Below are positions 1 to 64,000 of a stretch of DNA of 64,000 nt, in pieces (the stretch's first letter is position 1; each line of letters starts with the position of its first letter). The stretch covers positions 2,166,501-2,230,500 of the forward strand of contig CP063167.1 of the NCBI GenBank assembly GCA_016806145.1, written 5' to 3'. The notes under the pieces were generated by a model, which searched no databases, was not told where the DNA came from, and was given only the letters and a program-made list of their open reading frames with translations. The position numbers and the translations under genes are program-made. Origin of the DNA: Variovorax paradoxus (GTDB lineage: Bacteria; Pseudomonadota; Gammaproteobacteria; Burkholderiales; Burkholderiaceae_C).

Positions 1-2
1 CG

Positions 3-1727
3 ATGGAATCATTGCAGGTTCGACAGCTGATGCACCTGACCGCGCAGCTGATCGGATTCCCTCGGCACCTGAGCCAGCACACCGGCGGTTTCGTGCTCAC
101 CAAGGGACTGTTGTGTCGCATGGTGCCCATCGAGAACGCATCGATGCCCCATCGCACCGTGATCGAGTGGGACAAGGACGACCTCGACGCGCTCGGCCTG
201 CTGAAGGTGGATTGCCTGGCCCTGGGCATGTTGACGGCGATCCGCAAGGCGCTCGATTTCATCGGCCAGCGCAAGGCGTGCGTGTTCGGCATGCAGGACA
301 TTCCCGCGGAGGACAGTGCCACCTACGACATGATCTGCAAGGCCGACACCGTCGGCGTCTTCCAGATCGAGAGTCGCGCGCAGATGAGCATGCTGCCGCG
401 ACTGAAGCCGCGTTGCTTCTACGACCTGGTCATCGAGGTCGCCATCGTGCGCCCGGGCCCCATCCAGGGCGGCATGGTGCATCCGTACCTCGATCGTCGC
501 CAGGGCAGGGAACCCGTGGTCTACCCGAGCGAGGCACTGAAGGAAGCGTTGGGCCGCACCCTCGGCGTGCCGGTGTTCCAGGAGCAGGTGATGCAGATCT
601 CGATCCTGGCGGCCGGCTTCACTCCCGGGGAGGCCGATGGCCTGCGCCGTTCCATGGCCGCCTGGCGGCGCAAGGGAGGGCTCGAGCACTATCACGCGAA
701 GATCGTCAACGGCATGACGGCGCGCGGTTATGAAGAGAGCTTCGCCAAGGCCATCTTCGAGCAGATCAAGGGATTCAGCGAATACGGCTTTCCGGAGAGC
801 CATGCGGCGTCCTTCGCGCTCCTGGTCTATGCGAGCTGCTGGATCAAGTGCCATCACCCGGCCGAGTTCCTCGCCGCCATGCTCAACTCGCAACCGCTGG
901 GCTTCTATTCGCCGTCGCAACTCGTGCAGGATGCGAGGCGCCACCACGTCGAGGTGCGACCCGTCGACGTGATGTACAGCGACATCGACTGCACGCTGGA
1001 GGACCTGGCGCACCAACCCGCGGTGCGCCTCGGCTTGCGGATGATCGGTGGCTTGGCTGCCGCTTCGGCGCAGCGCATCGTTCAGGCCCGCGAGCTGCAG
1101 GTCTTCGACAGCGCGCAAGACCTTGCCCTTCGTGCTGAGCTGCAGGTGCACGAGATGAAGCTGCTGGCCGCCGCGGATGCATTGCTGAGCCTCTCGGGCC
1201 ATCGACGCCAGCAAGTCTGGGAGGCGGCGGGGCTGCGAGCCGCGCCCGAGCTGCTGCGCAATGCCCCGGTCGATGAGGAGTTTCTCGAGCTCGAGCCGGC
1301 ACCGGAAGGCGAGGAGATCGTGTTCGACCATGCGTCCACCGGCCTGAGCCTGCGCAGGCATCCGCTGGCCCTCCTGCGCGAGCGCCTGGCGCGTCGAGGG
1401 CTGGCCACGTCGCAGGACCTGGAAGCCGTGGAAAACGGCGAGCAAGTGAGCTACTGCGGGATCGTGACCTTGCGCCAGCAGCCGGAGACCGCGAAAGGGA
1501 CGATCTTCGTGTCGCTCGAGGACGAGACCGGCGTGGTGCAGGTGATCGTCTGGAAAGGGCTGCGCGAACTGCAACGCCGGGAACTGCTCGGCGCGCGCCT
1601 CATGGCCGTGCACGGGACCTGGCAGCGCGAAGGAGCGGTCAAGAATCTCATCGCGGGCCGGATCGAGGATCTCACGCCGTTGCTGGGCAGGCTCGCTGCG
1701 TCGGCGACGAGTCGGGATTTTCGCTGA
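3..1727 (+). CDS. dnaE2: Error-prone DNA polymerase DnaE2, C-terminal part (5' end outside window)
   Basis: Cytoplasmic polymerase III alpha-type subunit used with ImuA/ImuB in damage-induced translesion synthesis. The reading frame is open at the left edge, and the visible 574 codons are about the C-terminal half of a protein that is normally a little over 1000 residues. It shows the end of the palm with LKVDCLALG (Asp near visible residue 70, expected as the third catalytic carboxylate), FQIESRAQM, the RPGPIQGG block, the fingers (PVFQEQVMQI, GEADGLRRSMAAWRRKG), SEYGFPESHAASFALL, and a C-terminal OB fold (about residues 470-560, VSLEDETGVVQVIVWK). SESHA-type and AAWRRKG motifs separate DnaE2 from replicative DnaE1. 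It converges on the LysR gene with 33 bases between them. Any imuA/imuB partners would lie to the left. Confidence 0.95.
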   Translation: MESLQVRQLMHLTAQLIGFPRHLSQHTGGFVLTKGLLCRMVPIENASMPHRTVIEWDKDDLDALGLLKVDCLALGMLTAIRKALDFIGQRKACVFGMQDIPAEDSATYDMICKADTVGVFQIESRAQMSMLPRLKPRCFYDLVIEVAIVRPGPIQGGMVHPYLDRRQGREPVVYPSEALKEALGRTLGVPVFQEQVMQISILAAGFTPGEADGLRRSMAAWRRKGGLEHYHAKIVNGMTARGYEESFAKAIFEQIKGFSEYGFPESHAASFALLVYASCWIKCHHPAEFLAAMLNSQPLGFYSPSQLVQDARRHHVEVRPVDVMYSDIDCTLEDLAHQPAVRLGLRMIGGLAAASAQRIVQARELQVFDSAQDLALRAELQVHEMKLLAAADALLSLSGHRRQQVWEAAGLRAAPELLRNAPVDEEFLELEPAPEGEEIVFDHASTGLSLRRHPLALLRERLARRGLATSQDLEAVENGEQVSYCGIVTLRQQPETAKGTIFVSLEDETGVVQVIVWKGLRELQRRELLGARLMAVHGTWQREGAVKNLIAGRIEDLTPLLGRLAASATSRDFR

Positions 1728-1760
1728 ACAGGATCGGACGGCATGTCGTTGCAGGCGTCG

Positions 1761-2684
1761 TCATTCCACCGCCGCCTCGTCCGGCAAGCTCCCCTTCGAT
1801 TTCACGAACGCCTGCATGTGCTTCAGGAAGGCGTTCGCCGCCGGTGTCAGTTCCGCGTCGCTGCGCGAATAGACGCCCATGTTCCGCTTGACCGTCGGGC
1901 GCACCAGCATGCGCGTCTGCACGCAGGTGCGGCGCGAGAGCTGGCGCACGTTGACCGGCAGCGCGGCCACGCCCATGCCCGCGGCCACCATGCTGATCAG
2001 CGTGGACGAGAAGGTCGCGACATGCGCGGGCACCGGCCGCAGGCCGACGGAATCGAAGGCCGCGTCGGCCAGTGCGCGCGACGGGCTCTGGTCGGACAGG
2101 CTGATCAGCGGATGCTTGGCCAGCTCGCGCCAGGTGACGGCGCCGCGCTCCGCGAGCGGATGGCCATCGGGCACCAGCGCCACCAGATGGTCCTGGTAGA
2201 GCGTGACCTCCGAGAGTCCCGGCTCGCCTTCGACCAGCGTGCCGACGCCGAGGTCGACCTCGCCGCGGCGCACCTGGTCGCGGATGGTCTCCTCGAAGCC
2301 GTCCTTGAGGATGCACTGGATACCCGGATGGCGCTGCTGGAACGACTGGATCACCCAGGGCAGCAGCGTGGCCGCGATCACGATGGAGGCGGCCACCGTG
2401 ACCCGGCCGCGCTTGACCTCGGCCAACGCGCGCGATCCGGCGACCGCGGCCTCGAGGTCCTCGAGCGCCTTGCGCGCCAGCGGCAGGAACTCGGCGCCCG
2501 CCTCGGTCAGCTGGACCACGCGCGTGCTGCGGTAGAACAGCCGCAGGCCGATCTGCTCCTCGAGTTCCTTGACCAGCGTGGACAACGCGGACGGCGAGAG
2601 GTGCATGCGCTCAGCCGCGCGGGCGAAGGCGCCGACCTCGGCCACTGCGAGGAAGGCGCGGATCTGGCGCAGCGTAATGTTCAT
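1761..2684 (-). CDS. LysR-family transcriptional regulator
   Basis: 307-residue DNA-binding activator/repressor. The N-terminal winged helix-turn-helix is clear (residues 1-60: LRQIRAFLAVAEVGAFARAA, then LSPSALSTLVKELEEQIG). A periplasmic-binding-protein-like effector domain follows to the C-terminus. The ATG at 2682-2684 is preferred because the protein then begins MNITLRQIRAF; a longer reading to 2756 would run across the divergent promoter. It is transcribed away from the MHS transporter at 2774 with 89 bases between the starts, the usual arrangement for a LysR protein controlling its neighbour. The likely target is therefore the transporter-allantoinase-racemase operon. The ligand cannot be read from the sequence. 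Confidence 0.93.
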   Translation of the reverse strand: MNITLRQIRAFLAVAEVGAFARAAERMHLSPSALSTLVKELEEQIGLRLFYRSTRVVQLTEAGAEFLPLARKALEDLEAAVAGSRALAEVKRGRVTVAASIVIAATLLPWVIQSFQQRHPGIQCILKDGFEETIRDQVRRGEVDLGVGTLVEGEPGLSEVTLYQDHLVALVPDGHPLAERGAVTWRELAKHPLISLSDQSPSRALADAAFDSVGLRPVPAHVATFSSTLISMVAAGMGVAALPVNVRQLSRRTCVQTRMLVRPTVKRNMGVYSRSDAELTPAANAFLKHMQAFVKSKGSLPDEAAVE

Positions 2685-2773
2685 CTTTGGCGAATAATCG
2701 TTCGGATCATTCTGATTGTCCAAGCATTGAGCCGGTGCTGCAATGGCGCCGTCCATCGATCAGGAGCATCCCC

Positions 2774-4084
2774 ATGACGACATCCGCCACGGCGAACACC
2801 GCCCCGCGCGCCGAAGAACGGCCCGCATCCTCGACCAGCCCGCGGCGCGTCGCCGCCGCGAGCCTGGTCGGCACCACGCTGGAGTTCTACGACCACTTCG
2901 TCTTCGGCACGGCGGCGGCGCTGGTGTTTCCGAAGCTGTTCTTCCCGCAGACCGATCCCTTCGTCGCGACCATCCTGTCGCTGCTGTCGTACGGCATCGC
3001 CTTCGTCGCGCGGCCGGTGGGGGCTGCGATCTTCGGCTCGCTGGGCGACAAGCTCGGCCGGCGCTTCGTGCTGGTCTCGACCCTGTTGGTCATGGGCCTG
3101 TCGACCTTCCTGATCGGGCTGCTGCCGACCTACGAGCATGTCGGGCTGCTCGCGCCGCTGCTGCTGGCGGTGCTGCGCTTCGCCCAAGGGCTCGCGCTGG
3201 GCGGCGAATGGGGCGGGGCGGCGCTGATGGTCAACGAGTTCGATGCCAGCGGCCGCCGCCGCGGCTTCTACGGCAGCCTGGTGCAGGTAGCGAGCCCGAT
3301 CGGCGTGCTGATCGCCAATGCGATGTTCGGCTTCATGAACACGGTGACCACCGATGCGCAGTTCATGGACTGGGGCTGGCGCGTGCCCTTCCTCGCGAGC
3401 ATCCTGCTCGTGGGCATCGGCTATTTCATCCGCCGCACGATCGAGGAATCCCCGGTCTTCAAGAGCCTCGAGAAGAGCGACCACAAGGCCGAGGCCCCAC
3501 TCGCCGAGACACTGCGCAAGCACTGGCACCAGGTGCTGCTGGCGATCGGGGTGCGCGCCGGCGAGGGCGTCATCTGGTACGTGTTCTCGCTGCTGCTGCT
3601 GATCTACGTGCCGAACCGGCTCGGCCTGCCGCGGCAGGTGGCCTTGAATGCCGTGCTGTGGGGCGCGGCGGTCGGCGTGGTTGCGATCCCGCTGTTCGGT
3701 GCGCTGTCCGACCGCTTCGGCCGCAAGCCGATGCTGCTGCTCGGCGTGGCCGCGTCGATCGTCTGGTCGTTCGCGTACTTTCCGCTGCTGGAGACGCGCA
3801 ATCCCTCGCTGGTGGTGCTCGCCGCGGTGATCGGCATGGTCTGCCAGGCTTCGCTGTGGGCGCCGCTCGCGGCCTTCATCCCCGACATGTTCGAGTCCAG
3901 GGTGCGGTGCACGGGCGCATCGCTGGGCTTCCAGCTCGCGGGCGTCTTCGGCGGCGCGCTCGCGCCCAGCATCTGCGTCTGGCTGCTCGACCGCTTCGAC
4001 AGTCCGCTGTCGATCTCGATCTACTGCACCCTCGGCCTGCTGCTGATCGGCGTCTGCGTGGCGAAGGCGAAGGTGCAGCGATGA
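2774..4084 (+). CDS. MFS transporter, metabolite:H+ symporter (MHS) type
   Basis: 436-residue inner-membrane carrier with about twelve hydrophobic segments. MHS/MFS hallmarks are present: TTLEFYDHFVFG in the first helix, the loop-2 motif GDKLGRRFVL, ALGGEWGGAALMVNE in helix 4-5, and a repeat of the loop motif in the second half (ALSDRFGRKPML). ATG 2774 is chosen because AGGAG stands just upstream at 2762; the frame is open further upstream but only across the promoter. Its stop overlaps the next gene by ATGA at 4081-4084, so the two are translationally coupled. Relatives carry organic acids (alpha-ketoglutarate, shikimate, proline/betaine). The neighbours suggest a ureide or hydantoin-like substrate, but this is inference. 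Confidence 0.92.
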   Translation: MTTSATANTAPRAEERPASSTSPRRVAAASLVGTTLEFYDHFVFGTAAALVFPKLFFPQTDPFVATILSLLSYGIAFVARPVGAAIFGSLGDKLGRRFVLVSTLLVMGLSTFLIGLLPTYEHVGLLAPLLLAVLRFAQGLALGGEWGGAALMVNEFDASGRRRGFYGSLVQVASPIGVLIANAMFGFMNTVTTDAQFMDWGWRVPFLASILLVGIGYFIRRTIEESPVFKSLEKSDHKAEAPLAETLRKHWHQVLLAIGVRAGEGVIWYVFSLLLLIYVPNRLGLPRQVALNAVLWGAAVGVVAIPLFGALSDRFGRKPMLLLGVAASIVWSFAYFPLLETRNPSLVVLAAVIGMVCQASLWAPLAAFIPDMFESRVRCTGASLGFQLAGVFGGALAPSICVWLLDRFDSPLSISIYCTLGLLLIGVCVAKAKVQR

Positions 4085-4986
4085 GCGAGGCGGTGCGCGA
4101 CTTCATCGGCTACGGGCGCGCGCGTCCCGACTTCGAATGGCCGGGCGGGCGACGCGTTGCGCTCAGCGTGGTCGTCAACTACGAGGAGGGCGCGGAGAAC
4201 TGCGTGCTCGAGGGCGACACTTTCTCGGAGGTGCTCAACAGCGACGTGTCGGGCGCGACGGCGCGCGCCGGGCGCCGCAACCTGGTGGTGGAGTCGCACT
4301 ACGAATACGGCAGCCGGGCCGGCCACTGGCGCATCCTCGACCTGCTCGCCGAATGCCGGGTGCCGGCGACCTACTTCGCGGTGTCGGGCGCGCTCGAGAA
4401 GCATCCCGAGGCCGCGCGATCGATCGTCGAGGCCGGACACGAGGTGGTCTCGCACGGCGCGCGCTGGATCGACTACGACGAGGTGCCCGAGGCAACCGAG
4501 CGCGCGCACATGGTTCGTTCGCTCGACGTGCTCGAGCGCCTGTGCGGCGAACGCCCGGTCGGCTGGTACACCGGCCGCGTCAGCCCGCGCACGCGCATGC
4601 TGGCCGTCGAGCAGGGACTGCAGTACGACTCGGATGCCTACAACGACGACCTGCCGTACTGGACGCGCGTCGACGGCAAGCCGCATCTGGTGCTGCCCTA
4701 CAGCTTCGACTGCAACGACATGCGCTTCGCCTCGGCGCCGGGCTTCGACACGCCCGACGACTTCACCGACCACCTGCGGCGCACGCTCGCCTGCCTGCGG
4801 CGCGAAGGCCGCCGGCAGGCGTCGATGATGTCGATCGGCCTGCACCTGCGCCTGGCCGGGCGGCCCGGGCGCACGGAGGCGCTGCGCGAGTTCCTGCTCG
4901 CAGCCTCCGAATTCCCCGATGTCTGGTTCTGCCGCCGGCGCGACATCGCGCAGTTCTGGCGGCATCGCTTTCCGGCCACGCCATGA
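4081..4986 (+). CDS. Polysaccharide-deacetylase-fold hydrolase, PuuE allantoinase-like
   Basis: 301 residues with the NodB-like fold of cofactor-independent allantoinases (PuuE), which open the hydantoin ring of allantoin to allantoate. Matching features are RDFIGYGRARPDFEWPGG at the N-terminus, VVNYEEGAEN (31-40), ATYFAVSGALEKHP (96-109) and SHGARWIDY (124-132). Length is close to the family's roughly 310. The start overlaps the transporter's stop and its own stop overlaps the racemase-like gene (ATGA at 4983-4986), giving a tight three-gene operon. A transporter, an allantoinase-like enzyme and an allantoin/hydantoin-racemase homologue together suggest ureide use. A different cyclic amide substrate is possible because the racemase partner has lost its usual catalytic residues. 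Confidence 0.82.
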   Translation: MSEAVRDFIGYGRARPDFEWPGGRRVALSVVVNYEEGAENCVLEGDTFSEVLNSDVSGATARAGRRNLVVESHYEYGSRAGHWRILDLLAECRVPATYFAVSGALEKHPEAARSIVEAGHEVVSHGARWIDYDEVPEATERAHMVRSLDVLERLCGERPVGWYTGRVSPRTRMLAVEQGLQYDSDAYNDDLPYWTRVDGKPHLVLPYSFDCNDMRFASAPGFDTPDDFTDHLRRTLACLRREGRRQASMMSIGLHLRLAGRPGRTEALREFLLAASEFPDVWFCRRRDIAQFWRHRFPATP

Positions 4987-5618
4987 CGGCGAGGACGCTG
5001 TTTCTCAATCCGAACTCGAGCCGCGAGATCACGGCCACGCTGCGGCGCCACATCGCGCGTGGCGGCTGGCCGTCCGGGTGCTGGGCCGCCGCCGAGGTCG
5101 AGGCGGCGCCACGGATCATCGGCTCCGCCGCCGACAACGCGCGGGCCGAGGCGGCACTGGCGTGCGCGCTGCCGAGCCTGAGCGAGGGCTTCGACCGGGT
5201 GGTGGCGATGTCGTCGGTCGACACGGGCTACGAGATCGTGCGCGAGCGCTTCGGCGATGCGGCCCATGGTTTCACGCGCAGCGTGCTGGCGCTGCACCGG
5301 AGCCTCGGGCACCGGCTCGACATCGTGACCTTCGACCGCGGAATGACGGCGCTCTATGAGGCCGCCTTCGAGGCGACGGGTCATGCGTGCACGATCGACG
5401 GCTGGCAGGTGATTGATCTCGCGCCGGCCGTCATTGCCGCGCAGCCGGAGATCGCGCTGGATGCGCTGCGCGAGCGCTGCGAGGGCTTCGGTGGGCGGCA
5501 GCCGGTCTTCGTCGTTGGCGTGGTCGGTATCGGGCTCGCCGCAGGGCTGCGCGATGCCGGCATGCGGCAGGTGATCGATCCGGTGGCGGACCTGCTCGAC
5601 TGGCTTGGCGAGGGCTGA
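4983..5618 (+). CDS. Asp/Glu/hydantoin racemase-family protein lacking both catalytic cysteines
   Basis: 211 residues. The N-terminus TLFLNPNSSREIT is the classic start of the Asp/Glu/hydantoin (allantoin) racemase family, which uses two cysteines for two-base racemisation. Here the first site, normally an ACxxDPG-like motif, reads AMSSVDTG (residues 75-82), with Ser77 where Cys is expected. The second, normally GCAG, reads GVVG. The remaining cysteines lie elsewhere. The fold looks intact and the length is near normal, so the gene is not obviously broken. It could have a different activity (some family members are decarboxylases or isomerases) or a binding role. It is last in the operon with the PuuE-like gene and converges on the racemase gene at 5635. 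Confidence 0.8.
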   Translation: MTARTLFLNPNSSREITATLRRHIARGGWPSGCWAAAEVEAAPRIIGSAADNARAEAALACALPSLSEGFDRVVAMSSVDTGYEIVRERFGDAAHGFTRSVLALHRSLGHRLDIVTFDRGMTALYEAAFEATGHACTIDGWQVIDLAPAVIAAQPEIALDALRERCEGFGGRQPVFVVGVVGIGLAAGLRDAGMRQVIDPVADLLDWLGEG

Positions 5619-5634
5619 AGCGCCGACGGCCCGT

Positions 5635-6744
5635 TCAGGCCCAGCGCGCGAGAACCCGCGCAGCCGGCGTCGCCTCGCGCGCCGCCGGCCCCTGCACCCG
5701 CGACGGCGTGCGCGAGAAACGCGGCGCCGGTGCCGGCTGCCGCACGCCTTCGACATCGACGAAGGCCTCGCGCGCGCCGTGGTGCGGATGCGCGGGCGCC
5801 TCGCTCAGCGCGAGCACGGGCGCGACGCAGGCATCGCTGCCGTCGAACAGTGCGGTCCACTCGTCGCGGTCGCGGGTGCGGAACAGCCGCTCGAACTCGG
5901 CGCGCAGCGCGGGCCAGCGCGCGCGGTCGTGCTGCGCGTCGCGCAGCGCGGGGTCGACGCCCAGGCGCTCGCACAGCTCGGCGAAGAACTGCGGCTCGAT
6001 CGGCCCGATGCAGACATGGCGGCCGTCGGCGGTGGCGTAGCTGCCGTAGTAGGGCGCGCCGCCGTCGAGCGCATTGGTGCCGCGTTCCTCGCGGAAGGTG
6101 CCACGCATCGCACTGGTGGCGAACAGGCTCATCAGCGAGTTCACGCCGTCGACGATGGCCGCGTCGACCACCTGGCCCTGCCCCGAGCGCCGGCTTTCGA
6201 GCAGCGCGGCCAGGATGCCGACGACGAGGTAGAGGCTGCCACCACCGTAATCGCCCACCAGGTTCAGCGGCGGCACCGGCGCGCCACCGGCCGGGCCGAT
6301 GGCATGCAGCGCGCCGGTCAGCGCGATGTAGTTGATGTCGTGGCCCGCGGCCTGCGCGAGCGGGCCGTGCTGGCCCCAGCCCGTCATGCGGCCGTAGACC
6401 AGCCGCGGATTGCGCCGCAGCGCCTCGTCGGGGCCCAGGCCCAGGCGCTCCATCACGCCGGGCCGGAAGCCCTCGACCAGCACGTCGGCGCGCGCGAGCA
6501 GGCCGAGTACCTCGTCACGCGAGCCGGGGTCCTTGAGGTCGGCCAACACCACGGTGCGGCCGCGGCCCGTGATGTCGCTGCGGTCGCCAAGGCGGCGCGC
6601 GGGGCGGTCGATGGTGATCACGTCGGCGCCCATGTCCGACAGCAGCATGCAGGCGAAGGGCGCGGGCCCGAGGCCGGCGAACTCGAGGACGCGCAGGCCG
6701 GCGAGCGGGCCGCTGGCCTCGCGGGGAGTGGAGGTGGGATTCAT
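5635..6744 (-). CDS. Alpha-methylacyl-CoA racemase-like family III CoA enzyme
   Basis: 369 residues of the CaiB/BaiF fold. Three residues match the catalytic set of mycobacterial alpha-methylacyl-CoA racemase (His126, Asp156, Glu241) with a constant offset of nine: His135 in GHDINY, Asp165 in NLVGDYGGG and Glu250 in IGPIEPQFF. The predicted reaction is inversion of the 2-methyl centre of a branched acyl-CoA before beta-oxidation, as for bile-acid or pristane-type side chains. The ATG at 6742-6744 overlaps the stop of the upstream flavoprotein gene (ATGA). It is the last gene of the nine-gene minus-strand operon that begins at 15481. The other CaiB-type genes here (10112, 25175) lack the GHDINY motif and look like CoA transferases. 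Confidence 0.87.
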   Translation of the reverse strand: MNPTSTPREASGPLAGLRVLEFAGLGPAPFACMLLSDMGADVITIDRPARRLGDRSDITGRGRTVVLADLKDPGSRDEVLGLLARADVLVEGFRPGVMERLGLGPDEALRRNPRLVYGRMTGWGQHGPLAQAAGHDINYIALTGALHAIGPAGGAPVPPLNLVGDYGGGSLYLVVGILAALLESRRSGQGQVVDAAIVDGVNSLMSLFATSAMRGTFREERGTNALDGGAPYYGSYATADGRHVCIGPIEPQFFAELCERLGVDPALRDAQHDRARWPALRAEFERLFRTRDRDEWTALFDGSDACVAPVLALSEAPAHPHHGAREAFVDVEGVRQPAPAPRFSRTPSRVQGPAAREATPAARVLARWA

Positions 6745-8489
6745 CGTGAAGAGGAAGGTGTGTGGGGGTTCTGTCGTGCCGCATGCCGCGCGATGCGCCA
6801 GCCGAACACGATCGCGGGTCCGAGCGTGATGCCCGGTCCCGGATAGGCGCCGCGCATGATCGAGGCCATGTCGTTGCCGCAGGCGTAGAGGCCCGCGATC
6901 GGCTGCCCGTCCGTGTCGAGCACGGCCCCGTCGGCATCGGTGGCCAGACCCGCGCTCGATGCGGCTTCGCCGGGCCAGACCGCCAGCGCGCAGAACGGCG
7001 GCTGCGCGATCGGGCCGAGGCAGGGGTTGGGCGCATGCGCCGCATCGCCGTTGAAGCGGCCGAGCTCGGTGCTGCCCTTGCCGAAGTCCGGGTCCTCGCC
7101 GGCTTCGGCATGGCGGTTGTGGCGCGAGACGGTGGCGGCCAGCGTGCGCGCATCGATGCCCAGCCGCGTGGCCAGTGCGTCGATGCTGTGGGCAAGCACG
7201 AGATAGCCCGAGGCCTCGTGCCGCCGCAGCGCGCTCGCGCGCGTGCCGGGCGGGATCGTGCCGAGGCCGTAGGCGCGCACGAAGGCCGCGTCGCAGACCA
7301 GCCAGGCCGGCGGCGTCGTTGCACCGGGGCGCATGCGCGCGAGCAGGGCTTCGACGAAGTGGTGGTACGAAGCGCTCTCGTCGACGAAGCGGTGCCCGTC
7401 GGCATCGACCGCGATCAGCCCGGGCTTGGCGCGGTCGAGGTACAGGTGCGGGAAGAGCCCGGGTTCGCCGCTGGCGCGCGGTGCCAGCGAGACGGGCTGC
7501 CAGAAGAAGTTGCCCCGATGGCGTTCGAGCCGCGCGCCCGCGCGCAGCGCGGCATCGAGGCCGTCGCCGCGGTTGCCTTCGAAGGACTGCGGCCGCAGCG
7601 TGCGCGGCGACACGCCGGCCGGCGCGAGCTGGGCCCGCAACGCCGCGTGATGGCCGACACCGCCGGTGGCGAGCACCACGCCGAGGCGGCTCGCGATGTG
7701 CCGCGTCGATCCCTCGTGTTCGAACATGCCACCCGTGACGCGGCGCGCCGAGATCTCGAGTTGCCGCAGCCGCATGCCGAAGCGCACCCGCACGCCGGCC
7801 TGGCGCAGGCTGAAGTACAGCCGCGCGACGAGCGCATTGCCCAGCACCAGGCGCGTGCCGCGCGCATGCGTGAGCCGGTCGCGCGCATGGCGCAGCACCA
7901 GCCGCGCGGCATGGCGGAAGTTCGCGACGCTGCGCCAGCGGTAGGCCAGGGCCTGCACGTCGGCCTTGTTGGCCATCATGCCGCCGAGCACCATGAACTC
8001 GGGCATCGGCGCGCGGATACGTTCGAAGTCGCGGCCCAGCCGCCGGCCGTCGAAGGGCAGCGGCGAGAGCGCGCGTCCCGCCACGGCCGCGCCGGGCAGC
8101 GCGAGATAGTCGGGATGGCGGCCGGCCGAGGCGAAGCGCAGTTCCGAACGGGCCTCGAGGAAGGCGATCGCCTCGGGGGCGCTCGCGAGGTAGGCTGCGC
8201 GCAGCCCGCGCGGATCGTCCGCGCCGAGGATCGCGTCGAGATAGCGCGCGGCCTCGGCGGCGGAGTCGGCAAAGCCCGCGGCAGCGCCCTGCGCATTGCC
8301 CGGCACCCACAGCGTGCCGGCCGAAGTGGCGGTGGTGCCGCCGACCTGCTCGCCGGCCTCGCACAGCACCACGTCGAGGCCCATGAGCGCGGCCGAGAGC
8401 GCGGCGCTCATGCCGCCCGCGCCGGCCCCGATCACGAGTAGGTCGCAGGTATAGCCTTCCGGGCCTTCGGTGCGCGCGGACTCAGGCAT
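6741..8489 (-). CDS. FAD-dependent dehydrogenase, 3-ketosteroid-delta1-dehydrogenase-like
   Basis: 582 residues. The N-terminal dinucleotide fold binds FAD (VIGAGAGGMSAALSAALMG at 19-37, then EAGEQVGGTTATSAG). The C-terminal segment GLYACGNDMAS followed by AYPGPGITLGPAIVFG is the family signature of KstD and related FAD-binding-2 enzymes, including the Tyr-x-x-x-Gly that in KstD holds the 3-keto group. The expected reaction is alpha,beta-desaturation of a cyclic ketone, with electrons passed to a quinone or acceptor. The start at 8489 is set by the eight-base overlap with the DUF35 stop; longer readings run into that gene. The substrate ring system is unknown. Urocanate/fumarate-reductase-like relatives are the alternative. 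Confidence 0.82.
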   Translation of the reverse strand: MPESARTEGPEGYTCDLLVIGAGAGGMSAALSAALMGLDVVLCEAGEQVGGTTATSAGTLWVPGNAQGAAAGFADSAAEAARYLDAILGADDPRGLRAAYLASAPEAIAFLEARSELRFASAGRHPDYLALPGAAVAGRALSPLPFDGRRLGRDFERIRAPMPEFMVLGGMMANKADVQALAYRWRSVANFRHAARLVLRHARDRLTHARGTRLVLGNALVARLYFSLRQAGVRVRFGMRLRQLEISARRVTGGMFEHEGSTRHIASRLGVVLATGGVGHHAALRAQLAPAGVSPRTLRPQSFEGNRGDGLDAALRAGARLERHRGNFFWQPVSLAPRASGEPGLFPHLYLDRAKPGLIAVDADGHRFVDESASYHHFVEALLARMRPGATTPPAWLVCDAAFVRAYGLGTIPPGTRASALRRHEASGYLVLAHSIDALATRLGIDARTLAATVSRHNRHAEAGEDPDFGKGSTELGRFNGDAAHAPNPCLGPIAQPPFCALAVWPGEAASSAGLATDADGAVLDTDGQPIAGLYACGNDMASIMRGAYPGPGITLGPAIVFGWRIARHAARQNPHTPSSSR

Positions 8490-8937
8490 GCCGCCACTGC
8501 AGCAGCGCGTACGGCGGCTGCGCATCCGGATGGTGTTCGAACACGCCCTCGACCTCGGCGCCGATCTCCACCGCCTGCATCGGATCGCCGAGCAGGTTGC
8601 CGACCATGCGCACGTTGCCGGCCCCGGGCAGCTCGACCAGCACCACGAGGTAGGCGCCATGGTCCTTGAGTGCCGCATGCGCCGGATGCCACACGCGCTC
8701 CCAGCTGTAGATGCGGCCGCGCGGCGCGACTTCGACCCAGGCGGGATCGAAGGCATGGCAGCGGTGGCAGATCCACTCGGGGCCGAACTGCCAGGTGCCG
8801 CAGTGCGTGCAGCGCTGCACGCGCAGCACGCCCTCGCGCAGGCCTTGCCAGTAGGGTTCGGACAATCCGTCGGGCTCCGACACGGGGATCGGCAGGCCCG
8901 CGGGCAGGTAGCGTTTCTCGTCGTTCGTGTCGTTCAC
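8482..8937 (-). CDS. Zn-ribbon OB-fold (DUF35/ChsH2-type) protein
   Basis: 151 residues. A rubredoxin-like zinc ribbon (Cys43, Cys46, Cys57, Cys60: CTHC, then CHRC) precedes an acyl-CoA-binding OB fold (GRIYSWERV, LVVLVELPGAGNVRMVGNL). DUF35 proteins pair with thiolase-like Ltp2 subunits to make steroid side-chain retro-aldolases, and the gene directly follows such a thiolase. The start is read as GTG at 8935-8937, giving a GTGA overlap with the thiolase stop; longer readings only extend into that gene. It overlaps the next gene by eight bases. It probably forms a complex with the product of 8934-10115. Confidence 0.88.
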   Translation of the reverse strand: MNDTNDEKRYLPAGLPIPVSEPDGLSEPYWQGLREGVLRVQRCTHCGTWQFGPEWICHRCHAFDPAWVEVAPRGRIYSWERVWHPAHAALKDHGAYLVVLVELPGAGNVRMVGNLLGDPMQAVEIGAEVEGVFEHHPDAQPPYALLQWRHA

Positions 8938-10115
8938 AGCACGTTCTCCGATGCCAGCAGCAGGTCGCTCGCGGGCGTGACCATGGGGCCGCCGATCACC
9001 AGCGCGATATCGCTGCGCGCCGCCTGGCTGGTCGAGCTGCCGCGCACCTGGCGCACCGCCTCGAGCACCAGCTCGAAGCCATGCATGTAGCACTCAGCGA
9101 GATTGCCGCCGCTGGTGTTGAGCGGCAGCCGGCCCGTGGGGGCGATGAGGTTCTCGAGCGTGAGGAAGTCGTTGGCCTCGCCGGGTTCGAAGAAGCCATG
9201 CTCGGCCAGCGCCATCGCCACGCCGCCGGTGAAGTTCTCGTAGCTCTGCACCACGCCCACGTCGGACGGCGCGATGCCGGCCATCGCGTAGAGGTCGGGC
9301 GCCACGGTGTCGAAGCCCGCGCTCGCATAGCGCGGCGCATTGTGCGGATGGGCGCCGGCGCGAAACCCCGAGCCCGAGGCCGCGCCGAGCAGGTAGGCGG
9401 GCTTGTGCGCGAAGTCCTTCGCGCGCTCGGCCGCCACCAGCACGATCGCGGCGGCGCCGTCGTTCTCCATGCAGCAGTCGTACAGGTGGAAGGGCTCGGC
9501 GATCCAGCGCGAGGCGTCGTACTTCGCGGCATCGAGCGGCTTGCCGTGCATCACGGCGCGCGGATTGGCCTGCGCATGGTGGTAGGAGGCAAGGGCGATG
9601 GCGCGCAGCGCCTCCTGCCGCACGCCGTGCTCGTGCATGAAGCGGCGCACGCGCATTGCGAAGCGCTGCGGTGGCGAGAGCACGCCGTGGGGCATGAGGT
9701 AGGCCTTCTCGCCGGAGATGGTGTCGATGCCGCCGACCTGGCCGAAGCGCCCGTGCTGGCCCTGCGCGAGCGCGCGGAACACGACCACGCAGTCGGCCAG
9801 CCCGGCCGCGATGGCGGCCGCGCCATTGGCCACCGCCGCCGCGCAGCCGCCGCCACCGCCGCCCCACTGCATGGTGGCCGAGCGCAGTCGGTGGATGCCC
9901 AGCGCGGCCGCCAGCCGCGAGGCCTCGCTGCGGTCGTCGCTGTACGAGGCGAAGCCGTCGATCTCGCGCGGATCGAGGCCCGCGTCGGCGCAGGCGGCGA
10001 GGATGGCCTTGAGCGCGAGCTTGAATTCCGCGTCGGGCGACTGGCCGTGGCGGTAGTAGGTCGTCTCGCCGATGCCGACCACGGCGACCCGGCCGCGCAG
10101 CGTGCGGTTGGTCAT
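8934..10115 (-). CDS. Thiolase-fold protein without nucleophilic cysteine (Ltp2-like acyl-CoA lyase candidate)
   Basis: 393 residues, SCP2-thiolase (lipid-transfer) family. In ordinary thiolases a Cys stands 17 residues before the Gly ending the first active-site helix. Here that helix ends at Gly105 and position 88 is Gly, inside a run of six glycines followed by Cys91. Loss of this Cys is typical of Ltp2-type retro-aldolases, which use tyrosines; a Tyr-containing YENFTGG block and the NTSGGNLAECYMHG block are present. It overlaps both neighbours (ATGA at 10112-10115, GTGA at 8934-8937), and the adjacent DUF35 protein is its likely partner. Predicted role: C-C cleavage of a beta-hydroxyacyl-CoA with a branched carbon. 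The register of the glycine run should be confirmed by alignment. Confidence 0.85.
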   Translation of the reverse strand: MTNRTLRGRVAVVGIGETTYYRHGQSPDAEFKLALKAILAACADAGLDPREIDGFASYSDDRSEASRLAAALGIHRLRSATMQWGGGGGGCAAAVANGAAAIAAGLADCVVVFRALAQGQHGRFGQVGGIDTISGEKAYLMPHGVLSPPQRFAMRVRRFMHEHGVRQEALRAIALASYHHAQANPRAVMHGKPLDAAKYDASRWIAEPFHLYDCCMENDGAAAIVLVAAERAKDFAHKPAYLLGAASGSGFRAGAHPHNAPRYASAGFDTVAPDLYAMAGIAPSDVGVVQSYENFTGGVAMALAEHGFFEPGEANDFLTLENLIAPTGRLPLNTSGGNLAECYMHGFELVLEAVRQVRGSSTSQAARSDIALVIGGPMVTPASDLLLASENVL

Positions 10116-11404
10116 GCCGGCGTGCCGGCGGGTTCGTGCCGCTCGGCGGGCGGACCGAAGGCGCCGGCGCGCGCGAGCGCCGCGAAGTGCGCTTCGTCGT
10201 AGCCCAGCGCCTCGCGCAGCACCTCCTGCGTGTGCTGGCCGACGGTGGGCGCGGCCACCGGGTCGGCGATCGGCGTGCGCGAGTAGCGGATCGGCAGCGC
10301 CATGTTCGGCACCCAGCCCACCTGCGGATGCGGGATGCGCGTCACCAGCCGGCGCTCGCGCGCCTCGGGCGATCGGATGGCCTCGCCGACCGAGCGCACC
10401 TGGCCGCAGGGCACGCCGGCCGCGCGCATGCGCGACTGCCAGTGCGACCAGGGCTGCTTCGCGAAGGCCTCGCCGAGCAGTGCGAACAGCACCTCGCGCC
10501 GCTGCGAGCGCTCGCGGCCGCTGGCATAGGCCGGGTCCGCGGCCACGTCGGGCCGCTCGAGCACCTGCGTCATCAGGCGGTGGAAGATCTTGTTGTTGCC
10601 GCAGTTGATATAGAACGAGCCGTCCTGTGCCTCGAACACGCCCGAGGGGCAGGTGTCGGGGCTGGTGTTGCCGTGGCGCTGCGGCTCGGCGCCGCTGAAC
10701 ACGTGCTGCAGCGTCGCATAGCCGGTCATCAGCACCGCGTTGTCGAACAGCGCCACTTCCACCGCCTGCCCGCGGCCCGTGCGCTCGCGCGCCACCAGCG
10801 CGCCGAGGATCGCGTTGGCCGCCATCATCGCGGTGCTGATGTCCATCACCGGCGACAGCGCGCGCACGCCCTGGCGGTCGGCATAGCCGTTCATCGAGAC
10901 GAAGCCGCTCTCGGCCTGCGCGATCGGGTCGAAGCCCAGGCGGTCGGCGAAGGCGCCCTCGCGGCCGTAGGCCGACACCGAGCAGTAGACGAGTTCGGGA
11001 TTGGCCTTGCGGCAGCTCTCGTAGTCGAGTCCGAAGCGCTCCATCACGCCGGTGGAGAAGTTCTCGACCACGACGTCGGCGCTCGCGATCAGTGCGCGCG
11101 CCACCTCCAGGCCCTCGGGCGTCTTCAGGTCCAGCGCCACGCTGCGCTTGTTGCGGTTCGACCAGAGGAAGGGCGCGCCCTGCGCGAGTTCGGGATGCAC
11201 CGGCGGGTACTGGCGGAAGTCGTCGCCGCGCCCGGGCGCCTCGATCTTGATCACGTCGGCGCCCATGTCGGCCAGGATCATGGTGGCGAAGGGGCCGGCG
11301 ATGAAGTGGGTGAAGTCCACCACCTTGATGCCGGCCAGCGCCTGCGGCGCGCCCGCGGGGCGCGGCTGGTGCTCGGGGAAATCGGATTCCAGGTTTTCAA
11401 GCAT
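10112..11404 (-). CDS. CaiB/BaiF family III CoA-transferase
   Basis: 430 residues with the interlocked-ring fold of family III CoA-transferases: IKVVDFTHFIAGPFATMILADMGADVIKIE near the N-terminus (the first half is seen as VDFTHFIAGPF), NRNKRSVALDLK, VVENFSTGVMERFGLDYE, and GFDPIAQAESGF where the catalytic Asp region is expected. The predicted role is to load CoA onto a carboxylic acid from another thioester. ATG 11404 is preferred over the longer reading because the extra residues show no family similarity and overlap the Bug gene's end. It sits 11 bases after the receptor gene and overlaps the thiolase. The acceptor acid is presumably what the receptor binds. Confidence 0.88.
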   Translation of the reverse strand: MLENLESDFPEHQPRPAGAPQALAGIKVVDFTHFIAGPFATMILADMGADVIKIEAPGRGDDFRQYPPVHPELAQGAPFLWSNRNKRSVALDLKTPEGLEVARALIASADVVVENFSTGVMERFGLDYESCRKANPELVYCSVSAYGREGAFADRLGFDPIAQAESGFVSMNGYADRQGVRALSPVMDISTAMMAANAILGALVARERTGRGQAVEVALFDNAVLMTGYATLQHVFSGAEPQRHGNTSPDTCPSGVFEAQDGSFYINCGNNKIFHRLMTQVLERPDVAADPAYASGRERSQRREVLFALLGEAFAKQPWSHWQSRMRAAGVPCGQVRSVGEAIRSPEARERRLVTRIPHPQVGWVPNMALPIRYSRTPIADPVAAPTVGQHTQEVLREALGYDEAHFAALARAGAFGPPAERHEPAGTPA

Positions 11405-11415
11405 GGAGGCGGTTC

Positions 11416-12396
11416 TCACATCTGGATGTTGGCCTTGCGCACGACCGGGCCCCACTGGCCCATCTCGTCGCGGATGAGCTTCTCGAGCTCCTGCGGCGTG
11501 CTGCTGCGTGCCTCGACGTTGCGCACCGAGAACATCTTGCGCACCTCGGGTCGGGCGACCGCGGTCACGATCGCGTCGTGCAGCTTCGTGACGATCTCGT
11601 CGGGCGTGTCCTTCGGCGCGAGCACGCCGAACCAGGCCGAGCTGCGGAAGCCCGGCACCTCGTCGGCGATGGCCTGCAGGCCCGGCACGGTCTCGGTGGC
11701 CTTGGGCGTGCCCACGGCCAGGTAGCGCACCCGGCCCGAGCTCACCAGCGTAGCGCCGTCCAGGCCGGTCACGAAGGCGGCCTGCAGCTGGCCGCCGGCG
11801 AAGGCGGTCATCATCGGCGCGCCGCCGTTGTAGGGGATGTGCTGCATGCGCAGGCCCGCGGCCTCGTTGAAGTACTCGGCCGTCAGGTGCGACAGCGAGC
11901 CGTTGCCGACCGAACCGACGTTGAGCGCGTTGCCGTTCTTCTTCGCGTAGGCGAGGAAGTCCTTCAGCGTCTTCGCCGGGCTGTCGGCGGGCACGGCCAG
12001 GATCATCGGCGTGATCGCGACGGTGGAGATCGGACGCAGGTCCTTGAGCTCGTCGTAGGGCACCTTGCGCATCAGCGAGACCACCGCGTTCGGACCGGTG
12101 TTGCCGAACACCAGCGTGTAGCCGTCGGGCGCGGCCTTGGCCACGTAGTCGGTGCCGATCGTGCCGCCCGCGCCGGGCTTGTTCTCGACGATCACGGTCT
12201 GGCCCAGCGTCTCGCTCATCGACTGCTGGATGGCGCGCGCGAGCTGGTCGGTGCTGCCGCCGGCCGCATAGGGCACGATCATGCGGATCGGCTTGTTCGG
12301 GTAGCCGCCCTGTGCCCAGGCGGGCAGGGCGCCGAGCGCGAGCGCGGCGCAGGCTGCGCCCAGCAGCGCGCGGCGGGGGAGGGAAGTGGTCGTCAT
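11416..12396 (-). CDS. Bug-type (TctC family) periplasmic substrate-binding protein
   Basis: 326 residues. A signal peptide with a twin-arginine-like start (LPRRALLGAACAALALGA) ends near AWA/QGG. The mature protein shows the Bug signature: YPNKPIRMIVPYAAGGSTD, IVENKPGAGG and PDGYTLVFGN. Such receptors bind carboxylates in the periplasm, usually for a TctAB membrane component, but no tctA or tctB is in this window. It stands between the GntR and CoA-transferase genes of the nine-gene operon, so its ligand is likely the operon's substrate or a signal for it. Confidence 0.92.
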   Translation of the reverse strand: MTTTSLPRRALLGAACAALALGALPAWAQGGYPNKPIRMIVPYAAGGSTDQLARAIQQSMSETLGQTVIVENKPGAGGTIGTDYVAKAAPDGYTLVFGNTGPNAVVSLMRKVPYDELKDLRPISTVAITPMILAVPADSPAKTLKDFLAYAKKNGNALNVGSVGNGSLSHLTAEYFNEAAGLRMQHIPYNGGAPMMTAFAGGQLQAAFVTGLDGATLVSSGRVRYLAVGTPKATETVPGLQAIADEVPGFRSSAWFGVLAPKDTPDEIVTKLHDAIVTAVARPEVRKMFSVRNVEARSSTPQELEKLIRDEMGQWGPVVRKANIQM

Positions 12397-12427
12397 CGGG
12401 GGTCTCCTTGGGTTCGTGGGTGTCGTG

Positions 12428-13177
12428 TCAATCCGTGGCGCCGAGCACGCTCGACCAGTAGCTGCGCGCGCGGTCCATGTGGCGCAGGATCAGCAGCTGC
12501 GCCTTGGCCGCGTCGCGCGCGCGGATGTGGCCGAGCAGGCGGCGGTGGTCGAGCAGCGAGGCACGGCCCTGCACCGTGTCGGCGAACATCGCCTCGCGGC
12601 GCCGGCCGGTGAAGCGGTAGAAGGCATGCAGCACGCGCACCAGCACCGAGTTGTGGGTGGCATCGACCAGCGCGACGTGGAACTCGGTGTCGGCCGCGGC
12701 GATGTTGCCGCCGTCGGCCAGCACCTGCTCGGTGCGCTGCAGCACGGCTTCCATGCGCGCGAGGTCGGCCTCGGTGCGGCGCTGGCAGGCCAGGCCCGCG
12801 GCCAGCACCTCGAGGTGGCCGCGCACCTCCATCGTCTCGGCCACTTCCACCGGCGTGGGTACGGCGCCCATGTCGGTGAGCATCACCAGCGCCTCGAAGC
12901 TGCCTTCGCGCTCGACGTGCCGCAGGTAGATGCCCGAGTGGGGCCGCGATTCGACGATGCGCAGCGTGACCAGCGTGGCCAGCGCCTCGCGCACCGCGTT
13001 GCGGCCGACGCCGAGGCGCTCGGCGAGGTCGCGCTCGGAGGGCAGCCGGTCGCCCGGTTGCAGCCGTCGGTCGCGCAGATAGGCGAGGATGCCGGCGATG
13101 GCGCCGTTGCCCGCGCCCGCCGCGTTGGAGGCACCGGCCTCCTGCGGTTCCGCCGTGGTGTCGAGCCGGGTCGTCAT
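12428..13177 (-). CDS. GntR/FadR-type (FCD domain) transcriptional regulator
   Basis: 249 residues. The N-terminal winged helix is clear (GILAYLRDRRLQPGDRLPSE, then LAERLGVGRNAVREALATL, about residues 30-80). An all-helical FCD ligand domain follows, with DTEFHVALVDATHN and HRRLLGHIRARD carrying the usual metal/ligand Asp and His residues. Its recognition helix (GRNAVREALATL) differs from those of the other three GntR proteins here. It is embedded within the operon (16 bases after the reductase, 31 before the Bug gene), which suggests co-transcription and feedback. Whether it or the GntR at 19276 or 22442 binds the palindrome at 15543 is unknown. Confidence 0.92.
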   Translation of the reverse strand: MTTRLDTTAEPQEAGASNAAGAGNGAIAGILAYLRDRRLQPGDRLPSERDLAERLGVGRNAVREALATLVTLRIVESRPHSGIYLRHVEREGSFEALVMLTDMGAVPTPVEVAETMEVRGHLEVLAAGLACQRRTEADLARMEAVLQRTEQVLADGGNIAAADTEFHVALVDATHNSVLVRVLHAFYRFTGRRREAMFADTVQGRASLLDHRRLLGHIRARDAAKAQLLILRHMDRARSYWSSVLGATD

Positions 13178-13193
13178 GGACTGCTCCCTTGTC

Positions 13194-14165
13194 TCAGAGG
13201 TCCAGGACCAGCGTCTTCGAGCGCGAGCCCGAGCAGCAGATCATGATCGCCTCGTTCGACTGCTTCTCCTGCGCATCCAGGTAGTCGTCGCGATGGTCGG
13301 GCTCGCCCGCGATCACGCGCGTGCGGCAGGTGCCGCACACGCCCGCGCTGCAGGCATAGGGCACGTCGATGGCGTTGTCGAGCAGCGTGTCGAGGATGGT
13401 CTTGCCCGGCGCCACCGCGAGGCGCTGGCCGCTGCGCTCGAGCACCACCTCGTAGCCGCCCTCGGTGGCGGCCGCGCTGCCGGCGGCGAAGCGCTCGAAG
13501 TGCACCGTGTGCGCGGGCCGGCCGGCGCAGGCCTCGACGAAGGCGTCGATCATGCGCGCCGGGCCACAGCAGTACAGGTGCGCGCCGGCAGGCGCGTTGC
13601 GCACGATGGCCGCGATGTCCAGCCGCTCGGCGCGCGAGGAGCCGAAGCGGAATTCGACCTCGCCGCAGCCGCGTCCGCCCTGCATGGCGCGCAGCGTGTC
13701 GGCGAAGGCGGTCTCCTCGGGCGAGCGGCCCGCGTAATGCAGCTGCCAGCGCCGGCCCAGTTCCTCGAGCCGGTGCAGCATCGACAGGATCGGCGTGATG
13801 CCGATGCCGCCGGCGATGAAGACCGAGTGCGCGGCCTCCTCGTCCAGCGCGAAGTCGTTGCCGGGCAGGCTGGCGCGGATGCGGTCGCCCACGCGCGGCT
13901 GCGCATGCATCCAGGCCGAGCCGCCGCGGCCCTGCGCGTCGCGCTGCACCGCCACCACGTAGCGCGCGGCGTCCGAGGGCGCGTTGAGCAGCGAATAGCT
14001 GCGGATCATCTCGCGCGGCAGGTGCAGGTCGATGTGCGCGCCGGCCGTGAACGGCGGCAGCGGCCGGCCGTCGGCCGACACGAATTCGTACGACGCGATG
14101 CCGCGTGCCTCCAGCCGGATCTGGCGCAGGCACAGGTCCAGCGGCGCGGGATTGCCCGGGCTCAT
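13194..14165 (-). CDS. Oxygenase reductase (FMN/NAD(P)H and plant-type [2Fe-2S])
   Basis: 323 residues in the phthalate-dioxygenase-reductase order: flavin-binding barrel (PPFTAGAHIDLHL, IRSYSLLN), NAD-binding domain (FIAGGIGITPILSML, CCGPARMI) and a C-terminal ferredoxin domain (VPYACSAGVCGTC, then MICCSGSR, giving C-x4-C-x2-C and a distal Cys). It passes electrons from NAD(P)H to the Rieske oxygenase encoded immediately upstream. The ATG overlaps the oxygenase stop (ATGA at 14162-14165), as is common for two-component oxygenases of the VanAB or OphA type. Nothing is missing from the motifs. Confidence 0.93.
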   Translation of the reverse strand: MSPGNPAPLDLCLRQIRLEARGIASYEFVSADGRPLPPFTAGAHIDLHLPREMIRSYSLLNAPSDAARYVVAVQRDAQGRGGSAWMHAQPRVGDRIRASLPGNDFALDEEAAHSVFIAGGIGITPILSMLHRLEELGRRWQLHYAGRSPEETAFADTLRAMQGGRGCGEVEFRFGSSRAERLDIAAIVRNAPAGAHLYCCGPARMIDAFVEACAGRPAHTVHFERFAAGSAAATEGGYEVVLERSGQRLAVAPGKTILDTLLDNAIDVPYACSAGVCGTCRTRVIAGEPDHRDDYLDAQEKQSNEAIMICCSGSRSKTLVLDL

Positions 14166-15481
14166 GGCGTGTAGCCGAAGTCGGCGCCCAGGCGCGCGGT
14201 CATCAGCTCGCGACCCGATTCGCTCCAGGCCTCGCCGGCCGGCAGCGTGAGCGACACCGCGCGCACCATCGGCAGGTCGGGGTCCTCGATGCGCGGCGGG
14301 CGCTGCTGGCGCACCGACAGGTTGCGCACCGTCTCGAGCAGCAGGCGCCGCGTCATCGCGATGCCGGTGTCGCTCATGCCCAGGTGCTCCTTCGAGCGGT
14401 CGTAGATCGGCGCCACGCCCGACTGGCAGGCCGCGTCCTGCACCCACAGGCCGGGCAGGCCCGAGAACCAGGTCTTGGTCTGCGCGTCGTAGTTGAAGAG
14501 GAAGGCGCTCTGCAGGTTGAACTTCGTCCAGTACTTCGCGAAGGGCTCGGTGGCCGGGCGCGGCGCGTAGGCGTTGATGCTCGGGTGGCCGGTCTCGCGG
14601 CCGCCGTGGCCGTTGTCGAACAGCTTGCGCGTCTTCTCGTAGAACTTCTGCGCCGGCGTGTACGAGAACATGATGCACAGCGTGTGGTGGTCGTCCAGCG
14701 GCACCCAGGCGTGGCCGCTGAGCTCGGGGTAGTTCGACTGCGGCGGCACCAGCGTGTAGAAGGGCAGCAGGAACTGGTTCACGCGCCAGTAGTGGGTGTT
14801 CTCGTCGAGCACGCGCCTGGAGGCCACGCTCATGCCGAAGTCCTGGCGCTTGCATTCGAAGGTGGGACGCAGGTCCTTCTTCGCGGTCCAGTCGCTGATC
14901 GCGCCCTGCTGGTCGATGCGCCCGTGCAGGATCGGCGCGTGGGCCGAGTCGATCTCGCCTTCCACGGCCTGCAGCCAGTTGCATTCCTGCACCCGGAAGC
15001 TCACGTACACGTTCTCCTCGGGCACCAGGTTCCACTCGAGGTTCGGCAGCGGCGGCGGGTTCTCGCGGTCGGGCCCCATGTAGGTCCAGACGATGCCGTT
15101 GCGCTCGCGGCAGGGGTAGTTCTTGATCGTGACCGTGTCCTTGAGCCGGCTCTGCGCGGGCTCGGCCGGCGTGTCCTGCACGCGGCCGTCGACGCCGAAC
15201 TTCCAGCCGTGATAGATGCAGCGCACGCCGCAGTCCTCGTTGCGGCCGAACACCAGCGGCGCGCCGCGGTGCGGGCAGGCATGGTCGATCAGGCCGACGC
15301 GGCCCTCGCTGTCGCGAAATGCGATCAGTTCCTCGCCGAGCAGGCGCACGCGCTGCGGCTGGCCGTCGGTCTCGAGGTCGCGGCTGGGCAGGAAGGGGAT
15401 CCAGTAGAGGCGCATCAGCTCGCCCATGGGCGTGCCGGCGCCGACGCGCACGAGGGTTTCGTTGTCTTCTTGCGAGAGCAT
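14162..15481 (-). CDS. Rieske non-haem iron oxygenase, phthalate-dioxygenase-type alpha subunit
   Basis: 439 residues. The Rieske centre is Cys69-x-His71 and Cys88-x2-His91 (CPHRG, CIYHGW). The mononuclear iron site is DSAHAPILH (Asp178, His181, His186). Length and motif spacing match the one-component-oxygenase group of phthalate 4,5-dioxygenase and vanillate demethylase. It hydroxylates or demethylates an aromatic or cyclic acid with O2, using the co-encoded reductase. ATG 15481 is chosen because the protein then begins with the family-typical MLSQEDNETLVRVG; the longer reading runs into the operator region. It is first in the nine-gene operon, 62 bases downstream of the TTGGT-AGG-ACCAA palindrome. 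Confidence 0.92.
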   Translation of the reverse strand: MLSQEDNETLVRVGAGTPMGELMRLYWIPFLPSRDLETDGQPQRVRLLGEELIAFRDSEGRVGLIDHACPHRGAPLVFGRNEDCGVRCIYHGWKFGVDGRVQDTPAEPAQSRLKDTVTIKNYPCRERNGIVWTYMGPDRENPPPLPNLEWNLVPEENVYVSFRVQECNWLQAVEGEIDSAHAPILHGRIDQQGAISDWTAKKDLRPTFECKRQDFGMSVASRRVLDENTHYWRVNQFLLPFYTLVPPQSNYPELSGHAWVPLDDHHTLCIMFSYTPAQKFYEKTRKLFDNGHGGRETGHPSINAYAPRPATEPFAKYWTKFNLQSAFLFNYDAQTKTWFSGLPGLWVQDAACQSGVAPIYDRSKEHLGMSDTGIAMTRRLLLETVRNLSVRQQRPPRIEDPDLPMVRAVSLTLPAGEAWSESGRELMTARLGADFGYTP

Positions 15482-15519
15482 GGCTGCGGTTTTCCTTGTG
15501 GGGCAGGGCCATCCGGCGT

Positions 15520-15530
15520 GGTGGACCACC
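15520..15530. promoter_or_regulatory. GGTGG-A-CCACC palindrome
   Basis: A perfect five-base-arm palindrome in the leader of the Rieske operon, 39 bases before the ATG and 13 bases downstream of the TTGGT-AGG-ACCAA site. It resembles the TGGT/ACCA element but with a single-base centre, so it could be a secondary regulator site or chance. Confidence 0.35.
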
Positions 15531-15542
15531 TTGGATGACCAG

Positions 15543-15557
15543 ATTGGTAGGACCAAT
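15543..15557. promoter_or_regulatory. Operator-like palindrome ATTGGT-AGG-ACCAAT (TGGT-N3-ACCA family)
   Basis: Perfect six-base arms around AGG. The form TGGT-N3-ACCA is typical of FadR/FCD GntR operators, and near-identical sites recur at 19152, 22310, 23457, 29818 and 35670. This copy touches the predicted -10 box of the Rieske operon promoter, so binding would be expected to repress. Confidence 0.72.
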
Positions 15558-15583
15558 GCTAAATTCGAGCCCGCGCGATGCAA
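15556..15583 (-). promoter_or_regulatory. Putative sigma-70 promoter of the Rieske operon
   Basis: On the minus strand TTGCAT (15583-15578), a 16-base spacer, then TAGCAT (15561-15556). The -10 overlaps the end of the palindrome at 15543-15557. Hexamers are read by eye; no transcript data. Confidence 0.45.
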
Positions 15584-15609
15584 AGCTTTTGTCTCAATAA
15601 CCTTGTGAA

Positions 15610-15630
15610 TGGATCAACCATAGATGGTTG
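15610..15630. promoter_or_regulatory. Degenerate operator TGGATCAACCA plus inverted repeat CAACCA/TGGTTG
   Basis: TGGATCAACCA (15610-15620) is a one-mismatch copy of TGGTTSAACCA and is identical to the copy at 44190. It overlaps CAACCA-TAGA-TGGTTG (15615-15630), a second inverted repeat built from the same half-site. The position is upstream of the Rieske promoter and 104 bases before the nitroreductase, so it might serve either. Confidence 0.5.
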
Positions 15631-15733
15631 AAATGAGCGAGGTGGCCGCCGTCGCGCATGTCTTTCGCCGCGTCGCCAGCGCGAGCGCGCCGGCGCGGTT
15701 AGGCTCCCTCGTCTTCATCCCGTTGCCCGAGCC

Positions 15734-16435
15734 ATGACCACTTCCCCGCCCATTCCCGCGCCGGATCTCGCCGCGGCCCTCGACACCGTGCTCGACGCGC
15801 GCTACAGCTGCCGCGGCTACCTCGCCGACCCGGTGCCGCGCGACGTCATCGACGCGATCCTGCGCGCCGCCCAGCGCACGGCCTCGTGGTGCAACTCGCA
15901 GCCCTGGCAGGTGGTCGTGACCGGCGCGGCCGCCACCGAGCGCCTGCGCGCGGCGATGGCCACGCCCGAGGCGCTGGTCGACCAGGGTTTCGAGATCGCG
16001 CCGCCCGCCGAATACCGCGGTGTCTACCGCGAGCGCCGCCGCGAATGCGGCTTCCAGCTCTACGACAGTGTGGGCATCGCCCACGGCGACCGCGAGGCCT
16101 CGGCGCGCCAGGGGCTTCTGAACTTCTCGTTCTTCGGCGCGCCGCACGTGGCGCTGATCCACACCGATGCCGCGCTCGGCGCCTATGGCGCGCTGGACTG
16201 CGGCGCCTACGTGTCGAACTTCATGCTGGCTGCGCGCAGCCGCGGCGTGGCGAGCATCGCGCAGGCCGCGCTCGCTTCGCGCGCGAAATTCTTGCACCGC
16301 TGGTTCGACATCCCGGAAGACCGCCAGGTGGTCTGCGGGATCTCCTTCGGCTACGAGGACCCGGCGCACCCGGCCAACGGTTTCCGCACCTCGCGCGCTG
16401 CCGTCGGCGACGCTGCGCGCTGGGTCGAGGACTGA
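15734..16435 (+). CDS. Nitroreductase-family flavoprotein
   Basis: 233 residues of the FMN-dependent nitroreductase fold. The flavin-binding N-terminal segment DARYSCRGYLADPVPRD matches the conserved Arg-Ser-x-Arg region, and RTASWCNSQPWQVVV is the next conserved block. A central GALDCGAYVSNFMLAARSRG and the C-terminal VVCGISFGYEDP complete the family pattern. These enzymes reduce nitro groups, quinones or enones with NAD(P)H, and the true substrate cannot be deduced. It is divergent from the Rieske operon with 252 bases between, and converges on the exporter at 16451. Confidence 0.9.
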   Translation: MTTSPPIPAPDLAAALDTVLDARYSCRGYLADPVPRDVIDAILRAAQRTASWCNSQPWQVVVTGAAATERLRAAMATPEALVDQGFEIAPPAEYRGVYRERRRECGFQLYDSVGIAHGDREASARQGLLNFSFFGAPHVALIHTDAALGAYGALDCGAYVSNFMLAARSRGVASIAQAALASRAKFLHRWFDIPEDRQVVCGISFGYEDPAHPANGFRTSRAAVGDAARWVED

Positions 16436-16450
16436 TCCGGTGGCCCTTGC

Positions 16451-18088
16451 TCAGGGGCTGCGTTCGGCCAGGTAGTGGCGCGTGAGCACCGGCTCGTGCG
16501 GTACCTGGAAGCTGCGCGCGAGCGCCTCCAGCTCGTGGCGCGCGACGGTGGCCCGCGCGCGCTGGCGCAGGTAGTCGGCCCACGAGGTGACGATGAAGCG
16601 CTCGACGTAGCGGCTCGGGTCGTCGAGGTCGCGGTAGACGCGCCAGAAGGTGGCGCCGTCGCGCTTGCGCGGCACCGCGAGCTGCTGCACCGCATCGAGG
16701 AAGCGCCGCGCATCGGCATCGCGGATGCGGTAGACCACCTCGACGGCGACCGGCCCGGCCTCGAATTCGGGCTCGTGCTGCACCGAGAACTCCTCGTGCA
16801 GCGGCGCCAGCGTGACCTCGTCGTCCGCGCCCATGCGCAGCGGATACGGCCGTGCCAGCGCAATGCTCGCGAGCATGCCCGCGGCCGACAGGCACAGTGC
16901 CGCGCTCAACCCGATCAGCGAGGACATCGCGCCCCAGAGCGCGGAGCCGAGCGCGAAGGCGCCGAGCGAGCACAGGGTGTGCATCGACGCGGCGCGCGCG
17001 CGCACCCAGGCCGGCGCGCTGGTCTGGGTCGCGGCGTTGAAGGTCGACATCATCGTCATCCAGGCCGCGCCGCCGAGCACGAAGCTGGCACAAACGAGTG
17101 GCCGCCAGGTCGAGAGCGCGCCCACCAGCATCGCGCCCGAGAACACGAGGCAGCAACCGGCGGCCAGCGCATCGAGCGAGAAGCGCGAGCGCATGCGCCC
17201 GACGAAGAAGCCGGCGGCGACGGCGCCCGTGCCCAGGCAGGCCATCAGCAGGCCGTAGCCCGCCGCGCCCAGTCCGAGGCGCTGCTGTGCGATCACCGGC
17301 AGCAGGGCCCACAGGGCCGAGCCGAGCCCGCTGAAGCCGGCCGTGCGCACCAACTGCGCGAAGATCGCTGGCGAATGGCGCGCATAGCGCAGCGCGCTGA
17401 GCATGCCGCCCCACAGCCGCTCGGCCGGCAGGCGCCCGGGCGAGGGCGGCCGCGGCGGCCAGCGCCGCGTGGCCCAGCTCATGCCGAAGGCGGTCAGCAC
17501 CGCGACCGCGAACACGGCGGCGCCGCCGGTCAGCGCGAACAGCACGCCCGCGAGCCCGGGGCCGACGGCGCGCGCGCCGTTGAAGGTCATCGACACCAAG
17601 GTGATCGCCAGCGGCAGCTCGGTGCGCGCCACCGTGTCGCTGACGGCGGAGTTCCACGAGGGCGACTGCAGCGCCGTGCACACGCCCAGCAGGAAGGTGA
17701 AGAACAGCAGCCCGCCCGGGCCGATCCAGCCGGCCAGCGCGAGCAGCGTGAGCGTCAGCGCGGCGAGCCCGTAGACACCCTGGATGCGCAGCATCAGGCG
17801 CCGGCGGTCGATGGTGTCGGCCAGCACGCCGGCGGGCAGCGACAGCAGGAACATCGGCAGGAAGGAAGCGGTCTGGACCAGCGCCGAGAGGAAGGACGAG
17901 GCCGTGAGCTCGATCATCAGCCACGAGGCCGCCATGTTCTGCATCGCATTGCCGACGAAGAACAGGCTGCCGGCACCCCAGAGCCCGCGGAAGGCGGGCT
18001 GGGCGAGCGGACTCCAGAGCGAGGCTGCGTTCGGGGCGGTGGGATTGCTGGGATTCAAGCGCGGGGCGATCGGCGGCGGGCGAGGCAA
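16451..18088 (-). CDS. MFS exporter (MFS_3/EntS type) with C-terminal monooxygenase-like domain
   Basis: 545 residues. About twelve membrane segments occupy residues 1-410, beginning PLAQPAFRGLWGAGSLFFVGNAMQNMAASWLM, which is the usual start of the MFS_3/enterobactin-exporter group (visible as FRGLWGAGSLFF). The last 100 residues form a soluble ferredoxin-like domain resembling antibiotic-biosynthesis-monooxygenase folds (TFWRVYRDLDDPSRYVERF, SWADYLRQR), a known extension in this family. The predicted role is efflux of a small molecule. No ATG lies near the N-terminus in this frame; the only start before the conserved region is TTG at 18086-18088, without a clear ribosome site, so the start is uncertain. 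Confidence 0.85.
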   Translation of the reverse strand: MPRPPPIAPRLNPSNPTAPNAASLWSPLAQPAFRGLWGAGSLFFVGNAMQNMAASWLMIELTASSFLSALVQTASFLPMFLLSLPAGVLADTIDRRRLMLRIQGVYGLAALTLTLLALAGWIGPGGLLFFTFLLGVCTALQSPSWNSAVSDTVARTELPLAITLVSMTFNGARAVGPGLAGVLFALTGGAAVFAVAVLTAFGMSWATRRWPPRPPSPGRLPAERLWGGMLSALRYARHSPAIFAQLVRTAGFSGLGSALWALLPVIAQQRLGLGAAGYGLLMACLGTGAVAAGFFVGRMRSRFSLDALAAGCCLVFSGAMLVGALSTWRPLVCASFVLGGAAWMTMMSTFNAATQTSAPAWVRARAASMHTLCSLGAFALGSALWGAMSSLIGLSAALCLSAAGMLASIALARPYPLRMGADDEVTLAPLHEEFSVQHEPEFEAGPVAVEVVYRIRDADARRFLDAVQQLAVPRKRDGATFWRVYRDLDDPSRYVERFIVTSWADYLRQRARATVARHELEALARSFQVPHEPVLTRHYLAERSP

Positions 18089-18130
18089 ATCATATAGATG
18101 CGTGCGCCGGCCCGCTCGCGGCGCGCCCGC

Positions 18131-19114
18131 TCAGACCTTGATGCGCCCGGTCGCGACCAGCTTCTGCGTCAGCGCCAGCTGCTCGGCCAGGAAGCTCGAG
18201 AGCTTCTGCGGGCCCCAACCGGCGGGCTCGAAGCCCAGCTCGAGCAGCTTGGGCGCCACGTCGGGCAGCTTCACGATGCGCGCCATCTCGGCATCGAGCT
18301 TGTCGATGATGGCCTTGGGCGTGGAGGCCGGCGCGAACAGCGCGCCGAAGCCCGGCATGTTCACTTCGGGGAAGCCGGCCTCGGCGAAGGTGGGCACGTC
18401 GGGATAGAGCGGAAAGCGCGTCGGGCTCGCGACCGCGAGCGCGCGGATCTTGCCGGGGTAGCGCGACACGCCGCCCAGCGACACCACGGCGGTGTCGATC
18501 TGGCCGCCGATCAGGTCCTGCAGCGCCGGCGCCTCGCCCTTGTAGGGCACGTGCACGGTGTCGATGCCCGCGGCCATGTTCAGCAGCTCGCCCACGAAGT
18601 TGCCGCCCGAGCCGGGGCCGTAGGAGCCGTACGAGATCTTGCCGGGCTTCGACTTCGCCAGCGCCACCAGCTGGTCGAGCGTCCTGACGTTGAGCGACTC
18701 GCGCACGCCGATGGCGATGGGCGTGAGCGCGAGCATGCCGATGGGCGCGAGGTCGGCGAGCTTGTAGGGCTGTTGCGCGGGCTGCAGCACGAGGTTGCTG
18801 ATCAGCGCGCTGTAGCCGACGCCGAGCGTGTAGCCGTCGGGTGCGGCGCGCGCCACCGCGGCGGCCGCGATCGCGCCGCTCGCGCCGGCCCTCGACTCCA
18901 CGATGCACGGCTGGCCCCAGGCCTCGGTGAGCTTCTGGCCGACGACCCGCATCATCGTGTCGTGCCCGCCGCCGGCCGGCGTGGGAATGATGAACTTGAT
19001 GACGTTGTCGGGATAGCCCGGCGCGGCACGCGCGGCCAGGGGAAAGGCGGGCAGCGCCGAGGCGCCCAGCAGGCCGAGGCCGGTGGCCAGCGCGTGGCGG
19101 CGGGAGTGGGTCAT
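18131..19114 (-). CDS. Bug-type (TctC family) periplasmic substrate-binding protein
   Basis: 327 residues. The signal peptide carries SRRHALATGLGLLG (twin-arginine-like) and ends near ARA/APG. The Bug signature reads YPDNVIKFIIPTPAGGGHD, with PDGYTLGVGY further on. A His in the GGGHD segment replaces the more common Thr-Asp or Ser-Asp, which may alter the binding pocket. It is transcribed alone, divergent from the GntR gene at 19276, from a promoter (TTGACC-17-TATGGT) overlapped by the TGGTTGAACCA palindrome. Control by that regulator is likely but unproved. Confidence 0.92.
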   Translation of the reverse strand: MTHSRRHALATGLGLLGASALPAFPLAARAAPGYPDNVIKFIIPTPAGGGHDTMMRVVGQKLTEAWGQPCIVESRAGASGAIAAAAVARAAPDGYTLGVGYSALISNLVLQPAQQPYKLADLAPIGMLALTPIAIGVRESLNVRTLDQLVALAKSKPGKISYGSYGPGSGGNFVGELLNMAAGIDTVHVPYKGEAPALQDLIGGQIDTAVVSLGGVSRYPGKIRALAVASPTRFPLYPDVPTFAEAGFPEVNMPGFGALFAPASTPKAIIDKLDAEMARIVKLPDVAPKLLELGFEPAGWGPQKLSSFLAEQLALTQKLVATGRIKV

Positions 19115-19151
19115 GAGGCTTGTCTCCTGGTCGGATGGTTTGTGATGTAAT

Positions 19152-19162
19152 TGGTTGAACCA
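19152..19162. promoter_or_regulatory. Operator-like palindrome TGGTTGAACCA
   Basis: Perfect palindrome around a central G, extended by flanking A/T to ATTGGTTGAACCAT. It lies between the Bug gene (18131-19114, minus) and the GntR gene (19276, plus) and overlaps the minus-strand -10 box. Same family as 15543, 22310, 23457, 29818 and 35670. Confidence 0.75.
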
Positions 19163-19187
19163 TAGCGAAACCAGGGATGATGGTCAA
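19159..19187 (-). promoter_or_regulatory. Putative sigma-70 promoter of the Bug gene
   Basis: Minus strand TTGACC (19187-19182), 17-base spacer, TATGGT (19164-19159). The -10 shares bases with the palindrome at 19152-19162, a layout that suggests steric repression. Confidence 0.5.
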
Positions 19188-19275
19188 TTGGAGCCAGTGC
19201 CAAGGCAGGCACAGGCACACTATCGGGCTAGGCATCCAGCCATCGACGTTCGTGATCCAGAGGAGGAAAGGAGCC

Positions 19276-20004
19276 ATGTCGGAATCCGCACCAGTCTTCG
19301 CGCCCGTGCGCATGCGCCGCGCCTTCGAGGCGATTTGCGACCAGATCCGCCAGCAGGTGGTGGAAGGCGTGCTGAGTGCCGGCGACCGCCTGCCCAGCGA
19401 GCGCGAGCTGTCCGAGCAGTTCGGCGTGAGCCGCAGCGGCGTGCGCGAGGCGCTGCGCAGCCTCGAGATGGCCGGCATGGTCGAGGCCGTGACCGGCATC
19501 AACGGCGGCTTCTACATCAAGCAGTCGCATCCCGAGGGCATCACGCAGGCGGTGCGCGACATGGTGGCGCTCAAGCAGGTGCCGGTGTCGGACCTGACCG
19601 AGGCCCGCATCCTGCTGTGCGGGCTGGCGATCCGGCTGGCCTGCGAACGCGCGACCGAAGAGGACTTCGCCGCCATCGAGGCCGACATCGAGCGCTTCGC
19701 CGAGCTGGTGAAGCAGGGCCGGCCGGTGCGCGACAGCGGGCAGATCACGGAGTTCTATCGCCTGATCGGCCGCGCCACCCACAACGAGGTGATCGTGATG
19801 CTGATCGACGCCCTGTCGGAGATCCTGCGCGGCCTGATCGCGCAGCTGCAGACGCCGCACAGCAACGTGGTGCAGGTGCGCCGCAAGGTGCTGCGACTGA
19901 TGCGCGACCGCGATGCGGACAAGGCCGGCGCCGCGCTGGCCAAGCACCTCAACGCGCTGAACGTGCTGCTGCTCGAGATGGAGCGCAAGAAGCCGGCGCG
20001 CTGA
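19276..20004 (+). CDS. GntR/FadR-type (FCD domain) transcriptional regulator
   Basis: 242 residues. Winged helix at about residues 12-80 (RRAFEAICDQIRQQVVEGVL, GDRLPSERELSEQFGVSRSG, VREALRSLEMAG), then a mostly helical FCD effector domain (TEARILLCGLAIRLACERAT, ITEFYRLIGRATHN). ATG 19276 is chosen over the longer reading from 19177 because AGGAGGAAAGGAG stands immediately upstream and the family N-terminus follows. It is divergent from a Bug gene with a TGGTTGAACCA palindrome between them. It and the GntR at 22442 have very similar recognition helices (EQFGVSRSGVREALRSL and EQFGVSRNTLREALRSL), so they may read the same site. Confidence 0.93.
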   Translation: MSESAPVFAPVRMRRAFEAICDQIRQQVVEGVLSAGDRLPSERELSEQFGVSRSGVREALRSLEMAGMVEAVTGINGGFYIKQSHPEGITQAVRDMVALKQVPVSDLTEARILLCGLAIRLACERATEEDFAAIEADIERFAELVKQGRPVRDSGQITEFYRLIGRATHNEVIVMLIDALSEILRGLIAQLQTPHSNVVQVRRKVLRLMRDRDADKAGAALAKHLNALNVLLLEMERKKPAR

Positions 20005-20015
20005 GGCGCGCCGGC
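19992..20015. terminator. Perfect GC-rich hairpin over the GntR stop codon (possible bidirectional terminator)
   Basis: Arms GCCGGCGCGC (19992-20001) and GCGCGCCGGC (20006-20015), with the stop codon in the four-base loop. No T-run follows. It lies between convergent genes ending at 20004 and 20027. Confidence 0.45.
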
Positions 20016-20026
20016 CCGGGGCGCGT

Positions 20027-22276
20027 TCAGCGCGGCAGGCCGAGCCCGCGCTGCGCGATCAGGCTGCGCTGGATCTCGTTGGTGCCGATGCTGATCACCC
20101 ACATCAGCGCATGGCGCAGGTTCTGCTCGATGCGCCCGCGCAGCACCGCGCCGGGACTGCCCTCGCCGAGCGTGCCTTCCATGCCGAGCAGGTCGAGCGC
20201 CACCTCGCCGAAGCGCTCCATCAGCTCGCCCGAATAAACCTTGCTCGCGGCCGCGTCGTGCAGCGGCGTCTGGCCCGCGTCGACGCGCTCCGCGCAGTGC
20301 ATCATCATGCGGCGCCCCGCCTCGATCTGCCCCGCGAGGTCGGCGATGCGCTCGCGCACCAGCGGATCGAGGCGCATCGGCCGGCCGTCGGCACCCGTCG
20401 CGCCGCGCAGGTGTTCGCACAGCTGCTCGAAGGCATGCGCCACCTTCATCACGATGCCGCCGCCGATGAAGCCGCGCTCGGTGGCCAGTGCCCCGACCAG
20501 CACCTTCCAGCCGCCGTGGAGCTCGCCCACCATCGCCTCGGCCGGCACGCGCACGCCGTCGTAGAAGACATTGGCGAAGCTGCCGCCGTACATCGTGGTC
20601 GAGGTGCGGATGGTGATGCCGGGCGTGTCCATCGGCACGATGAACAGGCTCAGGCCGGCATGCGGCGGGCTCGCGTCGGGGTCGGTGCGCGTGGCTAGCA
20701 GCATGTAGTCGCCCCAGTAGGTGGTGGTCCAGATCTTCTGGCCGTCGATCACGTAGTGGTCGCCGTCGCGTACCGCGCGGGTGCGCATCGACGCGAGGTC
20801 GGAGCCCGCGTCGGGCTCGCTGTAGCCCATGCCGTAGATCGCCTCGCCGCGCAGGATCTCGGGCAGGTAGCGCGCCTGCTGCGCCGCGCTGCCGTGTACC
20901 TGCAGCATCGCGGCCTGCACCGGCGCGCCCACGCGCGGTGCCTCGGCGCGTTCCATCTCCTCGACGAAGGCCAGTTGCTCGAAGGCGCCGCGCGCCTGGC
21001 CGCCGAAGCGCTGCGGCCACGAGAGGCCGATCCAGCCGGTGCGCCCGAGCGCGCGCGCGAACTCGCGGTCGTACTCGCGCGCCTTGAAGTCCAGCGCCTC
21101 GTGCGCGGCCTTGCGCTCGCCCGACCAGTGCGTCTGGAGCCAGGCGCGCACCTCCTCGCGAAAGGCGTTGCCGGCCGGGCCCAGGTCGTATTCGGGCAGC
21201 GTGCGCGGCGTCTCGCCGAGGAAGTGATCGGCCAGGGCCTCGCGCGCGCGGCGTCCACCGCCGTGGCGCAGCACGTCGAGATGCACCTGCTTGAAATGGC
21301 GCGGCGCCTCGTGCTCCTCGCTGTAGCCGATCGCGCCGAAGGTGTGCTGCGTTTCCAGCGACACCCGGCGCAGCGTCGTCGCGGCCAGCGCGCAGGCCGC
21401 CTCGGCGAACACGCGCCAGTTGTCGGCGCCGAGGTCGTGCTGCCGCGCGGCGCCCGCCTGCGTGAGCCGAGCGCCCAGCAGCGCGATGTGGCCGTCGGCG
21501 AGCTTGTGCTGGATCGCCTGGAAGCTGCCGATGGGACGGCCGAACTGCCGGCGCTCGCCCGCATAGGCCACGGCGAGCTCGAAGGCGCGTTCGGCGGCGC
21601 CGGTGGCGCGCGCGCACAGCGCGAGGCGGGCCGTCGCGTGCAGCGCGTCGAGCTGCTCCTTTGACAGTGCGAGGACGGAGGCGGCGATCCCGTCCAGCAC
21701 GACGCGGAACAGCCCCTGCGTTCCCATCGCTGGCGTGGCCTCGATGCGCACGCCAGGCGCGCGCAAGTCGATCAGCGCGAGCGCGGGGCCGTCCACCATC
21801 ACCGCGAGGTGGGTGGCGCTGTCGGCATGCTCGACGAAGGCGAGTTCGCCGTGGAGCCTGCCGTCGTCGTCGATGCGTGCCTCGCCCGCGCCGCGGTCGC
21901 CGTCGAAGGCCCCGAAGCACAGCACCACGCGCGCCTCGCCGGCGCGCTGCAGCGCGAGCACCGCGGGCTCCTCGCCCCGTGGCGTGCGCGGCGCCGCTAG
22001 GTTCAACAGCGTGCCGTGATGCAGCGGCAGCGTGCAACCCGCGCGGCCCAGTTCCTCCATGACCAGCGCGATCTCGCGCAGGCCGCCCTCCGAGGGATCC
22101 GATCCCAATGCGGCAAGGCCCTGCGCCGCGAGCTGCTGCCACAGCGCCTGCACGCGCGCGGGTTCGCGTGCCCATGGCACGGCGGTGGCGGGCGGCCAGT
22201 GGCGCTCGAGGAAGCCGCGCACCGAGTCGCGCAGCAGGGCGCGCTCTTCGTCGCCGGGAAGGGTGGTCGGGGGCAT
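20027..22276 (-). CDS. Double acyl-CoA dehydrogenase (two fused ACAD domains, FadE34-like)
   Basis: 749 residues, about twice a normal acyl-CoA dehydrogenase. Residues 1-360 form a first, divergent ACAD domain (GAAERAFELAVAYAGERRQF, then GSFQAIQHKLAD). Residues 370-749 form a second with good FAD/substrate motifs (YGMGYSEPDAGSDLASMRTRA, GQKIWTTT, MYGGSFANVFYDGVRVPAE, ISIGTNEIQRSLIAQRGLG). Mycobacterial FadE34 has the same fused layout and handles a steroid side-chain CoA. ATG 22276 is supported by AGGAGAG upstream. Predicted reaction: alpha,beta-desaturation of a bulky acyl-CoA with electrons to ETF. It stands alone, divergent from the GntR at 22442, with its -10 box inside a TGGT-AGA-ACCA palindrome. 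Confidence 0.88.
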   Translation of the reverse strand: MPPTTLPGDEERALLRDSVRGFLERHWPPATAVPWAREPARVQALWQQLAAQGLAALGSDPSEGGLREIALVMEELGRAGCTLPLHHGTLLNLAAPRTPRGEEPAVLALQRAGEARVVLCFGAFDGDRGAGEARIDDDGRLHGELAFVEHADSATHLAVMVDGPALALIDLRAPGVRIEATPAMGTQGLFRVVLDGIAASVLALSKEQLDALHATARLALCARATGAAERAFELAVAYAGERRQFGRPIGSFQAIQHKLADGHIALLGARLTQAGAARQHDLGADNWRVFAEAACALAATTLRRVSLETQHTFGAIGYSEEHEAPRHFKQVHLDVLRHGGGRRAREALADHFLGETPRTLPEYDLGPAGNAFREEVRAWLQTHWSGERKAAHEALDFKAREYDREFARALGRTGWIGLSWPQRFGGQARGAFEQLAFVEEMERAEAPRVGAPVQAAMLQVHGSAAQQARYLPEILRGEAIYGMGYSEPDAGSDLASMRTRAVRDGDHYVIDGQKIWTTTYWGDYMLLATRTDPDASPPHAGLSLFIVPMDTPGITIRTSTTMYGGSFANVFYDGVRVPAEAMVGELHGGWKVLVGALATERGFIGGGIVMKVAHAFEQLCEHLRGATGADGRPMRLDPLVRERIADLAGQIEAGRRMMMHCAERVDAGQTPLHDAAASKVYSGELMERFGEVALDLLGMEGTLGEGSPGAVLRGRIEQNLRHALMWVISIGTNEIQRSLIAQRGLGLPR

Positions 22277-22307
22277 GGGCGTGTCTCTCCTGAGTCTCGG
22301 AAAATTC

Positions 22308-22322
22308 AATGGTAGAACCATT
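22308..22322. promoter_or_regulatory. Operator-like palindrome AATGGT-AGA-ACCATT
   Basis: Six-base perfect arms, core TGGTAGAACCA (22310-22320), the reverse complement of the site at 35670. It overlaps the predicted -10 of the double acyl-CoA dehydrogenase promoter and lies 119 bases from the divergent GntR start. Confidence 0.73.
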
Positions 22323-22337
22323 AATGAGATACGGCAA
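22309..22337 (-). promoter_or_regulatory. Putative sigma-70 promoter of the double acyl-CoA dehydrogenase
   Basis: Minus strand TTGCCG (22337-22332), 17-base spacer, TACCAT (22314-22309), with the -10 lying inside the operator palindrome. Confidence 0.45.
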
Positions 22338-22441
22338 CAGGCACCACCGCGAGGGCTTGGACTACGGCGGCCCGCGCCACGCCGCCCCTTATCATTTGGC
22401 TCAAAGGTCCAACTTTTAGTTTTTCCAACGGAGGATTCCCC

Positions 22442-23317
22442 ATGGACGCCAAAGAACCGTCGCCACCCGCGGCCGACGCACGGAGCGCCAAGTTCCAGCC
22501 CATCCGTTCCGCGCGTGCCTTCGAGGAGATCGCCCAGCAGATCCGCGGCGAGCTGTCGCAGGGCCGGCTCAAGGTCGGCACGCGGCTGCCGTCGGAGCGC
22601 GCGCTGTCCGAGCAGTTCGGCGTGTCGCGCAACACCCTGCGCGAGGCGCTGCGCTCGCTCGAGCATGCGGGGCTGATCCGGCTGCAGAAGGGCGCCAGCG
22701 GCGGCGCCTTCATCAGCGGGCGCAGCGGCGACGCGATCGCCACCGGCCTGATGGACATGTACCACATGGGCGCGATCCAGCCGGCGCAGCTCACCGAGGC
22801 GCGCATCTGGCTCGAGTCGATCCTGGTGCGCGAGGCCTGCGCGCGCGCCACGCCCGCCGATCTCGAGGCGCTGGCGGCCAACATCGACGCGGCCGAGGAG
22901 GCGCTGCGGCGCGACGACTTCCCCGCGCGCGCGGCGACCAACCTCGAGTTCCACCGCATCCTCGCGCGCATGACCGGCAATCCGATCATGGTGATCGTGA
23001 TGAACGGCGTGCTCAACGTGCTGGCCGAGTTCATCGGCCAGATCGGCCACGAGGAGAACGCCTACGTGCTGCCCTCGCGCCGCCGCTTCCTCAAGCACCT
23101 GGCGGCCAAGGACGCCGACGCGGCCGCCGCGGAGATGGAGTCCAGCCTCAAGCGGCTGCAGCGCAGCTACCTGTCGAAGGTGGGCGAGGACGCCGCGCAG
23201 GAAGCTCCGGCCGCGGCGCCGGCGCCACGCAAGGCGGCGGCCAAGGCCCCGGCCGAGAAACCGGCTGCGAAGGCCGCGACCAAGTCCGCCACCCGCGCCG
23301 CGAAGACCACGCGCTGA
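22442..23317 (+). CDS. GntR/FadR-type (FCD) regulator with basic Ala/Lys/Pro-rich tail
   Basis: 291 residues. Winged helix at about residues 22-90 (SARAFEEIAQQIRGELSQGR, LPSERALSEQFGVSRNTLRE), then an FCD domain (NLEFHRILARMTGNPIM) to about residue 240. The last 45 residues are a low-complexity tail of Ala, Lys, Pro and Thr (for example APRKAAAKAPAEKPAAKAAT), like histone-H1-type tails of Burkholderiales proteins. It probably adds nonspecific DNA contact. GGAGG stands upstream of the ATG. The gene is divergent from the double acyl-CoA dehydrogenase, is followed by a strong terminator, and is a prime candidate for the TGGT-N3-ACCA binder. Confidence 0.92.
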   Translation: MDAKEPSPPAADARSAKFQPIRSARAFEEIAQQIRGELSQGRLKVGTRLPSERALSEQFGVSRNTLREALRSLEHAGLIRLQKGASGGAFISGRSGDAIATGLMDMYHMGAIQPAQLTEARIWLESILVREACARATPADLEALAANIDAAEEALRRDDFPARAATNLEFHRILARMTGNPIMVIVMNGVLNVLAEFIGQIGHEENAYVLPSRRRFLKHLAAKDADAAAAEMESSLKRLQRSYLSKVGEDAAQEAPAAAPAPRKAAAKAPAEKPAAKAATKSATRAAKTTR

Positions 23318-23357
23318 ACCCGTGCGGCGCGCGGCGCCGCCCTTCACCCGATCCGAC

Positions 23358-23395
23358 AAGGACCGCCCGCCGCAAGGCGCGCGGTCCTTTCTTCT
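23358..23395 (+). terminator. Rho-independent terminator after the GntR gene
   Basis: AAGGACCGC (23358-23366) pairs with GCGGTCCTT (23381-23389), with an inner CGCC-GCAA-GGCG stem, followed by a T-rich stretch. It insulates the GntR gene from the next promoter at 23421. Confidence 0.8.
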
Positions 23396-23420
23396 TGCGC
23401 GCCCGGCAGGTGAAATCCGC

Positions 23421-23449
23421 TTGACAGTGTCATGGTTGATTCCTAGGAT
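23421..23449 (+). promoter_or_regulatory. Near-consensus sigma-70 promoter of the IpdB/IpdA-like operon
   Basis: TTGACA (23421-23426), 17-base spacer, TAGGAT (23444-23449). The expected transcription start is about 23456, which is the A of the ATG chosen for the next gene, so the transcript may be leaderless. Confidence 0.68.
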
Positions 23450-23455
23450 CAATGA

Positions 23456-24277
23456 ATGGTTGAACCAAATATCAAGCAAACGACGCCGGGCGACGACAAG
23501 CCGTCGACCGGCGAACTGCTCGCCGTGCTGCTGGCACGCGACTTCGCCGATGGCGAGAAGGTCATCATCGGCACCAACTCCGACATCCAGTTGGCCGCCT
23601 GCAACCTCGCGCGCGAGATGCAGGCGCCGCGGCTGTGGTGGATCTCGGGCCCCGGCGGCATGGTGAACCCGGTGCGCGACCACCTGCTGTCCACGGCCGA
23701 CTCGGAGAACATCGAGTCCTCCGAGGCCTGGATGGACCTGCCGAACATGATCGATTTCATCGACTGGAAGATCCACTTCTTCGATTTCGCGATCCTCTCG
23801 GCGCTGCAGGTCGATCGCTTCGGCAACATCAACACGGTGGTGGTCGGCGACCAGGCTCGGCCCAAGGTGCGCGGCCCCGGCACGGTGGGCATCAGCGCGC
23901 TGTGCGGGCTGGCCAAGCGCTTCTATGTCGCGCTCACGCGCCACGATCCCGGCGCCTTCGTGCCGCGCGTCGACTTCCTCTGCGGACCGGGCCACATGGA
24001 AGGCGGCAACTCGCGCGAGGAGGCCGGCCTCCCGCCGGGCGGGCCGCGCCTGGTGGTGTCGCCGCTGGGCGTGTTCGACTTCGAGCCCGTGAGCAAGGCC
24101 ATGCGCGTGCGCTCTATCCATCCGGGCGTGACGCTCGAGCAGATCCGCAAGGCCACCGGCTTCGAGCTGGTGGTCGAGGGCACGCCGCCCGTCACGCGCA
24201 TGCCCGAGCCCGAAGAGCTGCGCCTGCTGCGCACCCGCGTCGACACGCGCGGCACCCTGCGCCGCAAGTTCCCCTGA
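23456..24277 (+). CDS. IpdB-like CoA-transferase-family subunit (ring-opening hydrolase candidate)
   Basis: 273 residues of the family I CoA-transferase beta fold. Long conserved blocks match IpdB of the mycobacterial COCHEA-CoA hydrolase: ALQVDRFGNINT, RGPGTVGIS, VVSPLGVFDFE, MRVRSIHPGVTLEQIRKATG and PEELRLLRTRVD. The usual transferase Glu motif (ExG) is replaced by ISGPGGM, consistent with a hydrolase rather than a transferase. With the next gene it should form an alpha/beta enzyme that opens a cyclic beta-keto-acyl-CoA by a retro-Claisen step. The only ATG that keeps the full domain is 23456; there is no ribosome site because the predicted transcript starts there. It leads a four-gene operon with 24289, 25175 and 26454. 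Confidence 0.85.
   Translation: MVEPNIKQTTPGDDKPSTGELLAVLLARDFADGEKVIIGTNSDIQLAACNLAREMQAPRLWWISGPGGMVNPVRDHLLSTADSENIESSEAWMDLPNMIDFIDWKIHFFDFAILSALQVDRFGNINTVVVGDQARPKVRGPGTVGISALCGLAKRFYVALTRHDPGAFVPRVDFLCGPGHMEGGNSREEAGLPPGGPRLVVSPLGVFDFEPVSKAMRVRSIHPGVTLEQIRKATGFELVVEGTPPVTRMPEPEELRLLRTRVDTRGTLRRKFP
23457..23467. promoter_or_regulatory. Operator-like palindrome TGGTTGAACCA overlapping the start codon
   Basis: Perfect palindrome identical to the one at 19152. It begins at the second base of the ATG at 23456 and covers the predicted +2 to +12, so a bound repressor would block initiation. The operator also encodes the residues Val-Glu-Pro after the start. Confidence 0.75.
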
Positions 24278-24288
24278 AGAGACGAGCC

Positions 24289-25182
24289 ATGAGTTCCAAC
24301 AAAAGCAAGCTGACCACCCTCGACGAGGCCGTGTCGGTCATCCAGGACGGCCACCGCGTCGGCCTGGGCGGCTGGATCTTCAATGCCCAGCCGATGGCGC
24401 TGGTGCGCGCGCTGATCCGCAAGGGCGCGCGCGACCTCGACCTGGTGCCAGCACCCGGCTCGATCGCGCCCGACATGCTGATCGGCGCCGGCTGCGCGCG
24501 CAGCACCGCCTGCGTGTTCATCAGCTTCGAGCAGTTCGGCCTCGCGCCGCACTTCCGCCGCCGCGCCGAGGCCGGCACGCTGAAGGTCTACGAGCTCGAC
24601 GGGCCCGGCATCGCCGGAGGCTTGCGCGCCGGCATCTGCGACATGCCCTGGACCGCGATCCCCGACCTGGGCACCGACCTGCCGCGCCACACGCCCGAGC
24701 ACTACTGGCCGCTGCCCTCGAAGCCCGGCGAGCGCAAGATGCTCGCCGCCGCCGCGATCAAGCCCGACGTGTGCCTGCTCCATGCGCAGCAGGCCGACGA
24801 GTACGGCAACGTGCAGTACCTCGCGACGCCGTTCTTCGACGCGATGCTCGCGCAGGCTTCGCGCCACGTGATCGTCTCGGTGGACCGCATCGTGTCGTCC
24901 GACACCATCCGCCGCTCGAACCACCTGACCAAGCTGCCGAGCGTGATGGTCGACGCGGTGGTGGAAGCGCCCTATGGCGCCCATCCGAGCGCCTCGCCCA
25001 CGCTGTACCGCGCCGACGAGCGCCACCTGCGCGAGTACGTGAAGGCGAGCGCCGACGAAGCGGCCTTCGATGCCTACCTCGCGCGCTATGCGCGCGGCAC
25101 CGCGGCGCACGCCGACTACCTCGACGCGCTCGGCGGCTCGCGCCTTGCCGGCCTCGCCGTGACGGAGAGCAACCTTGGCTGA
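24289..25182 (+). CDS. IpdA-like CoA-transferase-family subunit
   Basis: 297 residues, family I CoA-transferase alpha fold. It resembles IpdA: LDEAVSVIQDGHRVGLGGW, QPMALVRALIRKGARDLDLV, CLLHAQQADEYGNVQY, then VSVDRIVSSD and VMVDAVVEAPYGAHPS. It starts 11 bases after the IpdB-like gene, in the order beta then alpha. IpdAB hydrolyses the last steroid-ring CoA thioester; this pair presumably acts on a related cyclic beta-ketoacyl-CoA. Near the place where IpdA carries its proposed catalytic Glu the sequence reads YELDGPGIAGG, so retention of that residue is uncertain without an alignment. Confidence 0.85.
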   Translation: MSSNKSKLTTLDEAVSVIQDGHRVGLGGWIFNAQPMALVRALIRKGARDLDLVPAPGSIAPDMLIGAGCARSTACVFISFEQFGLAPHFRRRAEAGTLKVYELDGPGIAGGLRAGICDMPWTAIPDLGTDLPRHTPEHYWPLPSKPGERKMLAAAAIKPDVCLLHAQQADEYGNVQYLATPFFDAMLAQASRHVIVSVDRIVSSDTIRRSNHLTKLPSVMVDAVVEAPYGAHPSASPTLYRADERHLREYVKASADEAAFDAYLARYARGTAAHADYLDALGGSRLAGLAVTESNLG

Positions 25183-26395
25183 GCCGACCCCGAACCCTAC
25201 CGTCCCCGCCGCCGCGAAGCCCGGCGTGCTCGACGGCGTGCGCGTGCTCGACTTCACCGCGATGATGTCGGGTCCCTACTGCACGCGGCTGATGGCCGAC
25301 CTCGGCGCCGAGGTCATCAAGGTGGAGCCGCCCGAGGGCGACCACATCCGGCTGCGGCCGCCGCGGCGCCAGGGCCGCAGCACCTACTTCGCGCAGCTCA
25401 ACGCCGGCAAGAAGAGCCTCGCGCTCGACCTCAAGAAGCCCGAGGCGGTCGCGCTGGTGCGGGAGCTGGTCGGCCAGTGCGACGTGCTGGTGGAGAACTA
25501 CCGCCCCGGCGTGATGCAGCGCCTGGGCCTCGACTACGCGACGCTCTCGGCGCTGAACCCGCGGCTGGTGTACTGCTCGATCTCGGGCTTCGGGCAGGAG
25601 GGTTCCTGGTCGGGCCGCAGCGCCTACGCCCCGGTGCTGCACGCGGCCAGCGGCTACGACATGGCCAACCTCGACTACCAGGAGGGCGACGTCGAGCGGC
25701 CGCTGAAGAACGGCATCTTCGTGGCCGACGTGCTCGGCGGCTCGCTGGCCTTCGGCGCGATCCAGAGCGCGCTGTTCCGCGCCGCGCGCACCGGCGAGGG
25801 CGACCACATCGACCTCGCGCTGATGGACGCGATGCTGGGCCTGCTCGTCTACGAGTGCCAGGAGGCGCAGTTCCCGGCCGAGCGGCGCCGCCCGCTCTAT
25901 CGCCCGACCAAGGCGAAGGACGGCTTCCTGCTGATCGCGCCCGTGAGCCAGAACAATTTCGAGGCGCTGGCGCGCGGCACCGGCCATCCCGAATGGATCA
26001 CCGACGCGCGCTTCGCGACCAGCCAGGAGCGCGAGCACCACTGGGGCGCGCTGATGCAGCTGCTCGACGACTGGGCCGCCGATCGCAGCGCCGCGCAATG
26101 CGAGGCCGAGATGAATGCCGCGGGCGTGCCGTGCTCGCGCTATTTCACCGTGCGCGAGGCGATGAAGCTGCCGCCGCTGGTGGAGCGCCAGGCCTTCCAG
26201 ACCATCGACGACGGCGCCGGCGCGTTCCAGGTGCCCAACCCCGCCTTCCGCTTCGCCCGCACCGCGGCGCATGCGCGCGGCAGCGTGTCCGAGCTCGGTG
26301 CCGACGGCCCCGCGCTGCTGGGCAGCCTGCTCGGGCTGGGCGAGGAGCGCATCGCGGCGCTGCGCGAGAGCCGCGCGCTGCACGTGCGCGGCTGA
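25175..26395 (+). CDS. CaiB/BaiF family III CoA-transferase
   Basis: 406 residues. Family blocks: VRVLDFTAMMSGPYCTRLMA, GAEVIKVEPPEGD, NAGKKSLALDLKKPEA, VENYRPGVMQRLGLDY, CSISGFGQEG and NAAGVPCSRYFTVREA. The start is TTG at 25175, supported by GGAG eight bases upstream and an eight-base overlap with the IpdA-like stop; no suitable ATG lies before the conserved N-terminus. The predicted job is to activate an incoming acid by CoA transfer, feeding the IpdAB-like step in the same operon. It lacks the racemase signature GHDINY of the 5635 protein. Confidence 0.88.
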   Translation: MAEPTPNPTVPAAAKPGVLDGVRVLDFTAMMSGPYCTRLMADLGAEVIKVEPPEGDHIRLRPPRRQGRSTYFAQLNAGKKSLALDLKKPEAVALVRELVGQCDVLVENYRPGVMQRLGLDYATLSALNPRLVYCSISGFGQEGSWSGRSAYAPVLHAASGYDMANLDYQEGDVERPLKNGIFVADVLGGSLAFGAIQSALFRAARTGEGDHIDLALMDAMLGLLVYECQEAQFPAERRRPLYRPTKAKDGFLLIAPVSQNNFEALARGTGHPEWITDARFATSQEREHHWGALMQLLDDWAADRSAAQCEAEMNAAGVPCSRYFTVREAMKLPPLVERQAFQTIDDGAGAFQVPNPAFRFARTAAHARGSVSELGADGPALLGSLLGLGEERIAALRESRALHVRG

Positions 26396-26453
26396 GGCAG
26401 GAAGCGGCTGCCGCGCCGCCCGCCAGACCAGACACACAACGAAGGAGACAGAC

Positions 26454-27497
26454 ATGATGAACAGCTGGATGCGCCTGCCGGGAGTCGCCGGCAAGGCGGA
26501 GGGCCCGATGCGCGCCGCGGCCCGGGGCTTCTGGGCGGCGTTGCTCGCGGCCGGCGCGCTCGCGCTGCCGCAGGCCGGCATCGCGCAGTCCGCGGCGTCG
26601 GATTTCCCGAACCGCCCGATCACCATCGTCGTGCCCTATCCGCCGGGCGGCACCACCGACGTGCTCGCGCGCGTGCTGCAGGAGCCGATGCAGCGCTTCC
26701 TCAAGCAGCCCGTGATCATCGAGAACAAGGCCGGCGCCTCGGCCGTGCTGGGCACCAAGTTCGTCGCGAAGGCGCCGGCCAACGGCTATACGCTGCTGTT
26801 CCCCAACAACGGCCTGGTGATCTCGCCGCAGGTCTCGAAGGAGGCCGACTATGCGCCGCTGAAGGACTTCGCGCCGGTGTCGCTGGTCTCGCTGCAGCCG
26901 ATGATCCTCGCGATCAATCCCTCGGTGCCCGCGAAGTCGGTGCAGGAGCTGATCGACTATGCGAAGGCCAATCCGCGCAAGCTCGATTTCGCGACCGCCG
27001 GGCCAGCCTCCTTCGGCCACCTCGCCACCGAGCTCTTCAGCCGGCGCGCCGGCGTCGAGATGACCCACATCCCTTACAAGGGCCAGGCTCCGACCACCCA
27101 GGCGATCCTGACCGGCGAGTCGAAGGTGCTGCTGAGCACCAGTTCGTCGCAGATGAATGCCTTCATCAAGGAGGGCAGGGTGCGGCTGCTCGGCGTGTCC
27201 TCGCTGCAGCCTTCGCCGCTCGCGCCCGGCGCGCCGCCGATCGCCAACACCTTGCCGGGCTTCAACCCCGAGGTCTGGTTCGGCCTGTTCGCCCCGGCCG
27301 GCACGCCGCGCGAGGTGGTGGCCCGGCTCAACGACGCGATCGTGAAGTCGCTGGCGCTGCCCGAGGTGAAGGAGAAGTTCGAGACCGCCGGGGCGGCGGC
27401 CACTGGCAGCACGCCCGAGCAACTGGGGGCGCGGATCGCGGAGGAGTATGCGACCTGGACTTCGGTGATTCGCGAAGCCAACATCAGGACGGATTGA
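26454..27497 (+). CDS. Bug-type (TctC family) periplasmic substrate-binding protein
   Basis: 347 residues. Bug signature FPNRPITIVVPYPPGGTTD, IIENKAGASA, ANGYTLLFPN and THIPYKGQAPTTQA. GAAGGAG stands seven bases before the double ATG at 26454, so this start is preferred, but it gives an unusually long N-terminal extension. An internal ATG at 26508 (MRAAARGFWAALLAAGA) gives a more typical signal peptide and also has a GGAGG nearby. Cleavage is expected near GIAQS. It is the last gene of the IpdAB-like operon. Confidence 0.9.
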   Translation: MMNSWMRLPGVAGKAEGPMRAAARGFWAALLAAGALALPQAGIAQSAASDFPNRPITIVVPYPPGGTTDVLARVLQEPMQRFLKQPVIIENKAGASAVLGTKFVAKAPANGYTLLFPNNGLVISPQVSKEADYAPLKDFAPVSLVSLQPMILAINPSVPAKSVQELIDYAKANPRKLDFATAGPASFGHLATELFSRRAGVEMTHIPYKGQAPTTQAILTGESKVLLSTSSSQMNAFIKEGRVRLLGVSSLQPSPLAPGAPPIANTLPGFNPEVWFGLFAPAGTPREVVARLNDAIVKSLALPEVKEKFETAGAAATGSTPEQLGARIAEEYATWTSVIREANIRTD

Positions 27498-27577
27498 TTC
27501 GAGAATAGGAGGCCGGCTGTTTCCTTGACATCCATGCACAAAGAAAGAACATCGGGAGATGGATCGACTGCAGCAAG

Positions 27578-27862
27578 GTGAACCCGGTAACAAGCAGCTC
27601 GACCTTCACTCGGAGGTGGGAGTTTTCCGTGAAGAAAAAGAAAATCGTTGAGCGTGCCGCAGCTTCGACGGAACGTACATTGAACGAATCCATCGTCGGC
27701 GGTCCGCAGGAAGCGGCGGCGAAGATTGTGTTGGAGCACGAGATCATTCATCTGAGTCGAGAGGAACAGATTACTTTTGTGAGCGCTTTGCTCGCGCCGT
27801 CTGAACCAGGGCCGCGCCTCGAAACAGCGATCAGGAGTTACCGCCAAAAGATGGGGCAGTGA
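27578..27862 (+). CDS. TacA-like (DUF1778) ribbon-helix-helix antitoxin
   Basis: 94 residues starting at GTG 27578. The pattern of DUF1778 antitoxins is visible: a short beta strand (TRRWEFSV), a helix pair (KKKIVERAAASTERTLNES), then IVLEHEIIHLSREEQITFVSALLAPSEPG (seen as the LS-x-EEQ and LAP-x-EP blocks) and a C-terminal segment ending RSYRQKMGQ that would wrap the toxin. In intact modules this protein represses its operon and neutralises a TacT-type acetyltransferase. Here the expected toxin gene, starting at the overlapping GTG 27859, is frameshifted. Lysine-rich and AT-rich codon use differs from the neighbours. Confidence 0.7.
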   Translation: MNPVTSSSTFTRRWEFSVKKKKIVERAAASTERTLNESIVGGPQEAAAKIVLEHEIIHLSREEQITFVSALLAPSEPGPRLETAIRSYRQKMGQ

Positions 27863-27990
27863 TAACCGCTCCACCTTGACTCGAAGTACATCGATCCCGC
27901 TCGAGGAGACGAGCGGTCTCCGCTCGTTCGACTATCGCAATGGGGATTTGACTGGATGCTGGAGGGAGTGCGAAAGTCTGCCGAAGAGCA
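27859..27990 (+). pseudogene. Decayed TacT-like GNAT toxin remnant
   Basis: A GTG overlapping the antitoxin stop begins VITAPP, the usual start of TacT-type acetyltransferase toxins, but the frame hits TGA after six codons. A second frame then reads PLEETSGLRSFDYRNGDLTG, resembling the next conserved toxin segment (FD-x-GN-x-x-L). No acetyl-CoA-binding motif follows. This suggests a frameshift plus loss of the 3' part. The end coordinate is approximate. Confidence 0.5.
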
Positions 27991-28133
27991 GATGCTCGCA
28001 CTTTCCGCTTCGGCCTGGTCAGCCGTTGCAACTGGCGTAGATCGCCTTGGAAGGGGGGCGGTGGTTCCCGCCCAAGATCGGGTGTGGAAGACCATCAGGC
28101 GAAGCGCCTCCAATTGCCTTCGTTTTCTCGCGT

Positions 28134-28532
28134 TCAAGCCGGCGCAAACATCGGCACCGCGAACCCGCCTTCCGCCGGCTTGAAACACACCTTCACCCGA
28201 TCGCCGATGCGCAGCGCATCGAGATCGGCATCGACGATGTTGGTGAGCATCGTCACTCCTTCGTCGAGCGTGACGTAGGCGATCGCATAGGGGATCGGGC
28301 CGGCGCGGCGCGTCACGCTGACGCTGTAGATCGTGCCGAGACCGCTGGCGTCTTCCCATGCGGTGTCGCCCAGGCAGTAGGGGCACAGCGCGCGCGGATA
28401 CCAGTGGGCCTTGGCGCAGGCGGTGCAGCGCTTGATGCGCAGCACGCCTTCGCGCGCGGCGTTCCAGTAGGGCTCGGTGGCGGCGTCGACGATCGGCGCG
28501 CCGAGCGCGCGGTCCTGGTAGGGGGTGCTCAT
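28134..28532 (-). CDS. Zn-ribbon OB-fold (DUF35/ChsH2-type) protein
   Basis: 132 residues. Zinc ribbon Cys36, Cys39, Cys50, Cys53 (CTAC, CPYC), then an OB fold (GLGTIYSVSVTRR, IAYVTLDEGVTMLTNIVDAD). It follows the thiolase-like gene 28535 with only two bases between them, so the two are co-translated. The predicted role is the acyl-CoA-binding partner in a retro-aldolase-type complex, as for the pairs at 8482/8934 and 49128/47953. It is closer in sequence to the 49128 protein than to the 8482 protein (shared YS-x-S-x-x-RR and MLTNIVD-type blocks). Confidence 0.88.
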   Translation of the reverse strand: MSTPYQDRALGAPIVDAATEPYWNAAREGVLRIKRCTACAKAHWYPRALCPYCLGDTAWEDASGLGTIYSVSVTRRAGPIPYAIAYVTLDEGVTMLTNIVDADLDALRIGDRVKVCFKPAEGGFAVPMFAPA

Positions 28533-28534
28533 CT

Positions 28535-29704
28535 TCAGTTCCTTTCGAGGATCAGGGTGGCGCTGCCGTGGCGCGAGCCGAGCAGGCCGCCCGTGCCCTG
28601 CGCGAGCGCGAGGCCGCAACCGGGGACCTGTACCTTCGGATGCGCCTCGCCGCGCAGTTGGCGCACGGCCTCGATCACCTTGGTGATGCCGCCGCGGTTG
28701 GCGGGATGGTTGTTGCACAGGCCGCCGCCGTCGGTGTTGAACGGCAGCTTGCCGACGCCCGAGATCAGGTTGCCGTCGGCCACGAAGCGGCCGCCCTCGC
28801 CCTTGCGGCAGAAGCCCAGGTCCTCGAGCTGCATCAGCACGGTGATGGTGAAGCTGTCGTAGATCGACGCGTACTGGATGTCGGCCGGCGTCACGCCCGC
28901 TTCGGCGAACGCGATCGGGCCCGAGACGGCGGCGCCCGACCAGGTGAGGTCGAGCTGGCCGTTGGCCTGGCCCTTCACGGTCTCGCCGGCACCGAGCACG
29001 CTGACCACGGGCCGCGCGAGCGAGCGCGCGATCTCGGGGCGCACCACCAAGAGCGCGCCGCCGCCGTCGCTCACGACGCAGCAGTCGAGCTTGTGCAGCG
29101 GGTCGGAGATCATCGGCGAGGCCAGCACGTCCTCCACGGTGACGGGATCGCGCAGCATCGCGTTCGGGTTGTGCTGCGCATGCGCGGCGGCGGCGACCTT
29201 GATCCAGGCGAGCTGCTCGCTGGTGGTGCCGAACTCGTGCATGTGGCGCGCCGCGGCCAGCGCGTACATGTTGACCGTGACCGGCGCATAGGGCATTTCC
29301 CAGGCCACGTCGGGCGTGGCCGCGGTCACGTTGCGCGGGCCGGTGCCCACGCCGCTGGCCTCGGTGCGCGGGCGTCCCGCGAGCGTGATCAGCGCCACGT
29401 TGCACTTGCCCGCGGCGATGGCCTGCGCGGCATGCGAGACCTGCACCAGGTAGGCGGAACCGCCGGTGTCGGTGCTGTCGACATGGCGCACCTTGAGGCC
29501 GAGGTAGTCGACCATGCTCAGCGGGCCCAGGCCCGGCGCGTCGCCCGCGCAGAAGTAGCCGTCGACGTCCTGCAGCGACAGGCCGGCGTCGGCCAGCGCG
29601 CCGCGCGCGCATTCCGCATGCAGCTGCGGCACCGTCTTGTCGGGCGCCTTGCGCGTGGGGTGTTCGAAAGCGCCTGCGATGCAGGCCTGTCGCTTGATGC
29701 TCAT
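28535..29704 (-). CDS. Thiolase-fold protein without nucleophilic cysteine (Ltp2-like acyl-CoA lyase candidate)
   Basis: 389 residues. The active-site helix reads DTGGSAYLVQVSHAAQAIA and ends at Gly99; the nucleophile position (17 residues earlier) is Gly82. Other blocks are HMHEFGTTSEQLAW, DCCVVSDGGGALLV, YASIYDSFTI (Tyr in the place of Ltp2 catalytic tyrosines) and NTDGGGLCNNHPANRGG. Closely resembles the product of 47953. With its DUF35 partner it probably cleaves a C-C bond in a beta-hydroxyacyl-CoA. It is divergent from the ligase operon at 29904, with the TTGGTTCAACCAA site between. Confidence 0.87.
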   Translation of the reverse strand: MSIKRQACIAGAFEHPTRKAPDKTVPQLHAECARGALADAGLSLQDVDGYFCAGDAPGLGPLSMVDYLGLKVRHVDSTDTGGSAYLVQVSHAAQAIAAGKCNVALITLAGRPRTEASGVGTGPRNVTAATPDVAWEMPYAPVTVNMYALAAARHMHEFGTTSEQLAWIKVAAAAHAQHNPNAMLRDPVTVEDVLASPMISDPLHKLDCCVVSDGGGALLVVRPEIARSLARPVVSVLGAGETVKGQANGQLDLTWSGAAVSGPIAFAEAGVTPADIQYASIYDSFTITVLMQLEDLGFCRKGEGGRFVADGNLISGVGKLPFNTDGGGLCNNHPANRGGITKVIEAVRQLRGEAHPKVQVPGCGLALAQGTGGLLGSRHGSATLILERN

Positions 29705-29787
29705 TCCAATGGCTCCAGTGACTCCGTGTGGTCTCCCGTTGCCGGGATCGTGGTGCCGCGCGCCGGCCGGATCGTTGCCGCTCTGCC

Positions 29788-29817
29788 TTGACGCTGCGTC
29801 GTCGGCCTGATTATCAT
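29788..29817 (+). promoter_or_regulatory. Putative sigma-70 promoter of the 29904 beta-oxidation operon
   Basis: TTGACG (29788-29793), 18-base spacer, TATCAT (29812-29817; five of six consensus bases). The palindrome begins at the last base of the -10 box. Confidence 0.55.
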
Positions 29818-29829
29818 TGGTTCAACCAA
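29817..29829. promoter_or_regulatory. Operator-like palindrome TTGGTTCAACCAA
   Basis: Six-base perfect arms around C; core TGGTTCAACCA at 29818-29828. It lies between the divergent thiolase-like (28535) and ligase (29904) genes and covers the predicted transcription start of the latter. Confidence 0.76.
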
Positions 29830-29903
29830 AATAAATCAACAGGCAAATCGGCGGCGCTGTCTCGCGCGATGCCGCGGCCCGGCGAAGACCAAGGACGACA
29901 GCC

Positions 29904-31568
29904 ATGACCCCGCACGATTCGAAGCACTGGCCGCGCACCCTGCCGCGCGACATCGACGTTCCGCCCACCAACCTGTGCGCGAACCTGCTGGTGTCGGCCA
30001 TGCGTTCTCCGCAGCGCGCGGTGGTGGTCGACGATTTCGGCAGCCTGTCGTACGCGGCGCTGGTCGAGCAGATGGAACGCATCGCGGCCTTCCTGCAGCA
30101 CGAACTGGCGGTGCGCCTGGGCGACCGCGTGCTGCTCTACCTGCCCAACGGCCGCGGTTGGATCGCGGCCTACTTCGCGATCCTGCGCATCAACGCGGTC
30201 GTGGTGCCCGTCAACCCGATGAACAAGCGCGACGAGCTGCCGCACTACCTCGAGGACAGCGAGGCGGTGGTGGCCTTCTGCGGCGCCGACAACGTGGCGG
30301 AGCTGCTGGCCGTGCCGGGCGCGCACCGGCTGCGCCGCGTGGTGATCGTCGGCAGCCCGGGGCCGGTGGACGACCTGGTGGAAGCCGCCGAGCCGTCGGA
30401 TGCGGCATCCGGCGCGTCGCGCACCATCGGCCTGCGCCGGGTGCTGGCGGCCGCCGGCGCGCCCGCAGCCCCGCTCGAGCACCTGCCCGATGCGCTGGCG
30501 CTGATCCTCTACAGCTCGGGCTCCACCGGCGTGCCCAAGGGCTGCATGCACACGCACCGCACGCTCAATGCCAGCACGGTCGCGGTCGCGCACTGGATGG
30601 GCATGGTCCCGCATTCGGTGCAGCTGGTGGCGCTGCCGTACTTCCACATCACCGGCATGCAGAACCTGCTGAACGCGCCGATCTACGGCGGCGGCACGCT
30701 GGTGCTGATGAAGCGCTGGGACCGCGACCGGGCCGCGGCGCTGATCGCGCGGCACCGCGTCAGCCACTGGACGGCGATGCCGACCATGGTGATCGACTTC
30801 CTCGCGAGTCCGCGGCTGGCCGAGTACGACCTGAGCTCGGTGCGCCGCATCGGCGGCGGCGGCGCGGGCATGCCCGAGGCCGTGTGCGAGCGCCTGAAGC
30901 AGTTGACCGGGCTCGACTTCCTCGAGGGCTATGGGCTGTCGGAAACGGCGCATGTCTCGGGCAACCCCGCGCATGCGTTCAAGCGCCAGTGCCTGGGCAT
31001 ACCGCTGTTCGGCACCGACCTGCGCATCGTCGATCCCGAAACCCTGCGCGAGCTTCCGCCCGGAGAGGTCGGCGAGATCGTGATGTCGGGGCCGCAGGTG
31101 TTCGCGGGCTACTGGCGCAACGAGCAGGCCACGCGCGCGGCGCTGCTTGAGATCGACGGGCGGCGCTTCGTGCGCAGCGGCGACCTCGGGCGGCGCGACG
31201 AGGACGGCTACTTCTTCATCGTCGACCGGCTCAGGCGCATGGTCAATGCCTCGGGCTACAAGGTCTGGCCGGCCGAGGTCGAGGCGATGCTGCACGAGCA
31301 TCCGGCCATCGCCGAGGCCTGCGTGATCGCCGCGCACGATCCCTATCGCGGCGAGACCGTGAAGGCGGTGGTGGTGCTGCGCGAGGCGCATGCGGGCCAG
31401 GTGCGCGAGGCCGACGTCATCGAATGGGCGAAGCAGAAGATGGCCGCCTACAAGTACCCGCGGCTGGTCGAGTTCGTGCGCGAGCTGCCCAAGTCGCCGA
31501 CCGGAAAGATCGCCTGGCGCCAGCTGCAGGACGCCGAGCGCGCGAAGGCCCCGATGGCGTCCGCCTGA
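29904..31568 (+). CDS. AMP-forming acyl-CoA synthetase
   Basis: 554 residues of the ANL superfamily. Motifs in order: P-loop YSSGSTGVPKG, the A4/A5 region GYGLSETAH, the ATP-ribose Asp in RSGDLGRRDEDGYF, the hinge DRLRRMVNASGYKVWPAEVE and the catalytic Lys in SPTGKIAWRQL. It activates a carboxylic acid to acyl-CoA with ATP. AAGGAC precedes the ATG. First gene of a plus-strand operon with SDR, DUF7064-like, enoyl-CoA hydratase and MaoC genes, so it starts a beta-oxidation sequence. The substrate is not evident; medium- to long-chain or cyclic acids are possible. Confidence 0.92.
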   Translation: MTPHDSKHWPRTLPRDIDVPPTNLCANLLVSAMRSPQRAVVVDDFGSLSYAALVEQMERIAAFLQHELAVRLGDRVLLYLPNGRGWIAAYFAILRINAVVVPVNPMNKRDELPHYLEDSEAVVAFCGADNVAELLAVPGAHRLRRVVIVGSPGPVDDLVEAAEPSDAASGASRTIGLRRVLAAAGAPAAPLEHLPDALALILYSSGSTGVPKGCMHTHRTLNASTVAVAHWMGMVPHSVQLVALPYFHITGMQNLLNAPIYGGGTLVLMKRWDRDRAAALIARHRVSHWTAMPTMVIDFLASPRLAEYDLSSVRRIGGGGAGMPEAVCERLKQLTGLDFLEGYGLSETAHVSGNPAHAFKRQCLGIPLFGTDLRIVDPETLRELPPGEVGEIVMSGPQVFAGYWRNEQATRAALLEIDGRRFVRSGDLGRRDEDGYFFIVDRLRRMVNASGYKVWPAEVEAMLHEHPAIAEACVIAAHDPYRGETVKAVVVLREAHAGQVREADVIEWAKQKMAAYKYPRLVEFVRELPKSPTGKIAWRQLQDAERAKAPMASA

Positions 31569-31628
31569 GCGAACCGCACCGCCTCGTACACCCAGTTCAA
31601 CCCCCCATCCATCATCCAACGGAGACCT

Positions 31629-32402
31629 ATGCAGAACCTCGTCAATCTCGAAGGCCGCACCATCGTCGTGACCGGCGCCGGGCAGGGCATCGGCAAGGCG
31701 ATCGCGACGCTCGCCGTGCAGCTCGGCGGCAACGTCGTCGCGCTCGACCTCAACCCCGACACGCTGGGCGCGGCGATGTCCGCGCTGCCCGCCAACCGCG
31801 TGCAGCAGGTGGTCGGCAGCGTGACCGACGCGGACCTCGCCGCGCGCGCCGTCGCCGAGGCCGTGGAGCGCTTCGGCGGCGTGCACGGCCTGGTGAACAA
31901 CGCCGGCATCACGCGCCCGGCCATGATCGAGAAGATGACGCCGCAGCAATGGCAGGAGGTGATCGACGTGCACCTCACCGGCACCTTCTACTGGTTGCAG
32001 GCCGTGGGCCGCCACATGGTGGCGCGCGCGAAGGCGGGCGACACCAGCGGCGGCGCCATCGTCAACATCTCCTCCGACGCCGGCCGCAAGGGCTCGATCG
32101 GCCAGGTCAACTACGCGGCCGCCAAGGCCGGCATGCTCGGCGTCACGATGACGGCGGCGCGCGAATGGGGCCGCTACAACATCCGCACCAACTCGATCTG
32201 CTTCGGCGTGGTCGAGACCCCGATGACCGAGGTGGTGCGCGGCGAGAAATTCCGCGACGGCATGCTCGCGCAGATTCCGCTGGGCCGCTGGTCCACGCCC
32301 GAGGAGGTGGTGAAGACGGTGTGCTTCCTGATGTCGGACGCAGCCTCCTACATCACCGGTCAGCACCTGGGGGTCAACGGCGGCTTCCACATCAGCCTGT
32401 AG
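31629..32402 (+). CDS. Short-chain dehydrogenase/reductase (FabG-like)
   Basis: 257 residues, classical SDR. Cofactor motif VVTGAGQGIGKAIA (12-25), NNAGIT, catalytic Ser in VNISSDAG, and Tyr/Lys in YAAAKAG. The C-terminal ITGQHLGVNGGFHISL is typical. It probably oxidises a beta-hydroxyacyl-CoA or a ring hydroxyl with NAD(P)+. It lies 60 bases after the ligase with AACGGAG before its ATG, in the same operon. Confidence 0.92.
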   Translation: MQNLVNLEGRTIVVTGAGQGIGKAIATLAVQLGGNVVALDLNPDTLGAAMSALPANRVQQVVGSVTDADLAARAVAEAVERFGGVHGLVNNAGITRPAMIEKMTPQQWQEVIDVHLTGTFYWLQAVGRHMVARAKAGDTSGGAIVNISSDAGRKGSIGQVNYAAAKAGMLGVTMTAAREWGRYNIRTNSICFGVVETPMTEVVRGEKFRDGMLAQIPLGRWSTPEEVVKTVCFLMSDAASYITGQHLGVNGGFHISL

Positions 32403-32416
32403 CTACGGGGCGAACC

Positions 32417-33454
32417 ATGTACATGCCGCCCCACAGCAAGCTGCGGCTCGATCCGCGGGACGAATACAACCACGTGCCCGAGGCCGTGTCCAACTACAAC
32501 GAGAGCGCCTACTTCAACGCCTTCGACAGCGCGCGCGGCATCGGTGCCTGGATGCGCCTGGGCAACCGGCCGCACGAGGGGCATGCCGAGCTCAGCTGCT
32601 GCGTCTACCTGCCCGACGGCCGCGTGGGCTTCATGCACCAGCGCCCGAAGATCGCGCACAACGAGGCCCTGGACGCGGGCGGCATGCGCTTCGAGGTGAT
32701 CGAGCCTTTCAGGCACCTGCGCGTGCACTACGAGGGCGAGCTGCTGCTGATGGACGACCCGCATGCGATGGCCGACCCGGGCAGCGCCTTCAAGCGCTAT
32801 CCCAAGCGGCCCGCCTCGATCGCGCTCGACTTCCGCGGCGTCTCGCCGATGCACGGCGGCGAGATCGTCGCGCTCGACGGCAGCCCGATCGTGCTGGACC
32901 CCGAGCATGCGGTGTACCGTGGCCACATCGAGCAGAACATGGCGGTGGCCGGCCACATCGCGGTGGACGGCCTGCGCTTCGACATCGCCGGGCACGGCTA
33001 CCGCGACAAGTCCTGGGGCCCGCGCCACTGGCACAGCTTCTACTGGTACAAGTGGCTGCCCGTGACCTTCGGCGACGACTTCGGCGTGCTGCTGTCGATC
33101 AAGGGCCGCAAGGGACAGCCGAACCACGTGAGCGGCAACGTGCTGCGCGACGGCCGCTACGAGCCGGTGGTCGACGGGCGCATCGAGACCGACTACGACG
33201 CGCAGCACTATCCGCGCGCCTTCACCGCGCAGGTTCGCACGGCCGAGCGCAGCTACACCCTGACCGGGAAGGTCGGCGCGCTGGTGCCGCTGCGGCATCG
33301 CCGCGTGGCAGGCGGCGCCGGTGACTACACGCGCATCACCGAGGGCATCACCGAGTACCGCTGCGAAGGGCGTGGCGCGCTGGGCATGTCGGAGTACTGC
33401 GACGTGATGGTGGACGGCGTGCCGATCTCGGTGCGCGAGACGGAGGCGCGATGA
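32417..33454 (+). CDS. Lipocalin-like hypothetical protein (DUF7064/CrtC-like)
   Basis: 345 residues. Not confidently named. It is rich in beta strands and carries HGYRDKSWGPRHW, a motif seen in DUF7064-type proteins related to carotenoid hydratase (CrtC/AttH) lipocalin folds, plus repeated aromatic motifs (FYWYKWLPV). No signal peptide. CrtC-type proteins hydrate C=C bonds of large hydrophobic substrates, so a hydratase or carrier role for a bulky terpenoid-like acid is a guess. The stop overlaps the next ATG (ATGA at 33451-33454). Position between an SDR and an enoyl-CoA hydratase ties it to this pathway. Confidence 0.72.
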   Translation: MYMPPHSKLRLDPRDEYNHVPEAVSNYNESAYFNAFDSARGIGAWMRLGNRPHEGHAELSCCVYLPDGRVGFMHQRPKIAHNEALDAGGMRFEVIEPFRHLRVHYEGELLLMDDPHAMADPGSAFKRYPKRPASIALDFRGVSPMHGGEIVALDGSPIVLDPEHAVYRGHIEQNMAVAGHIAVDGLRFDIAGHGYRDKSWGPRHWHSFYWYKWLPVTFGDDFGVLLSIKGRKGQPNHVSGNVLRDGRYEPVVDGRIETDYDAQHYPRAFTAQVRTAERSYTLTGKVGALVPLRHRRVAGGAGDYTRITEGITEYRCEGRGALGMSEYCDVMVDGVPISVRETEAR

Positions 33455-34242
33455 AGACCCTCGACTACCGGCTCGACGACGGCGTGGCGACGCTCACGCT
33501 CAACCGTCCCGAGGCGAAGAACGCGCTCGATCCGACGATGGCCGACGAACTCGGCGAATGTCTCGCCGCGATCCGCGCCGACGAGTCGGTGCGGGTGCTG
33601 GTGCTCGCCGGCGCCGGCGGCGCGTTCTGCGCGGGTGGCGACGTCAAGGCCATGGGGCAGGGCGGGCCGCGCACGCCCGAGCAGCGGCGCGCCGGCATGG
33701 CGCGCTACACGCGCATCTGCACCGAACTGATGGCGCTCGACCGCCCGGTGATCGCCGCCGTCGACGGCGTGGCCTACGGCGCCGGCTTCAGCCTGGCGCT
33801 GATGTGCGACATCGTGCTGCTTTCTGAACGCGCGCGCCTGTGCATGGTGTTCCAGCGCATCGGCCTCGTGCCCGACATGGGGGCCTTCTACACGCTGCCG
33901 CGCGTGGTGGGCCTGCAGCGCGCGAAGGAGCTGATCTTCTCGGCGCGCGAGATCGACGCCGCCGAGGCGCTGCGGCTGGGCCTGGCGATGGAGGTCGTGC
34001 CCGCCGAGGCGCTGGCGGCGCGCGCGCAGGTGATTGCGCGCAGCTTCGCGGGCGCTTCGCCGGTGGCGATGAGCATCGCCAAGCGCGCCTTGCAGGCCTC
34101 GCTCGGCAGCGACCTCCAGACGCTGCTGGAGATCGAGTCGTCCGGCCAGGCGCTGGCCTCGAACAGCGACTACGCGAAGGAGGCGGTGCGGCGCTTCGCG
34201 GCGCGCGAGCCCGCGCAGTTCCGCTGGCCGCCTGCCGCGTGA
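33451..34242 (+). CDS. Enoyl-CoA hydratase/isomerase
   Basis: 263 residues of the crotonase fold. N-terminal VATLTLNRPEAKNALD, oxyanion-hole block GAGGAFCAGGDVKAMG, PVIAAVDGVAYGAGFSLALMCD, then RIGLVPDMGAFYTLPR. In this last block the position usually held by the second catalytic Glu is Asp or a nearby residue, so hydratase versus isomerase activity is open. It overlaps the DUF7064-like gene and precedes the MaoC-type hydratase by 47 bases. Two hydratases in one operon suggest two distinct beta-oxidation turns or an isomerase role for this one. Confidence 0.9.
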   Translation: MKTLDYRLDDGVATLTLNRPEAKNALDPTMADELGECLAAIRADESVRVLVLAGAGGAFCAGGDVKAMGQGGPRTPEQRRAGMARYTRICTELMALDRPVIAAVDGVAYGAGFSLALMCDIVLLSERARLCMVFQRIGLVPDMGAFYTLPRVVGLQRAKELIFSAREIDAAEALRLGLAMEVVPAEALAARAQVIARSFAGASPVAMSIAKRALQASLGSDLQTLLEIESSGQALASNSDYAKEAVRRFAAREPAQFRWPPAA

Positions 34243-34289
34243 AGCGCGGCGACCTCGACAGATTTACCGACACGACAAGGCAAGCGACG

Positions 34290-35156
34290 ATGCTCGACTA
34301 TCAGAAGGCCCGCGACTGGCAATCCGGCGAGGTGCGCCACGACTACGCACCGAGGGACACCATGCTCTATGCGCTCGGCCTCGGCCTGGGCGCCGATCCG
34401 CTCGATGAGCGGCAGCTGCGCTTCGTCTACGAGAAGGAGCTCGCGGCGCTGCCGACCATGGCGGCGGTGCTGGCCTCGCCGGGCTTCTGGATGCGCGAGC
34501 GGCGCGAGATCGGTATCGACTTCATGAAGCTGGTGCACGGCGAACAGGCGCTGCGCCTGCATGCGCCGTTGCCGCCATCGGGCACGGTGCTCGGGCGAAC
34601 GCGCGTCACGCGCGTGGTCGACAAGGGCGAGGGCAAGGGCGCGGTGCTGCATGTGGAGAAGGAACTGGCCGATGCCGAAGGCCGGGCGCTCGCCACCGTC
34701 GAGAGCGTGTATTTCCTGCGCGGCGACGGCGGCTTCTCCCAGGCCGATGGGCGCAGCGACGAAGCCGCCGCGCCGGCGCCGGCCACGCCCGAGGGCGCGC
34801 CGGAGCATGTGCTGGACCTGCCCACGCGGCCCGACCAGGCGCTGCTCTACCGGCTCTCGGGCGACCTCAACCCCTTGCATGCCGAACCGGCCTTCGCGGC
34901 CAGGGTGGGCTTCGCGAAACCGATCCTGCATGGCCTCGCGACCTGGGGCATCGCGGGCCGCGGCCTGCTCGAGGCGCATGCCGGCCTCGATCCGGCGCGG
35001 CTGGTGGCGATGCGCGCACGCCTGTCGGCGCCGGTCTATCCGGGCGAGACGATCCGCCTCGAGAGCTGGCGCAACGGCAACGAGGTGGCGTTTCGCGCGC
35101 GCGTGCTCGAGCGCGACCTGCTGGTGCTGACGCACGGCCGCGCCGAGCTGCGATGA
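34290..35156 (+). CDS. MaoC-type 2-enoyl-CoA hydratase (hydratase 2, double hot dog)
   Basis: 288 residues, the size of the double-hot-dog hydratase domain of peroxisomal MFE-2. The catalytic hydratase-2 motif is intact: YRLSGDLNPLHAEPAFAA followed by GFAKPILHGL, containing the Asp/His dyad. The N-terminal half begins YAPRDTMLYALGLGLGADP, also typical. It hydrates trans-2-enoyl-CoA to the (3R)-hydroxy product, often for bulky or branched chains. Preferred ATG 34290; the longer frame runs back through the crotonase gene. The stop overlaps the quinone-reductase remnant by ATGA at 35153. Confidence 0.91.
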   Translation: MLDYQKARDWQSGEVRHDYAPRDTMLYALGLGLGADPLDERQLRFVYEKELAALPTMAAVLASPGFWMRERREIGIDFMKLVHGEQALRLHAPLPPSGTVLGRTRVTRVVDKGEGKGAVLHVEKELADAEGRALATVESVYFLRGDGGFSQADGRSDEAAAPAPATPEGAPEHVLDLPTRPDQALLYRLSGDLNPLHAEPAFAARVGFAKPILHGLATWGIAGRGLLEAHAGLDPARLVAMRARLSAPVYPGETIRLESWRNGNEVAFRARVLERDLLVLTHGRAELR

Positions 35157-35663
35157 AGGCCTGGCGCGTCGAGGCGATCGGCGATCCGGCCGGCCTGCGC
35201 CTCGCCGACGTGCCCACGCCGACACCGGCCGCCGACGAGTACCTCGTGAAGGTCGAGGCGGCGGGCCTCAACTTCCTCGACACCTTGCTGGTCGAGGGCC
35301 GCTACCAGGTACGGCCCGCGCTGCCGTTCACGCCCGGCATGGAGGTGGTCGGCACCGTGGTCGGCGGGCCCGAGGCGGGGCTGCGCGTGGCGGCCGCGAC
35401 GCCATCGGGGCGCCTCGGCCATCGGCGTGCTGTGGGGCGAGGTGCGCAAGCGCGAGCCGGCCCTGGCGAGCCGGCTGGCGCAGGAGATCCGCGACTGGTG
35501 GCGCGAAGGGCGGCTGCGCCCGCTCGAGGCCACGGCTTTCGACTTCGCGCGGCTGCCCGAGGCGCTGGCCGCCCTGGCGCAGCGGCGCACCCGCGGCAAG
35601 GCGATCCTCACGATGTCCCCGATGTCGCCGACGGAACGTGCAGGATCGAGTTCGCTTGCGTAG
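35153..35663 (+). pseudogene. NADPH:quinone oxidoreductase-like gene with internal deletion and frameshift
   Basis: The first 82 codons are a normal MDR/quinone-reductase N-terminus (VEAAGLNFLDTLLVEGRY, LPFTPGMEVVG). At about 35405-35412 the frame breaks and the C-terminal end of the same family continues in another frame (GASAIGVLWGEVRKREPALA to TRGKAILTM). Roughly 160 residues, including the nucleotide-binding Rossmann fold, are missing. It starts by ATGA overlap with the MaoC gene, so it was once an operon member. It is non-functional as an oxidoreductase, and the remaining ORF to 35692 encodes only a fusion of the N-terminus with out-of-frame sequence. Confidence 0.85.
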
Positions 35664-35669
35664 AATCAA

Positions 35670-35680
35670 TGGTTCTACCA
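35670..35680. promoter_or_regulatory. Operator-like palindrome TGGT-TCT-ACCA next to a TAGAAT box
   Basis: Perfect TGGT/ACCA arms, reverse complement of the 22310 site. A TAGAAT -10-like box lies at 35661-35666, though no good -35 was found. The palindrome ends immediately before the AAGGAG ribosome site of the acyl-CoA dehydrogenase, giving this gene separate control. Confidence 0.68.
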
Positions 35681-35691
35681 AAGGAGACATG

Positions 35692-36828
35692 ATGGACTTC
35701 AACCTGCCCGCCGACGCCGAGGAGATGCGCGTCGCCACGCGAGACGCCGTCGACGCGCTGCTCAAGCTCGAACCGCGCTACCACGAGACCGGGGAGGTGC
35801 CCGAGCAGGTCGAGAGCACCCTGCGCGAGATGGGCTTCTACGGCATGGCGATCCCCGAGGCCTACGGCGGCATGCCGGTGGACCACCTCACGAGCGTGGC
35901 GGTGCAGCTCGAGCTCGCGCGGCTGCCGCCGCAGTTCTGGCCCTTCGTGCGCTCGGCCATCGGGCCCGGCGTGCACATCATCGTGGACCACGGCAACGAG
36001 GCCCTCAAGAAGAAGTGGCTGCCCGAGATCGCCTCGGGCCGCTCGCGCAACTGCATCGCGATCACCGAGCCGCACGCGGGCTCCGACGCGGCGCGGATGC
36101 TGACCTCCGCCAGGCGCGAGGGCGACCACTACGTGCTCAACGGCACGAAGACCTTCATCTCGAACGCCAACCACGCGCACTCGATCACCGTGCTGGCCTC
36201 GACCGACCGCGCGGCCGGCAAGCACGGCATCTCGGCCTTCCTGCTCGACACCACCACGCCGGGCTTCGAGGTCGCGCGCACCATGCCGACCATGGGCTGG
36301 ATGGACGACAGCCTCTGCGAGATCACCTTCACCGACTGCCGCATCCCGGTGGAGAACCTGCTGGGCGAGGAGGGCCGCGGCCTCTCGTACGCGATGTCGG
36401 GGCTCAACGAGGGCCGCCTCAACGTGGGCTGCCAGGCACTCGGCCCGGCGCAGATCGCGCTCGACGAGACCATCGAGCATGCGCGCACGCGGGTCACCTT
36501 CGGGCAGGCGCTGGCCGAGCATCAGGCGATCCAGCACATGATCGCCGACATGGCGATGGACCTGCATGCCGCGCGCATGGTGCTGTTCGAGGCCGTGTGG
36601 CGCGCCACGCGCGGCGAGGATGCGCGCATGAAGGCCTCGATGGTGAAAGTGATCTGCACCGAGGCGGCCTGCCGCATCGCCGACAAGGCGCTGCAGATCT
36701 TCGGCGGCTCGGGCTACTGCCGCGGCACCATCGTCGAGCGCGTGTACCGCGACCTGCGGGTGCTGCGCATCTACGAGGGCGCCTCGGAGATCCACCGCAA
36801 CATGATCGCGCGGCAGTTGCTGGCTTGA
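35692..36828 (+). CDS. Acyl-CoA dehydrogenase
   Basis: 378 residues, full ACAD. FAD/substrate blocks CIAITEPHAGSDAARMLTSA, GTKTFISNANHA and MGWMDDSLCEITFTDCRIP; catalytic region LRIYEGASEIHRNMIARQLL with the Glu of the YEG motif. It makes the trans-2-enoyl-CoA with electrons to ETF. Two tandem ATGs stand at 35689 and 35692; the second is preferred because AAGGAG (35681-35686) is then five bases away. It sits behind its own TGGTTCTACCA element, converges on the 36866 operon, and probably works with the 29904 operon. Confidence 0.93.
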   Translation: MDFNLPADAEEMRVATRDAVDALLKLEPRYHETGEVPEQVESTLREMGFYGMAIPEAYGGMPVDHLTSVAVQLELARLPPQFWPFVRSAIGPGVHIIVDHGNEALKKKWLPEIASGRSRNCIAITEPHAGSDAARMLTSARREGDHYVLNGTKTFISNANHAHSITVLASTDRAAGKHGISAFLLDTTTPGFEVARTMPTMGWMDDSLCEITFTDCRIPVENLLGEEGRGLSYAMSGLNEGRLNVGCQALGPAQIALDETIEHARTRVTFGQALAEHQAIQHMIADMAMDLHAARMVLFEAVWRATRGEDARMKASMVKVICTEAACRIADKALQIFGGSGYCRGTIVERVYRDLRVLRIYEGASEIHRNMIARQLLA

Positions 36829-36834
36829 AGCAAG

Positions 36835-36864
36835 GCCGGCGCGGGCGCGATGCCCGCGCCCGGC
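36835..36864. terminator. GC-rich hairpin between convergent acyl-CoA dehydrogenase genes
   Basis: GCCGGCGCGGGC pairs with GCCCGCGCCCGGC across GCGAT with one bulged base. It fills nearly all of the gap between stops at 36828 and 36866, and no clear T-run follows, so it may act in both directions. Confidence 0.5.
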
Positions 36865-36865
36865 T

Positions 36866-38001
<1,136 letters not shown>

Positions 38002-38005
<4 letters not shown>

Positions 38006-38370
38006 GGCGGGGTTTCCTTGGTGATCCAGCGGGGGTTGTTGATGGCCAGCGCCTCGGCCAGCGCGGCGCGCAGGTGCGCCGCGACGCCGGGCGCGTCGGG
38101 GTCGAGCCGGCCGTCGCGCAGCGCATCGGCCAGCGCGAGGGAAGGGGAGGTGGGAGTGGGCGCCTCCTGCAGCAGCGCGAGCAGGCGCTCGTGGGCCGCG
38201 GCATCGTGCGCGCCGCCGAGCCGCAATTCGCGCTCGACGATGCGCAGCACGTTGATCGCGATGCGGGTCTGGAAGCGGTGATAGCCCTCGAGCGAGGGCA
38301 TCAGCTCGTCCTCGAGATAGCGCGCGGTCGCCGCGAGCAGGGTGGGGGCGGACGGTACGCTGTCGGACAT
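38002..38370 (-). CDS. DUF6285/LvaB-like small protein
   Basis: 122 residues, predominantly helical: AATARYLEDELMPSLEGYHR, RIAINVLRIVERELRLG, then a C-terminal EALAINNPRWI. DUF6285 proteins are nearly always encoded beside an aminoglycoside-phosphotransferase-like kinase. In Pseudomonas putida the counterpart LvaB is needed with LvaA for phosphorylation of 4-hydroxyacyl-CoA. Its ATG is 17 bases downstream of the kinase stop and its stop overlaps the dehydrogenase start. No catalytic motif is visible, so a structural or activating role is likely. Confidence 0.82.
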
Positions 38371-38387
38371 GGCCGCGGCTCCTTTCT

Positions 38388-39392
38388 TCAACGATCGACG
38401 AGCTGGAAGAAGTCCCACAGCGGCTCTTCCATGCGCCGGCCCACGGCGCACAGCTCCAGGCTCGCGGACGTGCCGTCGTCGCGGGTGGCGAGGCCGCGGC
38501 GCACGCAGCCGATGGCCCACTTGAGGTTGGAGAAGGCTTCCCAGAAGCGCACGCGCGCGGGATCGACCGGCGCGCCGCCGGCGCGCTCGTAGGCCGCGTA
38601 CAGGTCCTCGCGCGCACCGAAGCCGCCGACCTCGGGCGCGGCGCCGAAGCGCCAGGTCCGCATGCACAGCACGCCGAGGTCCTGCATCGGATCGCCGCGG
38701 CGCGCGATCTCCCAGTCGAGCACGCAGCGGATGCCCTCGGGCCCGACGATCAGGTTGCCGGTGCGGAAGTCCGCATGCACCAGCGCGTCGGCATCGTCCG
38801 CGGGCAGGTGGCGGCGTACCCATTGCAGCGCGAATTCGAGCGCGGGATGACGAAAGCCCGTGGCGTCGAGCAGGCTCGCGTACACCGCGAGTTCCTGCGC
38901 AGGCGAGAGCCGCTGCAAGAAGTCCAGTCCCGTGGTGGGCATGCGATGGATCGTCGCGAGAATCCGCCCGGCCTGCTCCGCCATCGCCGCGCGCGCACCG
39001 GCATGCGCGGGATCGGAGACCAGCTTGCGGCCCAGCGTCTCGCCTTCCACATGCTCGGTGACGTAGCCGCGGCCGAGGCCGTCGTGCAGGTCGAGGATCG
39101 CGCGCACCCTGGGCGCCGGCACGCCGTGGCTGCGCGCGGCGATCATCAGCCGCGCATCGTCGGCGGCATCGAGCTTGGGTGCCGACGATTCCTTTCTTTC
39201 GGGCGCGGCCGCCGGCGCCTGCTGCAGGATCAGCGCGACAGGGCCGTCGGCGGTCGCGAGCTCGAAGGACCAGGTGGTCTTGGTCGCGCCGCCCGTGAGG
39301 CGGCGCAGCGCCTCGACGCGGCCGTGCAGTCCCGCATGACGGCTCAGCGCGGCGGCGAGCCGTTGCGCCATCGCTTCCGTGGCGGGCGCCAT
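38388..39392 (-). CDS. Aminoglycoside-phosphotransferase-fold kinase (LvaA-like, 4-hydroxyacyl-CoA kinase candidate)
   Basis: 334 residues. The kinase fold shows RRLTGGATKTTWSF (nucleotide loop), catalytic loop HADFRTGN and metal Asp in CVLDWEIARRGDPMQDLG. ACAD10/11 and bacterial LvaA carry this domain and phosphorylate the 4-hydroxyl of acyl-CoAs rather than antibiotics. It sits between the DUF6285 gene and an acyl-CoA ligase, one base after the ligase stop, so resistance is unlikely. ATG 39392 is chosen because the longer reading is unrelated sequence inside the ligase gene. Predicted substrate: a 4-hydroxyacyl-CoA made from a gamma-hydroxy acid or lactone. Confidence 0.85.
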   Translation of the reverse strand: MAPATEAMAQRLAAALSRHAGLHGRVEALRRLTGGATKTTWSFELATADGPVALILQQAPAAAPERKESSAPKLDAADDARLMIAARSHGVPAPRVRAILDLHDGLGRGYVTEHVEGETLGRKLVSDPAHAGARAAMAEQAGRILATIHRMPTTGLDFLQRLSPAQELAVYASLLDATGFRHPALEFALQWVRRHLPADDADALVHADFRTGNLIVGPEGIRCVLDWEIARRGDPMQDLGVLCMRTWRFGAAPEVGGFGAREDLYAAYERAGGAPVDPARVRFWEAFSNLKWAIGCVRRGLATRDDGTSASLELCAVGRRMEEPLWDFFQLVDR

Positions 39393-39393
39393 C

Positions 39394-40917
39394 TCAGATC
39401 CTGCGGCCCGCGCCTTGCCAGAACGGATCGCGCAGGCGGCGCTTGAAGATCTTGCCGCTGTCCTCGCGCGGCAGCGCCGCATGGAAGTCGATGCGGCGCG
39501 GTACCTTGTACCTGGCCAGCCGCTCGGCGAGGAAGGCGCGGATCGCTTCCGCGTCGGGCGCGGCGCCGGGCATGCATTCGATGGCCGCGGCCAGCGACTC
39601 GCCCATCTCGTCGTCGGGAATGCCGAACACCGCGCAGTCGCGCACCGCGGGGCATTGCAGCAGCACGGCCTCGATCTCGGCCGGATAGATGTTCACGCCG
39701 GCCGAGATCACCATGTCGGCGCGGCGGTCGCACAGGTACAGGTGGTCGTCCTTGACGTAGCCCACGTCGCCGCAGCTGATCAGCCCGTCGCGCTCGACCT
39801 CGCGGCGCTTCTCGGGATGGTTGTGGTACGTGAAGTCGGCATAGGCCGGCACGCGCACGAAGATCTCGCCGACCTCTCCCGGTGCGACCGGGCGGCCGTC
39901 CTCGCCGTAGAGCGCCATGCGCGCGCCGGGCGTCAGCCGGCCCACGCTGCCGGGAAACTCCAGCCAGTCCTGCGGCGTGCTCAGCGTGGCGGTGCCGACC
40001 TCGGTGCCGCCATAGGTCTCGTACACCACCGGTCCCCACCAGTCCATGAGCGCGCGCTTGGTATCGGGTGCACAGGGCGCGCCGGTGTGGGTGACCCAGC
40101 GCAGCGAGCCCAGGTCGTAGCGGCGGCGCACCGCCTCGGGCAGCTTGAGCATGCGCACGAACATCGTGGGCACCGCCACCATGTGGCTGATGCGGTGGCG
40201 CTCGATCGCTGCGAGCACGGCCTCGGGATCGAACTTCGTCTGCATCGCCAGCACCTCGCAGGCGGGCAGCGCCTGGCGTGCGTAGGCATTGGGCGAGGAG
40301 TGGTACAGCGGCCCCGCGATCAGCGCGCGCACCCCGGGCTGCAGGCCGTACACGCTGCGCAGCAGCTCGACATAGGCGCGCGCCTGCTCGGGCGTGGCGG
40401 CCTCGCGCCGCACGCCCTTGGCGCGGCCGGTGGTGCCCGAGGTGTAGATCATGGTGGCGCGGCTGCGCATCGGCGGACCGTCCCAGGGCGCGAAGCCCGC
40501 GAGCCAGGCGTTCCATTCGAGCGCATCGGCCGGCACCGAGGTGGCTTCGCCGGTCAGCGAGAAGGCGCGCGCCGCCTCGGGCGGCGTCGGCACGGTCACG
40601 ATGAGGGTGTCGGCGGGAATGCGGTGCCGCACCGGTGCGAGCAGGTCGGCATGACCCACGAGCACGCGCGGGCGCACGTCCTCGACGATGTAGAGCACCT
40701 CCTCGGGCTTGCCGTGCCAGTTGATCGGCACGGCGTAGGCGCCGAGCGCGGCCGCGGCCTGCTGCGCCTCGAGGAAGGCGAAGTCGTTGCGCAGCAGCAG
40801 CGCCACCGCGTCGCCCTCGCGCACGCCGAGCGCATCGAGGCCGCGCGCGGCCTGCAGGGCGCGGCGGGTCAGCAGGTCGCGCTCCATGGCGCGTCCGTCG
40901 AGGATCACCTGGCTCAT
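39394..40917 (-). CDS. AMP-forming acyl-CoA synthetase (LvaE-like position)
   Basis: 507 residues. P-loop MIYTSGTTGRAKGV, aromatic/acyl-binding YETYGGTEVG, ribose Asp in ISCGDVGYVKDDHLY, hinge DRRADMVISAGVNIYPAEIE and C-terminal Lys in REDSGKIFKRRLRDP. It activates the acid entering the seven-gene operon and overlaps the upstream hydratase by ATGA (40914-40917). Next to the kinase and DUF6285 genes it takes the place of LvaE in levulinate-type clusters. Substrate unknown. Confidence 0.9.
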   Translation of the reverse strand: MSQVILDGRAMERDLLTRRALQAARGLDALGVREGDAVALLLRNDFAFLEAQQAAAALGAYAVPINWHGKPEEVLYIVEDVRPRVLVGHADLLAPVRHRIPADTLIVTVPTPPEAARAFSLTGEATSVPADALEWNAWLAGFAPWDGPPMRSRATMIYTSGTTGRAKGVRREAATPEQARAYVELLRSVYGLQPGVRALIAGPLYHSSPNAYARQALPACEVLAMQTKFDPEAVLAAIERHRISHMVAVPTMFVRMLKLPEAVRRRYDLGSLRWVTHTGAPCAPDTKRALMDWWGPVVYETYGGTEVGTATLSTPQDWLEFPGSVGRLTPGARMALYGEDGRPVAPGEVGEIFVRVPAYADFTYHNHPEKRREVERDGLISCGDVGYVKDDHLYLCDRRADMVISAGVNIYPAEIEAVLLQCPAVRDCAVFGIPDDEMGESLAAAIECMPGAAPDAEAIRAFLAERLARYKVPRRIDFHAALPREDSGKIFKRRLRDPFWQGAGRRI

Positions 40918-41810
40918 GTCGTCGTGTCTCCGGTGGGGGCGAACGGCGGCTCGGTCCACCAGGGGTAGGGCGCGGGCATGCCGGTGCTGACGGCATCCGG
41001 AAAGCGCGCGGGCCGCTTCTCGCGGAACGAGGCCACGCCCTCGGCGGCGTCGGCCGAAGCACCGCGCGAGCGCAGCGCGGTGCTTTCGAGGCGATGGGCC
41101 TCCATCGGATGCGACGCGCCGAGCATGCGCCACATCAGTTGCCGCGTGAGTGCCACCGACACCGGTGCTGCATGCGTGGCGATCTCCGCGGCCAGCGATT
41201 GCGCGCGTGCCAGCAGCTCGCCGGGTTCGCACAGCTCGCTCACGAGGCCGCCCGCGCGGGCTTCCTCGGCATCGAAGACATGGCCACCCATGCTCCATTC
41301 CAGCGCCTTCGAGATGCCGGCCACGCGCGGCAGGAACCAGCTCGCGCAGGCATCGGGCACGATGCCGCGGCGCGCGAAGACGAAGCCGAAGTGCGCGTCG
41401 CGCGAGGCGATGCGGATGTCCATCGGCAAGAGCATCGAGGCGCCGATGCCGACCGCCGCGCCGTTCACGGCGGCGATCAGCGGCTTGGTGCTCGCGAACA
41501 GGCGCAGCGCGAGCACGCCGCCGCCGTCGCGTCCCGGTTCCTCGCCGGATTCGGCGTCGCGCGCGGCCGCGGCCGGATCGAAAGCCTGCGCGCCTTCCGA
41601 GAGGTCGAAGCCGGCGCAGAAGGCACGGCCCGCGCCGGTGATCACGATGGCGCGCACCGCGTCCTGCGCATCCGCGAGGTCGAGCGCGCGACACAGCTCG
41701 CGGCGCATCGCACGCGTCATCGCGTTCATGCGCTCGGGGCGGTGCAGCGTCAGCGTGAGCACCGGGCCCGACAGGTCCCAGCGCAGGGTCTCGAAAGTGG
41801 AACTGCTCAT
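40914..41810 (-). CDS. Enoyl-CoA hydratase/isomerase
   Basis: 298 residues, crotonase fold: VLTLTLHRPERMNAMTRAM, oxyanion block GAGRAFCAGFDLSEG, PLIAAVNGAAVGIGASMLL and RRGIVPDACASWFLPR. An insert rich in Asp/Glu/Gly (about residues 75-95) follows the oxyanion block. It overlaps both neighbours, the dehydrogenase at 41807 and the ligase at 40917. It would hydrate the enoyl-CoA made by the operon's dehydrogenases, though isomerase activity is possible. Confidence 0.9.
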   Translation of the reverse strand: MSSSTFETLRWDLSGPVLTLTLHRPERMNAMTRAMRRELCRALDLADAQDAVRAIVITGAGRAFCAGFDLSEGAQAFDPAAAARDAESGEEPGRDGGGVLALRLFASTKPLIAAVNGAAVGIGASMLLPMDIRIASRDAHFGFVFARRGIVPDACASWFLPRVAGISKALEWSMGGHVFDAEEARAGGLVSELCEPGELLARAQSLAAEIATHAAPVSVALTRQLMWRMLGASHPMEAHRLESTALRSRGASADAAEGVASFREKRPARFPDAVSTGMPAPYPWWTEPPFAPTGDTTT

Positions 41811-42940
41811 GCCATCGCCGCCAGCCGTGCCGACTGCGCGTCGACATCGCCGAAGAGCTGGTCGAGCAGCGCGAGGCGGCGCAGGCAATGGCCCACCGCA
41901 TATTCCTCGGTCATGCCGATGCCGCCATGGAGCTGGATCGCCGCGTGGCACAGGCCGCGGCCGTGGCGGCCGATGATGAGCTTGGCGCGCGCGAGGTCGG
42001 CGCGCGCGCCGGGTGCGTCGAGGTCGTCGGCGGCGACCGCCGCCACCAGCGCCATGCTGCGGCACATCTCGAGGCTCACGAGCATTTCCGCGGCACGGTG
42101 GCGCAGCGCCTGGTTCTCGCCGATCAGGCGGCCGAACTGGCGGCGCGTCTTCAGGTAGTCGATGGCCAGCCGGTAGGCCGACTCCATGAGGCCGACCGCA
42201 TCGGCGCAGACCGCTGCGGTGCCGGCCGCCAGCGTTCCCTCGAGCGCGCGCAGCGCGGTGGCGGCATCGCGCGGATCGTGCAGCGGCAGCGCGGTGGCGG
42301 ATTCGAAGCGCAGTTCACCGGCCGGCGTGTCGTCGACCAGGCGATGGGCGCGGCACTGCACGCCCGGGTCCTGGGCATCGACCAGGAACAGGGCGAGGCC
42401 CTGCGCATCGTCGGGCGCGCCCGCCACGCGCGCGCTGACCACGACATGGTGGGCGGCCGTCGCATGCAGCACGTTGCATTTCGCGCCGTCGAGCCGCCAG
42501 CGTTCGCCATCGCGGCGCGCGACGGTCTCGATCCACAGCGGGGCCTGGTGCCCGGCCGCTTCGTCGTGGGCCCAGGCCAGGCGGACTTCGCCGCTGGCCA
42601 CGCCGGGCAGCAGCCGCGCCTGCAGGGCGTCGTCGCCCGCGAGCCGCAGCGCGGTGGCGCCGAGCACGATCGAGGCGAGAAAGGGCTCGAGCGACAGCGC
42701 GCGGCCGAGCTCCTGCATCACCGGCAGCAGGTCGACGGCGCCGCCGCCGAAGCCGCCGTGGGCCTGCGGCAAGGGCAGGGCGGTCAGGCCCAGCTCGGCC
42801 AGTTGTCTCCACACCGCTTCGCTCCAGCCCGCGGGCGTGGCGGCGATCGCGCGGCGCTGCTCGAAGCCGTAGACATCGCCGAGCAGGCGCGAGAGGCTGG
42901 CCTGCAGCGCCTGCTGCTCTTCATTCAGTTCGAAGTTCAT
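41807..42940 (-). CDS. Acyl-CoA dehydrogenase, divergent subunit
   Basis: 377 residues. N-terminal ACAD helices (LNEEQQALQASLSRLLG) and the middle/C-terminal ACAD pattern (CADAVGLMESAYRLAIDYLK, RRQFGRLIGENQALRHRAAE, IQLHGGIGMTEEYAVGHCLR) are clear, but the last part reads LFGDVDAQ where an active enzyme has YEGTSEI-like residues, so the normal catalytic Glu is absent. Adjacent to 42947 (six bases apart), it fits the divergent chain of heterotetrameric steroid-type acyl-CoA dehydrogenases. The fused protein at 20027 carries the same two kinds of domain in one chain. Confidence 0.88.
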   Translation of the reverse strand: MNFELNEEQQALQASLSRLLGDVYGFEQRRAIAATPAGWSEAVWRQLAELGLTALPLPQAHGGFGGGAVDLLPVMQELGRALSLEPFLASIVLGATALRLAGDDALQARLLPGVASGEVRLAWAHDEAAGHQAPLWIETVARRDGERWRLDGAKCNVLHATAAHHVVVSARVAGAPDDAQGLALFLVDAQDPGVQCRAHRLVDDTPAGELRFESATALPLHDPRDAATALRALEGTLAAGTAAVCADAVGLMESAYRLAIDYLKTRRQFGRLIGENQALRHRAAEMLVSLEMCRSMALVAAVAADDLDAPGARADLARAKLIIGRHGRGLCHAAIQLHGGIGMTEEYAVGHCLRRLALLDQLFGDVDAQSARLAAMA

Positions 42941-42946
42941 GCGGGC

Positions 42947-44131
42947 CTATCCCAGGATCGTCTTGGAAAGAATGTCCTTCTGGACCTCGCTCGTACCACC
43001 GTAGATGCTGGCCGCGCGGCTGTAGAAGTAGCGCATCGCGAGCGGCCCGGCCCAGTGCTCGGCGCCGGGCCCGTCGTGCGCGCGGCGCTCCATTGCCGCG
43101 GGACCGGCGATGCGCTGCAGCAGCTGCGCGATCTCCTGCTGCAGCTCGGTGCCCTTGAGCTTGAGCACGGAGGCGAAGCCCGGGTTCTTCCGCGCGGTGT
43201 CGTTCGACAGCAGGAAGCGCCAGTTCGTGACTTCGAGCGCGCGGATCTCGGCGTCGAGCACGGCCATCTCGGCGCGCAGCCGCGGGCTGTCGAGCAGCGG
43301 CCGGCCGGCCTGCGTGAGGCGGCCGGCCAGCTCGCGCGCATAGTCCAGCCGCTCGCGGCACAGGCCCACGTTGGCGATGCCGGTGCGCTCGTTCATCAGC
43401 AGGTACTTGGCGCAGTCCCAGCCGCGGCCTTCCTCGCCCACGAGGTTGCCGACCGGCACGCGCACCGCGTCGAAGAAGACCTCGTTGAGATGGTGCTGGC
43501 CGTCGATCGAGGTGATCGGGCGGATCGTGATGCCGGGGCTGCGCAGGTCGATCAGCAGGAAGGAGATGCCGTGCTGCTTGCTGCCCGTGCCGTCGGTGCG
43601 CACCAGCGCGAACACCCAGTCGGCCAGGTGCGCGGTGGTGGTCCAGATCTTCTGGCCGTCGACGACGTAGTGTTCGTCCTCGCCTTCGCCTTCCCGCCTG
43701 GCCGAAGTGCGCAGCGAGGCCAGGTCGGAGCCCGAGCCCGGTTCGGAGAAGCCCTGGCAGAACCAGAGGTCGAGGTTCGCGAGCCGGGGCATGAAGAAGC
43801 GCTTCTGCGCCTCGGTGCCGAACTTCAGCAGCACCGGCCCGAGCATGCCCACGTTGAACACCTGCGGCAGCGGCGCGGGCGCGCGGAACAGCTCGTCGAG
43901 CAGGATCAGCCGCTCGGCCTGGCCGAGCTCGGCGCCGCCGTATTCACGCGGCCAGTGCGGTGCCGCCCAGCCTTTCTCGTTGAGGATGCGCTGCCAGGTG
44001 ACCGTGTCCTGCTTGCGCGGCGGATGGCCCAGGCGCAGGCGTTCGCGGATCTCGGCGGGCAGCCGGTCCTGGATGAACTGGCGGACCTCGCGGCGGAAGG
44101 CGGCTTGGTCGGGGGGCGTGGCTAGATCCAT
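42947..44131 (-). CDS. Acyl-CoA dehydrogenase, FAD-binding partner subunit
   Basis: 394 residues: GFSEPGSGSDLASLRTSARR, GQKIWTTTAHLADW, GISFLLIDLRSPGITIRPI, VFFDAVRVP and C-terminal SRAASIYGGTSEVQKDILSKTIL. The YGGTSE end replaces the usual YEGTSE, a variant common in the heterodimeric acyl-CoA dehydrogenases of actinobacterial steroid catabolism. First gene of the seven-gene minus operon. The start 44131 (MDLATPPDQAAF) matches the family N-terminus, but longer readings to ATG 44173 or TTG 44197 cannot be excluded because no clear ribosome site is visible. A degenerate TGGATCAACCA lies upstream at 44190. Confidence 0.88.
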   Translation of the reverse strand: MDLATPPDQAAFRREVRQFIQDRLPAEIRERLRLGHPPRKQDTVTWQRILNEKGWAAPHWPREYGGAELGQAERLILLDELFRAPAPLPQVFNVGMLGPVLLKFGTEAQKRFFMPRLANLDLWFCQGFSEPGSGSDLASLRTSARREGEGEDEHYVVDGQKIWTTTAHLADWVFALVRTDGTGSKQHGISFLLIDLRSPGITIRPITSIDGQHHLNEVFFDAVRVPVGNLVGEEGRGWDCAKYLLMNERTGIANVGLCRERLDYARELAGRLTQAGRPLLDSPRLRAEMAVLDAEIRALEVTNWRFLLSNDTARKNPGFASVLKLKGTELQQEIAQLLQRIAGPAAMERRAHDGPGAEHWAGPLAMRYFYSRAASIYGGTSEVQKDILSKTILG

Positions 44132-44189
44132 CGGGCGAAGCAGCGGTGGCTGAGAGTGGGCTCGGGCCATCATATGCCGGACTTCTAAT

Positions 44190-44200
44190 TGGATCAACCA
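44190..44200. promoter_or_regulatory. Degenerate operator TGGATCAACCA
   Basis: One mismatch from TGGTTSAACCA and identical to 15610-15620. It lies 58 bases upstream of the dehydrogenase start (44131) and might place the seven-gene operon in the same regulon. Confidence 0.5.
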
Positions 44201-44264
44201 TTGCTTCCCTGAGGCCGAAGCCGGGTTTCGCCGGAACCTGGATGCCTCGGCGGCCCGGGCCGGA

Positions 44265-45281
44265 TCAGCGCTGCCGGGCAGGCGCGCAGGACCGGCCGAT
44301 GACCAGGTCCCAGTCGACCATCAGCTTGCGCGGATGGGCCGGCGCTTCGTCGGCGACCCGGTCCATCATGAGCTTCACCGCCAGCTGGGCGCTGCGCTCG
44401 AAGTTGTAGCGCAGCATCGTCAGCGGCGGGTACATGAGCTCGAGGGTCGAGGCCTCGCCGATGCCGATGACCGACAGGTCGCGCGGAATCTCGAGGCCGG
44501 CCTCGTGCGCCACATGGACCGCGCCCGACAGCATGCGGGTGCCCAGCGCGATGATCGCCGTGGGCGGCGCGTCCAGTGCCAGCATCTCGGACATGCGCGT
44601 GCTCGACGACTCGATCCAGGAGTTGGGCATGAACACCAGCCGCTCGTCGAACGCGATGCCGGCGGCGGCCAGCGAGGCCTTGTAGCCCGCCAGCTTCTCC
44701 CGCCCGGGGCGCAGGCTCGCGCTCGACACGAACAGGGCGATGCGCCGGTGGCCCAGCGACAGCAGGTAGTCGACCGCGCGGCGCATGCCGCGCAGGTGGT
44801 CGATGAGCACGCTGTCGAAGGCCGCGCCCATGTCGCGGTCGCAGATGACGACGGGCAGCTTGGACTGCGCGAAGGGGCAGTCCTCGGGGTCGGGGTACTC
44901 GAAGGTCGGCGACGCGATGATCCCCTCGAGCCGGCGGTTCTCGAAGAAGGCGACGAGTTCGCGGTCGCGCGTCTGGCGCTCGGAACTGCCGACCAAGAGC
45001 GAGTAGCCCGCGGCCTGCGTCAGCCGCTCGACCTCGCTCAGGTGCGCGGCCAGCGAGGGGTTCGCGATGTTGGGCAGCAGGTAGCCGATGGTCTTGCTGC
45101 GTCCGGTGCGCAGATGGCGCGCCGTGAAGTCCGGCTCGTAGCCCAGCTTCGCGACCGCTTCCAGCACGCGCCGCCGCAGCTCGGGACTGGCGTAGCCGCT
45201 GTCGTTGAGCACGCGCGACACGCTGCCGATCGCCACGCCGGCCGCATGGGCCACATCTCGCACCGAGATCCGTTGTCTCAT
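44265..45281 (-). CDS. LacI-family transcriptional regulator
   Basis: 338 residues. N-terminal HTH with hinge (RISVRDVAHAAGVAIGSVSR, VLNDSGYASPELRRRV, TARHLRTGRSKTIGYLLPNI), then a periplasmic-binding-like ligand domain with VVICDRDMGAAFDSVLID and the C-terminal LMMDRVADEAPAHPRKLMV. It represses or activates in response to a small ligand. It is divergent from the ligase gene at 45376, 94 bases away. The intergenic region and the region at 49580 share ATAGAAACGTTCCAC, the likely operator. Confidence 0.93.
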   Translation of the reverse strand: MRQRISVRDVAHAAGVAIGSVSRVLNDSGYASPELRRRVLEAVAKLGYEPDFTARHLRTGRSKTIGYLLPNIANPSLAAHLSEVERLTQAAGYSLLVGSSERQTRDRELVAFFENRRLEGIIASPTFEYPDPEDCPFAQSKLPVVICDRDMGAAFDSVLIDHLRGMRRAVDYLLSLGHRRIALFVSSASLRPGREKLAGYKASLAAAGIAFDERLVFMPNSWIESSSTRMSEMLALDAPPTAIIALGTRMLSGAVHVAHEAGLEIPRDLSVIGIGEASTLELMYPPLTMLRYNFERSAQLAVKLMMDRVADEAPAHPRKLMVDWDLVIGRSCAPARQR

Positions 45282-45292
45282 CGTTTACCAGT

Positions 45293-45307
45293 ATAGAAAC
45301 GTTCCAC
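45293..45307. promoter_or_regulatory. LacI-type operator copy 1, ATAGAAACGTTCCAC
   Basis: Contains the palindromic GAAACGTTCC core (GGAAC-like arms around CG). An identical 15-base copy stands at 49580. It lies 12 bases upstream of the LacI start, in the divergent promoter region. Confidence 0.68.
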
Positions 45308-45351
45308 ACCATTTGCGGAATCGGGTGCCTATCGTAGAGTGAAACGCATAT

Positions 45352-45362
45352 GAAATCGTTTC
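45352..45362. promoter_or_regulatory. LacI-type half-palindrome GAAATCGTTTC
   Basis: GAAA/TTTC arms around TCG, 14 bases upstream of the ligase ATG (45376). It is a second, related element in the same intergenic region. Confidence 0.5.
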
Positions 45363-45375
45363 TAGAAAACCCCCA

Positions 45376-46932
45376 ATGCAGCTGATCGACTCCTTCGACC
45401 GCGGCTTGAGCCTCGGCCCCGACGCGCCCTGCCTCGTCGAACCCGGCGGACGCACCCTGAGCTATGGCGAAGTCGATGCGCTGACGCACCGCATCGCCAA
45501 CGGCCTGCAGGCCGCGGGCATGGATGCGCAATCGCAGGTCGGCCTGCTGACCCAGAACCACCTGCTGACCATGGTCGCCGTGCTCGGCACGGTGCGCTCC
45601 AGCGCCGTGTGGCTGCCGGTCAACGCGCGCAACTCGGCCGAGGAGAACGTCAACATCCTCGCGCGCGGCGGCTGCCGCTTCCTGTTCATCCACAGCAGCT
45701 TCGAGGCGCAGCTGCCGATGCTGCGCGAGGCGATCCCGGAACTGCGCGGCGTGGTCTGCATCGACCGCGAACTCGACGGCGTGCCCAGCCTGGAAAGCTG
45801 GGCGGCGCGCCAGTCCGATGCGCGCCACCGCAGCCCCGCACGGTCCGACGACGTGGTCGCCATCCGCGGGACCGGCGGCACCACGGGACTGCCCAAGGGC
45901 GTGCTGGTCACGCACCGCGTCTACGGCGCCATGATGGCCAACTGGTTCGCGGCCATGCCGGTGGTGGGGCGCCCGGTGCACCTGGCCGTGGCCCCGATGA
46001 CGCATGCGGCCGGTGCCGTCTGCTTCATGACCATGGCCTACGGCGGCTCGACCGTCGTGCTGGCGTCGGCCGATGCCGGCGCCATCCTCGAGGCCCTCGC
46101 GGCCTACCGGGTCACGCAGCTCTTCCTGCCGCCGACGGTGATCTACAAGCTGCTGGCGCACCCGGACCTGCGCCGGCACGACTACAGCGCGCTGCGCTAT
46201 TTCGTCTACTCGGCGGCCCCGATGTCGGTCGACAAGCTGCGCCAGGCGCTCGATGTGTTCGGGCCGGTCATGGTGCAGTGCTACGGGCAGGCCGAGGCCC
46301 CGTTCATCTGCACCTGCCTCACGCCACAGGATCACGCCGACATCCTGGCCGACCCCGCGCTGCATGGACGGCTGGCGAGTTGCGGCCGCGCCTCGCCGTT
46401 CGTGCGCGTGGCGGTCATGGATCCGCAGGGCGGGCTGCTGCCGGCCGGCGAGCGCGGCGAACTCGTGGTGCAGGGCGACATCGTGATGAAGGGCTACTAC
46501 AACGACGCCGAGAAGACGGCCGAGACGCTGAAGCACGGCTGGCTGCACACCGGCGACGTCGGCTACATGGACGAGGCGGGCTACTTCTACATCGTCGACC
46601 GCCTCAAGGACCTGATCGTCTCCGGCGGTTTCAACATCTCGCCCGGCGAGATCGAGCAAGTGCTGTGGACCCTGCCCGCGGTGAGCGACTGCGCGGTCAT
46701 CGGCGTGCCCGACGCGGTCTGGGGCGAGGCCATCAAGGCCGTGGTCGAGCTCAAGCCCGGGCAGAGCCTGGACTCCGACGCGGCGCTCGCTTTGTGCCGC
46801 GAGCGGCTGGGCGGCATGAAGACACCGAAGACCATCGAGGTCTGGGAGCAGTTGCCGCGCAGCGCCGTCGGGAAGGTGCTCAAGCGCGAGATTCGCGAAC
46901 GTTTCTGGCAGGGGAGTGCGCGCCGTGTCTGA
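45376..46932 (+). CDS. AMP-forming acyl-CoA synthetase
   Basis: 518 residues of the ANL superfamily. P-loop reads RGTGGTTGLPKGVLVTH (Gly for the more usual Tyr and Ser), then CYGQAEAPFICTC, HTGDVGYMDEAGYFYIVDR, LIVSGGFNISPGEIEQ and RSAVGKVLKREIRE with the catalytic Lys. Predicted acid:CoA ligase. The ribosome site is weak (AGAAAAC). It leads a run with Bug, thiolase-like and DUF35 genes, under a probable LacI operator. The Bug GTG overlaps its stop by eight bases. Confidence 0.9.
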   Translation: MQLIDSFDRGLSLGPDAPCLVEPGGRTLSYGEVDALTHRIANGLQAAGMDAQSQVGLLTQNHLLTMVAVLGTVRSSAVWLPVNARNSAEENVNILARGGCRFLFIHSSFEAQLPMLREAIPELRGVVCIDRELDGVPSLESWAARQSDARHRSPARSDDVVAIRGTGGTTGLPKGVLVTHRVYGAMMANWFAAMPVVGRPVHLAVAPMTHAAGAVCFMTMAYGGSTVVLASADAGAILEALAAYRVTQLFLPPTVIYKLLAHPDLRRHDYSALRYFVYSAAPMSVDKLRQALDVFGPVMVQCYGQAEAPFICTCLTPQDHADILADPALHGRLASCGRASPFVRVAVMDPQGGLLPAGERGELVVQGDIVMKGYYNDAEKTAETLKHGWLHTGDVGYMDEAGYFYIVDRLKDLIVSGGFNISPGEIEQVLWTLPAVSDCAVIGVPDAVWGEAIKAVVELKPGQSLDSDAALALCRERLGGMKTPKTIEVWEQLPRSAVGKVLKREIRERFWQGSARRV

Positions 46933-47950
46933 GCTCTCACACCAACGCGCGGGCAGCGGGATCAGCCGCCGCTCGTGGATCGTCGAAGGACTGTGCGCTT
47001 TGGCTGCCGTGGCCTCGGCCGGCCTGCCGCTGGCGGCCCGCGCCCAGGCGACGGCATGGCCCGAGCGCGCGATCACGCTCATCCAGCCCTATGCGCCGGG
47101 CACCGCGACGGATGCCTCCTCGCGCTTCATCGCGCAGAAGATCGGCGAGCGCTGGAAGGTGCCGCTCGTCATGGACCACCGGTCCGGGGCCAACGGGCTG
47201 ATCGGCACCGAGCTGGCCGCGCGCTCGGCGCCCGATGGCTACACGCTGATGATCACCTCGACGGGCTACTTCACCAACGAGGCGCTGATGCAGCGCATCA
47301 GCTACGACCCGCTGAAGTCCTTCGTGCCGATCGCCAAGGTCGGCGCGGTGCAACTGCTGCTGGTGGTGCCGGCCGAGTCGCGCTTCCGGAGCGTGCAGGA
47401 TCTCGTCGCCCATGCCAGGGCGCATCCCGGCAAGCTCAGCTACGCATCCGGCGGCAATGGAAGCTCGCAGCACCTCTCGGCCGCGCTGCTCGCCACGCTC
47501 GCCGGCATCCAGCTGCTGCACGTGCCCTACAAGGGCCAGGTGCCCGCCGCCGTGGGCACCTCCACCGGCGAGGTCGATTTCTCCTTTGCCGCGATCACGA
47601 CGGCGCGTCCGCTGATCGCGGCCGGCAAGCTGCGCGTGCTCGCGGCCAGCGGTGCGAGCCGCTCGGCCTCCTACCCCGACCTGCCGACGATGGCGGAAGC
47701 CGGCGTCCCGGGCTACGCCTACGTCGCCAACGCCTTCTTCTTCGCGCCGGCGGGCACGCCCGAGGCCATCGTGCGCAAGATGTCCGACGCGATCGGCGAG
47801 GTGGCCAGCGAGCCCGCGTTCAGGGAGTACGCCAAGTCGATCGGCATGGAGCCCGACTTCGTCGGCCATGCGGATTGGCGCAAGACCATCGCGTCGGAGC
47901 GCGAGCAATGGCTCAAGCTCGTGCGCGACAGCGGCGCGAAGGCGGAGTAG
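46925..47950 (+). CDS. Bug-type (TctC family) periplasmic substrate-binding protein
   Basis: 341 residues from GTG 46925, preferred because GGGGAG ends eight bases upstream; another GTG at 46916 is possible. The signal region has SRRSWIVEGLCALAAVASA (twin-arginine-like) and ends near ARA/QAT. Bug signature: WPERAITLIQPYAPGTATD, PDGYTLMITS and LHVPYKGQVPAAVG. The GTATD segment replaces the usual GG-(S/T)-T-D. The gene overlaps the ligase stop, so receptor and activating enzyme are co-produced. Confidence 0.9.
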   Translation: MSELSHQRAGSGISRRSWIVEGLCALAAVASAGLPLAARAQATAWPERAITLIQPYAPGTATDASSRFIAQKIGERWKVPLVMDHRSGANGLIGTELAARSAPDGYTLMITSTGYFTNEALMQRISYDPLKSFVPIAKVGAVQLLLVVPAESRFRSVQDLVAHARAHPGKLSYASGGNGSSQHLSAALLATLAGIQLLHVPYKGQVPAAVGTSTGEVDFSFAAITTARPLIAAGKLRVLAASGASRSASYPDLPTMAEAGVPGYAYVANAFFFAPAGTPEAIVRKMSDAIGEVASEPAFREYAKSIGMEPDFVGHADWRKTIASEREQWLKLVRDSGAKAE

Positions 47951-47952
47951 CG

Positions 47953-49131
47953 ATGCCGGTGCAACGACCCTATCCGGCCTGCATCGTCGGCGCCTACGAA
48001 CATCCCACGCGCCACGCGCCCGACAAGTCGGTGGCGCAACTGCATGCCGAGTGCGCACGCGGCGCGCTCGACGACGCCGGCCTGGGCTTCGCCGATGTCG
48101 ACGGCTACTTCTGCGCCGCCGACGCACCCGCCGGCGTTCCCGCGCTGATGGCCGACTACATGAACCTCAAGGTGCGGCACGTCGACGGCACCGAGTCGGG
48201 TGGCTGTTCGTACATCAGCCACGTGGGCCGTGCCGCGCAGGCGATCGCCCAGGGGCGCTGCTCGGTCGCGCTCGTCACGCTGGCCGGCAAGCCGCGCAGT
48301 GGTGGCCAGGCGACGGGCACCGAGTTGCGCGTGCTGCCCGCGGACCGGCCCTGGTCGGCCTGGGAGAGCCCCTACGGCTGGACCGTGAGCGGCATCTACG
48401 CCAACTTCGCCTGCCGCCACATGCACGAGCACGGCACCACCAGCGAGCAACTGGCCTGGGTCAAGGTGGCGGCGTCGATGCATGCGCAGCACAACCCGCA
48501 TGCGCTGCTGCGCAAGGTCTTCACCGTCGAGGACGTGCTGAACTCGCCGATGGTGGCCGATCCCCTGCATCGGCTCGACTGCTGCGTGATCACCGACGGC
48601 GGCGGCGCGCTGGTGGTGACGCGTCCCGAGATCGCGCGAACCCTGCGCCGCCCGATGGTGGCGGTGCGAGGCTTCGGCGAGACGGTGCGCACCGGCGAGG
48701 CCGGCGACTTCGACATGCTGCGCACCGGCGCGGCGATCTCCGGGCGCGACGCCTTCGAATCGGCGGGCCTCACGCCGAGCGACGTGAAATACGCGTCCAT
48801 CTACGACAACTTCACCATCATGGTGATCCTGCAGCTGGAAGACCTGGGCTTCTGCGCCCGCGGCGAGGGCGGCCGCTTCGTCGCGGATGGCGGCCTGGTC
48901 TCGGGCGTCGGGCGCCTGCCATGGAACACCGATGGCGGTGGCCTGTGCAACAACCATCCGCAGAACCGGGGCGGCATGACCAAGGTGATCGAGGCCGTGC
49001 GGCAGTTGCGCGGCGAGGCGCATGCGGCCGTGCAGGTGCCGAACTGCGACATCGCGATGGCCACCGGTCCCGGCATGGTGTTCGGCATCGGCCATTCGCA
49101 CGCCACCCTTTTGATGGAGCGCACCTCATGA
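47953..49131 (+). CDS. Thiolase-fold protein without nucleophilic cysteine (Ltp2-like acyl-CoA lyase candidate)
   Basis: 392 residues. The first active-site helix is ESGGCSYISHVGRAAQAIAQ, ending at Gly101; the nucleophile position is Gly84, with a Cys one residue later. Other blocks match the 28535 protein closely: HMHEHGTTSEQLAW, DCCVITDGGGALVV, YASIYDNFTI, NTDGGGLCNNHPQNRGG. It begins two bases after the Bug stop and overlaps the DUF35 gene by ATGA (49128-49131), so this is a third thiolase-like/DUF35 pair. Predicted C-C lyase on a beta-hydroxyacyl-CoA. Confidence 0.87.
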   Translation: MPVQRPYPACIVGAYEHPTRHAPDKSVAQLHAECARGALDDAGLGFADVDGYFCAADAPAGVPALMADYMNLKVRHVDGTESGGCSYISHVGRAAQAIAQGRCSVALVTLAGKPRSGGQATGTELRVLPADRPWSAWESPYGWTVSGIYANFACRHMHEHGTTSEQLAWVKVAASMHAQHNPHALLRKVFTVEDVLNSPMVADPLHRLDCCVITDGGGALVVTRPEIARTLRRPMVAVRGFGETVRTGEAGDFDMLRTGAAISGRDAFESAGLTPSDVKYASIYDNFTIMVILQLEDLGFCARGEGGRFVADGGLVSGVGRLPWNTDGGGLCNNHPQNRGGMTKVIEAVRQLRGEAHAAVQVPNCDIAMATGPGMVFGIGHSHATLLMERTS

Positions 49132-49559
49132 CGAAGCCCGACGTCGAGCAGGCGGCGGCCGGTGCGCTCGAGCGCACGCTGCGGGACCCCTACGTCCAGG
49201 CCTTTCCCGAGACCCAGGCCTTCTGGCGTGCCAGTGCCGCGGGGCAACTGCTGCTTCCGCGCTGCCGCGCGTGTTCGCGATGGCACTGGCATCCGCGCGC
49301 GTTCTGCCCGTTCTGCCATGCCGATGCGCTCGACTGGATCGAGGCATCGGGCCTGGGCGAGGTCTACAGCTTCTCGATCGTCAGGCGTACCGGCGCGCCC
49401 TATGTGCTGGCCTATGTGCGCCTCGAGGAGGGCCCGATCCTGATGACCAACATCGTCGACACCGACCTCGGCGACGTGCGTGTCGGCATGCCTGTCGCGG
49501 TGCGTTTTCGCGCGACCGAGCAAGGCCGCATGGCACCGGTGTTCAGCGCCCGGCCCTGA
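49128..49559 (+). CDS. Zn-ribbon OB-fold (DUF35/ChsH2-type) protein
   Basis: 143 residues. Zinc ribbon Cys46, Cys49, Cys60, Cys63 (CRAC, CPFC), then OB fold GLGEVYSFSIVRR, LAYVRLEEGPILMTNIVDTD. Overlaps the thiolase-like gene by ATGA, so it is almost certainly its partner. Last gene of the LacI-linked run; 101 bases separate it from the aldehyde dehydrogenase, and the second LacI-type operator lies there. Confidence 0.88.
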   Translation: MTKPDVEQAAAGALERTLRDPYVQAFPETQAFWRASAAGQLLLPRCRACSRWHWHPRAFCPFCHADALDWIEASGLGEVYSFSIVRRTGAPYVLAYVRLEEGPILMTNIVDTDLGDVRVGMPVAVRFRATEQGRMAPVFSARP

Positions 49560-49579
49560 GCCGCTAGTGGTTTTCCCAC

Positions 49580-49594
49580 ATAGAAACGTTCCAC
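49580..49594. promoter_or_regulatory. LacI-type operator copy 2, ATAGAAACGTTCCAC
   Basis: Identical over 15 bases to 45293-45307, 4.3 kb away, upstream of the aldehyde dehydrogenase gene. This suggests that the LacI protein controls both runs of genes. Confidence 0.68.
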
Positions 49595-49638
49595 GGGATT
49601 GCAGCGATGTTCTCGCTGCTTCCCAATAGAACGGCAGA

Positions 49639-49651
49639 GAAAAACGTTTTC
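49639..49651. promoter_or_regulatory. LacI-type palindrome GAAAAACGTTTTC
   Basis: Perfect arms around CG, ten bases before the aldehyde dehydrogenase ATG at 49661. The pair with 49580 could allow cooperative binding. Confidence 0.55.
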
Positions 49652-49660
49652 AGATTCACC

Positions 49661-51148
49661 ATGCCCAACACCCCCAACGACCCCTCGCGTCCCGCCATCC
49701 TGTCGCGCGACACGCGCCTGCTGATCGGCGGCGAATGGACCCCCGCGCGTTCCGGCCAGACCTTCGAGTCGATCGATCCTTCGACCGGCCAGGTCATCGC
49801 GCGGCTGGCCCAAGGCGGCGAAGCCGACATCGACGATGCCGTGGCGGCGGCGCGCCAGGCCTTCGAAGGCCCGTGGCGCGGCACCAAGCCGGTGGAGCGC
49901 CAGCGCCTGCTGCTGGCCATCGCCGACCTCATCGACCGGCACAGGGAAGAGCTGGCCTACCTGCAGTCGCTGGAATTCGGCGGCCCGATCAGCGTGGTGC
50001 GCGCGGGCATGGGCCGCCCCACCGGCCTGCTGCGCTTCTATGCGGGCATGGCGACGGCGATCCATGGCGAGACCATCGAGAACTCGCTGCCCGGCCACTT
50101 CCTGAGCTATGCGCTGAAGGAGCCGATCGGCGTGGTGGGTGCCATCACGCCGTGGAACGGTCCGCTGAGCGTGTGCATCACGAAGATCGCGCCGGCGATC
50201 GCGGCGGGTTGCACGGTGGTGCTCAAGCCGTCGGAAGAGGCATCGCTCGCCGCCGTGAGGCTGGGGGAACTCGCTGTGGAGGCGGGGGTGCCGCCCGGCG
50301 TGCTCAACATCGTCACCGGCGCGGGCGATGCCGGCGCGGCGCTCGCGGCGCATCCCGGTGTCGACAAGCTCGGCTTCACCGGCTCCACCGTCACGGGGCA
50401 GGCGATCATCCGCGCCTCGGCGGGCAACGTGAAGCGGCTCTCGCTCGAGCTCGGCGGCAAGTCGCCTGACATCGTCTTCGCCGATGCCGACCTCGACGCC
50501 GCGGCGCGCGGCGCCGCGATGGCGGTGTTCGCGAACTCGGGCCAGATCTGCTGCGCGGGGTCGCGCCTGCTGGTCGAGCGTTCGATCCACGACGAATTCG
50601 TCGAGCGCGTGGCCGCGGTCGGCCGCTCGCTCAAGATCGGCCACAGCCTGGACCCGGCCACCCAGATCGGTCCGCTGGTCTCGCGCAAGCAGCTCGATCG
50701 CGTCTGCGGCTACCTCGACGCCGGCCCGCGCGAGGGCGCGCAGCTCGTCTCGGGCGGCAACCGGTGCGACGACGATGCATTGCGCGACGGCTTCTTCGTG
50801 CCGCCGACGGTGTTCGCGGGCGTGCGCAACGACATGCGCATCGCACGCGAGGAGATCTTCGGCCCCGTGATCTCCGCAATTCCCTTCGACGACGCGGACC
50901 AGGCCCTGGCGATCGCCAACGACACGCCCTTCGGTCTCGGCGCGGGCGTGTGGACGCGCGATGTGAAGAAGGCGCATCGCGTCAGCGGCGCGCTGCGTTC
51001 GGGCACCGTCTGGATCAACTGCTACCTGCAGATGGACCCGTCGATCCCCTTCGGCGGCTATCGCATGAGCGGCTATGGGCGCGAGTTCGGCACGCGCCAC
51101 ATCGACGAGTTCATGCAGCTCAAGTCGGTGGTGCTCGACATGGGCTGA
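49661..51148 (+). CDS. NAD(P)+-dependent aldehyde dehydrogenase
   Basis: 495 residues, complete ALDH. N-terminal LLIGGEWTPARSGQTFESID, cofactor region VGAITPWNGPLSVCITKIAP, catalytic Glu in LELGGKSPDIVFADADLD and catalytic Cys in SGQICCAGSRLLVE, then EEIFGPVISAIPFD and the C-terminal FGGYRMSGYGREFG. It oxidises an aldehyde to the acid. ATG 49661 (MPNTPND) is preferred over the longer reading because the operator palindrome GAAAAACGTTTTC lies before it. It probably oxidises the aldehyde made by the GMC enzyme in the same run. Confidence 0.93.
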   Translation: MPNTPNDPSRPAILSRDTRLLIGGEWTPARSGQTFESIDPSTGQVIARLAQGGEADIDDAVAAARQAFEGPWRGTKPVERQRLLLAIADLIDRHREELAYLQSLEFGGPISVVRAGMGRPTGLLRFYAGMATAIHGETIENSLPGHFLSYALKEPIGVVGAITPWNGPLSVCITKIAPAIAAGCTVVLKPSEEASLAAVRLGELAVEAGVPPGVLNIVTGAGDAGAALAAHPGVDKLGFTGSTVTGQAIIRASAGNVKRLSLELGGKSPDIVFADADLDAAARGAAMAVFANSGQICCAGSRLLVERSIHDEFVERVAAVGRSLKIGHSLDPATQIGPLVSRKQLDRVCGYLDAGPREGAQLVSGGNRCDDDALRDGFFVPPTVFAGVRNDMRIAREEIFGPVISAIPFDDADQALAIANDTPFGLGAGVWTRDVKKAHRVSGALRSGTVWINCYLQMDPSIPFGGYRMSGYGREFGTRHIDEFMQLKSVVLDMG

Positions 51149-51199
51149 GCGCTTCGCCCCATCCGCATCCTCGAAAGAAACCTCAACGGAGACAACACC

Positions 51200-52201
51200 A
51201 TGAAGATCGACAACCCCCTCGCCGGGCACACGAAGCGCCGCCGCCTGCTCGCCGCCACGGCGCTGATGCTGGTGTCGAGCGCGCTGCCCGCGCTCGCGGA
51301 CACCTACCCTTCCAAGCCGATCCGCATGATCGTGCCCTACCTGGCCGGCGGCGTCACCGACGTGATGGCGCGCCAGTTCGCCACCGTCATGAGCGACAAG
51401 CTGGGCCAGCAGATCGTGGTCGACAACAAGCCCGGCGCGAACACGCTCATCGCGACGCAGGCCGCCGCCACCGCGCCGCCCGATGGCTACACCATCTTCT
51501 TCATGGACCTGTCGCTGCTCTCGTACAACGCCTACCTCTACAAGCAGCAGCCCTACGAACTCACGCGCGACTTCGTGCCGGTGACCTCGGTCGCGGAGAT
51601 TCCGCTGGGCCTGGCCGTCAACAACTTCGTGCCCGCGAACAACGTCAAGGAATTCATCGCCTACGCCAAGGCCAACCCGGGCAAGATGAACTACTCCAGC
51701 ACCGCGTCGGGCGGCCTGCCGCACCTTGCCATGGAGAACCTGAAATCGGTGGCCGGCATCGAAATGACGCACGTGCCGTACAAGGGCGCCGCGGCGGCCA
51801 TCACCGACATGATCGGTGGGCAGGTGCAGGCCATGTTCAACGACGTGTCGACCTCGGTGCAGTACGTGAACGCGGGCCGCATGAAGGTGCTGGCCATCTC
51901 GGGCGACAAGCGCATGCCCCGAATGCCCGACGTGCCGACCTTCGCCGAACTCGGCATGCCCAAGCTCAGCACGGCCGCGTTCATGGGCATCGTGGCACCG
52001 GCCAGGACGCCGCCGGCGGCCATCGCCAGGCTCGACGCCGCGATCCGCGAGGCCTCGAAGAGCCCGGCCGTGGTGGAGTACCTGCAGACCAACAACCTGG
52101 TGCCGCGCGTCACCTCGGGCGCGGAGCTCGGCGGCATCATGGCCACCGAGCAGAAGAAGTGGCGCGAGCTCGTGACCAGGCTCGACCTGAAGGTCGACTG
52201 A
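51200..52201 (+). CDS. Bug-type (TctC family) periplasmic substrate-binding protein
   Basis: 333 residues. Signal region KRRRLLAATALMLVSSALP ends near ALA/DTY. Bug signature YPSKPIRMIVPYLAGGVTD, VVDNKPGANT, PDGYTIFFMD and THVPYKGAAAAITD. ACGGAGA lies before the ATG. It is 51 bases after the aldehyde dehydrogenase and five before the GMC gene, within the same plus-strand run. Confidence 0.92.
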   Translation: MKIDNPLAGHTKRRRLLAATALMLVSSALPALADTYPSKPIRMIVPYLAGGVTDVMARQFATVMSDKLGQQIVVDNKPGANTLIATQAAATAPPDGYTIFFMDLSLLSYNAYLYKQQPYELTRDFVPVTSVAEIPLGLAVNNFVPANNVKEFIAYAKANPGKMNYSSTASGGLPHLAMENLKSVAGIEMTHVPYKGAAAAITDMIGGQVQAMFNDVSTSVQYVNAGRMKVLAISGDKRMPRMPDVPTFAELGMPKLSTAAFMGIVAPARTPPAAIARLDAAIREASKSPAVVEYLQTNNLVPRVTSGAELGGIMATEQKKWRELVTRLDLKVD

Positions 52202-52205
52202 TCCC

Positions 52206-53888
52206 ATGGACAGTTTCGACTACGTGATCGTCGGTGGCGGCACGGCGGCCGGCGTGCTGGCCTGGCGGCTCGGCGAGGCCGGCCACAGCGTCTGCGTGCT
52301 CGAGGCCGGGCCGTCCGACGACAGCGCCTGGACGCGCATCCCCGCCGGCTTCACGCGCCTGCTGCGCGATCCGCGCTACAGCTGGCAGCTCGAGTGCGAG
52401 CCCTCGGCGGGCACGGCGGGGCGCCGCACCGCCTTGGTCCAGGGCCGCACCCTCGGCGGCTCGAGCGCGGTCAACGGCGCGGTCTACAGCCGTGGCCAGG
52501 CGCAGGACTTCGACGGCTGGGAGCAGCTGGGCAACACCGGCTGGGGCTACCGCGACGTGCTGCCGTACTTCCGGCGCAGCGAAGGCTTCGTCGGGCCGGC
52601 GAGCGACGAATACCACGGGCGCGACGGTCCCATGCGCGTGCAGGAAACTCCCTGGCGCGACGCGCTGTGCGAGACCTTCCTGCAGGCGGCGCAGCGGGCC
52701 GGCATTCCGCGCACCGCCGACTACAACGGCGCCTCGCAGGCCGGCATCGGCTACACGCAGAGCGTGATCCACGAGGGCCGGCGCTGGAGCACGGCCCATG
52801 CCTTCCTGCATCCGGCCGAACGTCGCTTCGGCACGCGGGTCGTCACCGGTGCGCGCGTGAGCCGCATCCTGACCGAGCAGCGCCGCGCGACCGGCGTGGA
52901 GTTCCATCGCGACGGCGCGATGCAGCCCGAACGCATCGCCGCGCGGCGCGAGGTCATCGTGAGCGCCGGTGCCATCCACAGCCCGCAGCTGCTGCAGCTG
53001 TCCGGCATCGGGCCGGCGGGCCTGCTGCAGGCGCACGGCATCGAGGTCGTGCAGGCGCTGGCAGGGGTCGGCGAGAACCTGCGCGATCACTACTGCCCGC
53101 GCTTCGTCGCCCGCACGAGCCCGGGCGCCGACAGCATCAACCGGCGCGTGCGCGGCCTGCGGCTCGCGCGCGAGGTCGCGGCCTGGGCCGTGCGGCGGCC
53201 CAGCATCCTCTCGATCAGCCCGATCCTGATCTATGGCTTCTGGAAGACGCGCGCGGAGCTGCCTTCGCCCGACTTCGCGCTGTCCTTCATCTCGGCCAGC
53301 TATTCGCTCGGCCGGCTCGGCGAGGTGGACGACGAGCCCGGCCTCACCTGCGGCGCGTGGCAGCTGCGCCCGCAGAGCCAGGGCCATGTGCGCATCCGTT
53401 CGGCCGACGGCCGCGACGCGCCGCTGATTCAGCCCAACTACCTGTCGCATGCCACCGACCAGCGCGTGGTGGTGGATGCGCTGCGCTGGGTGCGCCGCAT
53501 CTTCGAGACCGAACCCATGCGCGGCACGGTGCGCGCCGAACTGCTGCCCGGCCCGTCCGTGCAGACCGACGACGAGTTCCTGGACTTCGTGCGCCGCTAT
53601 GCCGTCACCGGCTACCACGTGATCGGCACCTGCAAGATGGGCCCCGCATCGGACGCGCTCGCCGTGGTCGATCCGCAGTTGCGGGTGCACGGCATGCAGG
53701 GCCTGCGCGTGATCGACGCGTCCGTGATGCCGACCATCACGTCCTCGAACACCTGCGCCGCGACCGTGATGCTGGCGGAGAAGGCCGCCGACATGGTGCT
53801 TGGCAGGAACGTCGAGGCGCGGCGGGAGGAGACGGTGCAGCGTTCCGCCGCCGTGCCGAAGGACCATGAGGAGCCGCTCCATGCGTAG
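52206..53888 (+). CDS. GMC-family FAD oxidoreductase (alcohol/choline dehydrogenase-like)
   Basis: 560 residues. FAD-binding DYVIVGGGTAAGVLAWRL (5-22) and LEAGPSDDSAW, GMC signature 1 GRTLGGSSAVNGAVYSRG, signature 2 GAIHSPQLLQLSGIGPAG, and the C-terminal catalytic His in YHVIGTCKMGP with Asn in TSSNTCAA. It oxidises a primary alcohol to the aldehyde with electrons to a membrane or soluble acceptor; the aldehyde dehydrogenase in this run would finish the reaction. It overlaps the following Bug gene by eight bases. Ring alcohols are another possible substrate. Confidence 0.93.
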   Translation: MDSFDYVIVGGGTAAGVLAWRLGEAGHSVCVLEAGPSDDSAWTRIPAGFTRLLRDPRYSWQLECEPSAGTAGRRTALVQGRTLGGSSAVNGAVYSRGQAQDFDGWEQLGNTGWGYRDVLPYFRRSEGFVGPASDEYHGRDGPMRVQETPWRDALCETFLQAAQRAGIPRTADYNGASQAGIGYTQSVIHEGRRWSTAHAFLHPAERRFGTRVVTGARVSRILTEQRRATGVEFHRDGAMQPERIAARREVIVSAGAIHSPQLLQLSGIGPAGLLQAHGIEVVQALAGVGENLRDHYCPRFVARTSPGADSINRRVRGLRLAREVAAWAVRRPSILSISPILIYGFWKTRAELPSPDFALSFISASYSLGRLGEVDDEPGLTCGAWQLRPQSQGHVRIRSADGRDAPLIQPNYLSHATDQRVVVDALRWVRRIFETEPMRGTVRAELLPGPSVQTDDEFLDFVRRYAVTGYHVIGTCKMGPASDALAVVDPQLRVHGMQGLRVIDASVMPTITSSNTCAATVMLAEKAADMVLGRNVEARREETVQRSAAVPKDHEEPLHA

Positions 53889-54888
53889 CCGCCACGTCTT
53901 CGGCCACCTGCGCGGCATCTCGGCCCTGCTGCTGGCGGCCATCGCCGCCGGGCCGGCCGCGGCGCAGAACTGGCCCGACCATCCGATCCGGCTGATCATT
54001 CCGCTCGCGGCCGGCGGCGCCACCGACAAGGCGGCGCGCCTGCTGGCCCAGCGGCTGGGCACGGCGCTCGGGCAGCAGGTCGTCGCGGAGAACCTCACCG
54101 GCGCCTCGGGCGAGATCGCATTGAAGCGCGTCGCCACCGCGCCCGCGGACGGCTACACCCTCGGCGCGACGGCCAACAGCCTGCACACCGTGGCGCCGCA
54201 CATGTCCAGGCTTCCCTACGATGCCGTCGACGACTTCACCTGGCTCGGGACCTATGCGTCCTTCGAGTACGTGCTGGTCACGCGCGCCGATGGGCCCGAC
54301 AAGGACCTGGGTGCGCTGCTCGCGCGGGCCCGCAAGGCGCCCGATGCCGTCTCGTACGGCTCGTCGGGCGTCGGCACCGGCAACCACCTGGCGGGCGCGT
54401 TGCTCGGCGATCTCGCGAAGGTTCGGTTCAACGGCATCCCCTACCGCGGCGGCAGCCCGGCAATGATCGATGTGATCGCCGGGCGCACCGACTTCATGTT
54501 CGACGTCGTCGGCGGTGCCAAGGCGCTGATCGACGGCGCCAAGGTCAAGGCGCTGGCGACCAGCGGCAAGGCGCGCTCGTCGCGGCTCCCCGACGTGCCC
54601 ACCGTCGCCGAGACCGTGCCCGGCTACGAGGCGACGGGCTGGTTCGGCCTGGTGGCGCCCGCGGGGCTGCCGGCCGACATCGCGAAGCGGCTCGAGACCG
54701 AGGTCGCGCGCATCGCGCAGGACCCCGACTACCGGCGCCAGCTCGAAACCCTGGGCTATCACGCCCAGGCCATCCCGGCCGCCGCGCTCAAGCGCGCGGT
54801 CGCGACCGAATCCGAAAAATGGCGCGCCGTCGTGCAGCAGCTGCCCTGCAGCAGCCGTGGTGCGTCCTGCGAAGGCACGAAGCCATGA
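53881..54888 (+). CDS. Bug-type (TctC family) periplasmic substrate-binding protein
   Basis: 335 residues. Signal peptide GHLRGISALLLAAIAAG ends near AAA/QNW; mature WPDHPIRLIIPLAAGGATD, VVAENLTGASG and ADGYTLGATANS. ATG 53881 has GAGGAG eight bases upstream, which decides it over longer readings. It overlaps the GMC stop by eight bases and its own stop overlaps the SDR start by four (ATGA at 54885). A second receptor in the same run suggests two related ligands. Confidence 0.9.
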   Translation: MRSRHVFGHLRGISALLLAAIAAGPAAAQNWPDHPIRLIIPLAAGGATDKAARLLAQRLGTALGQQVVAENLTGASGEIALKRVATAPADGYTLGATANSLHTVAPHMSRLPYDAVDDFTWLGTYASFEYVLVTRADGPDKDLGALLARARKAPDAVSYGSSGVGTGNHLAGALLGDLAKVRFNGIPYRGGSPAMIDVIAGRTDFMFDVVGGAKALIDGAKVKALATSGKARSSRLPDVPTVAETVPGYEATGWFGLVAPAGLPADIAKRLETEVARIAQDPDYRRQLETLGYHAQAIPAAALKRAVATESEKWRAVVQQLPCSSRGASCEGTKP

Positions 54889-55685
54889 CAAGAAGACTCG
54901 AAGGCAAAGTGGCGCTGGTGCTCGGCGCCGGCTGCGTGGTCGACGACTGGGGCAACGGCAATGCCGCGGCCGTGGCGTTCGCGCGCGAGGGGGCGCGCGT
55001 CGTCTGCGTCGACATGAACGAGGCGGCGGCCGCGCGCACCGCGGGCCTGATCCACGCGGAGGGCGGCGAGGCGATCCATGCCGCGGCGGACGTCGCCGAT
55101 GCGGCGCAGGTCAATGCCGTGGTCGACGAGGCCATGCGGCGCTACGGCCGCATCGACGTGCTGCACAACAACGCGGGCATCAACACTCGCGGCGGGGTGG
55201 TCGAGACGGCGGAGGAGGACTTCGATCGCGTGTTCGATGTCAACGTCAAGGGCGCCTACCTGAGCTGCAAGGCCGTCATCCCGATCATGAAGGCGCAGGG
55301 CGGCGGCTCGATCATCCATGTGTCGTCGATCGCGAGCATCACCTGGACCGGCCATCCCATCGTGTCCTACCAGGCCTCGAAGGCGGCCCTCAACCACCTG
55401 ACGCGGATGATCGCCGTCCAGCACGGCCCCGACAACATCCGCTGCAACAGCATCCTGCCCGGGCTCATCGACTCGCCGCGCGTCCACGTGACGATGCTGT
55501 CCTTCTACGACGGCGACGTCGAGCGCATGCGCGAGGCCCGCTCGCGTTGCGTGCCGATGAAGCGCATGGGCGATGTCTGGGACGTGGCCAACGCCGCGGT
55601 CTTCCTGGCCTGCGACGAATCGAAGTACATCACGGGCGCGGCGTTGCCGATCGACGGTGGGGTGACCTGCACGATGGCGCACTGA
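54885..55685 (+). CDS. Short-chain dehydrogenase/reductase with atypical cofactor loop
   Basis: 266 residues. The usual TGxxxGIG cofactor motif is replaced by LGAGCVVDDWGNGNAAA, a lengthened loop seen in an SDR subgroup. Active-site Ser in HVSSIAS, Tyr/Lys in SYQASKAALNHL and NNAGINT are present. ATG 54885 overlaps the Bug stop. It oxidises or reduces a hydroxyl/keto group, likely on the operon's substrate. Last gene of the LacI-linked cluster; a hairpin follows at 55709. Confidence 0.91.
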   Translation: MTRRLEGKVALVLGAGCVVDDWGNGNAAAVAFAREGARVVCVDMNEAAAARTAGLIHAEGGEAIHAAADVADAAQVNAVVDEAMRRYGRIDVLHNNAGINTRGGVVETAEEDFDRVFDVNVKGAYLSCKAVIPIMKAQGGGSIIHVSSIASITWTGHPIVSYQASKAALNHLTRMIAVQHGPDNIRCNSILPGLIDSPRVHVTMLSFYDGDVERMREARSRCVPMKRMGDVWDVANAAVFLACDESKYITGAALPIDGGVTCTMAH

Positions 55686-55708
55686 CGCGCGGCGGCTTTC
55701 GTTGAAAC

Positions 55709-55740
55709 CGGGGAAGCTCGATAATCGAGGGTTTTCCCCG
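55709..55740. terminator. Two-tier hairpin after the SDR gene (possible terminator)
   Basis: Outer CGGGGAA/TTCCCCG stem with an inner perfect CTCGAT-A-ATCGAG hairpin (55717-55729) and a short T-run inside the outer arm. It lies between the SDR and the unknown gene at 55823 and fits the end of the LacI-linked cluster. Confidence 0.45.
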
Positions 55741-55822
55741 TCGGGGCGGCCTCACACGTGAAGTCCCACTGCAGCGGTCATCCGACCGACCACCGCCCCG
55801 ATCAACGACAGAGAGAGATCGA

Positions 55823-56227
55823 ATGGAATTGGTTTTGGAAGAGATGCTCAAGTTGGGCGACATGCGCCCGAACTTCGTGCAGTCCATCCGCGCACTGCGC
55901 ATCGGCGACCTGCAGGAAGCCGCGCAGCGCGAGCGAAACGTCTTCTGGCGCACATCGCTGCGCGACATGGCCACGAAGGCCGACGCGGTGGCGAAGATCG
56001 TCGAGGACTTCGGCCTGGGCGCGCAGAAGGGCCTGACCGAGCTCGGCGCCAGCATCGTGCGCTCGGTCCCGCGCTCGGCGGACACGGGCTTCGTCGTGGT
56101 CCTCGAACATCTGCCCACCCGCGCCCAGTACGCCCTGTGCCAGGAGATCCTCGACATGTTCCGCGACGTCGCGGAGGAAATGGGCGACAAGAACGTCGCG
56201 TTCCGCTGCTTCTTCTCGGCGGACTAG
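55823..56227 (+). CDS. Conserved-looking hypothetical protein, no recognised domain
   Basis: 134 residues, not recognised. It appears mainly helical (LEEMLKLGDMRPNFVQSIRA, MATKADAVAKIVEDFGLG) with some strand (TGFVVVLEHLPTRAQY) and two cysteines. GAGAGAGA precedes the ATG. No signal peptide or membrane segment. It is 13 bases upstream of the MYG1-like gene, so co-transcription is likely. Good codon use and typical length suggest a real protein. The break in the catabolic theme starts here. Confidence 0.7.
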   Translation: MELVLEEMLKLGDMRPNFVQSIRALRIGDLQEAAQRERNVFWRTSLRDMATKADAVAKIVEDFGLGAQKGLTELGASIVRSVPRSADTGFVVVLEHLPTRAQYALCQEILDMFRDVAEEMGDKNVAFRCFFSAD

Positions 56228-56240
56228 CGGCTCGGCGGTC

Positions 56241-57212
56241 ATGACCAACCCGTCTCCGACCGTCGCCGTGCATGGCAACTCCTTCCATGCGGACGACGTC
56301 TTCGCCGCGGCCGTGCTGATGGCGCTGCATCCCGGTGCAACGCTGATCCGCACGCGCGACATGAAGCGCATTGCCGCGGCGGACTTCGCCATCGACGTGG
56401 GCGGGGAATGGGATCCCGCGCGCGGCCGCTTCGACCATCACCAGAAGGGCTTCGCCGAGCACCGGCCCAGCGGCGTCGTCTACGCGAGCTCCGGCCTGGT
56501 GTGGCTGGCCCATGGCCTGGACCTGATCCGCCAGCGCCTGCCGGGCATCGACGAGCAGATCGCGCTGCGCGTGCGCGACGCGATCGACGACGAGCTCGTG
56601 CAGCACCTGGACATGGCCGACACCGGCGCGCTCAACGCCGCGCCCGGGTACTTCGGCATCTCCGCGATGGTCAGTGCCTTCAACACCTCGCGCAGCGAGG
56701 AGGGCGCCGCCGGCGCACCGCCGGCGATCGCCGCGCTCGAGCTCGCGCAGTTCAAGACCGTGATGGGCTTCATGGGCCTTTTCATCGACCGTCTCATGGT
56801 GCGGTTCTCGGACAAGTTCGCCGGCGAGTCGCTGGTCCGGCAGGGCGAACTGCTGGCCGACGGGAAGATCCTGGTGCTGAAGACGTCGGGGCTGTCCTGG
56901 TCGGGTGTCGTCTGTGCCGAGATGCCCGATGTCCTGTTCGTGGTCTACCCGGAGACGCCGGGCGGCCAGCACCAGGTGCGCGTGGCGCCGATCGAGCCCC
57001 AGTCCTTCGTGGCGCGCCGCGACCTGCCGTCGGCCTGGGCCGGGTTGCGCAACCAGGACCTGGCCGCCGTGACCGGCGTCGACGACGCCGTCTTCTGCCA
57101 CAACAACCTGTTCATCGCCGGCGCCGGGTCCCTGGCTGGCGCGATCGGGCTGGCGCAGGCGGCAGTGGCGCAGCTGCGGGAGGAGGGCGCGCCCCGTGCT
57201 CCGGCACGCTAG
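56241..57212 (+). CDS. MYG1-family (UPF0160) metal-dependent hydrolase/exonuclease
   Basis: 323 residues. Metal motifs HGNSFHADDVFAAAVL (10-25), IDVGGEWDPARGRFDHHQKG with the DHH triad, and DELVQHLDMADTG. MYG1 is related to DHH phosphoesterases; the eukaryotic protein is a 3'-5' RNA exonuclease in nucleus and mitochondria. The bacterial role is not settled. Internal AFNTSRSEEGAAGA is typical of the family (F-N-x-x-x-S). It is unrelated in function to its catabolic neighbours. Confidence 0.85.
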   Translation: MTNPSPTVAVHGNSFHADDVFAAAVLMALHPGATLIRTRDMKRIAAADFAIDVGGEWDPARGRFDHHQKGFAEHRPSGVVYASSGLVWLAHGLDLIRQRLPGIDEQIALRVRDAIDDELVQHLDMADTGALNAAPGYFGISAMVSAFNTSRSEEGAAGAPPAIAALELAQFKTVMGFMGLFIDRLMVRFSDKFAGESLVRQGELLADGKILVLKTSGLSWSGVVCAEMPDVLFVVYPETPGGQHQVRVAPIEPQSFVARRDLPSAWAGLRNQDLAAVTGVDDAVFCHNNLFIAGAGSLAGAIGLAQAAVAQLREEGAPRAPAR

Positions 57213-57246
57213 CCCGTGGCAACTACAGCACTTTATGTCGCGAATC

Positions 57247-57296
57247 TATAGTTTGCGACTGCTAACTATAATTCCGAACTCAAAGCTATAGTTTGC
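57247..57296. promoter_or_regulatory. Direct and inverted TATAGTTTGC repeats upstream of the ATPase gene
   Basis: TATAGTTTGC at 57247-57256 and 57287-57296, exactly 40 bases apart, with the inverted half-site GCTAACTATA at 57261-57270 between them. TATAAT occurs at 57267-57272. The layout looks like operator DNA for a regulator of this gene, perhaps the encoded protein itself. Confidence 0.6.
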
Positions 57297-57343
57297 TGTA
57301 ATCTCGCGACCTGACCCGGGCCGCAGCCCTTGAGGAGAGATCC

Positions 57344-58498
57344 ATGGCGGACACGGTTTTTCACCGCACCCAGCTGGCCGAACGCATGGCCCAGGGCGTC
57401 ATGGCTTCGGCCGTCGGCTCGGCGGCCGCTTCGGGCCTGTTTCTCGCCGCGCCCCGGCGCACCGGCAAGTCCACCTTCGTGCGCGAGGATCTCCGCCCCG
57501 CGCTGCAGAACCGGGGCGCCACGGTCCTCTACGTCGATCTCTGGGCGAACAAGAAGGCGGATCCAGGCGCCGTCATCGTCGGCGCGGTGCGCGCCGAGCT
57601 GGCCCGGCACGAGGGCGTCGTGGCCCGGCTTGCGAGGTCGGCCGGCATGGAGAAGGTCACCGTGGGCGGCGTGGCCTTCTCGCTCGATCGCGTCGGACTG
57701 GGCAAGGAGATCTCGCTGAGCGCGGCCCTCGCGGCGCTGTCCGACGAGACCGGGCAGCCGATCGTGCTGCTGATCGACGAGGCCCAGCACGCCATCACCA
57801 CGGAGGGCGGCTACGACGCCCTGTTCGCGCTGAAGGCCGCGCGGGACGAGCTCAACAGCAGCGCGCACCACGGCCTGCGGATCGTGGCCACGGGATCCAA
57901 CCGCGACAAGCTGGCGATGCTGCGCAACAGCAAGGACCAGGCCTTCTTCGGCGCTCCGCTGGTCGCATTCCCGCCCCTGGACGCCAACTACATCCAGTGG
58001 TTCTGCAAGGGTGTCGGCCTGGCGGGCCCGCTGGATCCGGATGCGGTCACGAAGCTCTTCGAGCGGGCGGGCCACCGGCCGGAGATCCTCGGTGCCGCCG
58101 CCGACAGCATCCGCTTCGACTTCAACATCGGGCCGGCCGATGCCGCGGCGGCCTTCGCCAAGGCCGTCGACGAGCAGATCGAGGAAGCCGACCTGCAGAC
58201 CCTGCGGGTGATCCAGGCGCTCACCCCGCTGCAGTCCGCGGTCCTGCGGGTGCTGGCGCGCGAGGGCGAGAAGTACGCGCCCTTCGAGGCGGGGACCATG
58301 GAGCGCTACCGCGCGATGCTTTCGGCACTGGCGCCGGGCGAGGCGATGGTGCCGGAGGTGTCCAACGTCCAGGCGGCGCTCGGCGCGCTGCAGGACAAGT
58401 CGCTGGTCTGGAAAGAGAAGCGCGGTGTCTATTCGCTCGAGGAGAGCATGACCGCCGAGCTGATGCGCCGGCACGGCCTGCTGGACGTCGCGGCCTAG
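57344..58498 (+). CDS. AAA/STAND-like ATPase with C-terminal winged helix
   Basis: 384 residues. Walker A APRRTGKSTF (residues 33-42) and Walker B VLLIDEAQHA with the adjacent sensor region IVATGSNRDKL. The C-terminal 110 residues resemble a winged helix-turn-helix (LTPLQSAVLRVLAREGEKY, VSNVQAALGALQDKSLVWKE). Similar single-gene ATPases are often listed as ATP-binding proteins of unknown function. GAGGAG stands before the ATG and the TATAGTTTGC repeats lie upstream. The protein might regulate its own promoter. It converges on the GntR gene 13 bases away. A defence or toxin role has no direct support. Confidence 0.82.
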   Translation: MADTVFHRTQLAERMAQGVMASAVGSAAASGLFLAAPRRTGKSTFVREDLRPALQNRGATVLYVDLWANKKADPGAVIVGAVRAELARHEGVVARLARSAGMEKVTVGGVAFSLDRVGLGKEISLSAALAALSDETGQPIVLLIDEAQHAITTEGGYDALFALKAARDELNSSAHHGLRIVATGSNRDKLAMLRNSKDQAFFGAPLVAFPPLDANYIQWFCKGVGLAGPLDPDAVTKLFERAGHRPEILGAAADSIRFDFNIGPADAAAAFAKAVDEQIEEADLQTLRVIQALTPLQSAVLRVLAREGEKYAPFEAGTMERYRAMLSALAPGEAMVPEVSNVQAALGALQDKSLVWKEKRGVYSLEESMTAELMRRHGLLDVAA

Positions 58499-58511
58499 GA
58501 GCCTGCGCTGC

Positions 58512-59279
58512 TCAGCCCTCGGCCGCGGGCTTCTCCAGCAGCCGGTTGAGCCGCTCCAGGTGCGCGCGCATTTCCTTCACCGCGCCCTCCGCATCGCGCG
58601 CGCGCATCAGCCGCAGCACGTTGCGGCGCACGCCGATCACGTCGCTGCGCGGCACCGGGCTGGCCTTCGCGAGCAGCGCGCGCGTGAGCTCCGACAGCGA
58701 CTCCACCAGCATGACCATCACCTGGTTGTGCGTGGCCTGCGCGAGGATTCGGTAGAACTCGGTGATGTAGGCATTGCGCCGCGAGAAGTCGCCGCGCAGG
58801 GTGAGTTCCTCCGCGCGGTCGATGTCCTGCTCGATGGCCTGGAAGTCCTCCTCGGTCGCGCGCTCGCAGGCGAGGCGGATCGCCTGCTCGGTCAGGATGA
58901 TGCGCATCTCGGTCACGCTGTGCGAGGGGATCTGGCCGAGCATCACCATGTCGCCGACCGCCTGGGTCACGGTGCTCGAGTCGCGCTTGCGAATGAACGC
59001 GCCGCCGCCCATGCCCTGCTGGCACTGCACGATGCCCGCGTTCTCCAGGCTGCGCATGGCCTCGCGCACGGCCGTGCGGCTCACGCCGAGCTGCTCGGCG
59101 AACTCGCGCTCGGGCGGCAGGCGGTCGCCGGGCTTGAGCGTGCCCAGCGCCACCTCGCGGCGGACCTGGTCGCACACCGCCTCGAAGGCGCGTTTGGCCT
59201 TGATCGGCTGAAAGCTCGGTCCGGCACGGCCAGCCATGCCGGCTTCGGCGTTCTCGATGTCGGTCTGTTCGGCAGTCAT
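58512..59279 (-). CDS. GntR/FadR-type (FCD domain) transcriptional regulator
   Basis: 255 residues. Winged helix: KRAFEAVCDQVRREVALGTL, LPPEREFAEQLGVSRTAVRE, AMRSLENAG. The FCD domain follows (TEMRIILTEQAIRLACERAT, ITEFYRILAQATHN, GVRRNVLRLMRARD). It is divergent from a Bug-led operon. Three copies of AAGGT-N3-ACCTT lie between them (59311, 59390, 59454) and are its probable binding sites. Its recognition helix (SRTAVREAMRSL) differs from those of the other GntR proteins, which fits the different operator arm sequence. Confidence 0.93.
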   Translation of the reverse strand: MTAEQTDIENAEAGMAGRAGPSFQPIKAKRAFEAVCDQVRREVALGTLKPGDRLPPEREFAEQLGVSRTAVREAMRSLENAGIVQCQQGMGGGAFIRKRDSSTVTQAVGDMVMLGQIPSHSVTEMRIILTEQAIRLACERATEEDFQAIEQDIDRAEELTLRGDFSRRNAYITEFYRILAQATHNQVMVMLVESLSELTRALLAKASPVPRSDVIGVRRNVLRLMRARDAEGAVKEMRAHLERLNRLLEKPAAEG

Positions 59280-59310
59280 GCGGCGCCTCCTCTTTTTTGC
59301 AGTTCGGACA

Positions 59311-59323
59311 AAGGTTATACCTT
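59311..59323. promoter_or_regulatory. GntR operator copy 1, AAGGT-TAT-ACCTT
   Basis: Perfect five-base arms, 32 bases upstream of the GntR start, so it probably gives autoregulation. Confidence 0.75.
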
Positions 59324-59389
59324 ATGTCCTTGTCTCGATAGAGGGGTGTCTCTGCAGGGATTCTCAGCCCGTGCCATCCCAATTCCTAA

Positions 59390-59402
59390 AAGGTCTGACC
59401 TT
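59390..59402. promoter_or_regulatory. GntR operator copy 2, AAGGT-CTG-ACCTT
   Basis: Perfect five-base arms, about midway between the two divergent genes. Spacing to copy 1 is 79 bases and to copy 3 is 64. Confidence 0.75.
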
Positions 59403-59453
59403 AGCACCTAACGCCAAAACGCTTCTGCCGGTATCGGGGTTTGCCTCATGTAT

Positions 59454-59466
59454 AAGGTATGACCTT
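59454..59466. promoter_or_regulatory. GntR operator copy 3, AAGGT-ATG-ACCTT
   Basis: Perfect five-base arms, 36 bases upstream of the Bug ATG at 59503, between TTGCCT (59441) and the likely -10 region, a repression position. Confidence 0.77.
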
Positions 59467-59502
59467 ATTAGCTATCGTACCTTCCATGATGAAGGAGACA
59501 CG

Positions 59503-60468
59503 ATGAGTACCGCTGGACGTCACCTGGTGGGATGGGCCCTGTCCCTGGCCGCAGGCATGGCATGCGCCGCCTACCCGGACAAGCCGATCACGCTCGTCGT
59601 GCCCTATGCCCCGGGCGGCATGGGCAGCACCTTCGGCAACCTGGTGAGCGAGGCGCTGAGCCCGGCGCTCGGGCAGCGCGTGGTGGTCGACTACCGGCCC
59701 GGTGCCAACGGCGGGCTCGGCGCGGCCCTGGTCGCCAAGGCGCCGGCCGACGGCTACACGCTGCTGATGGCGGTCAACAGCACGATGGCGATCAACCCGG
59801 CCATCTACCCCAAGCTGCAGTACGACCCGATCAAGGACTTCTCGCCGGTGGCCATGGTCTACACCTCGGCCAACGTGCTGATGGTCAATGCCAAGAGCCC
59901 GTACCGCAGCGTGGCCGACCTGGTGAGCTACGCCAAGGCCAATCCAGGCAAGCTCAACTACGGCTCCTCGGGCAACGGCGCGACGCCGCACCTGTCGGGC
60001 GAGATGTTCCGGCGCATGGCCGGCATCTCGATCAATCACGTGCCCTACAAGGGCATCGGGCCGGCCATCGTCGACCTGATCGGCGGGCAGATCGAGCTGG
60101 TGTTCAGCGACACCTCCGCGATGACGCAGGTGACGGGCGGCAACCTGCGCGCACTGGCGGTTACCGGCCCGAGCCGCCTGGGCATGGCGCCGAACCTTCC
60201 GACGATGCAGGAGCAGGGCTTCCCGGGCTTCTCGATCCGCTCCTGGTACAGCATCGCCGCGCCGGCGGGCACGCCCAAGGCCGTGGTCGAACGGCTCAAC
60301 GCCGAGATCGCCAAGGTGGTCCGCTCGCCCGAGATGCGCCAGCGCATGAAGGACATCGGCGTGGACCCGGCCGAGGACACCTCGGTGCACTACCTCGACG
60401 CCACCACCCGTGCCGACCTGGCGATGTGGAAGAAGTTCGTGACCGAGGCGGACATCAAGCTCGACTGA
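59503..60468 (+). CDS. Bug-type (TctC family) periplasmic substrate-binding protein
   Basis: 321 residues. Signal peptide GRHLVGWALSLAAGMACA ends near ACA/AYP. Bug signature YPDKPITLVVPYAPGGMGS, VVDYRPGANG, ADGYTLLMAVNS and NHVPYKGIGPAIVD. GAAGGAG precedes the ATG. Met-Gly-Ser replaces the common Ser/Thr-Asp in the first loop. First gene of the operon controlled by the AAGGT-N3-ACCTT sites. Confidence 0.92.
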   Translation: MSTAGRHLVGWALSLAAGMACAAYPDKPITLVVPYAPGGMGSTFGNLVSEALSPALGQRVVVDYRPGANGGLGAALVAKAPADGYTLLMAVNSTMAINPAIYPKLQYDPIKDFSPVAMVYTSANVLMVNAKSPYRSVADLVSYAKANPGKLNYGSSGNGATPHLSGEMFRRMAGISINHVPYKGIGPAIVDLIGGQIELVFSDTSAMTQVTGGNLRALAVTGPSRLGMAPNLPTMQEQGFPGFSIRSWYSIAAPAGTPKAVVERLNAEIAKVVRSPEMRQRMKDIGVDPAEDTSVHYLDATTRADLAMWKKFVTEADIKLD

Positions 60469-60510
60469 GCCGCCGCCACGTTCCCTCCGAGACCTGAAAG
60501 GAAAAGCCAA

Positions 60511-61395
60511 GTGAAGATTGCCGTGTTCGATGACGACCGCGTGGGCCTCGTCGAGGAAGACCTGATCTACGACGTGACCGCGGCCGTGCCCGATGCCGGG
60601 CCCGAGTTCCCGCGCGTCTACATGTCGCGGCTGATCGCGCAATGGGACCGGCGCAAGGCCGACATCGAGAAGGCACGCCGCGAGGCGCGGGCGCGCCCCC
60701 TGTCCGAGGTGACGCTGCGCGCGCCCAATCCCTTCCCGCTGCACGTGGTGGCCGCGCCGGTCAACTACCGCAAGCACATCGGCGAGATCGGCGCGCGCTC
60801 GGTCAGCGGCGGCGCCTCGGCGGTCGAGCGCGGCTTCTTCCTGAAGGCCTCCTCGTCGGTGATCGGCGCGGGCGAGGCGATCCGCCTGCCGCGCGGCTCG
60901 ACGCGCCGCTTCGATCACGAATCCGAACTCGCCGTGGTGATCGGCAGGCAGGCGCGCAACGTGCCGCGCGAGCAGGCCCTCTCGCACGTGTTCGGCTATT
61001 GCTGCCTGATCGACGTGACCCTGCGCATCGAGCCCGGCCGGTTCGAGGAGGAGCGCGTCGCGCGCAAGTCCTTCGACACCTTCACGCCCGTGGGCCCGTA
61101 CATCGTGACGGCCGACGAGGTCGGCGATCCGGGCGACCTCGCGAACCGCCTGTGGGTCAACGACGAGCTGCGCCAGGACTCGCGCACCAGCGCGCTGATC
61201 CTCGACGTGCCCGGGCTCATCGAGTGGGCCTCCTCGGTCATGACCCTGCAGCCCGGCGACATCATCGCCACCGGCACGCCCGAGGGCGTGGGCCAGTTCT
61301 CGCCCGGCGACCGTGTGCGCATGGAGATCGAGCGCGTGGGCGCGATGACCTTGCCGGTCGTCGAGGACGAGGACTTCGCGCCGCGGCGCTTCTGA
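60511..61395 (+). CDS. FAH-family hydrolase/isomerase (fumarylpyruvate or acylpyruvate hydrolase-like)
   Basis: 294 residues from GTG 60511, with GAAAGGAAAAG upstream. C-terminal FAH domain: HVVAAPVNYRKHIGEIG, then metal-binding residues in HESELAVVIG, FGYCCLIDVTLR, and IIATGTPEGVGQFSPGDRV. The family hydrolyses C-C bonds of acylpyruvates or isomerises related diketo acids. With the gentisate-dioxygenase-like cupin at 62413, a fumarylpyruvate-type hydrolase role is attractive. Its N-terminal 60 residues resemble the family's lid region. Confidence 0.9.
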   Translation: MKIAVFDDDRVGLVEEDLIYDVTAAVPDAGPEFPRVYMSRLIAQWDRRKADIEKARREARARPLSEVTLRAPNPFPLHVVAAPVNYRKHIGEIGARSVSGGASAVERGFFLKASSSVIGAGEAIRLPRGSTRRFDHESELAVVIGRQARNVPREQALSHVFGYCCLIDVTLRIEPGRFEEERVARKSFDTFTPVGPYIVTADEVGDPGDLANRLWVNDELRQDSRTSALILDVPGLIEWASSVMTLQPGDIIATGTPEGVGQFSPGDRVRMEIERVGAMTLPVVEDEDFAPRRF

Positions 61396-61403
61396 AGACA
61401 GGG

Positions 61404-62387
61404 ATGGCGATGCGAACCCTGCGTCTTCTGGCCTGCGCGCTCGCGCTGCACGGCGGCGGCGCCACCGCCGTGCACGCGCAGCAGGACTATCCGTCCCGGC
61501 CGGTGCGCATCATCGTGCCGTTCCCGGCCGGCGGCGGCGTCGACGTGCTGATCCGGTCGGTCGCGGCCGAACTGTCGAAGCGCTGGGGCCAGGCCGTGGT
61601 CATCGACAACCGCGGCGGCGCCGGCTCGCTGATCGGCGCGGAGGCGGTGGCGCGTTCGGCGCCCGACGGCTACACGCTGATGGCGACCATCAACCAGACG
61701 CTGACCTCGAACCGTTTCCTCTACAAGTCGCTGCCCTACGACCCCGACAAGAGCTTCGCGCCGGTCGCACTGATGACCACCAGCGACCAGTTCCTGATCG
61801 CCAACCCCTCGGTGCCGGCGAAGGACCTGCGCGAACTCGTCGCGGCGGTGCGCGCCCAACCCGGCACGCTGGCCTACGGCTCGTTCGGCAACGGCAGCCA
61901 GCCGCACCTGGTCTACGAACTGCTCAAGGTCAAGGCCTCGCTGGACATCACCCATGTGCCCTACAAGGGCGTGGCGCCGGTCATGACCGGGCTCGTCGGT
62001 GGCGAGATCCAGCTGGCCACGGGCAGCGCGAGCGTCGCGGGCGAACTGCTCAAGGCCGGAAAGATCAAGCCGCTGGCGGTGGCCGGCGCCAGGCGTTCCA
62101 CGCTCTTCCCCGATGTGCCGACCACGGCCGAGCAGGGCTATCCGCAGCTGCGCGCCGCCGTCTGGTACGCGCTGGTCGCGCCGGCCGGCACGCCCGAGGC
62201 GGTGATCGAGCGCATCGCCGCCGACGTCAAGGCGATCCTCGGCGAGCCGGAGTTCGCACGCAAGAACGCCACCGCGCGCGGCCTCGAGGTCAACGCCGGC
62301 GGGCCGGCCGAACTGCGCCAGGCCATCCGCGACGACGTGGCCGTCACGCGCGAGATGGTGCAGGCCGCGGGCGTGAAGCCCGAGTGA
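61404..62387 (+). CDS. Bug-type (TctC family) periplasmic substrate-binding protein
   Basis: 327 residues. Signal peptide LRLLACALALHGGGATA ends near VHA/QQD. Mature signature YPSRPVRIIVPFPAGGGVD, VIDNRGGAGS, PDGYTLMATINQ and THVPYKGVAPVMTG. ATG 61404 is preferred (GAAG six bases upstream), although ATG 61410 in the same frame is possible. It is the second receptor of this operon, nine bases after the FAH gene. Confidence 0.91.
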   Translation: MAMRTLRLLACALALHGGGATAVHAQQDYPSRPVRIIVPFPAGGGVDVLIRSVAAELSKRWGQAVVIDNRGGAGSLIGAEAVARSAPDGYTLMATINQTLTSNRFLYKSLPYDPDKSFAPVALMTTSDQFLIANPSVPAKDLRELVAAVRAQPGTLAYGSFGNGSQPHLVYELLKVKASLDITHVPYKGVAPVMTGLVGGEIQLATGSASVAGELLKAGKIKPLAVAGARRSTLFPDVPTTAEQGYPQLRAAVWYALVAPAGTPEAVIERIAADVKAILGEPEFARKNATARGLEVNAGGPAELRQAIRDDVAVTREMVQAAGVKPE

Positions 62388-62412
62388 AGAAGACAACGCA
62401 AGGCCCACCGCC

Positions 62413-63387
62413 ATGAACACCACCGCCACCGCCCGACCCGATTTCGACAGCGCGAGCGATCTCGCGCAGTTGCACCGCATGCTCGAGGACATCCAGGTGA
62501 AGAACGGCTGGAACAAGCCGACGCCCTCGCTCTATCCGCAGCCCAAGCAGCACTACATGCCCGCGCACTGGCAGTACGCCGACGCGCGCGCCGCGCTGCA
62601 CGCGGCCGGCCGCCTCGTGGGCACCGAATGGGCCGAGCGGCGCAACCTGATCCTGGCCAACCCGATCCCCGGCAACGACTACCCGACCGTGACCACGCTG
62701 GTGGCGGCCTACCAGATGGTCAAGGGCGGCGAGGCCGCGCGCAGCCATCGCCACACGCCCAACGCCATGCGCGTGGTGGTCGAGGCCGCGCCCGGCACCT
62801 TCACCATCGTCGATGGCACCGACGTGCCGATGGAGCCCGGCGACGTGCTGCTCACGCCCAACTGGAGCTTCCACGGGCACGACAACCGCAGCGAGGTCGA
62901 TGCCTACTGGATCGACATCCTCGACGCGCCGCTGGTGCAGCTGCTCGGGCCGATGTTCTTCGAGCACCATCCCGACAAGGTCGAGAAGGCCGAGCGCGTC
63001 GATCCTGCGAGCCCGATGCGCTTCGCGCTGCGCGACTACAAGCCGCGGCTGCTGGACGCGCCCGAGATCGCGCCGGGCGTGCGCACGCTCGAGCTCGGAC
63101 CGCCGACGCTCGACACCTTCGACCGCGTGGCGGTGGCGCTTGCGGCCGGCCGCGAGTGGCAGGTCGCGCAGAGCACCGCGAACCAGATCTTCATCGTGGT
63201 CGAGGGCGAGGGCAGCTCGCGCATCGGCGAGCACGGCTTCGAATGGCGACGCGGCGACGTGATCGCGGCGCCGGCCTGGCTCGCGCAGCGGCACCGCGCC
63301 ACGCGCGACGCGCTCCTGGTGCGCATGTCCGATGCCCCGGTGATGCGCGCCTTCCGCTGGCTGCGCTCGGGGACGCTCCCACCGTGA
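62413..63387 (+). CDS. Gentisate 1,2-dioxygenase-like double cupin
   Basis: 324 residues. First cupin: YQMVKGGEAARSHRHTPNAM and PGDVLLTPNWSFHGHDN, carrying the His residues of an iron site. Second cupin (residues about 225-310) is weaker (QIFIVVEGEGSSRIGEHGFE, WRRGDVIAAPAWLAQRH). This layout matches gentisate and related 1,2-dioxygenases (including 1-hydroxy-2-naphthoate type), which open the aromatic ring between two hydroxyls or next to a carboxylate. Position 26 bases after the Bug gene and in the same operon as the FAH enzyme supports a ring-cleavage route. Substrate preference unknown. Confidence 0.88.
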   Translation: MNTTATARPDFDSASDLAQLHRMLEDIQVKNGWNKPTPSLYPQPKQHYMPAHWQYADARAALHAAGRLVGTEWAERRNLILANPIPGNDYPTVTTLVAAYQMVKGGEAARSHRHTPNAMRVVVEAAPGTFTIVDGTDVPMEPGDVLLTPNWSFHGHDNRSEVDAYWIDILDAPLVQLLGPMFFEHHPDKVEKAERVDPASPMRFALRDYKPRLLDAPEIAPGVRTLELGPPTLDTFDRVAVALAAGREWQVAQSTANQIFIVVEGEGSSRIGEHGFEWRRGDVIAAPAWLAQRHRATRDALLVRMSDAPVMRAFRWLRSGTLPP

Positions 63388-63413
63388 GCGATCGCCATGC
63401 ACCGATGAACTGA

Positions 63414-63438
63414 GGCGGGCCGGCAGGTGCCGGCCGCC
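63414..63438. terminator. GC hairpin after the cupin gene
   Basis: GCCGGCA/TGCCGGC stem with extra GGCGG/CGCC pairing and a GG loop. There is no obvious T-run. It may end or attenuate transcription before the MmgE/PrpD gene. Confidence 0.4.
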
Positions 63439-63524
63439 CACCTTCCATTTCGCTCTCCATGCCAGGCCCCGTGCCGGCAGGAGCCGGTTCGTCCCTTCCA
63501 CCCACGCAGCCTCCGTTCGCCACC

Positions 63525-64000
63525 ATGGACACCACCACCCGCCGACTCGCGACCTTCGCCATCGAGACCCGCCACGAGGACATTCCCGAGGCGGTGCGCC
63601 GCAGTGCCAGGCTGCTGCTGCTGGACACGCTGGGCTGCGCCATCGGCGCGGTCGGCACCGATCCCGGCCTGGCGGTGCGGCGCATGGTGCAGCGCAACGG
63701 CACCGGCGGCCCGGCCAGCGTGCTCGGCACGGGCCAGAAGACCTCGGTCGCCACCGCCGCCTGGGCCAACGGGCGGCTCGGGAACATCCTCGACATCGAC
63801 GAGTGCTACAAGGTCCAGGGCCACCATGCGCAGGCCAGCCTCGGCGCGGCGCTCGCGCTCTCGGAGGAGCAGGGCGGCAACGGCGCCGACCTGCTGGCCG
63901 CCTTCACGCTGGGCTTCGAGGTGGGCGTGCGGCTGGGCAACTTCCTGAGCCCGCGCGTGACCGTCGACGAGCAGGGCCGCACCAGGGGCTGGACCGGCCT
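63525..64000 (+). CDS. MmgE/PrpD-family protein, N-terminal part (continues beyond window)
   Basis: The ATG at 63525 opens a frame running off the right edge with about 158 codons visible. The N-terminus resembles MmgE/PrpD proteins (2-methylcitrate dehydratase, cis-aconitate decarboxylase): TTRRLATFAIETRHEDIPEA, LLLDTLGCAIGAVGTDPG, VATAAWANGRLGNILDIDEC, HHAQASLGAALALSEEQGGN and LLAAFTLGFEVGVRLG. Many family members dehydrate or isomerise polycarboxylic acids. It is 137 bases downstream of the cupin, likely in the same operon. The ribosome site is weak. Confidence 0.88.
   Translation, partial: MDTTTRRLATFAIETRHEDIPEAVRRSARLLLLDTLGCAIGAVGTDPGLAVRRMVQRNGTGGPASVLGTGQKTSVATAAWANGRLGNILDIDECYKVQGHHAQASLGAALALSEEQGGNGADLLAAFTLGFEVGVRLGNFLSPRVTVDEQGRTRGWTG

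Follow-up and report, generated by a model that had tools for sequence, protein, structure and literature searches.

Predicted FadR/FCD-type operators mark a contiguous island of degradation genes in Variovorax paradoxus

It is well supported that palindromes of the form TGGT-N3-ACCA mark an island of degradation genes of about 38 kb, under an ordinary kind of gene control, in the window (the whole stretch of 64,000 nt that was analysed). We consider it probable that the island follows a two-repressor FadR/FCD operator scheme, with the GntR protein encoded at 22442-23317 acting at seven sites and that encoded at 12428-13177 at the site of the Rieske operon. The regulators and the type of site are those of the known FadR/FCD subfamily.

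The island and its palindromes

Eleven transcription units start within 15.5-44.2 kb; ten have a site upstream and the eleventh has one inside. The ten remaining transcription units of the window are without a site. The genes and units of the island are listed below.

5635..15481, minus strand: nine-gene Rieske operon (Rieske oxygenase, reductase, GntR, TctC, CoA transferases, FAD dehydrogenase, and a thiolase with a ChsH2-type partner)
12428..13177, minus strand: FCD-type GntR encoded within the Rieske operon and predicted to own site 15545
15734..16435, plus strand: nitroreductase-family gene, preceded by site 15610
16451..19114, minus strand: TctC receptor and MFS transporter
19276..20004, plus strand: FCD-type GntR paralog that may also read the 22442-type sites
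20027..22276, minus strand: fused double acyl-CoA dehydrogenase
22442..23317, plus strand: FCD-type GntR, predicted to be the cognate repressor at the seven 22442-type sites
23456..27497, plus strand: IpdAB-like CoA transferase pair, CoA-transferase III and TctC
28134..29704, minus strand: thiolase unit (thiolase at 28535-29704, Pfam Thiolase_C_1)
29904..35156, plus strand: CoA ligase, SDR, DUF7064/Rv3169-family protein, enoyl-CoA hydratase and hydratase-2
35689..36828, plus strand: acyl-CoA dehydrogenase
36866..44131, minus strand: seven-gene PimC/PimD-like operon (with another acyl-CoA dehydrogenase, a CoA ligase, an APH-family protein, DUF6285 and an enoyl-CoA hydratase)

The predicted operator sites, to which no strand is assigned, are the following.

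15531..15541: degenerate second half-site TGACCA, 14 bp from 15545
15545..15555: Rieske-type operator TTGGT-AGG-ACCAA, predicted target of GntR 12428-13177
15610..15620: one-mismatch operator TGGATCAACCA of the 22442 type, found by the matrix and mismatch scans and conserved in Variovorax sp. OK212 (L016)
19152..19162: operator between the TctC receptor (minus) and GntR 19276 (plus)
22310..22320: operator between the fused acyl-CoA dehydrogenase (minus) and GntR 22442 (plus)
23457..23467: operator over the IpdAB-like operon's predicted +1 and start codon
29818..29828: operator between the thiolase operon (minus) and the CoA-ligase operon (plus)
35670..35680: operator that precedes acyl-CoA dehydrogenase 35689 by 9 bp
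44190..44200: one-mismatch operator preceding the seven-gene PimCD-like operon (44131 to 36866)

The window holds six copies of TGGT-N3-ACCA (15545, 19152, 22310, 23457, 29818 and 35670) against 0.21 expected, and none of 100 shuffles gave six. All six perfect-arm copies named in an earlier note on this DNA are present and its one-mismatch copies at 15610 and 44190 are genuine; the palindrome that it placed at 15543 is real but was positioned wrongly by one, as TTGGT starts at 15544. Five of the six lie outside called genes, while in the sixth case the palindrome overlaps with the start codon predicted at 23456. The core motif occurs 47 times genome-wide, these six included; by our own gene caller, 28 of the 41 copies beyond the window are intragenic, and four of the other 13 are no more than 300 bp upstream of a start. 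Both flanks are A/T in 6/6 window copies compared with 2/41 copies elsewhere.

Strong sites are confined to the island. A search of the 9.44-Mb genome with at most one mismatch to WWTGGTTSAACCAWW returned seven matches, all of them in the island. A matrix trained on 76 sites from other genomes found eight window sites at 21 bits or more (the six perfect and the two one-mismatch copies), the next best scoring 9.7, and no site at or above 21 bits in 286,794 bp sampled from the same genome. The dispersed regulon proposed earlier is thus rejected for strong sites, as both scans place them all at 15.5-44.2 kb, where they mark one contiguous island (5.6-44.2 kb). Two-mismatch copies do occur outside it (13, vs 7 for reversed-pattern controls), and given these, weak targets beyond the island may exist.

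Regulators and the two site types

All four GntR proteins of the window match Pfam PF00392 (GntR winged HTH) and PF07729 (FCD) above cut-off; at E 0.001, Pfam reported no FadR_C domain (PF07840) in any of the four, which have FCD instead. NCBIfam scores stay under cut-off for GntR 22442 (NanR 123.5 of 260, LldR 79.1 of 311, PdhR 77.2 of 330) and for 19276 (PdhR 105.7 of 330). Predicted structure models confirmed the folds and nothing beyond them. Recognition-helix residues R-N-T-L are present in 39/39 close 22442 orthologs. The main recognition arginines are common to all four window GntRs, and cross-binding between these paralogs is therefore likely. The metal site of 22442 is incomplete, with Arg for the second His in 39/39 close orthologs and His (29) or Asn (10) for the Asp. 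GntR 12428-13177, a protein absent from the earlier note, and its relatives have a complete site (Asp and three His, 11/11). In this they resemble the zinc-dependent HypR and TM0439, as described in available excerpts of PMC6608401, whereas the 22442, 19276 and 58512 types are without the second His.

An unbiased palindrome scan of 39 orthologous loci ranked TGGT-N3-ACCA first, with 67 intergenic vs 6 coding copies; an intergenic palindrome is found at 37 of these loci and is absent from two. The consensus of the sites is CAWTGGTTSAACCAWTG. Together with the operator, parts of the island are also found in Variovorax, Piscinibacter sakaiensis, Bradyrhizobium and Hydrogenophaga, and more distantly in Binataceae. 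Among 200 family genomes, only four, this one included, reach a forward-minus-control site count of at least six, and in each of them the 22442 ortholog is at least 61% identical. Another six family genomes, whose 22442 relatives have 35-57% identity, contain just 0-1 sites, so the link between GntR 22442 and the sites holds for close orthologs only. Domains, confinement, conservation and co-occurrence support the earlier proposal of FadR/FCD-type operators at catabolic promoters with a GntR of the cluster as likely owner. To judge from these patterns, seven of the eight sites probably track GntR 22442-23317, and one regulator for all is improbable.

The exception is site 15545, the sole match to YTGGTAGGACCAW in the genome. 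It has an AGG centre, forms a 14-bp pair in relatives, and tracks GntR 12428-13177. Rieske sites that occur together with the 12428 GntR have the AGG centre in 5/6 cases and a 14-bp partner in 4/6; where that GntR was not seen, 0/8 Rieske promoters have such a partner, absence having been checked genome-wide in G031, G157 and G217 and within the fetched locus elsewhere. The split into two types rests on these six and eight promoters. Seven of the ten sites assigned to 12428-type GntRs have a second site (at most one mismatch) 14 bp away, three of the ten having been chosen after their pairs had been seen; among 107 sites scanned without choice, three have a 14-bp partner, all of them Rieske sites of the 12428 group. 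At 15545 itself the second palindrome is reduced to a half-site, in a block that is identical in L016, where no partner with up to two mismatches lies 14 bp from the Rieske site. Exceptions to the architecture are L050 (spacing of 20 bp) and G236 (centre AGA). In L186 (44% identity) no perfect site lies within 450 bp of the 12428 relative, and a search of 369 class genomes at E 1e-60 added no further 12428 orthologs.

These observations bear on the earlier view that a single GntR, 22442 or 19276, acts on all eight sites, including 15545. The half-sites are alike, 15545 reaches 21.2 bits under the 22442-type matrix, and G031, G157 and G217 have at the Rieske promoter a perfect palindrome of the single type yet no 12428 ortholog. 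The AGG centre and the 14-bp partner nevertheless go with the 12428 GntR, and we regard a single regulator as unlikely; it is poorly supported overall and unsupported at 15545, where this third GntR co-occurs.

Of the two candidates named earlier for the remaining sites, 22442 is favoured and 19276 less so, because the operators persist in 11 genomes that have a 22442 ortholog and no 19276 ortholog at E 1e-30 or better (five Bradyrhizobium, one Hydrogenophaga, one Acidovorax, one Binataceae and three MAGs titled Delta-/Proteobacteria). In these genomes the sole match to 19276 is 22442's own ortholog. The same 11 genomes make it quite improbable that 19276 is the main repressor and 22442 its helper, even though site 19152 lies at 19276's own promoter, and L016, L038 and L044 also have a site upstream of their 19276 orthologs.

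Promoter geometry and known systems

Most palindromes overlap the -10 box or lie immediately 3' of it, so that a bound protein would block RNA polymerase. Promoter-pair scoring, which left out 15610 and 44190 as one-mismatch copies, found promoter-like pairs above threshold at 15545, 19152, 22310, 23457 and 29818. Site 22310 has a -10-like box within the operator, and 23457 lies downstream of TTGACA-N17-TAGGAT; 35670 falls below the threshold, with a TAGAAT box visible by eye. The earlier count, with five in six overlapping a -10 box or a start, is roughly correct. TTGAC is found 25-46 bp upstream of the operator centre in 46/97 distinct sites, vs 6/618 control genes.

Activators rarely bind over or downstream of the -10 box, which is where most of these operators lie; the box ends 3' of the operator centre in 10 of 79 scored pairs. 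This argues against the GntR proteins activating the island promoters instead of repressing them, a very unlikely reading even though FCD-type activators exist, such as CitO for citrate genes (excerpts of PMC6608401). Chance, or a terminator or hairpin element, is dismissed as vanishingly improbable: any perfect palindrome can form a small hairpin, but the counts against expectation, the conservation, the promoter phasing and the position of 75/79 sites within 300 bp upstream of a start all speak against it.

We compared the two-repressor scheme with known systems as the available excerpts of each source describe them. The published consensus for the FadR subfamily is NyGTM-N0-1-KACNy (Suvorova et al. 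2015, PMC4494728). Common to both are the GntR and FCD domains, a GT-N3-AC palindrome core, single divergent-intergenic sites and a site beside the regulator gene. Here, G replaces the consensus pyrimidine before GT, and seven or eight sites stand in one island with two architectures side by side. The E. coli PdhR box AATTGGTnnnACCAATT (PMC7660256) has the TTGGT-N3-ACCAA core and A/T flanks in common with our sites, which however serve a catabolic island and not pyruvate metabolism, and 22442 and 19276 reach only 77 and 106 bits against the PdhR cut-off of 330. Atu1419 (PMC7797058), a tetrameric VanR-type FCD repressor of a catabolic locus, likewise has palindromes over -10 boxes and also binds a second, degenerate palindrome, which we liken to the present case; its operator sequence differs, and its palindromes are 109-190 bp apart, not 14 bp.

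Proposed control of the island

The sites, where they are confined, their conservation, promoter geometry and co-occurrence, and the existence of two site types are computed results; for the scheme as a whole we infer binding, repression, effectors and substrate. FadR/FCD-subfamily GntR repressors would silence the contiguous 38-kb island through the palindromes as operators, and the island would serve to break down a carboxylic substrate in a CoA-dependent way. GntR 22442-23317 would bind as a dimer to the single consensus palindrome at seven places and, because this mostly lies at the -10 box or immediately 3' of it, block RNA polymerase. An effector, either the substrate or a CoA-thioester intermediate, would free the repressor from all promoters at the same time. 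The 22442-type sites may also be read by the 19276 paralog. The Rieske operon would additionally, or instead, be repressed by its own GntR 12428-13177 through 15545, whose relatives are often two palindromes 14 bp apart.

One substrate for the whole island is plausible. Key-enzyme NCBIfam matches are mostly under cut-off. Compared with solved chains, 24289-25182 matches 6coj (1.4e-34), which we take to be IpdAB, and nearly equally the glutaconate CoA-transferase 1poi (4.3e-34). The small ORF 28134-28532 is taken for the partner of thiolase 28535-29704. Literature searches found nothing on IpdAB with Variovorax, no account of the present regulon, only unrelated papers for the operator letters, none on GntR with FCD in Ideonella sakaiensis, and nothing on H1-like GntR tails. 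A broader search on IpdAB returned general papers, mostly on steroid or bile-acid degradation.

Residues 251-291 of GntR 22442 form a basic, Ala/Lys/Pro-rich, histone-H1-like disordered tail. It is a long shot that operator architecture separates FCD paralogs of the same half-site and that this tail aids affinity or bridging. The lone 17-bp palindrome would then mark the 22442 type, the 14-bp-phased pair the 12428 type and AGGT/ACCT half-sites the 58512 type, and the tail could increase the affinity for DNA locally or form a bridge between the seven operators. Tail length and charge as an explanation of site number are unsupported among close orthologs (n=29; rho 0.09 and 0.15); across all 37 proteins rho is 0.28 (p 0.09) for length, 0.33 (p 0.04) for charge and 0.62 for identity to the query.

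The two-repressor scheme assigns regulators to targets across a catabolic island in a form that can be tested. With the operator as a guide, the remaining pathway genes can be gathered, and the substrate can be sought by following derepression of the operons. The operators, being of two types, present a natural case of close paralogs with a common half-site that possibly avoid crosstalk. If the tail does bridge operators, the 38 kb would be silenced as one unit.

Predicted operators of the catabolic island

An earlier note had counted six perfect copies of the palindrome TGGT-N3-ACCA in the window, and a pattern count bears it out: six are found against 0.21 expected, and none of 100 shuffles reached six. 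The sites, named by their start positions, are:

15545, perfect copy, at the promoter of the Rieske operon (5635..15481, minus strand)
19152, 22310, 23457, 29818 and 35670, perfect copies
15610 and 44190, copies with one mismatch

The window covers C2:2166501-2230500 of a three-contig genome of 9.44 Mb, in which the bare palindrome occurs 47 times, six of these within the window. Among the 41 copies elsewhere, 28 are intragenic by the genes called in this analysis, and only two carry A or T on both flanks versus six of six in the window (counted from the genome listing). The extended pattern WWTGGTTSAACCAWW has 14 further genome matches at two mismatches, namely 15545 itself and 13 elsewhere, the latter to be set against 7 in the reversed-pattern controls over all mismatch classes. 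A weight matrix trained on 76 distinct sites from other loci (perfect half-sites only, leaving out seven sites assigned to the type of the GntR gene 12428 or its neighbourhood) gives 21.2-31.8 bits to eight window sites and no more, both one-mismatch copies among them; the next scores 9.7, and the maximum in thirty Markov controls is 14.8 bits. Scanning 286,794 bp of the same genome outside the window (43 stretches, 41 chosen for holding a bare palindrome) gave zero matrix sites at threshold.

A 100-bp rule defines 21 transcription units in the window. Ten of the 11 that start at 15.48-44.13 kb have an operator within 300 bp upstream, divergent pairs sharing one; in the eleventh (35427-36828) site 35670 is internal, directly ahead of 35689. 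None of the other ten window units has an operator within 300 bp upstream. Because the Rieske operon reaches down to 5635, the island of operator-marked catabolic genes spans 5.6-44.2 kb. The earlier proposal of a dispersed regulon is supported for an operator type shared by several promoters but, for the strong sites, not for the dispersal: all seven genome matches to WWTGGTTSAACCAWW with at most one mismatch fall within window positions 15608-44202.

Conservation and promoter geometry

GntR 22442 as query fetched 79 loci, of which 39 (L016-L054, at least 53% identity) were analysed. In an unbiased scan of these for all 4-base palindromes with spacers of 0-10, TGGT-N3-ACCA ranks first, and it is not equally common in genes (67 intergenic versus 6 coding copies, 37 of 39 loci); the runner-up, GGTT-N1-AACC, is nested within that motif. 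Once the window is included there are 79 sites with the consensus CAWTGGTTSAACCAWTG; 75 of them have a start within the next 300 bp downstream, three are intragenic and one is elsewhere. The operators keep their place before homologous genes although gene order differs among genomes.

A strong sigma-70-like promoter accompanies 79 of 145 site-gene pairs (non-independent; a few loci come from the same genome) versus 21 of 583 control genes. For the -35 box alone, the figures by distinct sequences are 46/97 versus 6/618. In 39 of the 79 the -10 box stops 4-5 bp short of the operator centre, in 25 it stops 7-13 bp short, and in 10 it ends on the far side of the centre. This predicted placement is what a repressor that blocks the promoter would show. 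Downstream of TTGACA-N17-TAGGAT, site 23457 covers the predicted +1 and start codon; 35670 is under the promoter threshold, and the scan took in neither 15610 nor 44190.

The IpdA-like gene at 23456 may be leaderless, with the predicted +1 at about the ATG and the ATG within the operator (MVEPN...). Reading from that ATG likewise stays open in L016, L019, L024, L027 and L032; the corresponding ATG meets an immediate stop in L029 and does not share the gene's frame in L026.

Probable assignment of the regulators

The window encodes four FCD-type GntR proteins:

12428-13177, within the Rieske operon
19276-20004
22442-23317
58512-59279

Matches to 22442 at E 1e-40 or better occur in ten of 200 family genomes. 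The four genomes with at least 61% identity (own included) hold 7, 7, 10 and 10 sites versus 1, 0, 0 and 0 for the reversed pattern, and six with relatives of 35-57% hold 0-1. Among the other 196 family genomes none has a forward-minus-control difference of at least 6, the maximum read from the table being 5. A search with 19276 in 22 genomes gave in 11 a single match (37-41%), whose position identifies it as the 22442 ortholog. These 11 genomes (five Bradyrhizobium, one Hydrogenophaga, one Acidovorax, one Binataceae and three MAGs titled Delta- or Proteobacteria) have no separate 19276 ortholog and still carry operators, so 22442 suffices there. GntR 19276 may be a second reader of the same predicted operators.

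The recognition helix reads R-N-T-L in 39/39 close 22442 orthologs. In the structure model the C-terminal tail (residues 251-291) is disordered and basic, with pLDDT <50. Among 56 distinct tails of 22442 relatives, 30 are 25 residues or longer, and 25 of those 30 carry a net charge of +4 or more; among close orthologs the number of sites shows no link to the tail. The tail is Ala/Lys/Pro-rich and histone-H1-like (window 23192-23314) and recurs with differing sequence in many orthologs; L045-L048, MAGs of Binataceae and Deltaproteobacteria, have a short one.

Site 15545 follows another pattern. Six genomes have a 12428 ortholog (window, L016, G113, L059, G236, G175); the centre of their Rieske operator is AGG in five and AGA in G236, and four of the six promoters carry a second palindrome (at most one mismatch) at exactly 14 bp. 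In the window this partner is reduced to a half-site, within 30 bp that L016 (Variovorax sp. OK212) shares without a change. The pair is found in 0/8 Rieske promoters where a 12428-type GntR was not seen (L017, L024, L037, L038, L057, G031, G157 and G217; absence checked genome-wide, at the search E-value, for the last three only); the palindrome is absent from L037, and the other seven hold either a single copy or two that are spaced differently. Over 107 scanned sites, such a partner occurs at three, all Rieske promoters of the 12428 group. The genes of the distant 12428 relatives L187, L188 and L189 (37-42%) are immediately preceded by perfect TGGT-N3-ACCA tandem pairs with 14-bp spacing. 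At L050 (45%) two AGG sites are spaced by 20 bp, and at L186 (44%) a range of 450 bp contains no perfect site. Since the AGG centre and the 14-bp pair mostly accompany 12428 orthologs, the most likely owner of 15545 is GntR 12428-13177, whose gene lies in the Rieske operon. Of the two GntR proteins that the earlier note proposed as the one regulator of all sites, 19276 and 22442, the latter is the better candidate, with 15545 probably set apart. The 22442-type site 15610 lies in the same intergenic region. In L016 its counterpart stands just before a NUDIX-domain gene (L016 4185-5546 compared with window 15620-15733), which is missing in the window, where the operator is kept.

The recognition helix is R-N-A-V in 6/6 close 12428 orthologs. 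The metal site of TM0439 and HypR consists of an Asp and three His (PMC6608401). All four residues are complete in 11/11 12428-type proteins, whereas the second His is Arg in 39/39 close 22442, 7/7 19276-type and 9/9 58512-type proteins. This difference hints that the effectors may differ, with a carboxylate held by the metal in the case of 12428 and some other ligand, for example an acyl-CoA, for the rest.

Perfect AAGGT-N3-ACCTT copies stand at 59311, 59390 and 59454 (window 59311-59466), adjoining GntR 58512, and a one-mismatch copy at 22404, just before GntR 22442; four within one mismatch compare with 0.19 expected. These putative operators possibly belong to GntR 58512 itself, with AGGT half-sites instead of TGGT.

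Pathway and relation to known regulators

The island codes for a Rieske-type oxygenase with a LigXa-like C-domain, CoA ligases, hydratases, several acyl-CoA dehydrogenases (two PimC/PimD-like), two thiolases (one with a ChsH2-type partner), IpdAB-like and class III CoA transferases, a KstD-like FAD enzyme and TctC receptors. This gene content, with key-enzyme NCBIfam matches mostly under their cut-offs, suggests a pathway for the CoA-dependent degradation of a cyclic or alicyclic carboxylic acid. An apparent remnant of an alcohol-dehydrogenase-like gene (35153-35692; only the GroES-like N-terminal domain found) sits between the ligase operon and the acyl-CoA dehydrogenase 35689, and 636 bp without a called gene (27498-28133) separate a TctC gene from the thiolase operon.

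A search of open-licence articles found no account of the island regulon itself. Its site TTGGT-N3-ACCAA is of a known FadR-subfamily GntR type: the PdhR box is AATTGGTnnnACCAATT (PMC7660256) and the subfamily consensus operator NyGTM-N0-1-KACNy (PMC4494728). The predicted regulon combines this known site type with an unusual pairing of operator architectures.
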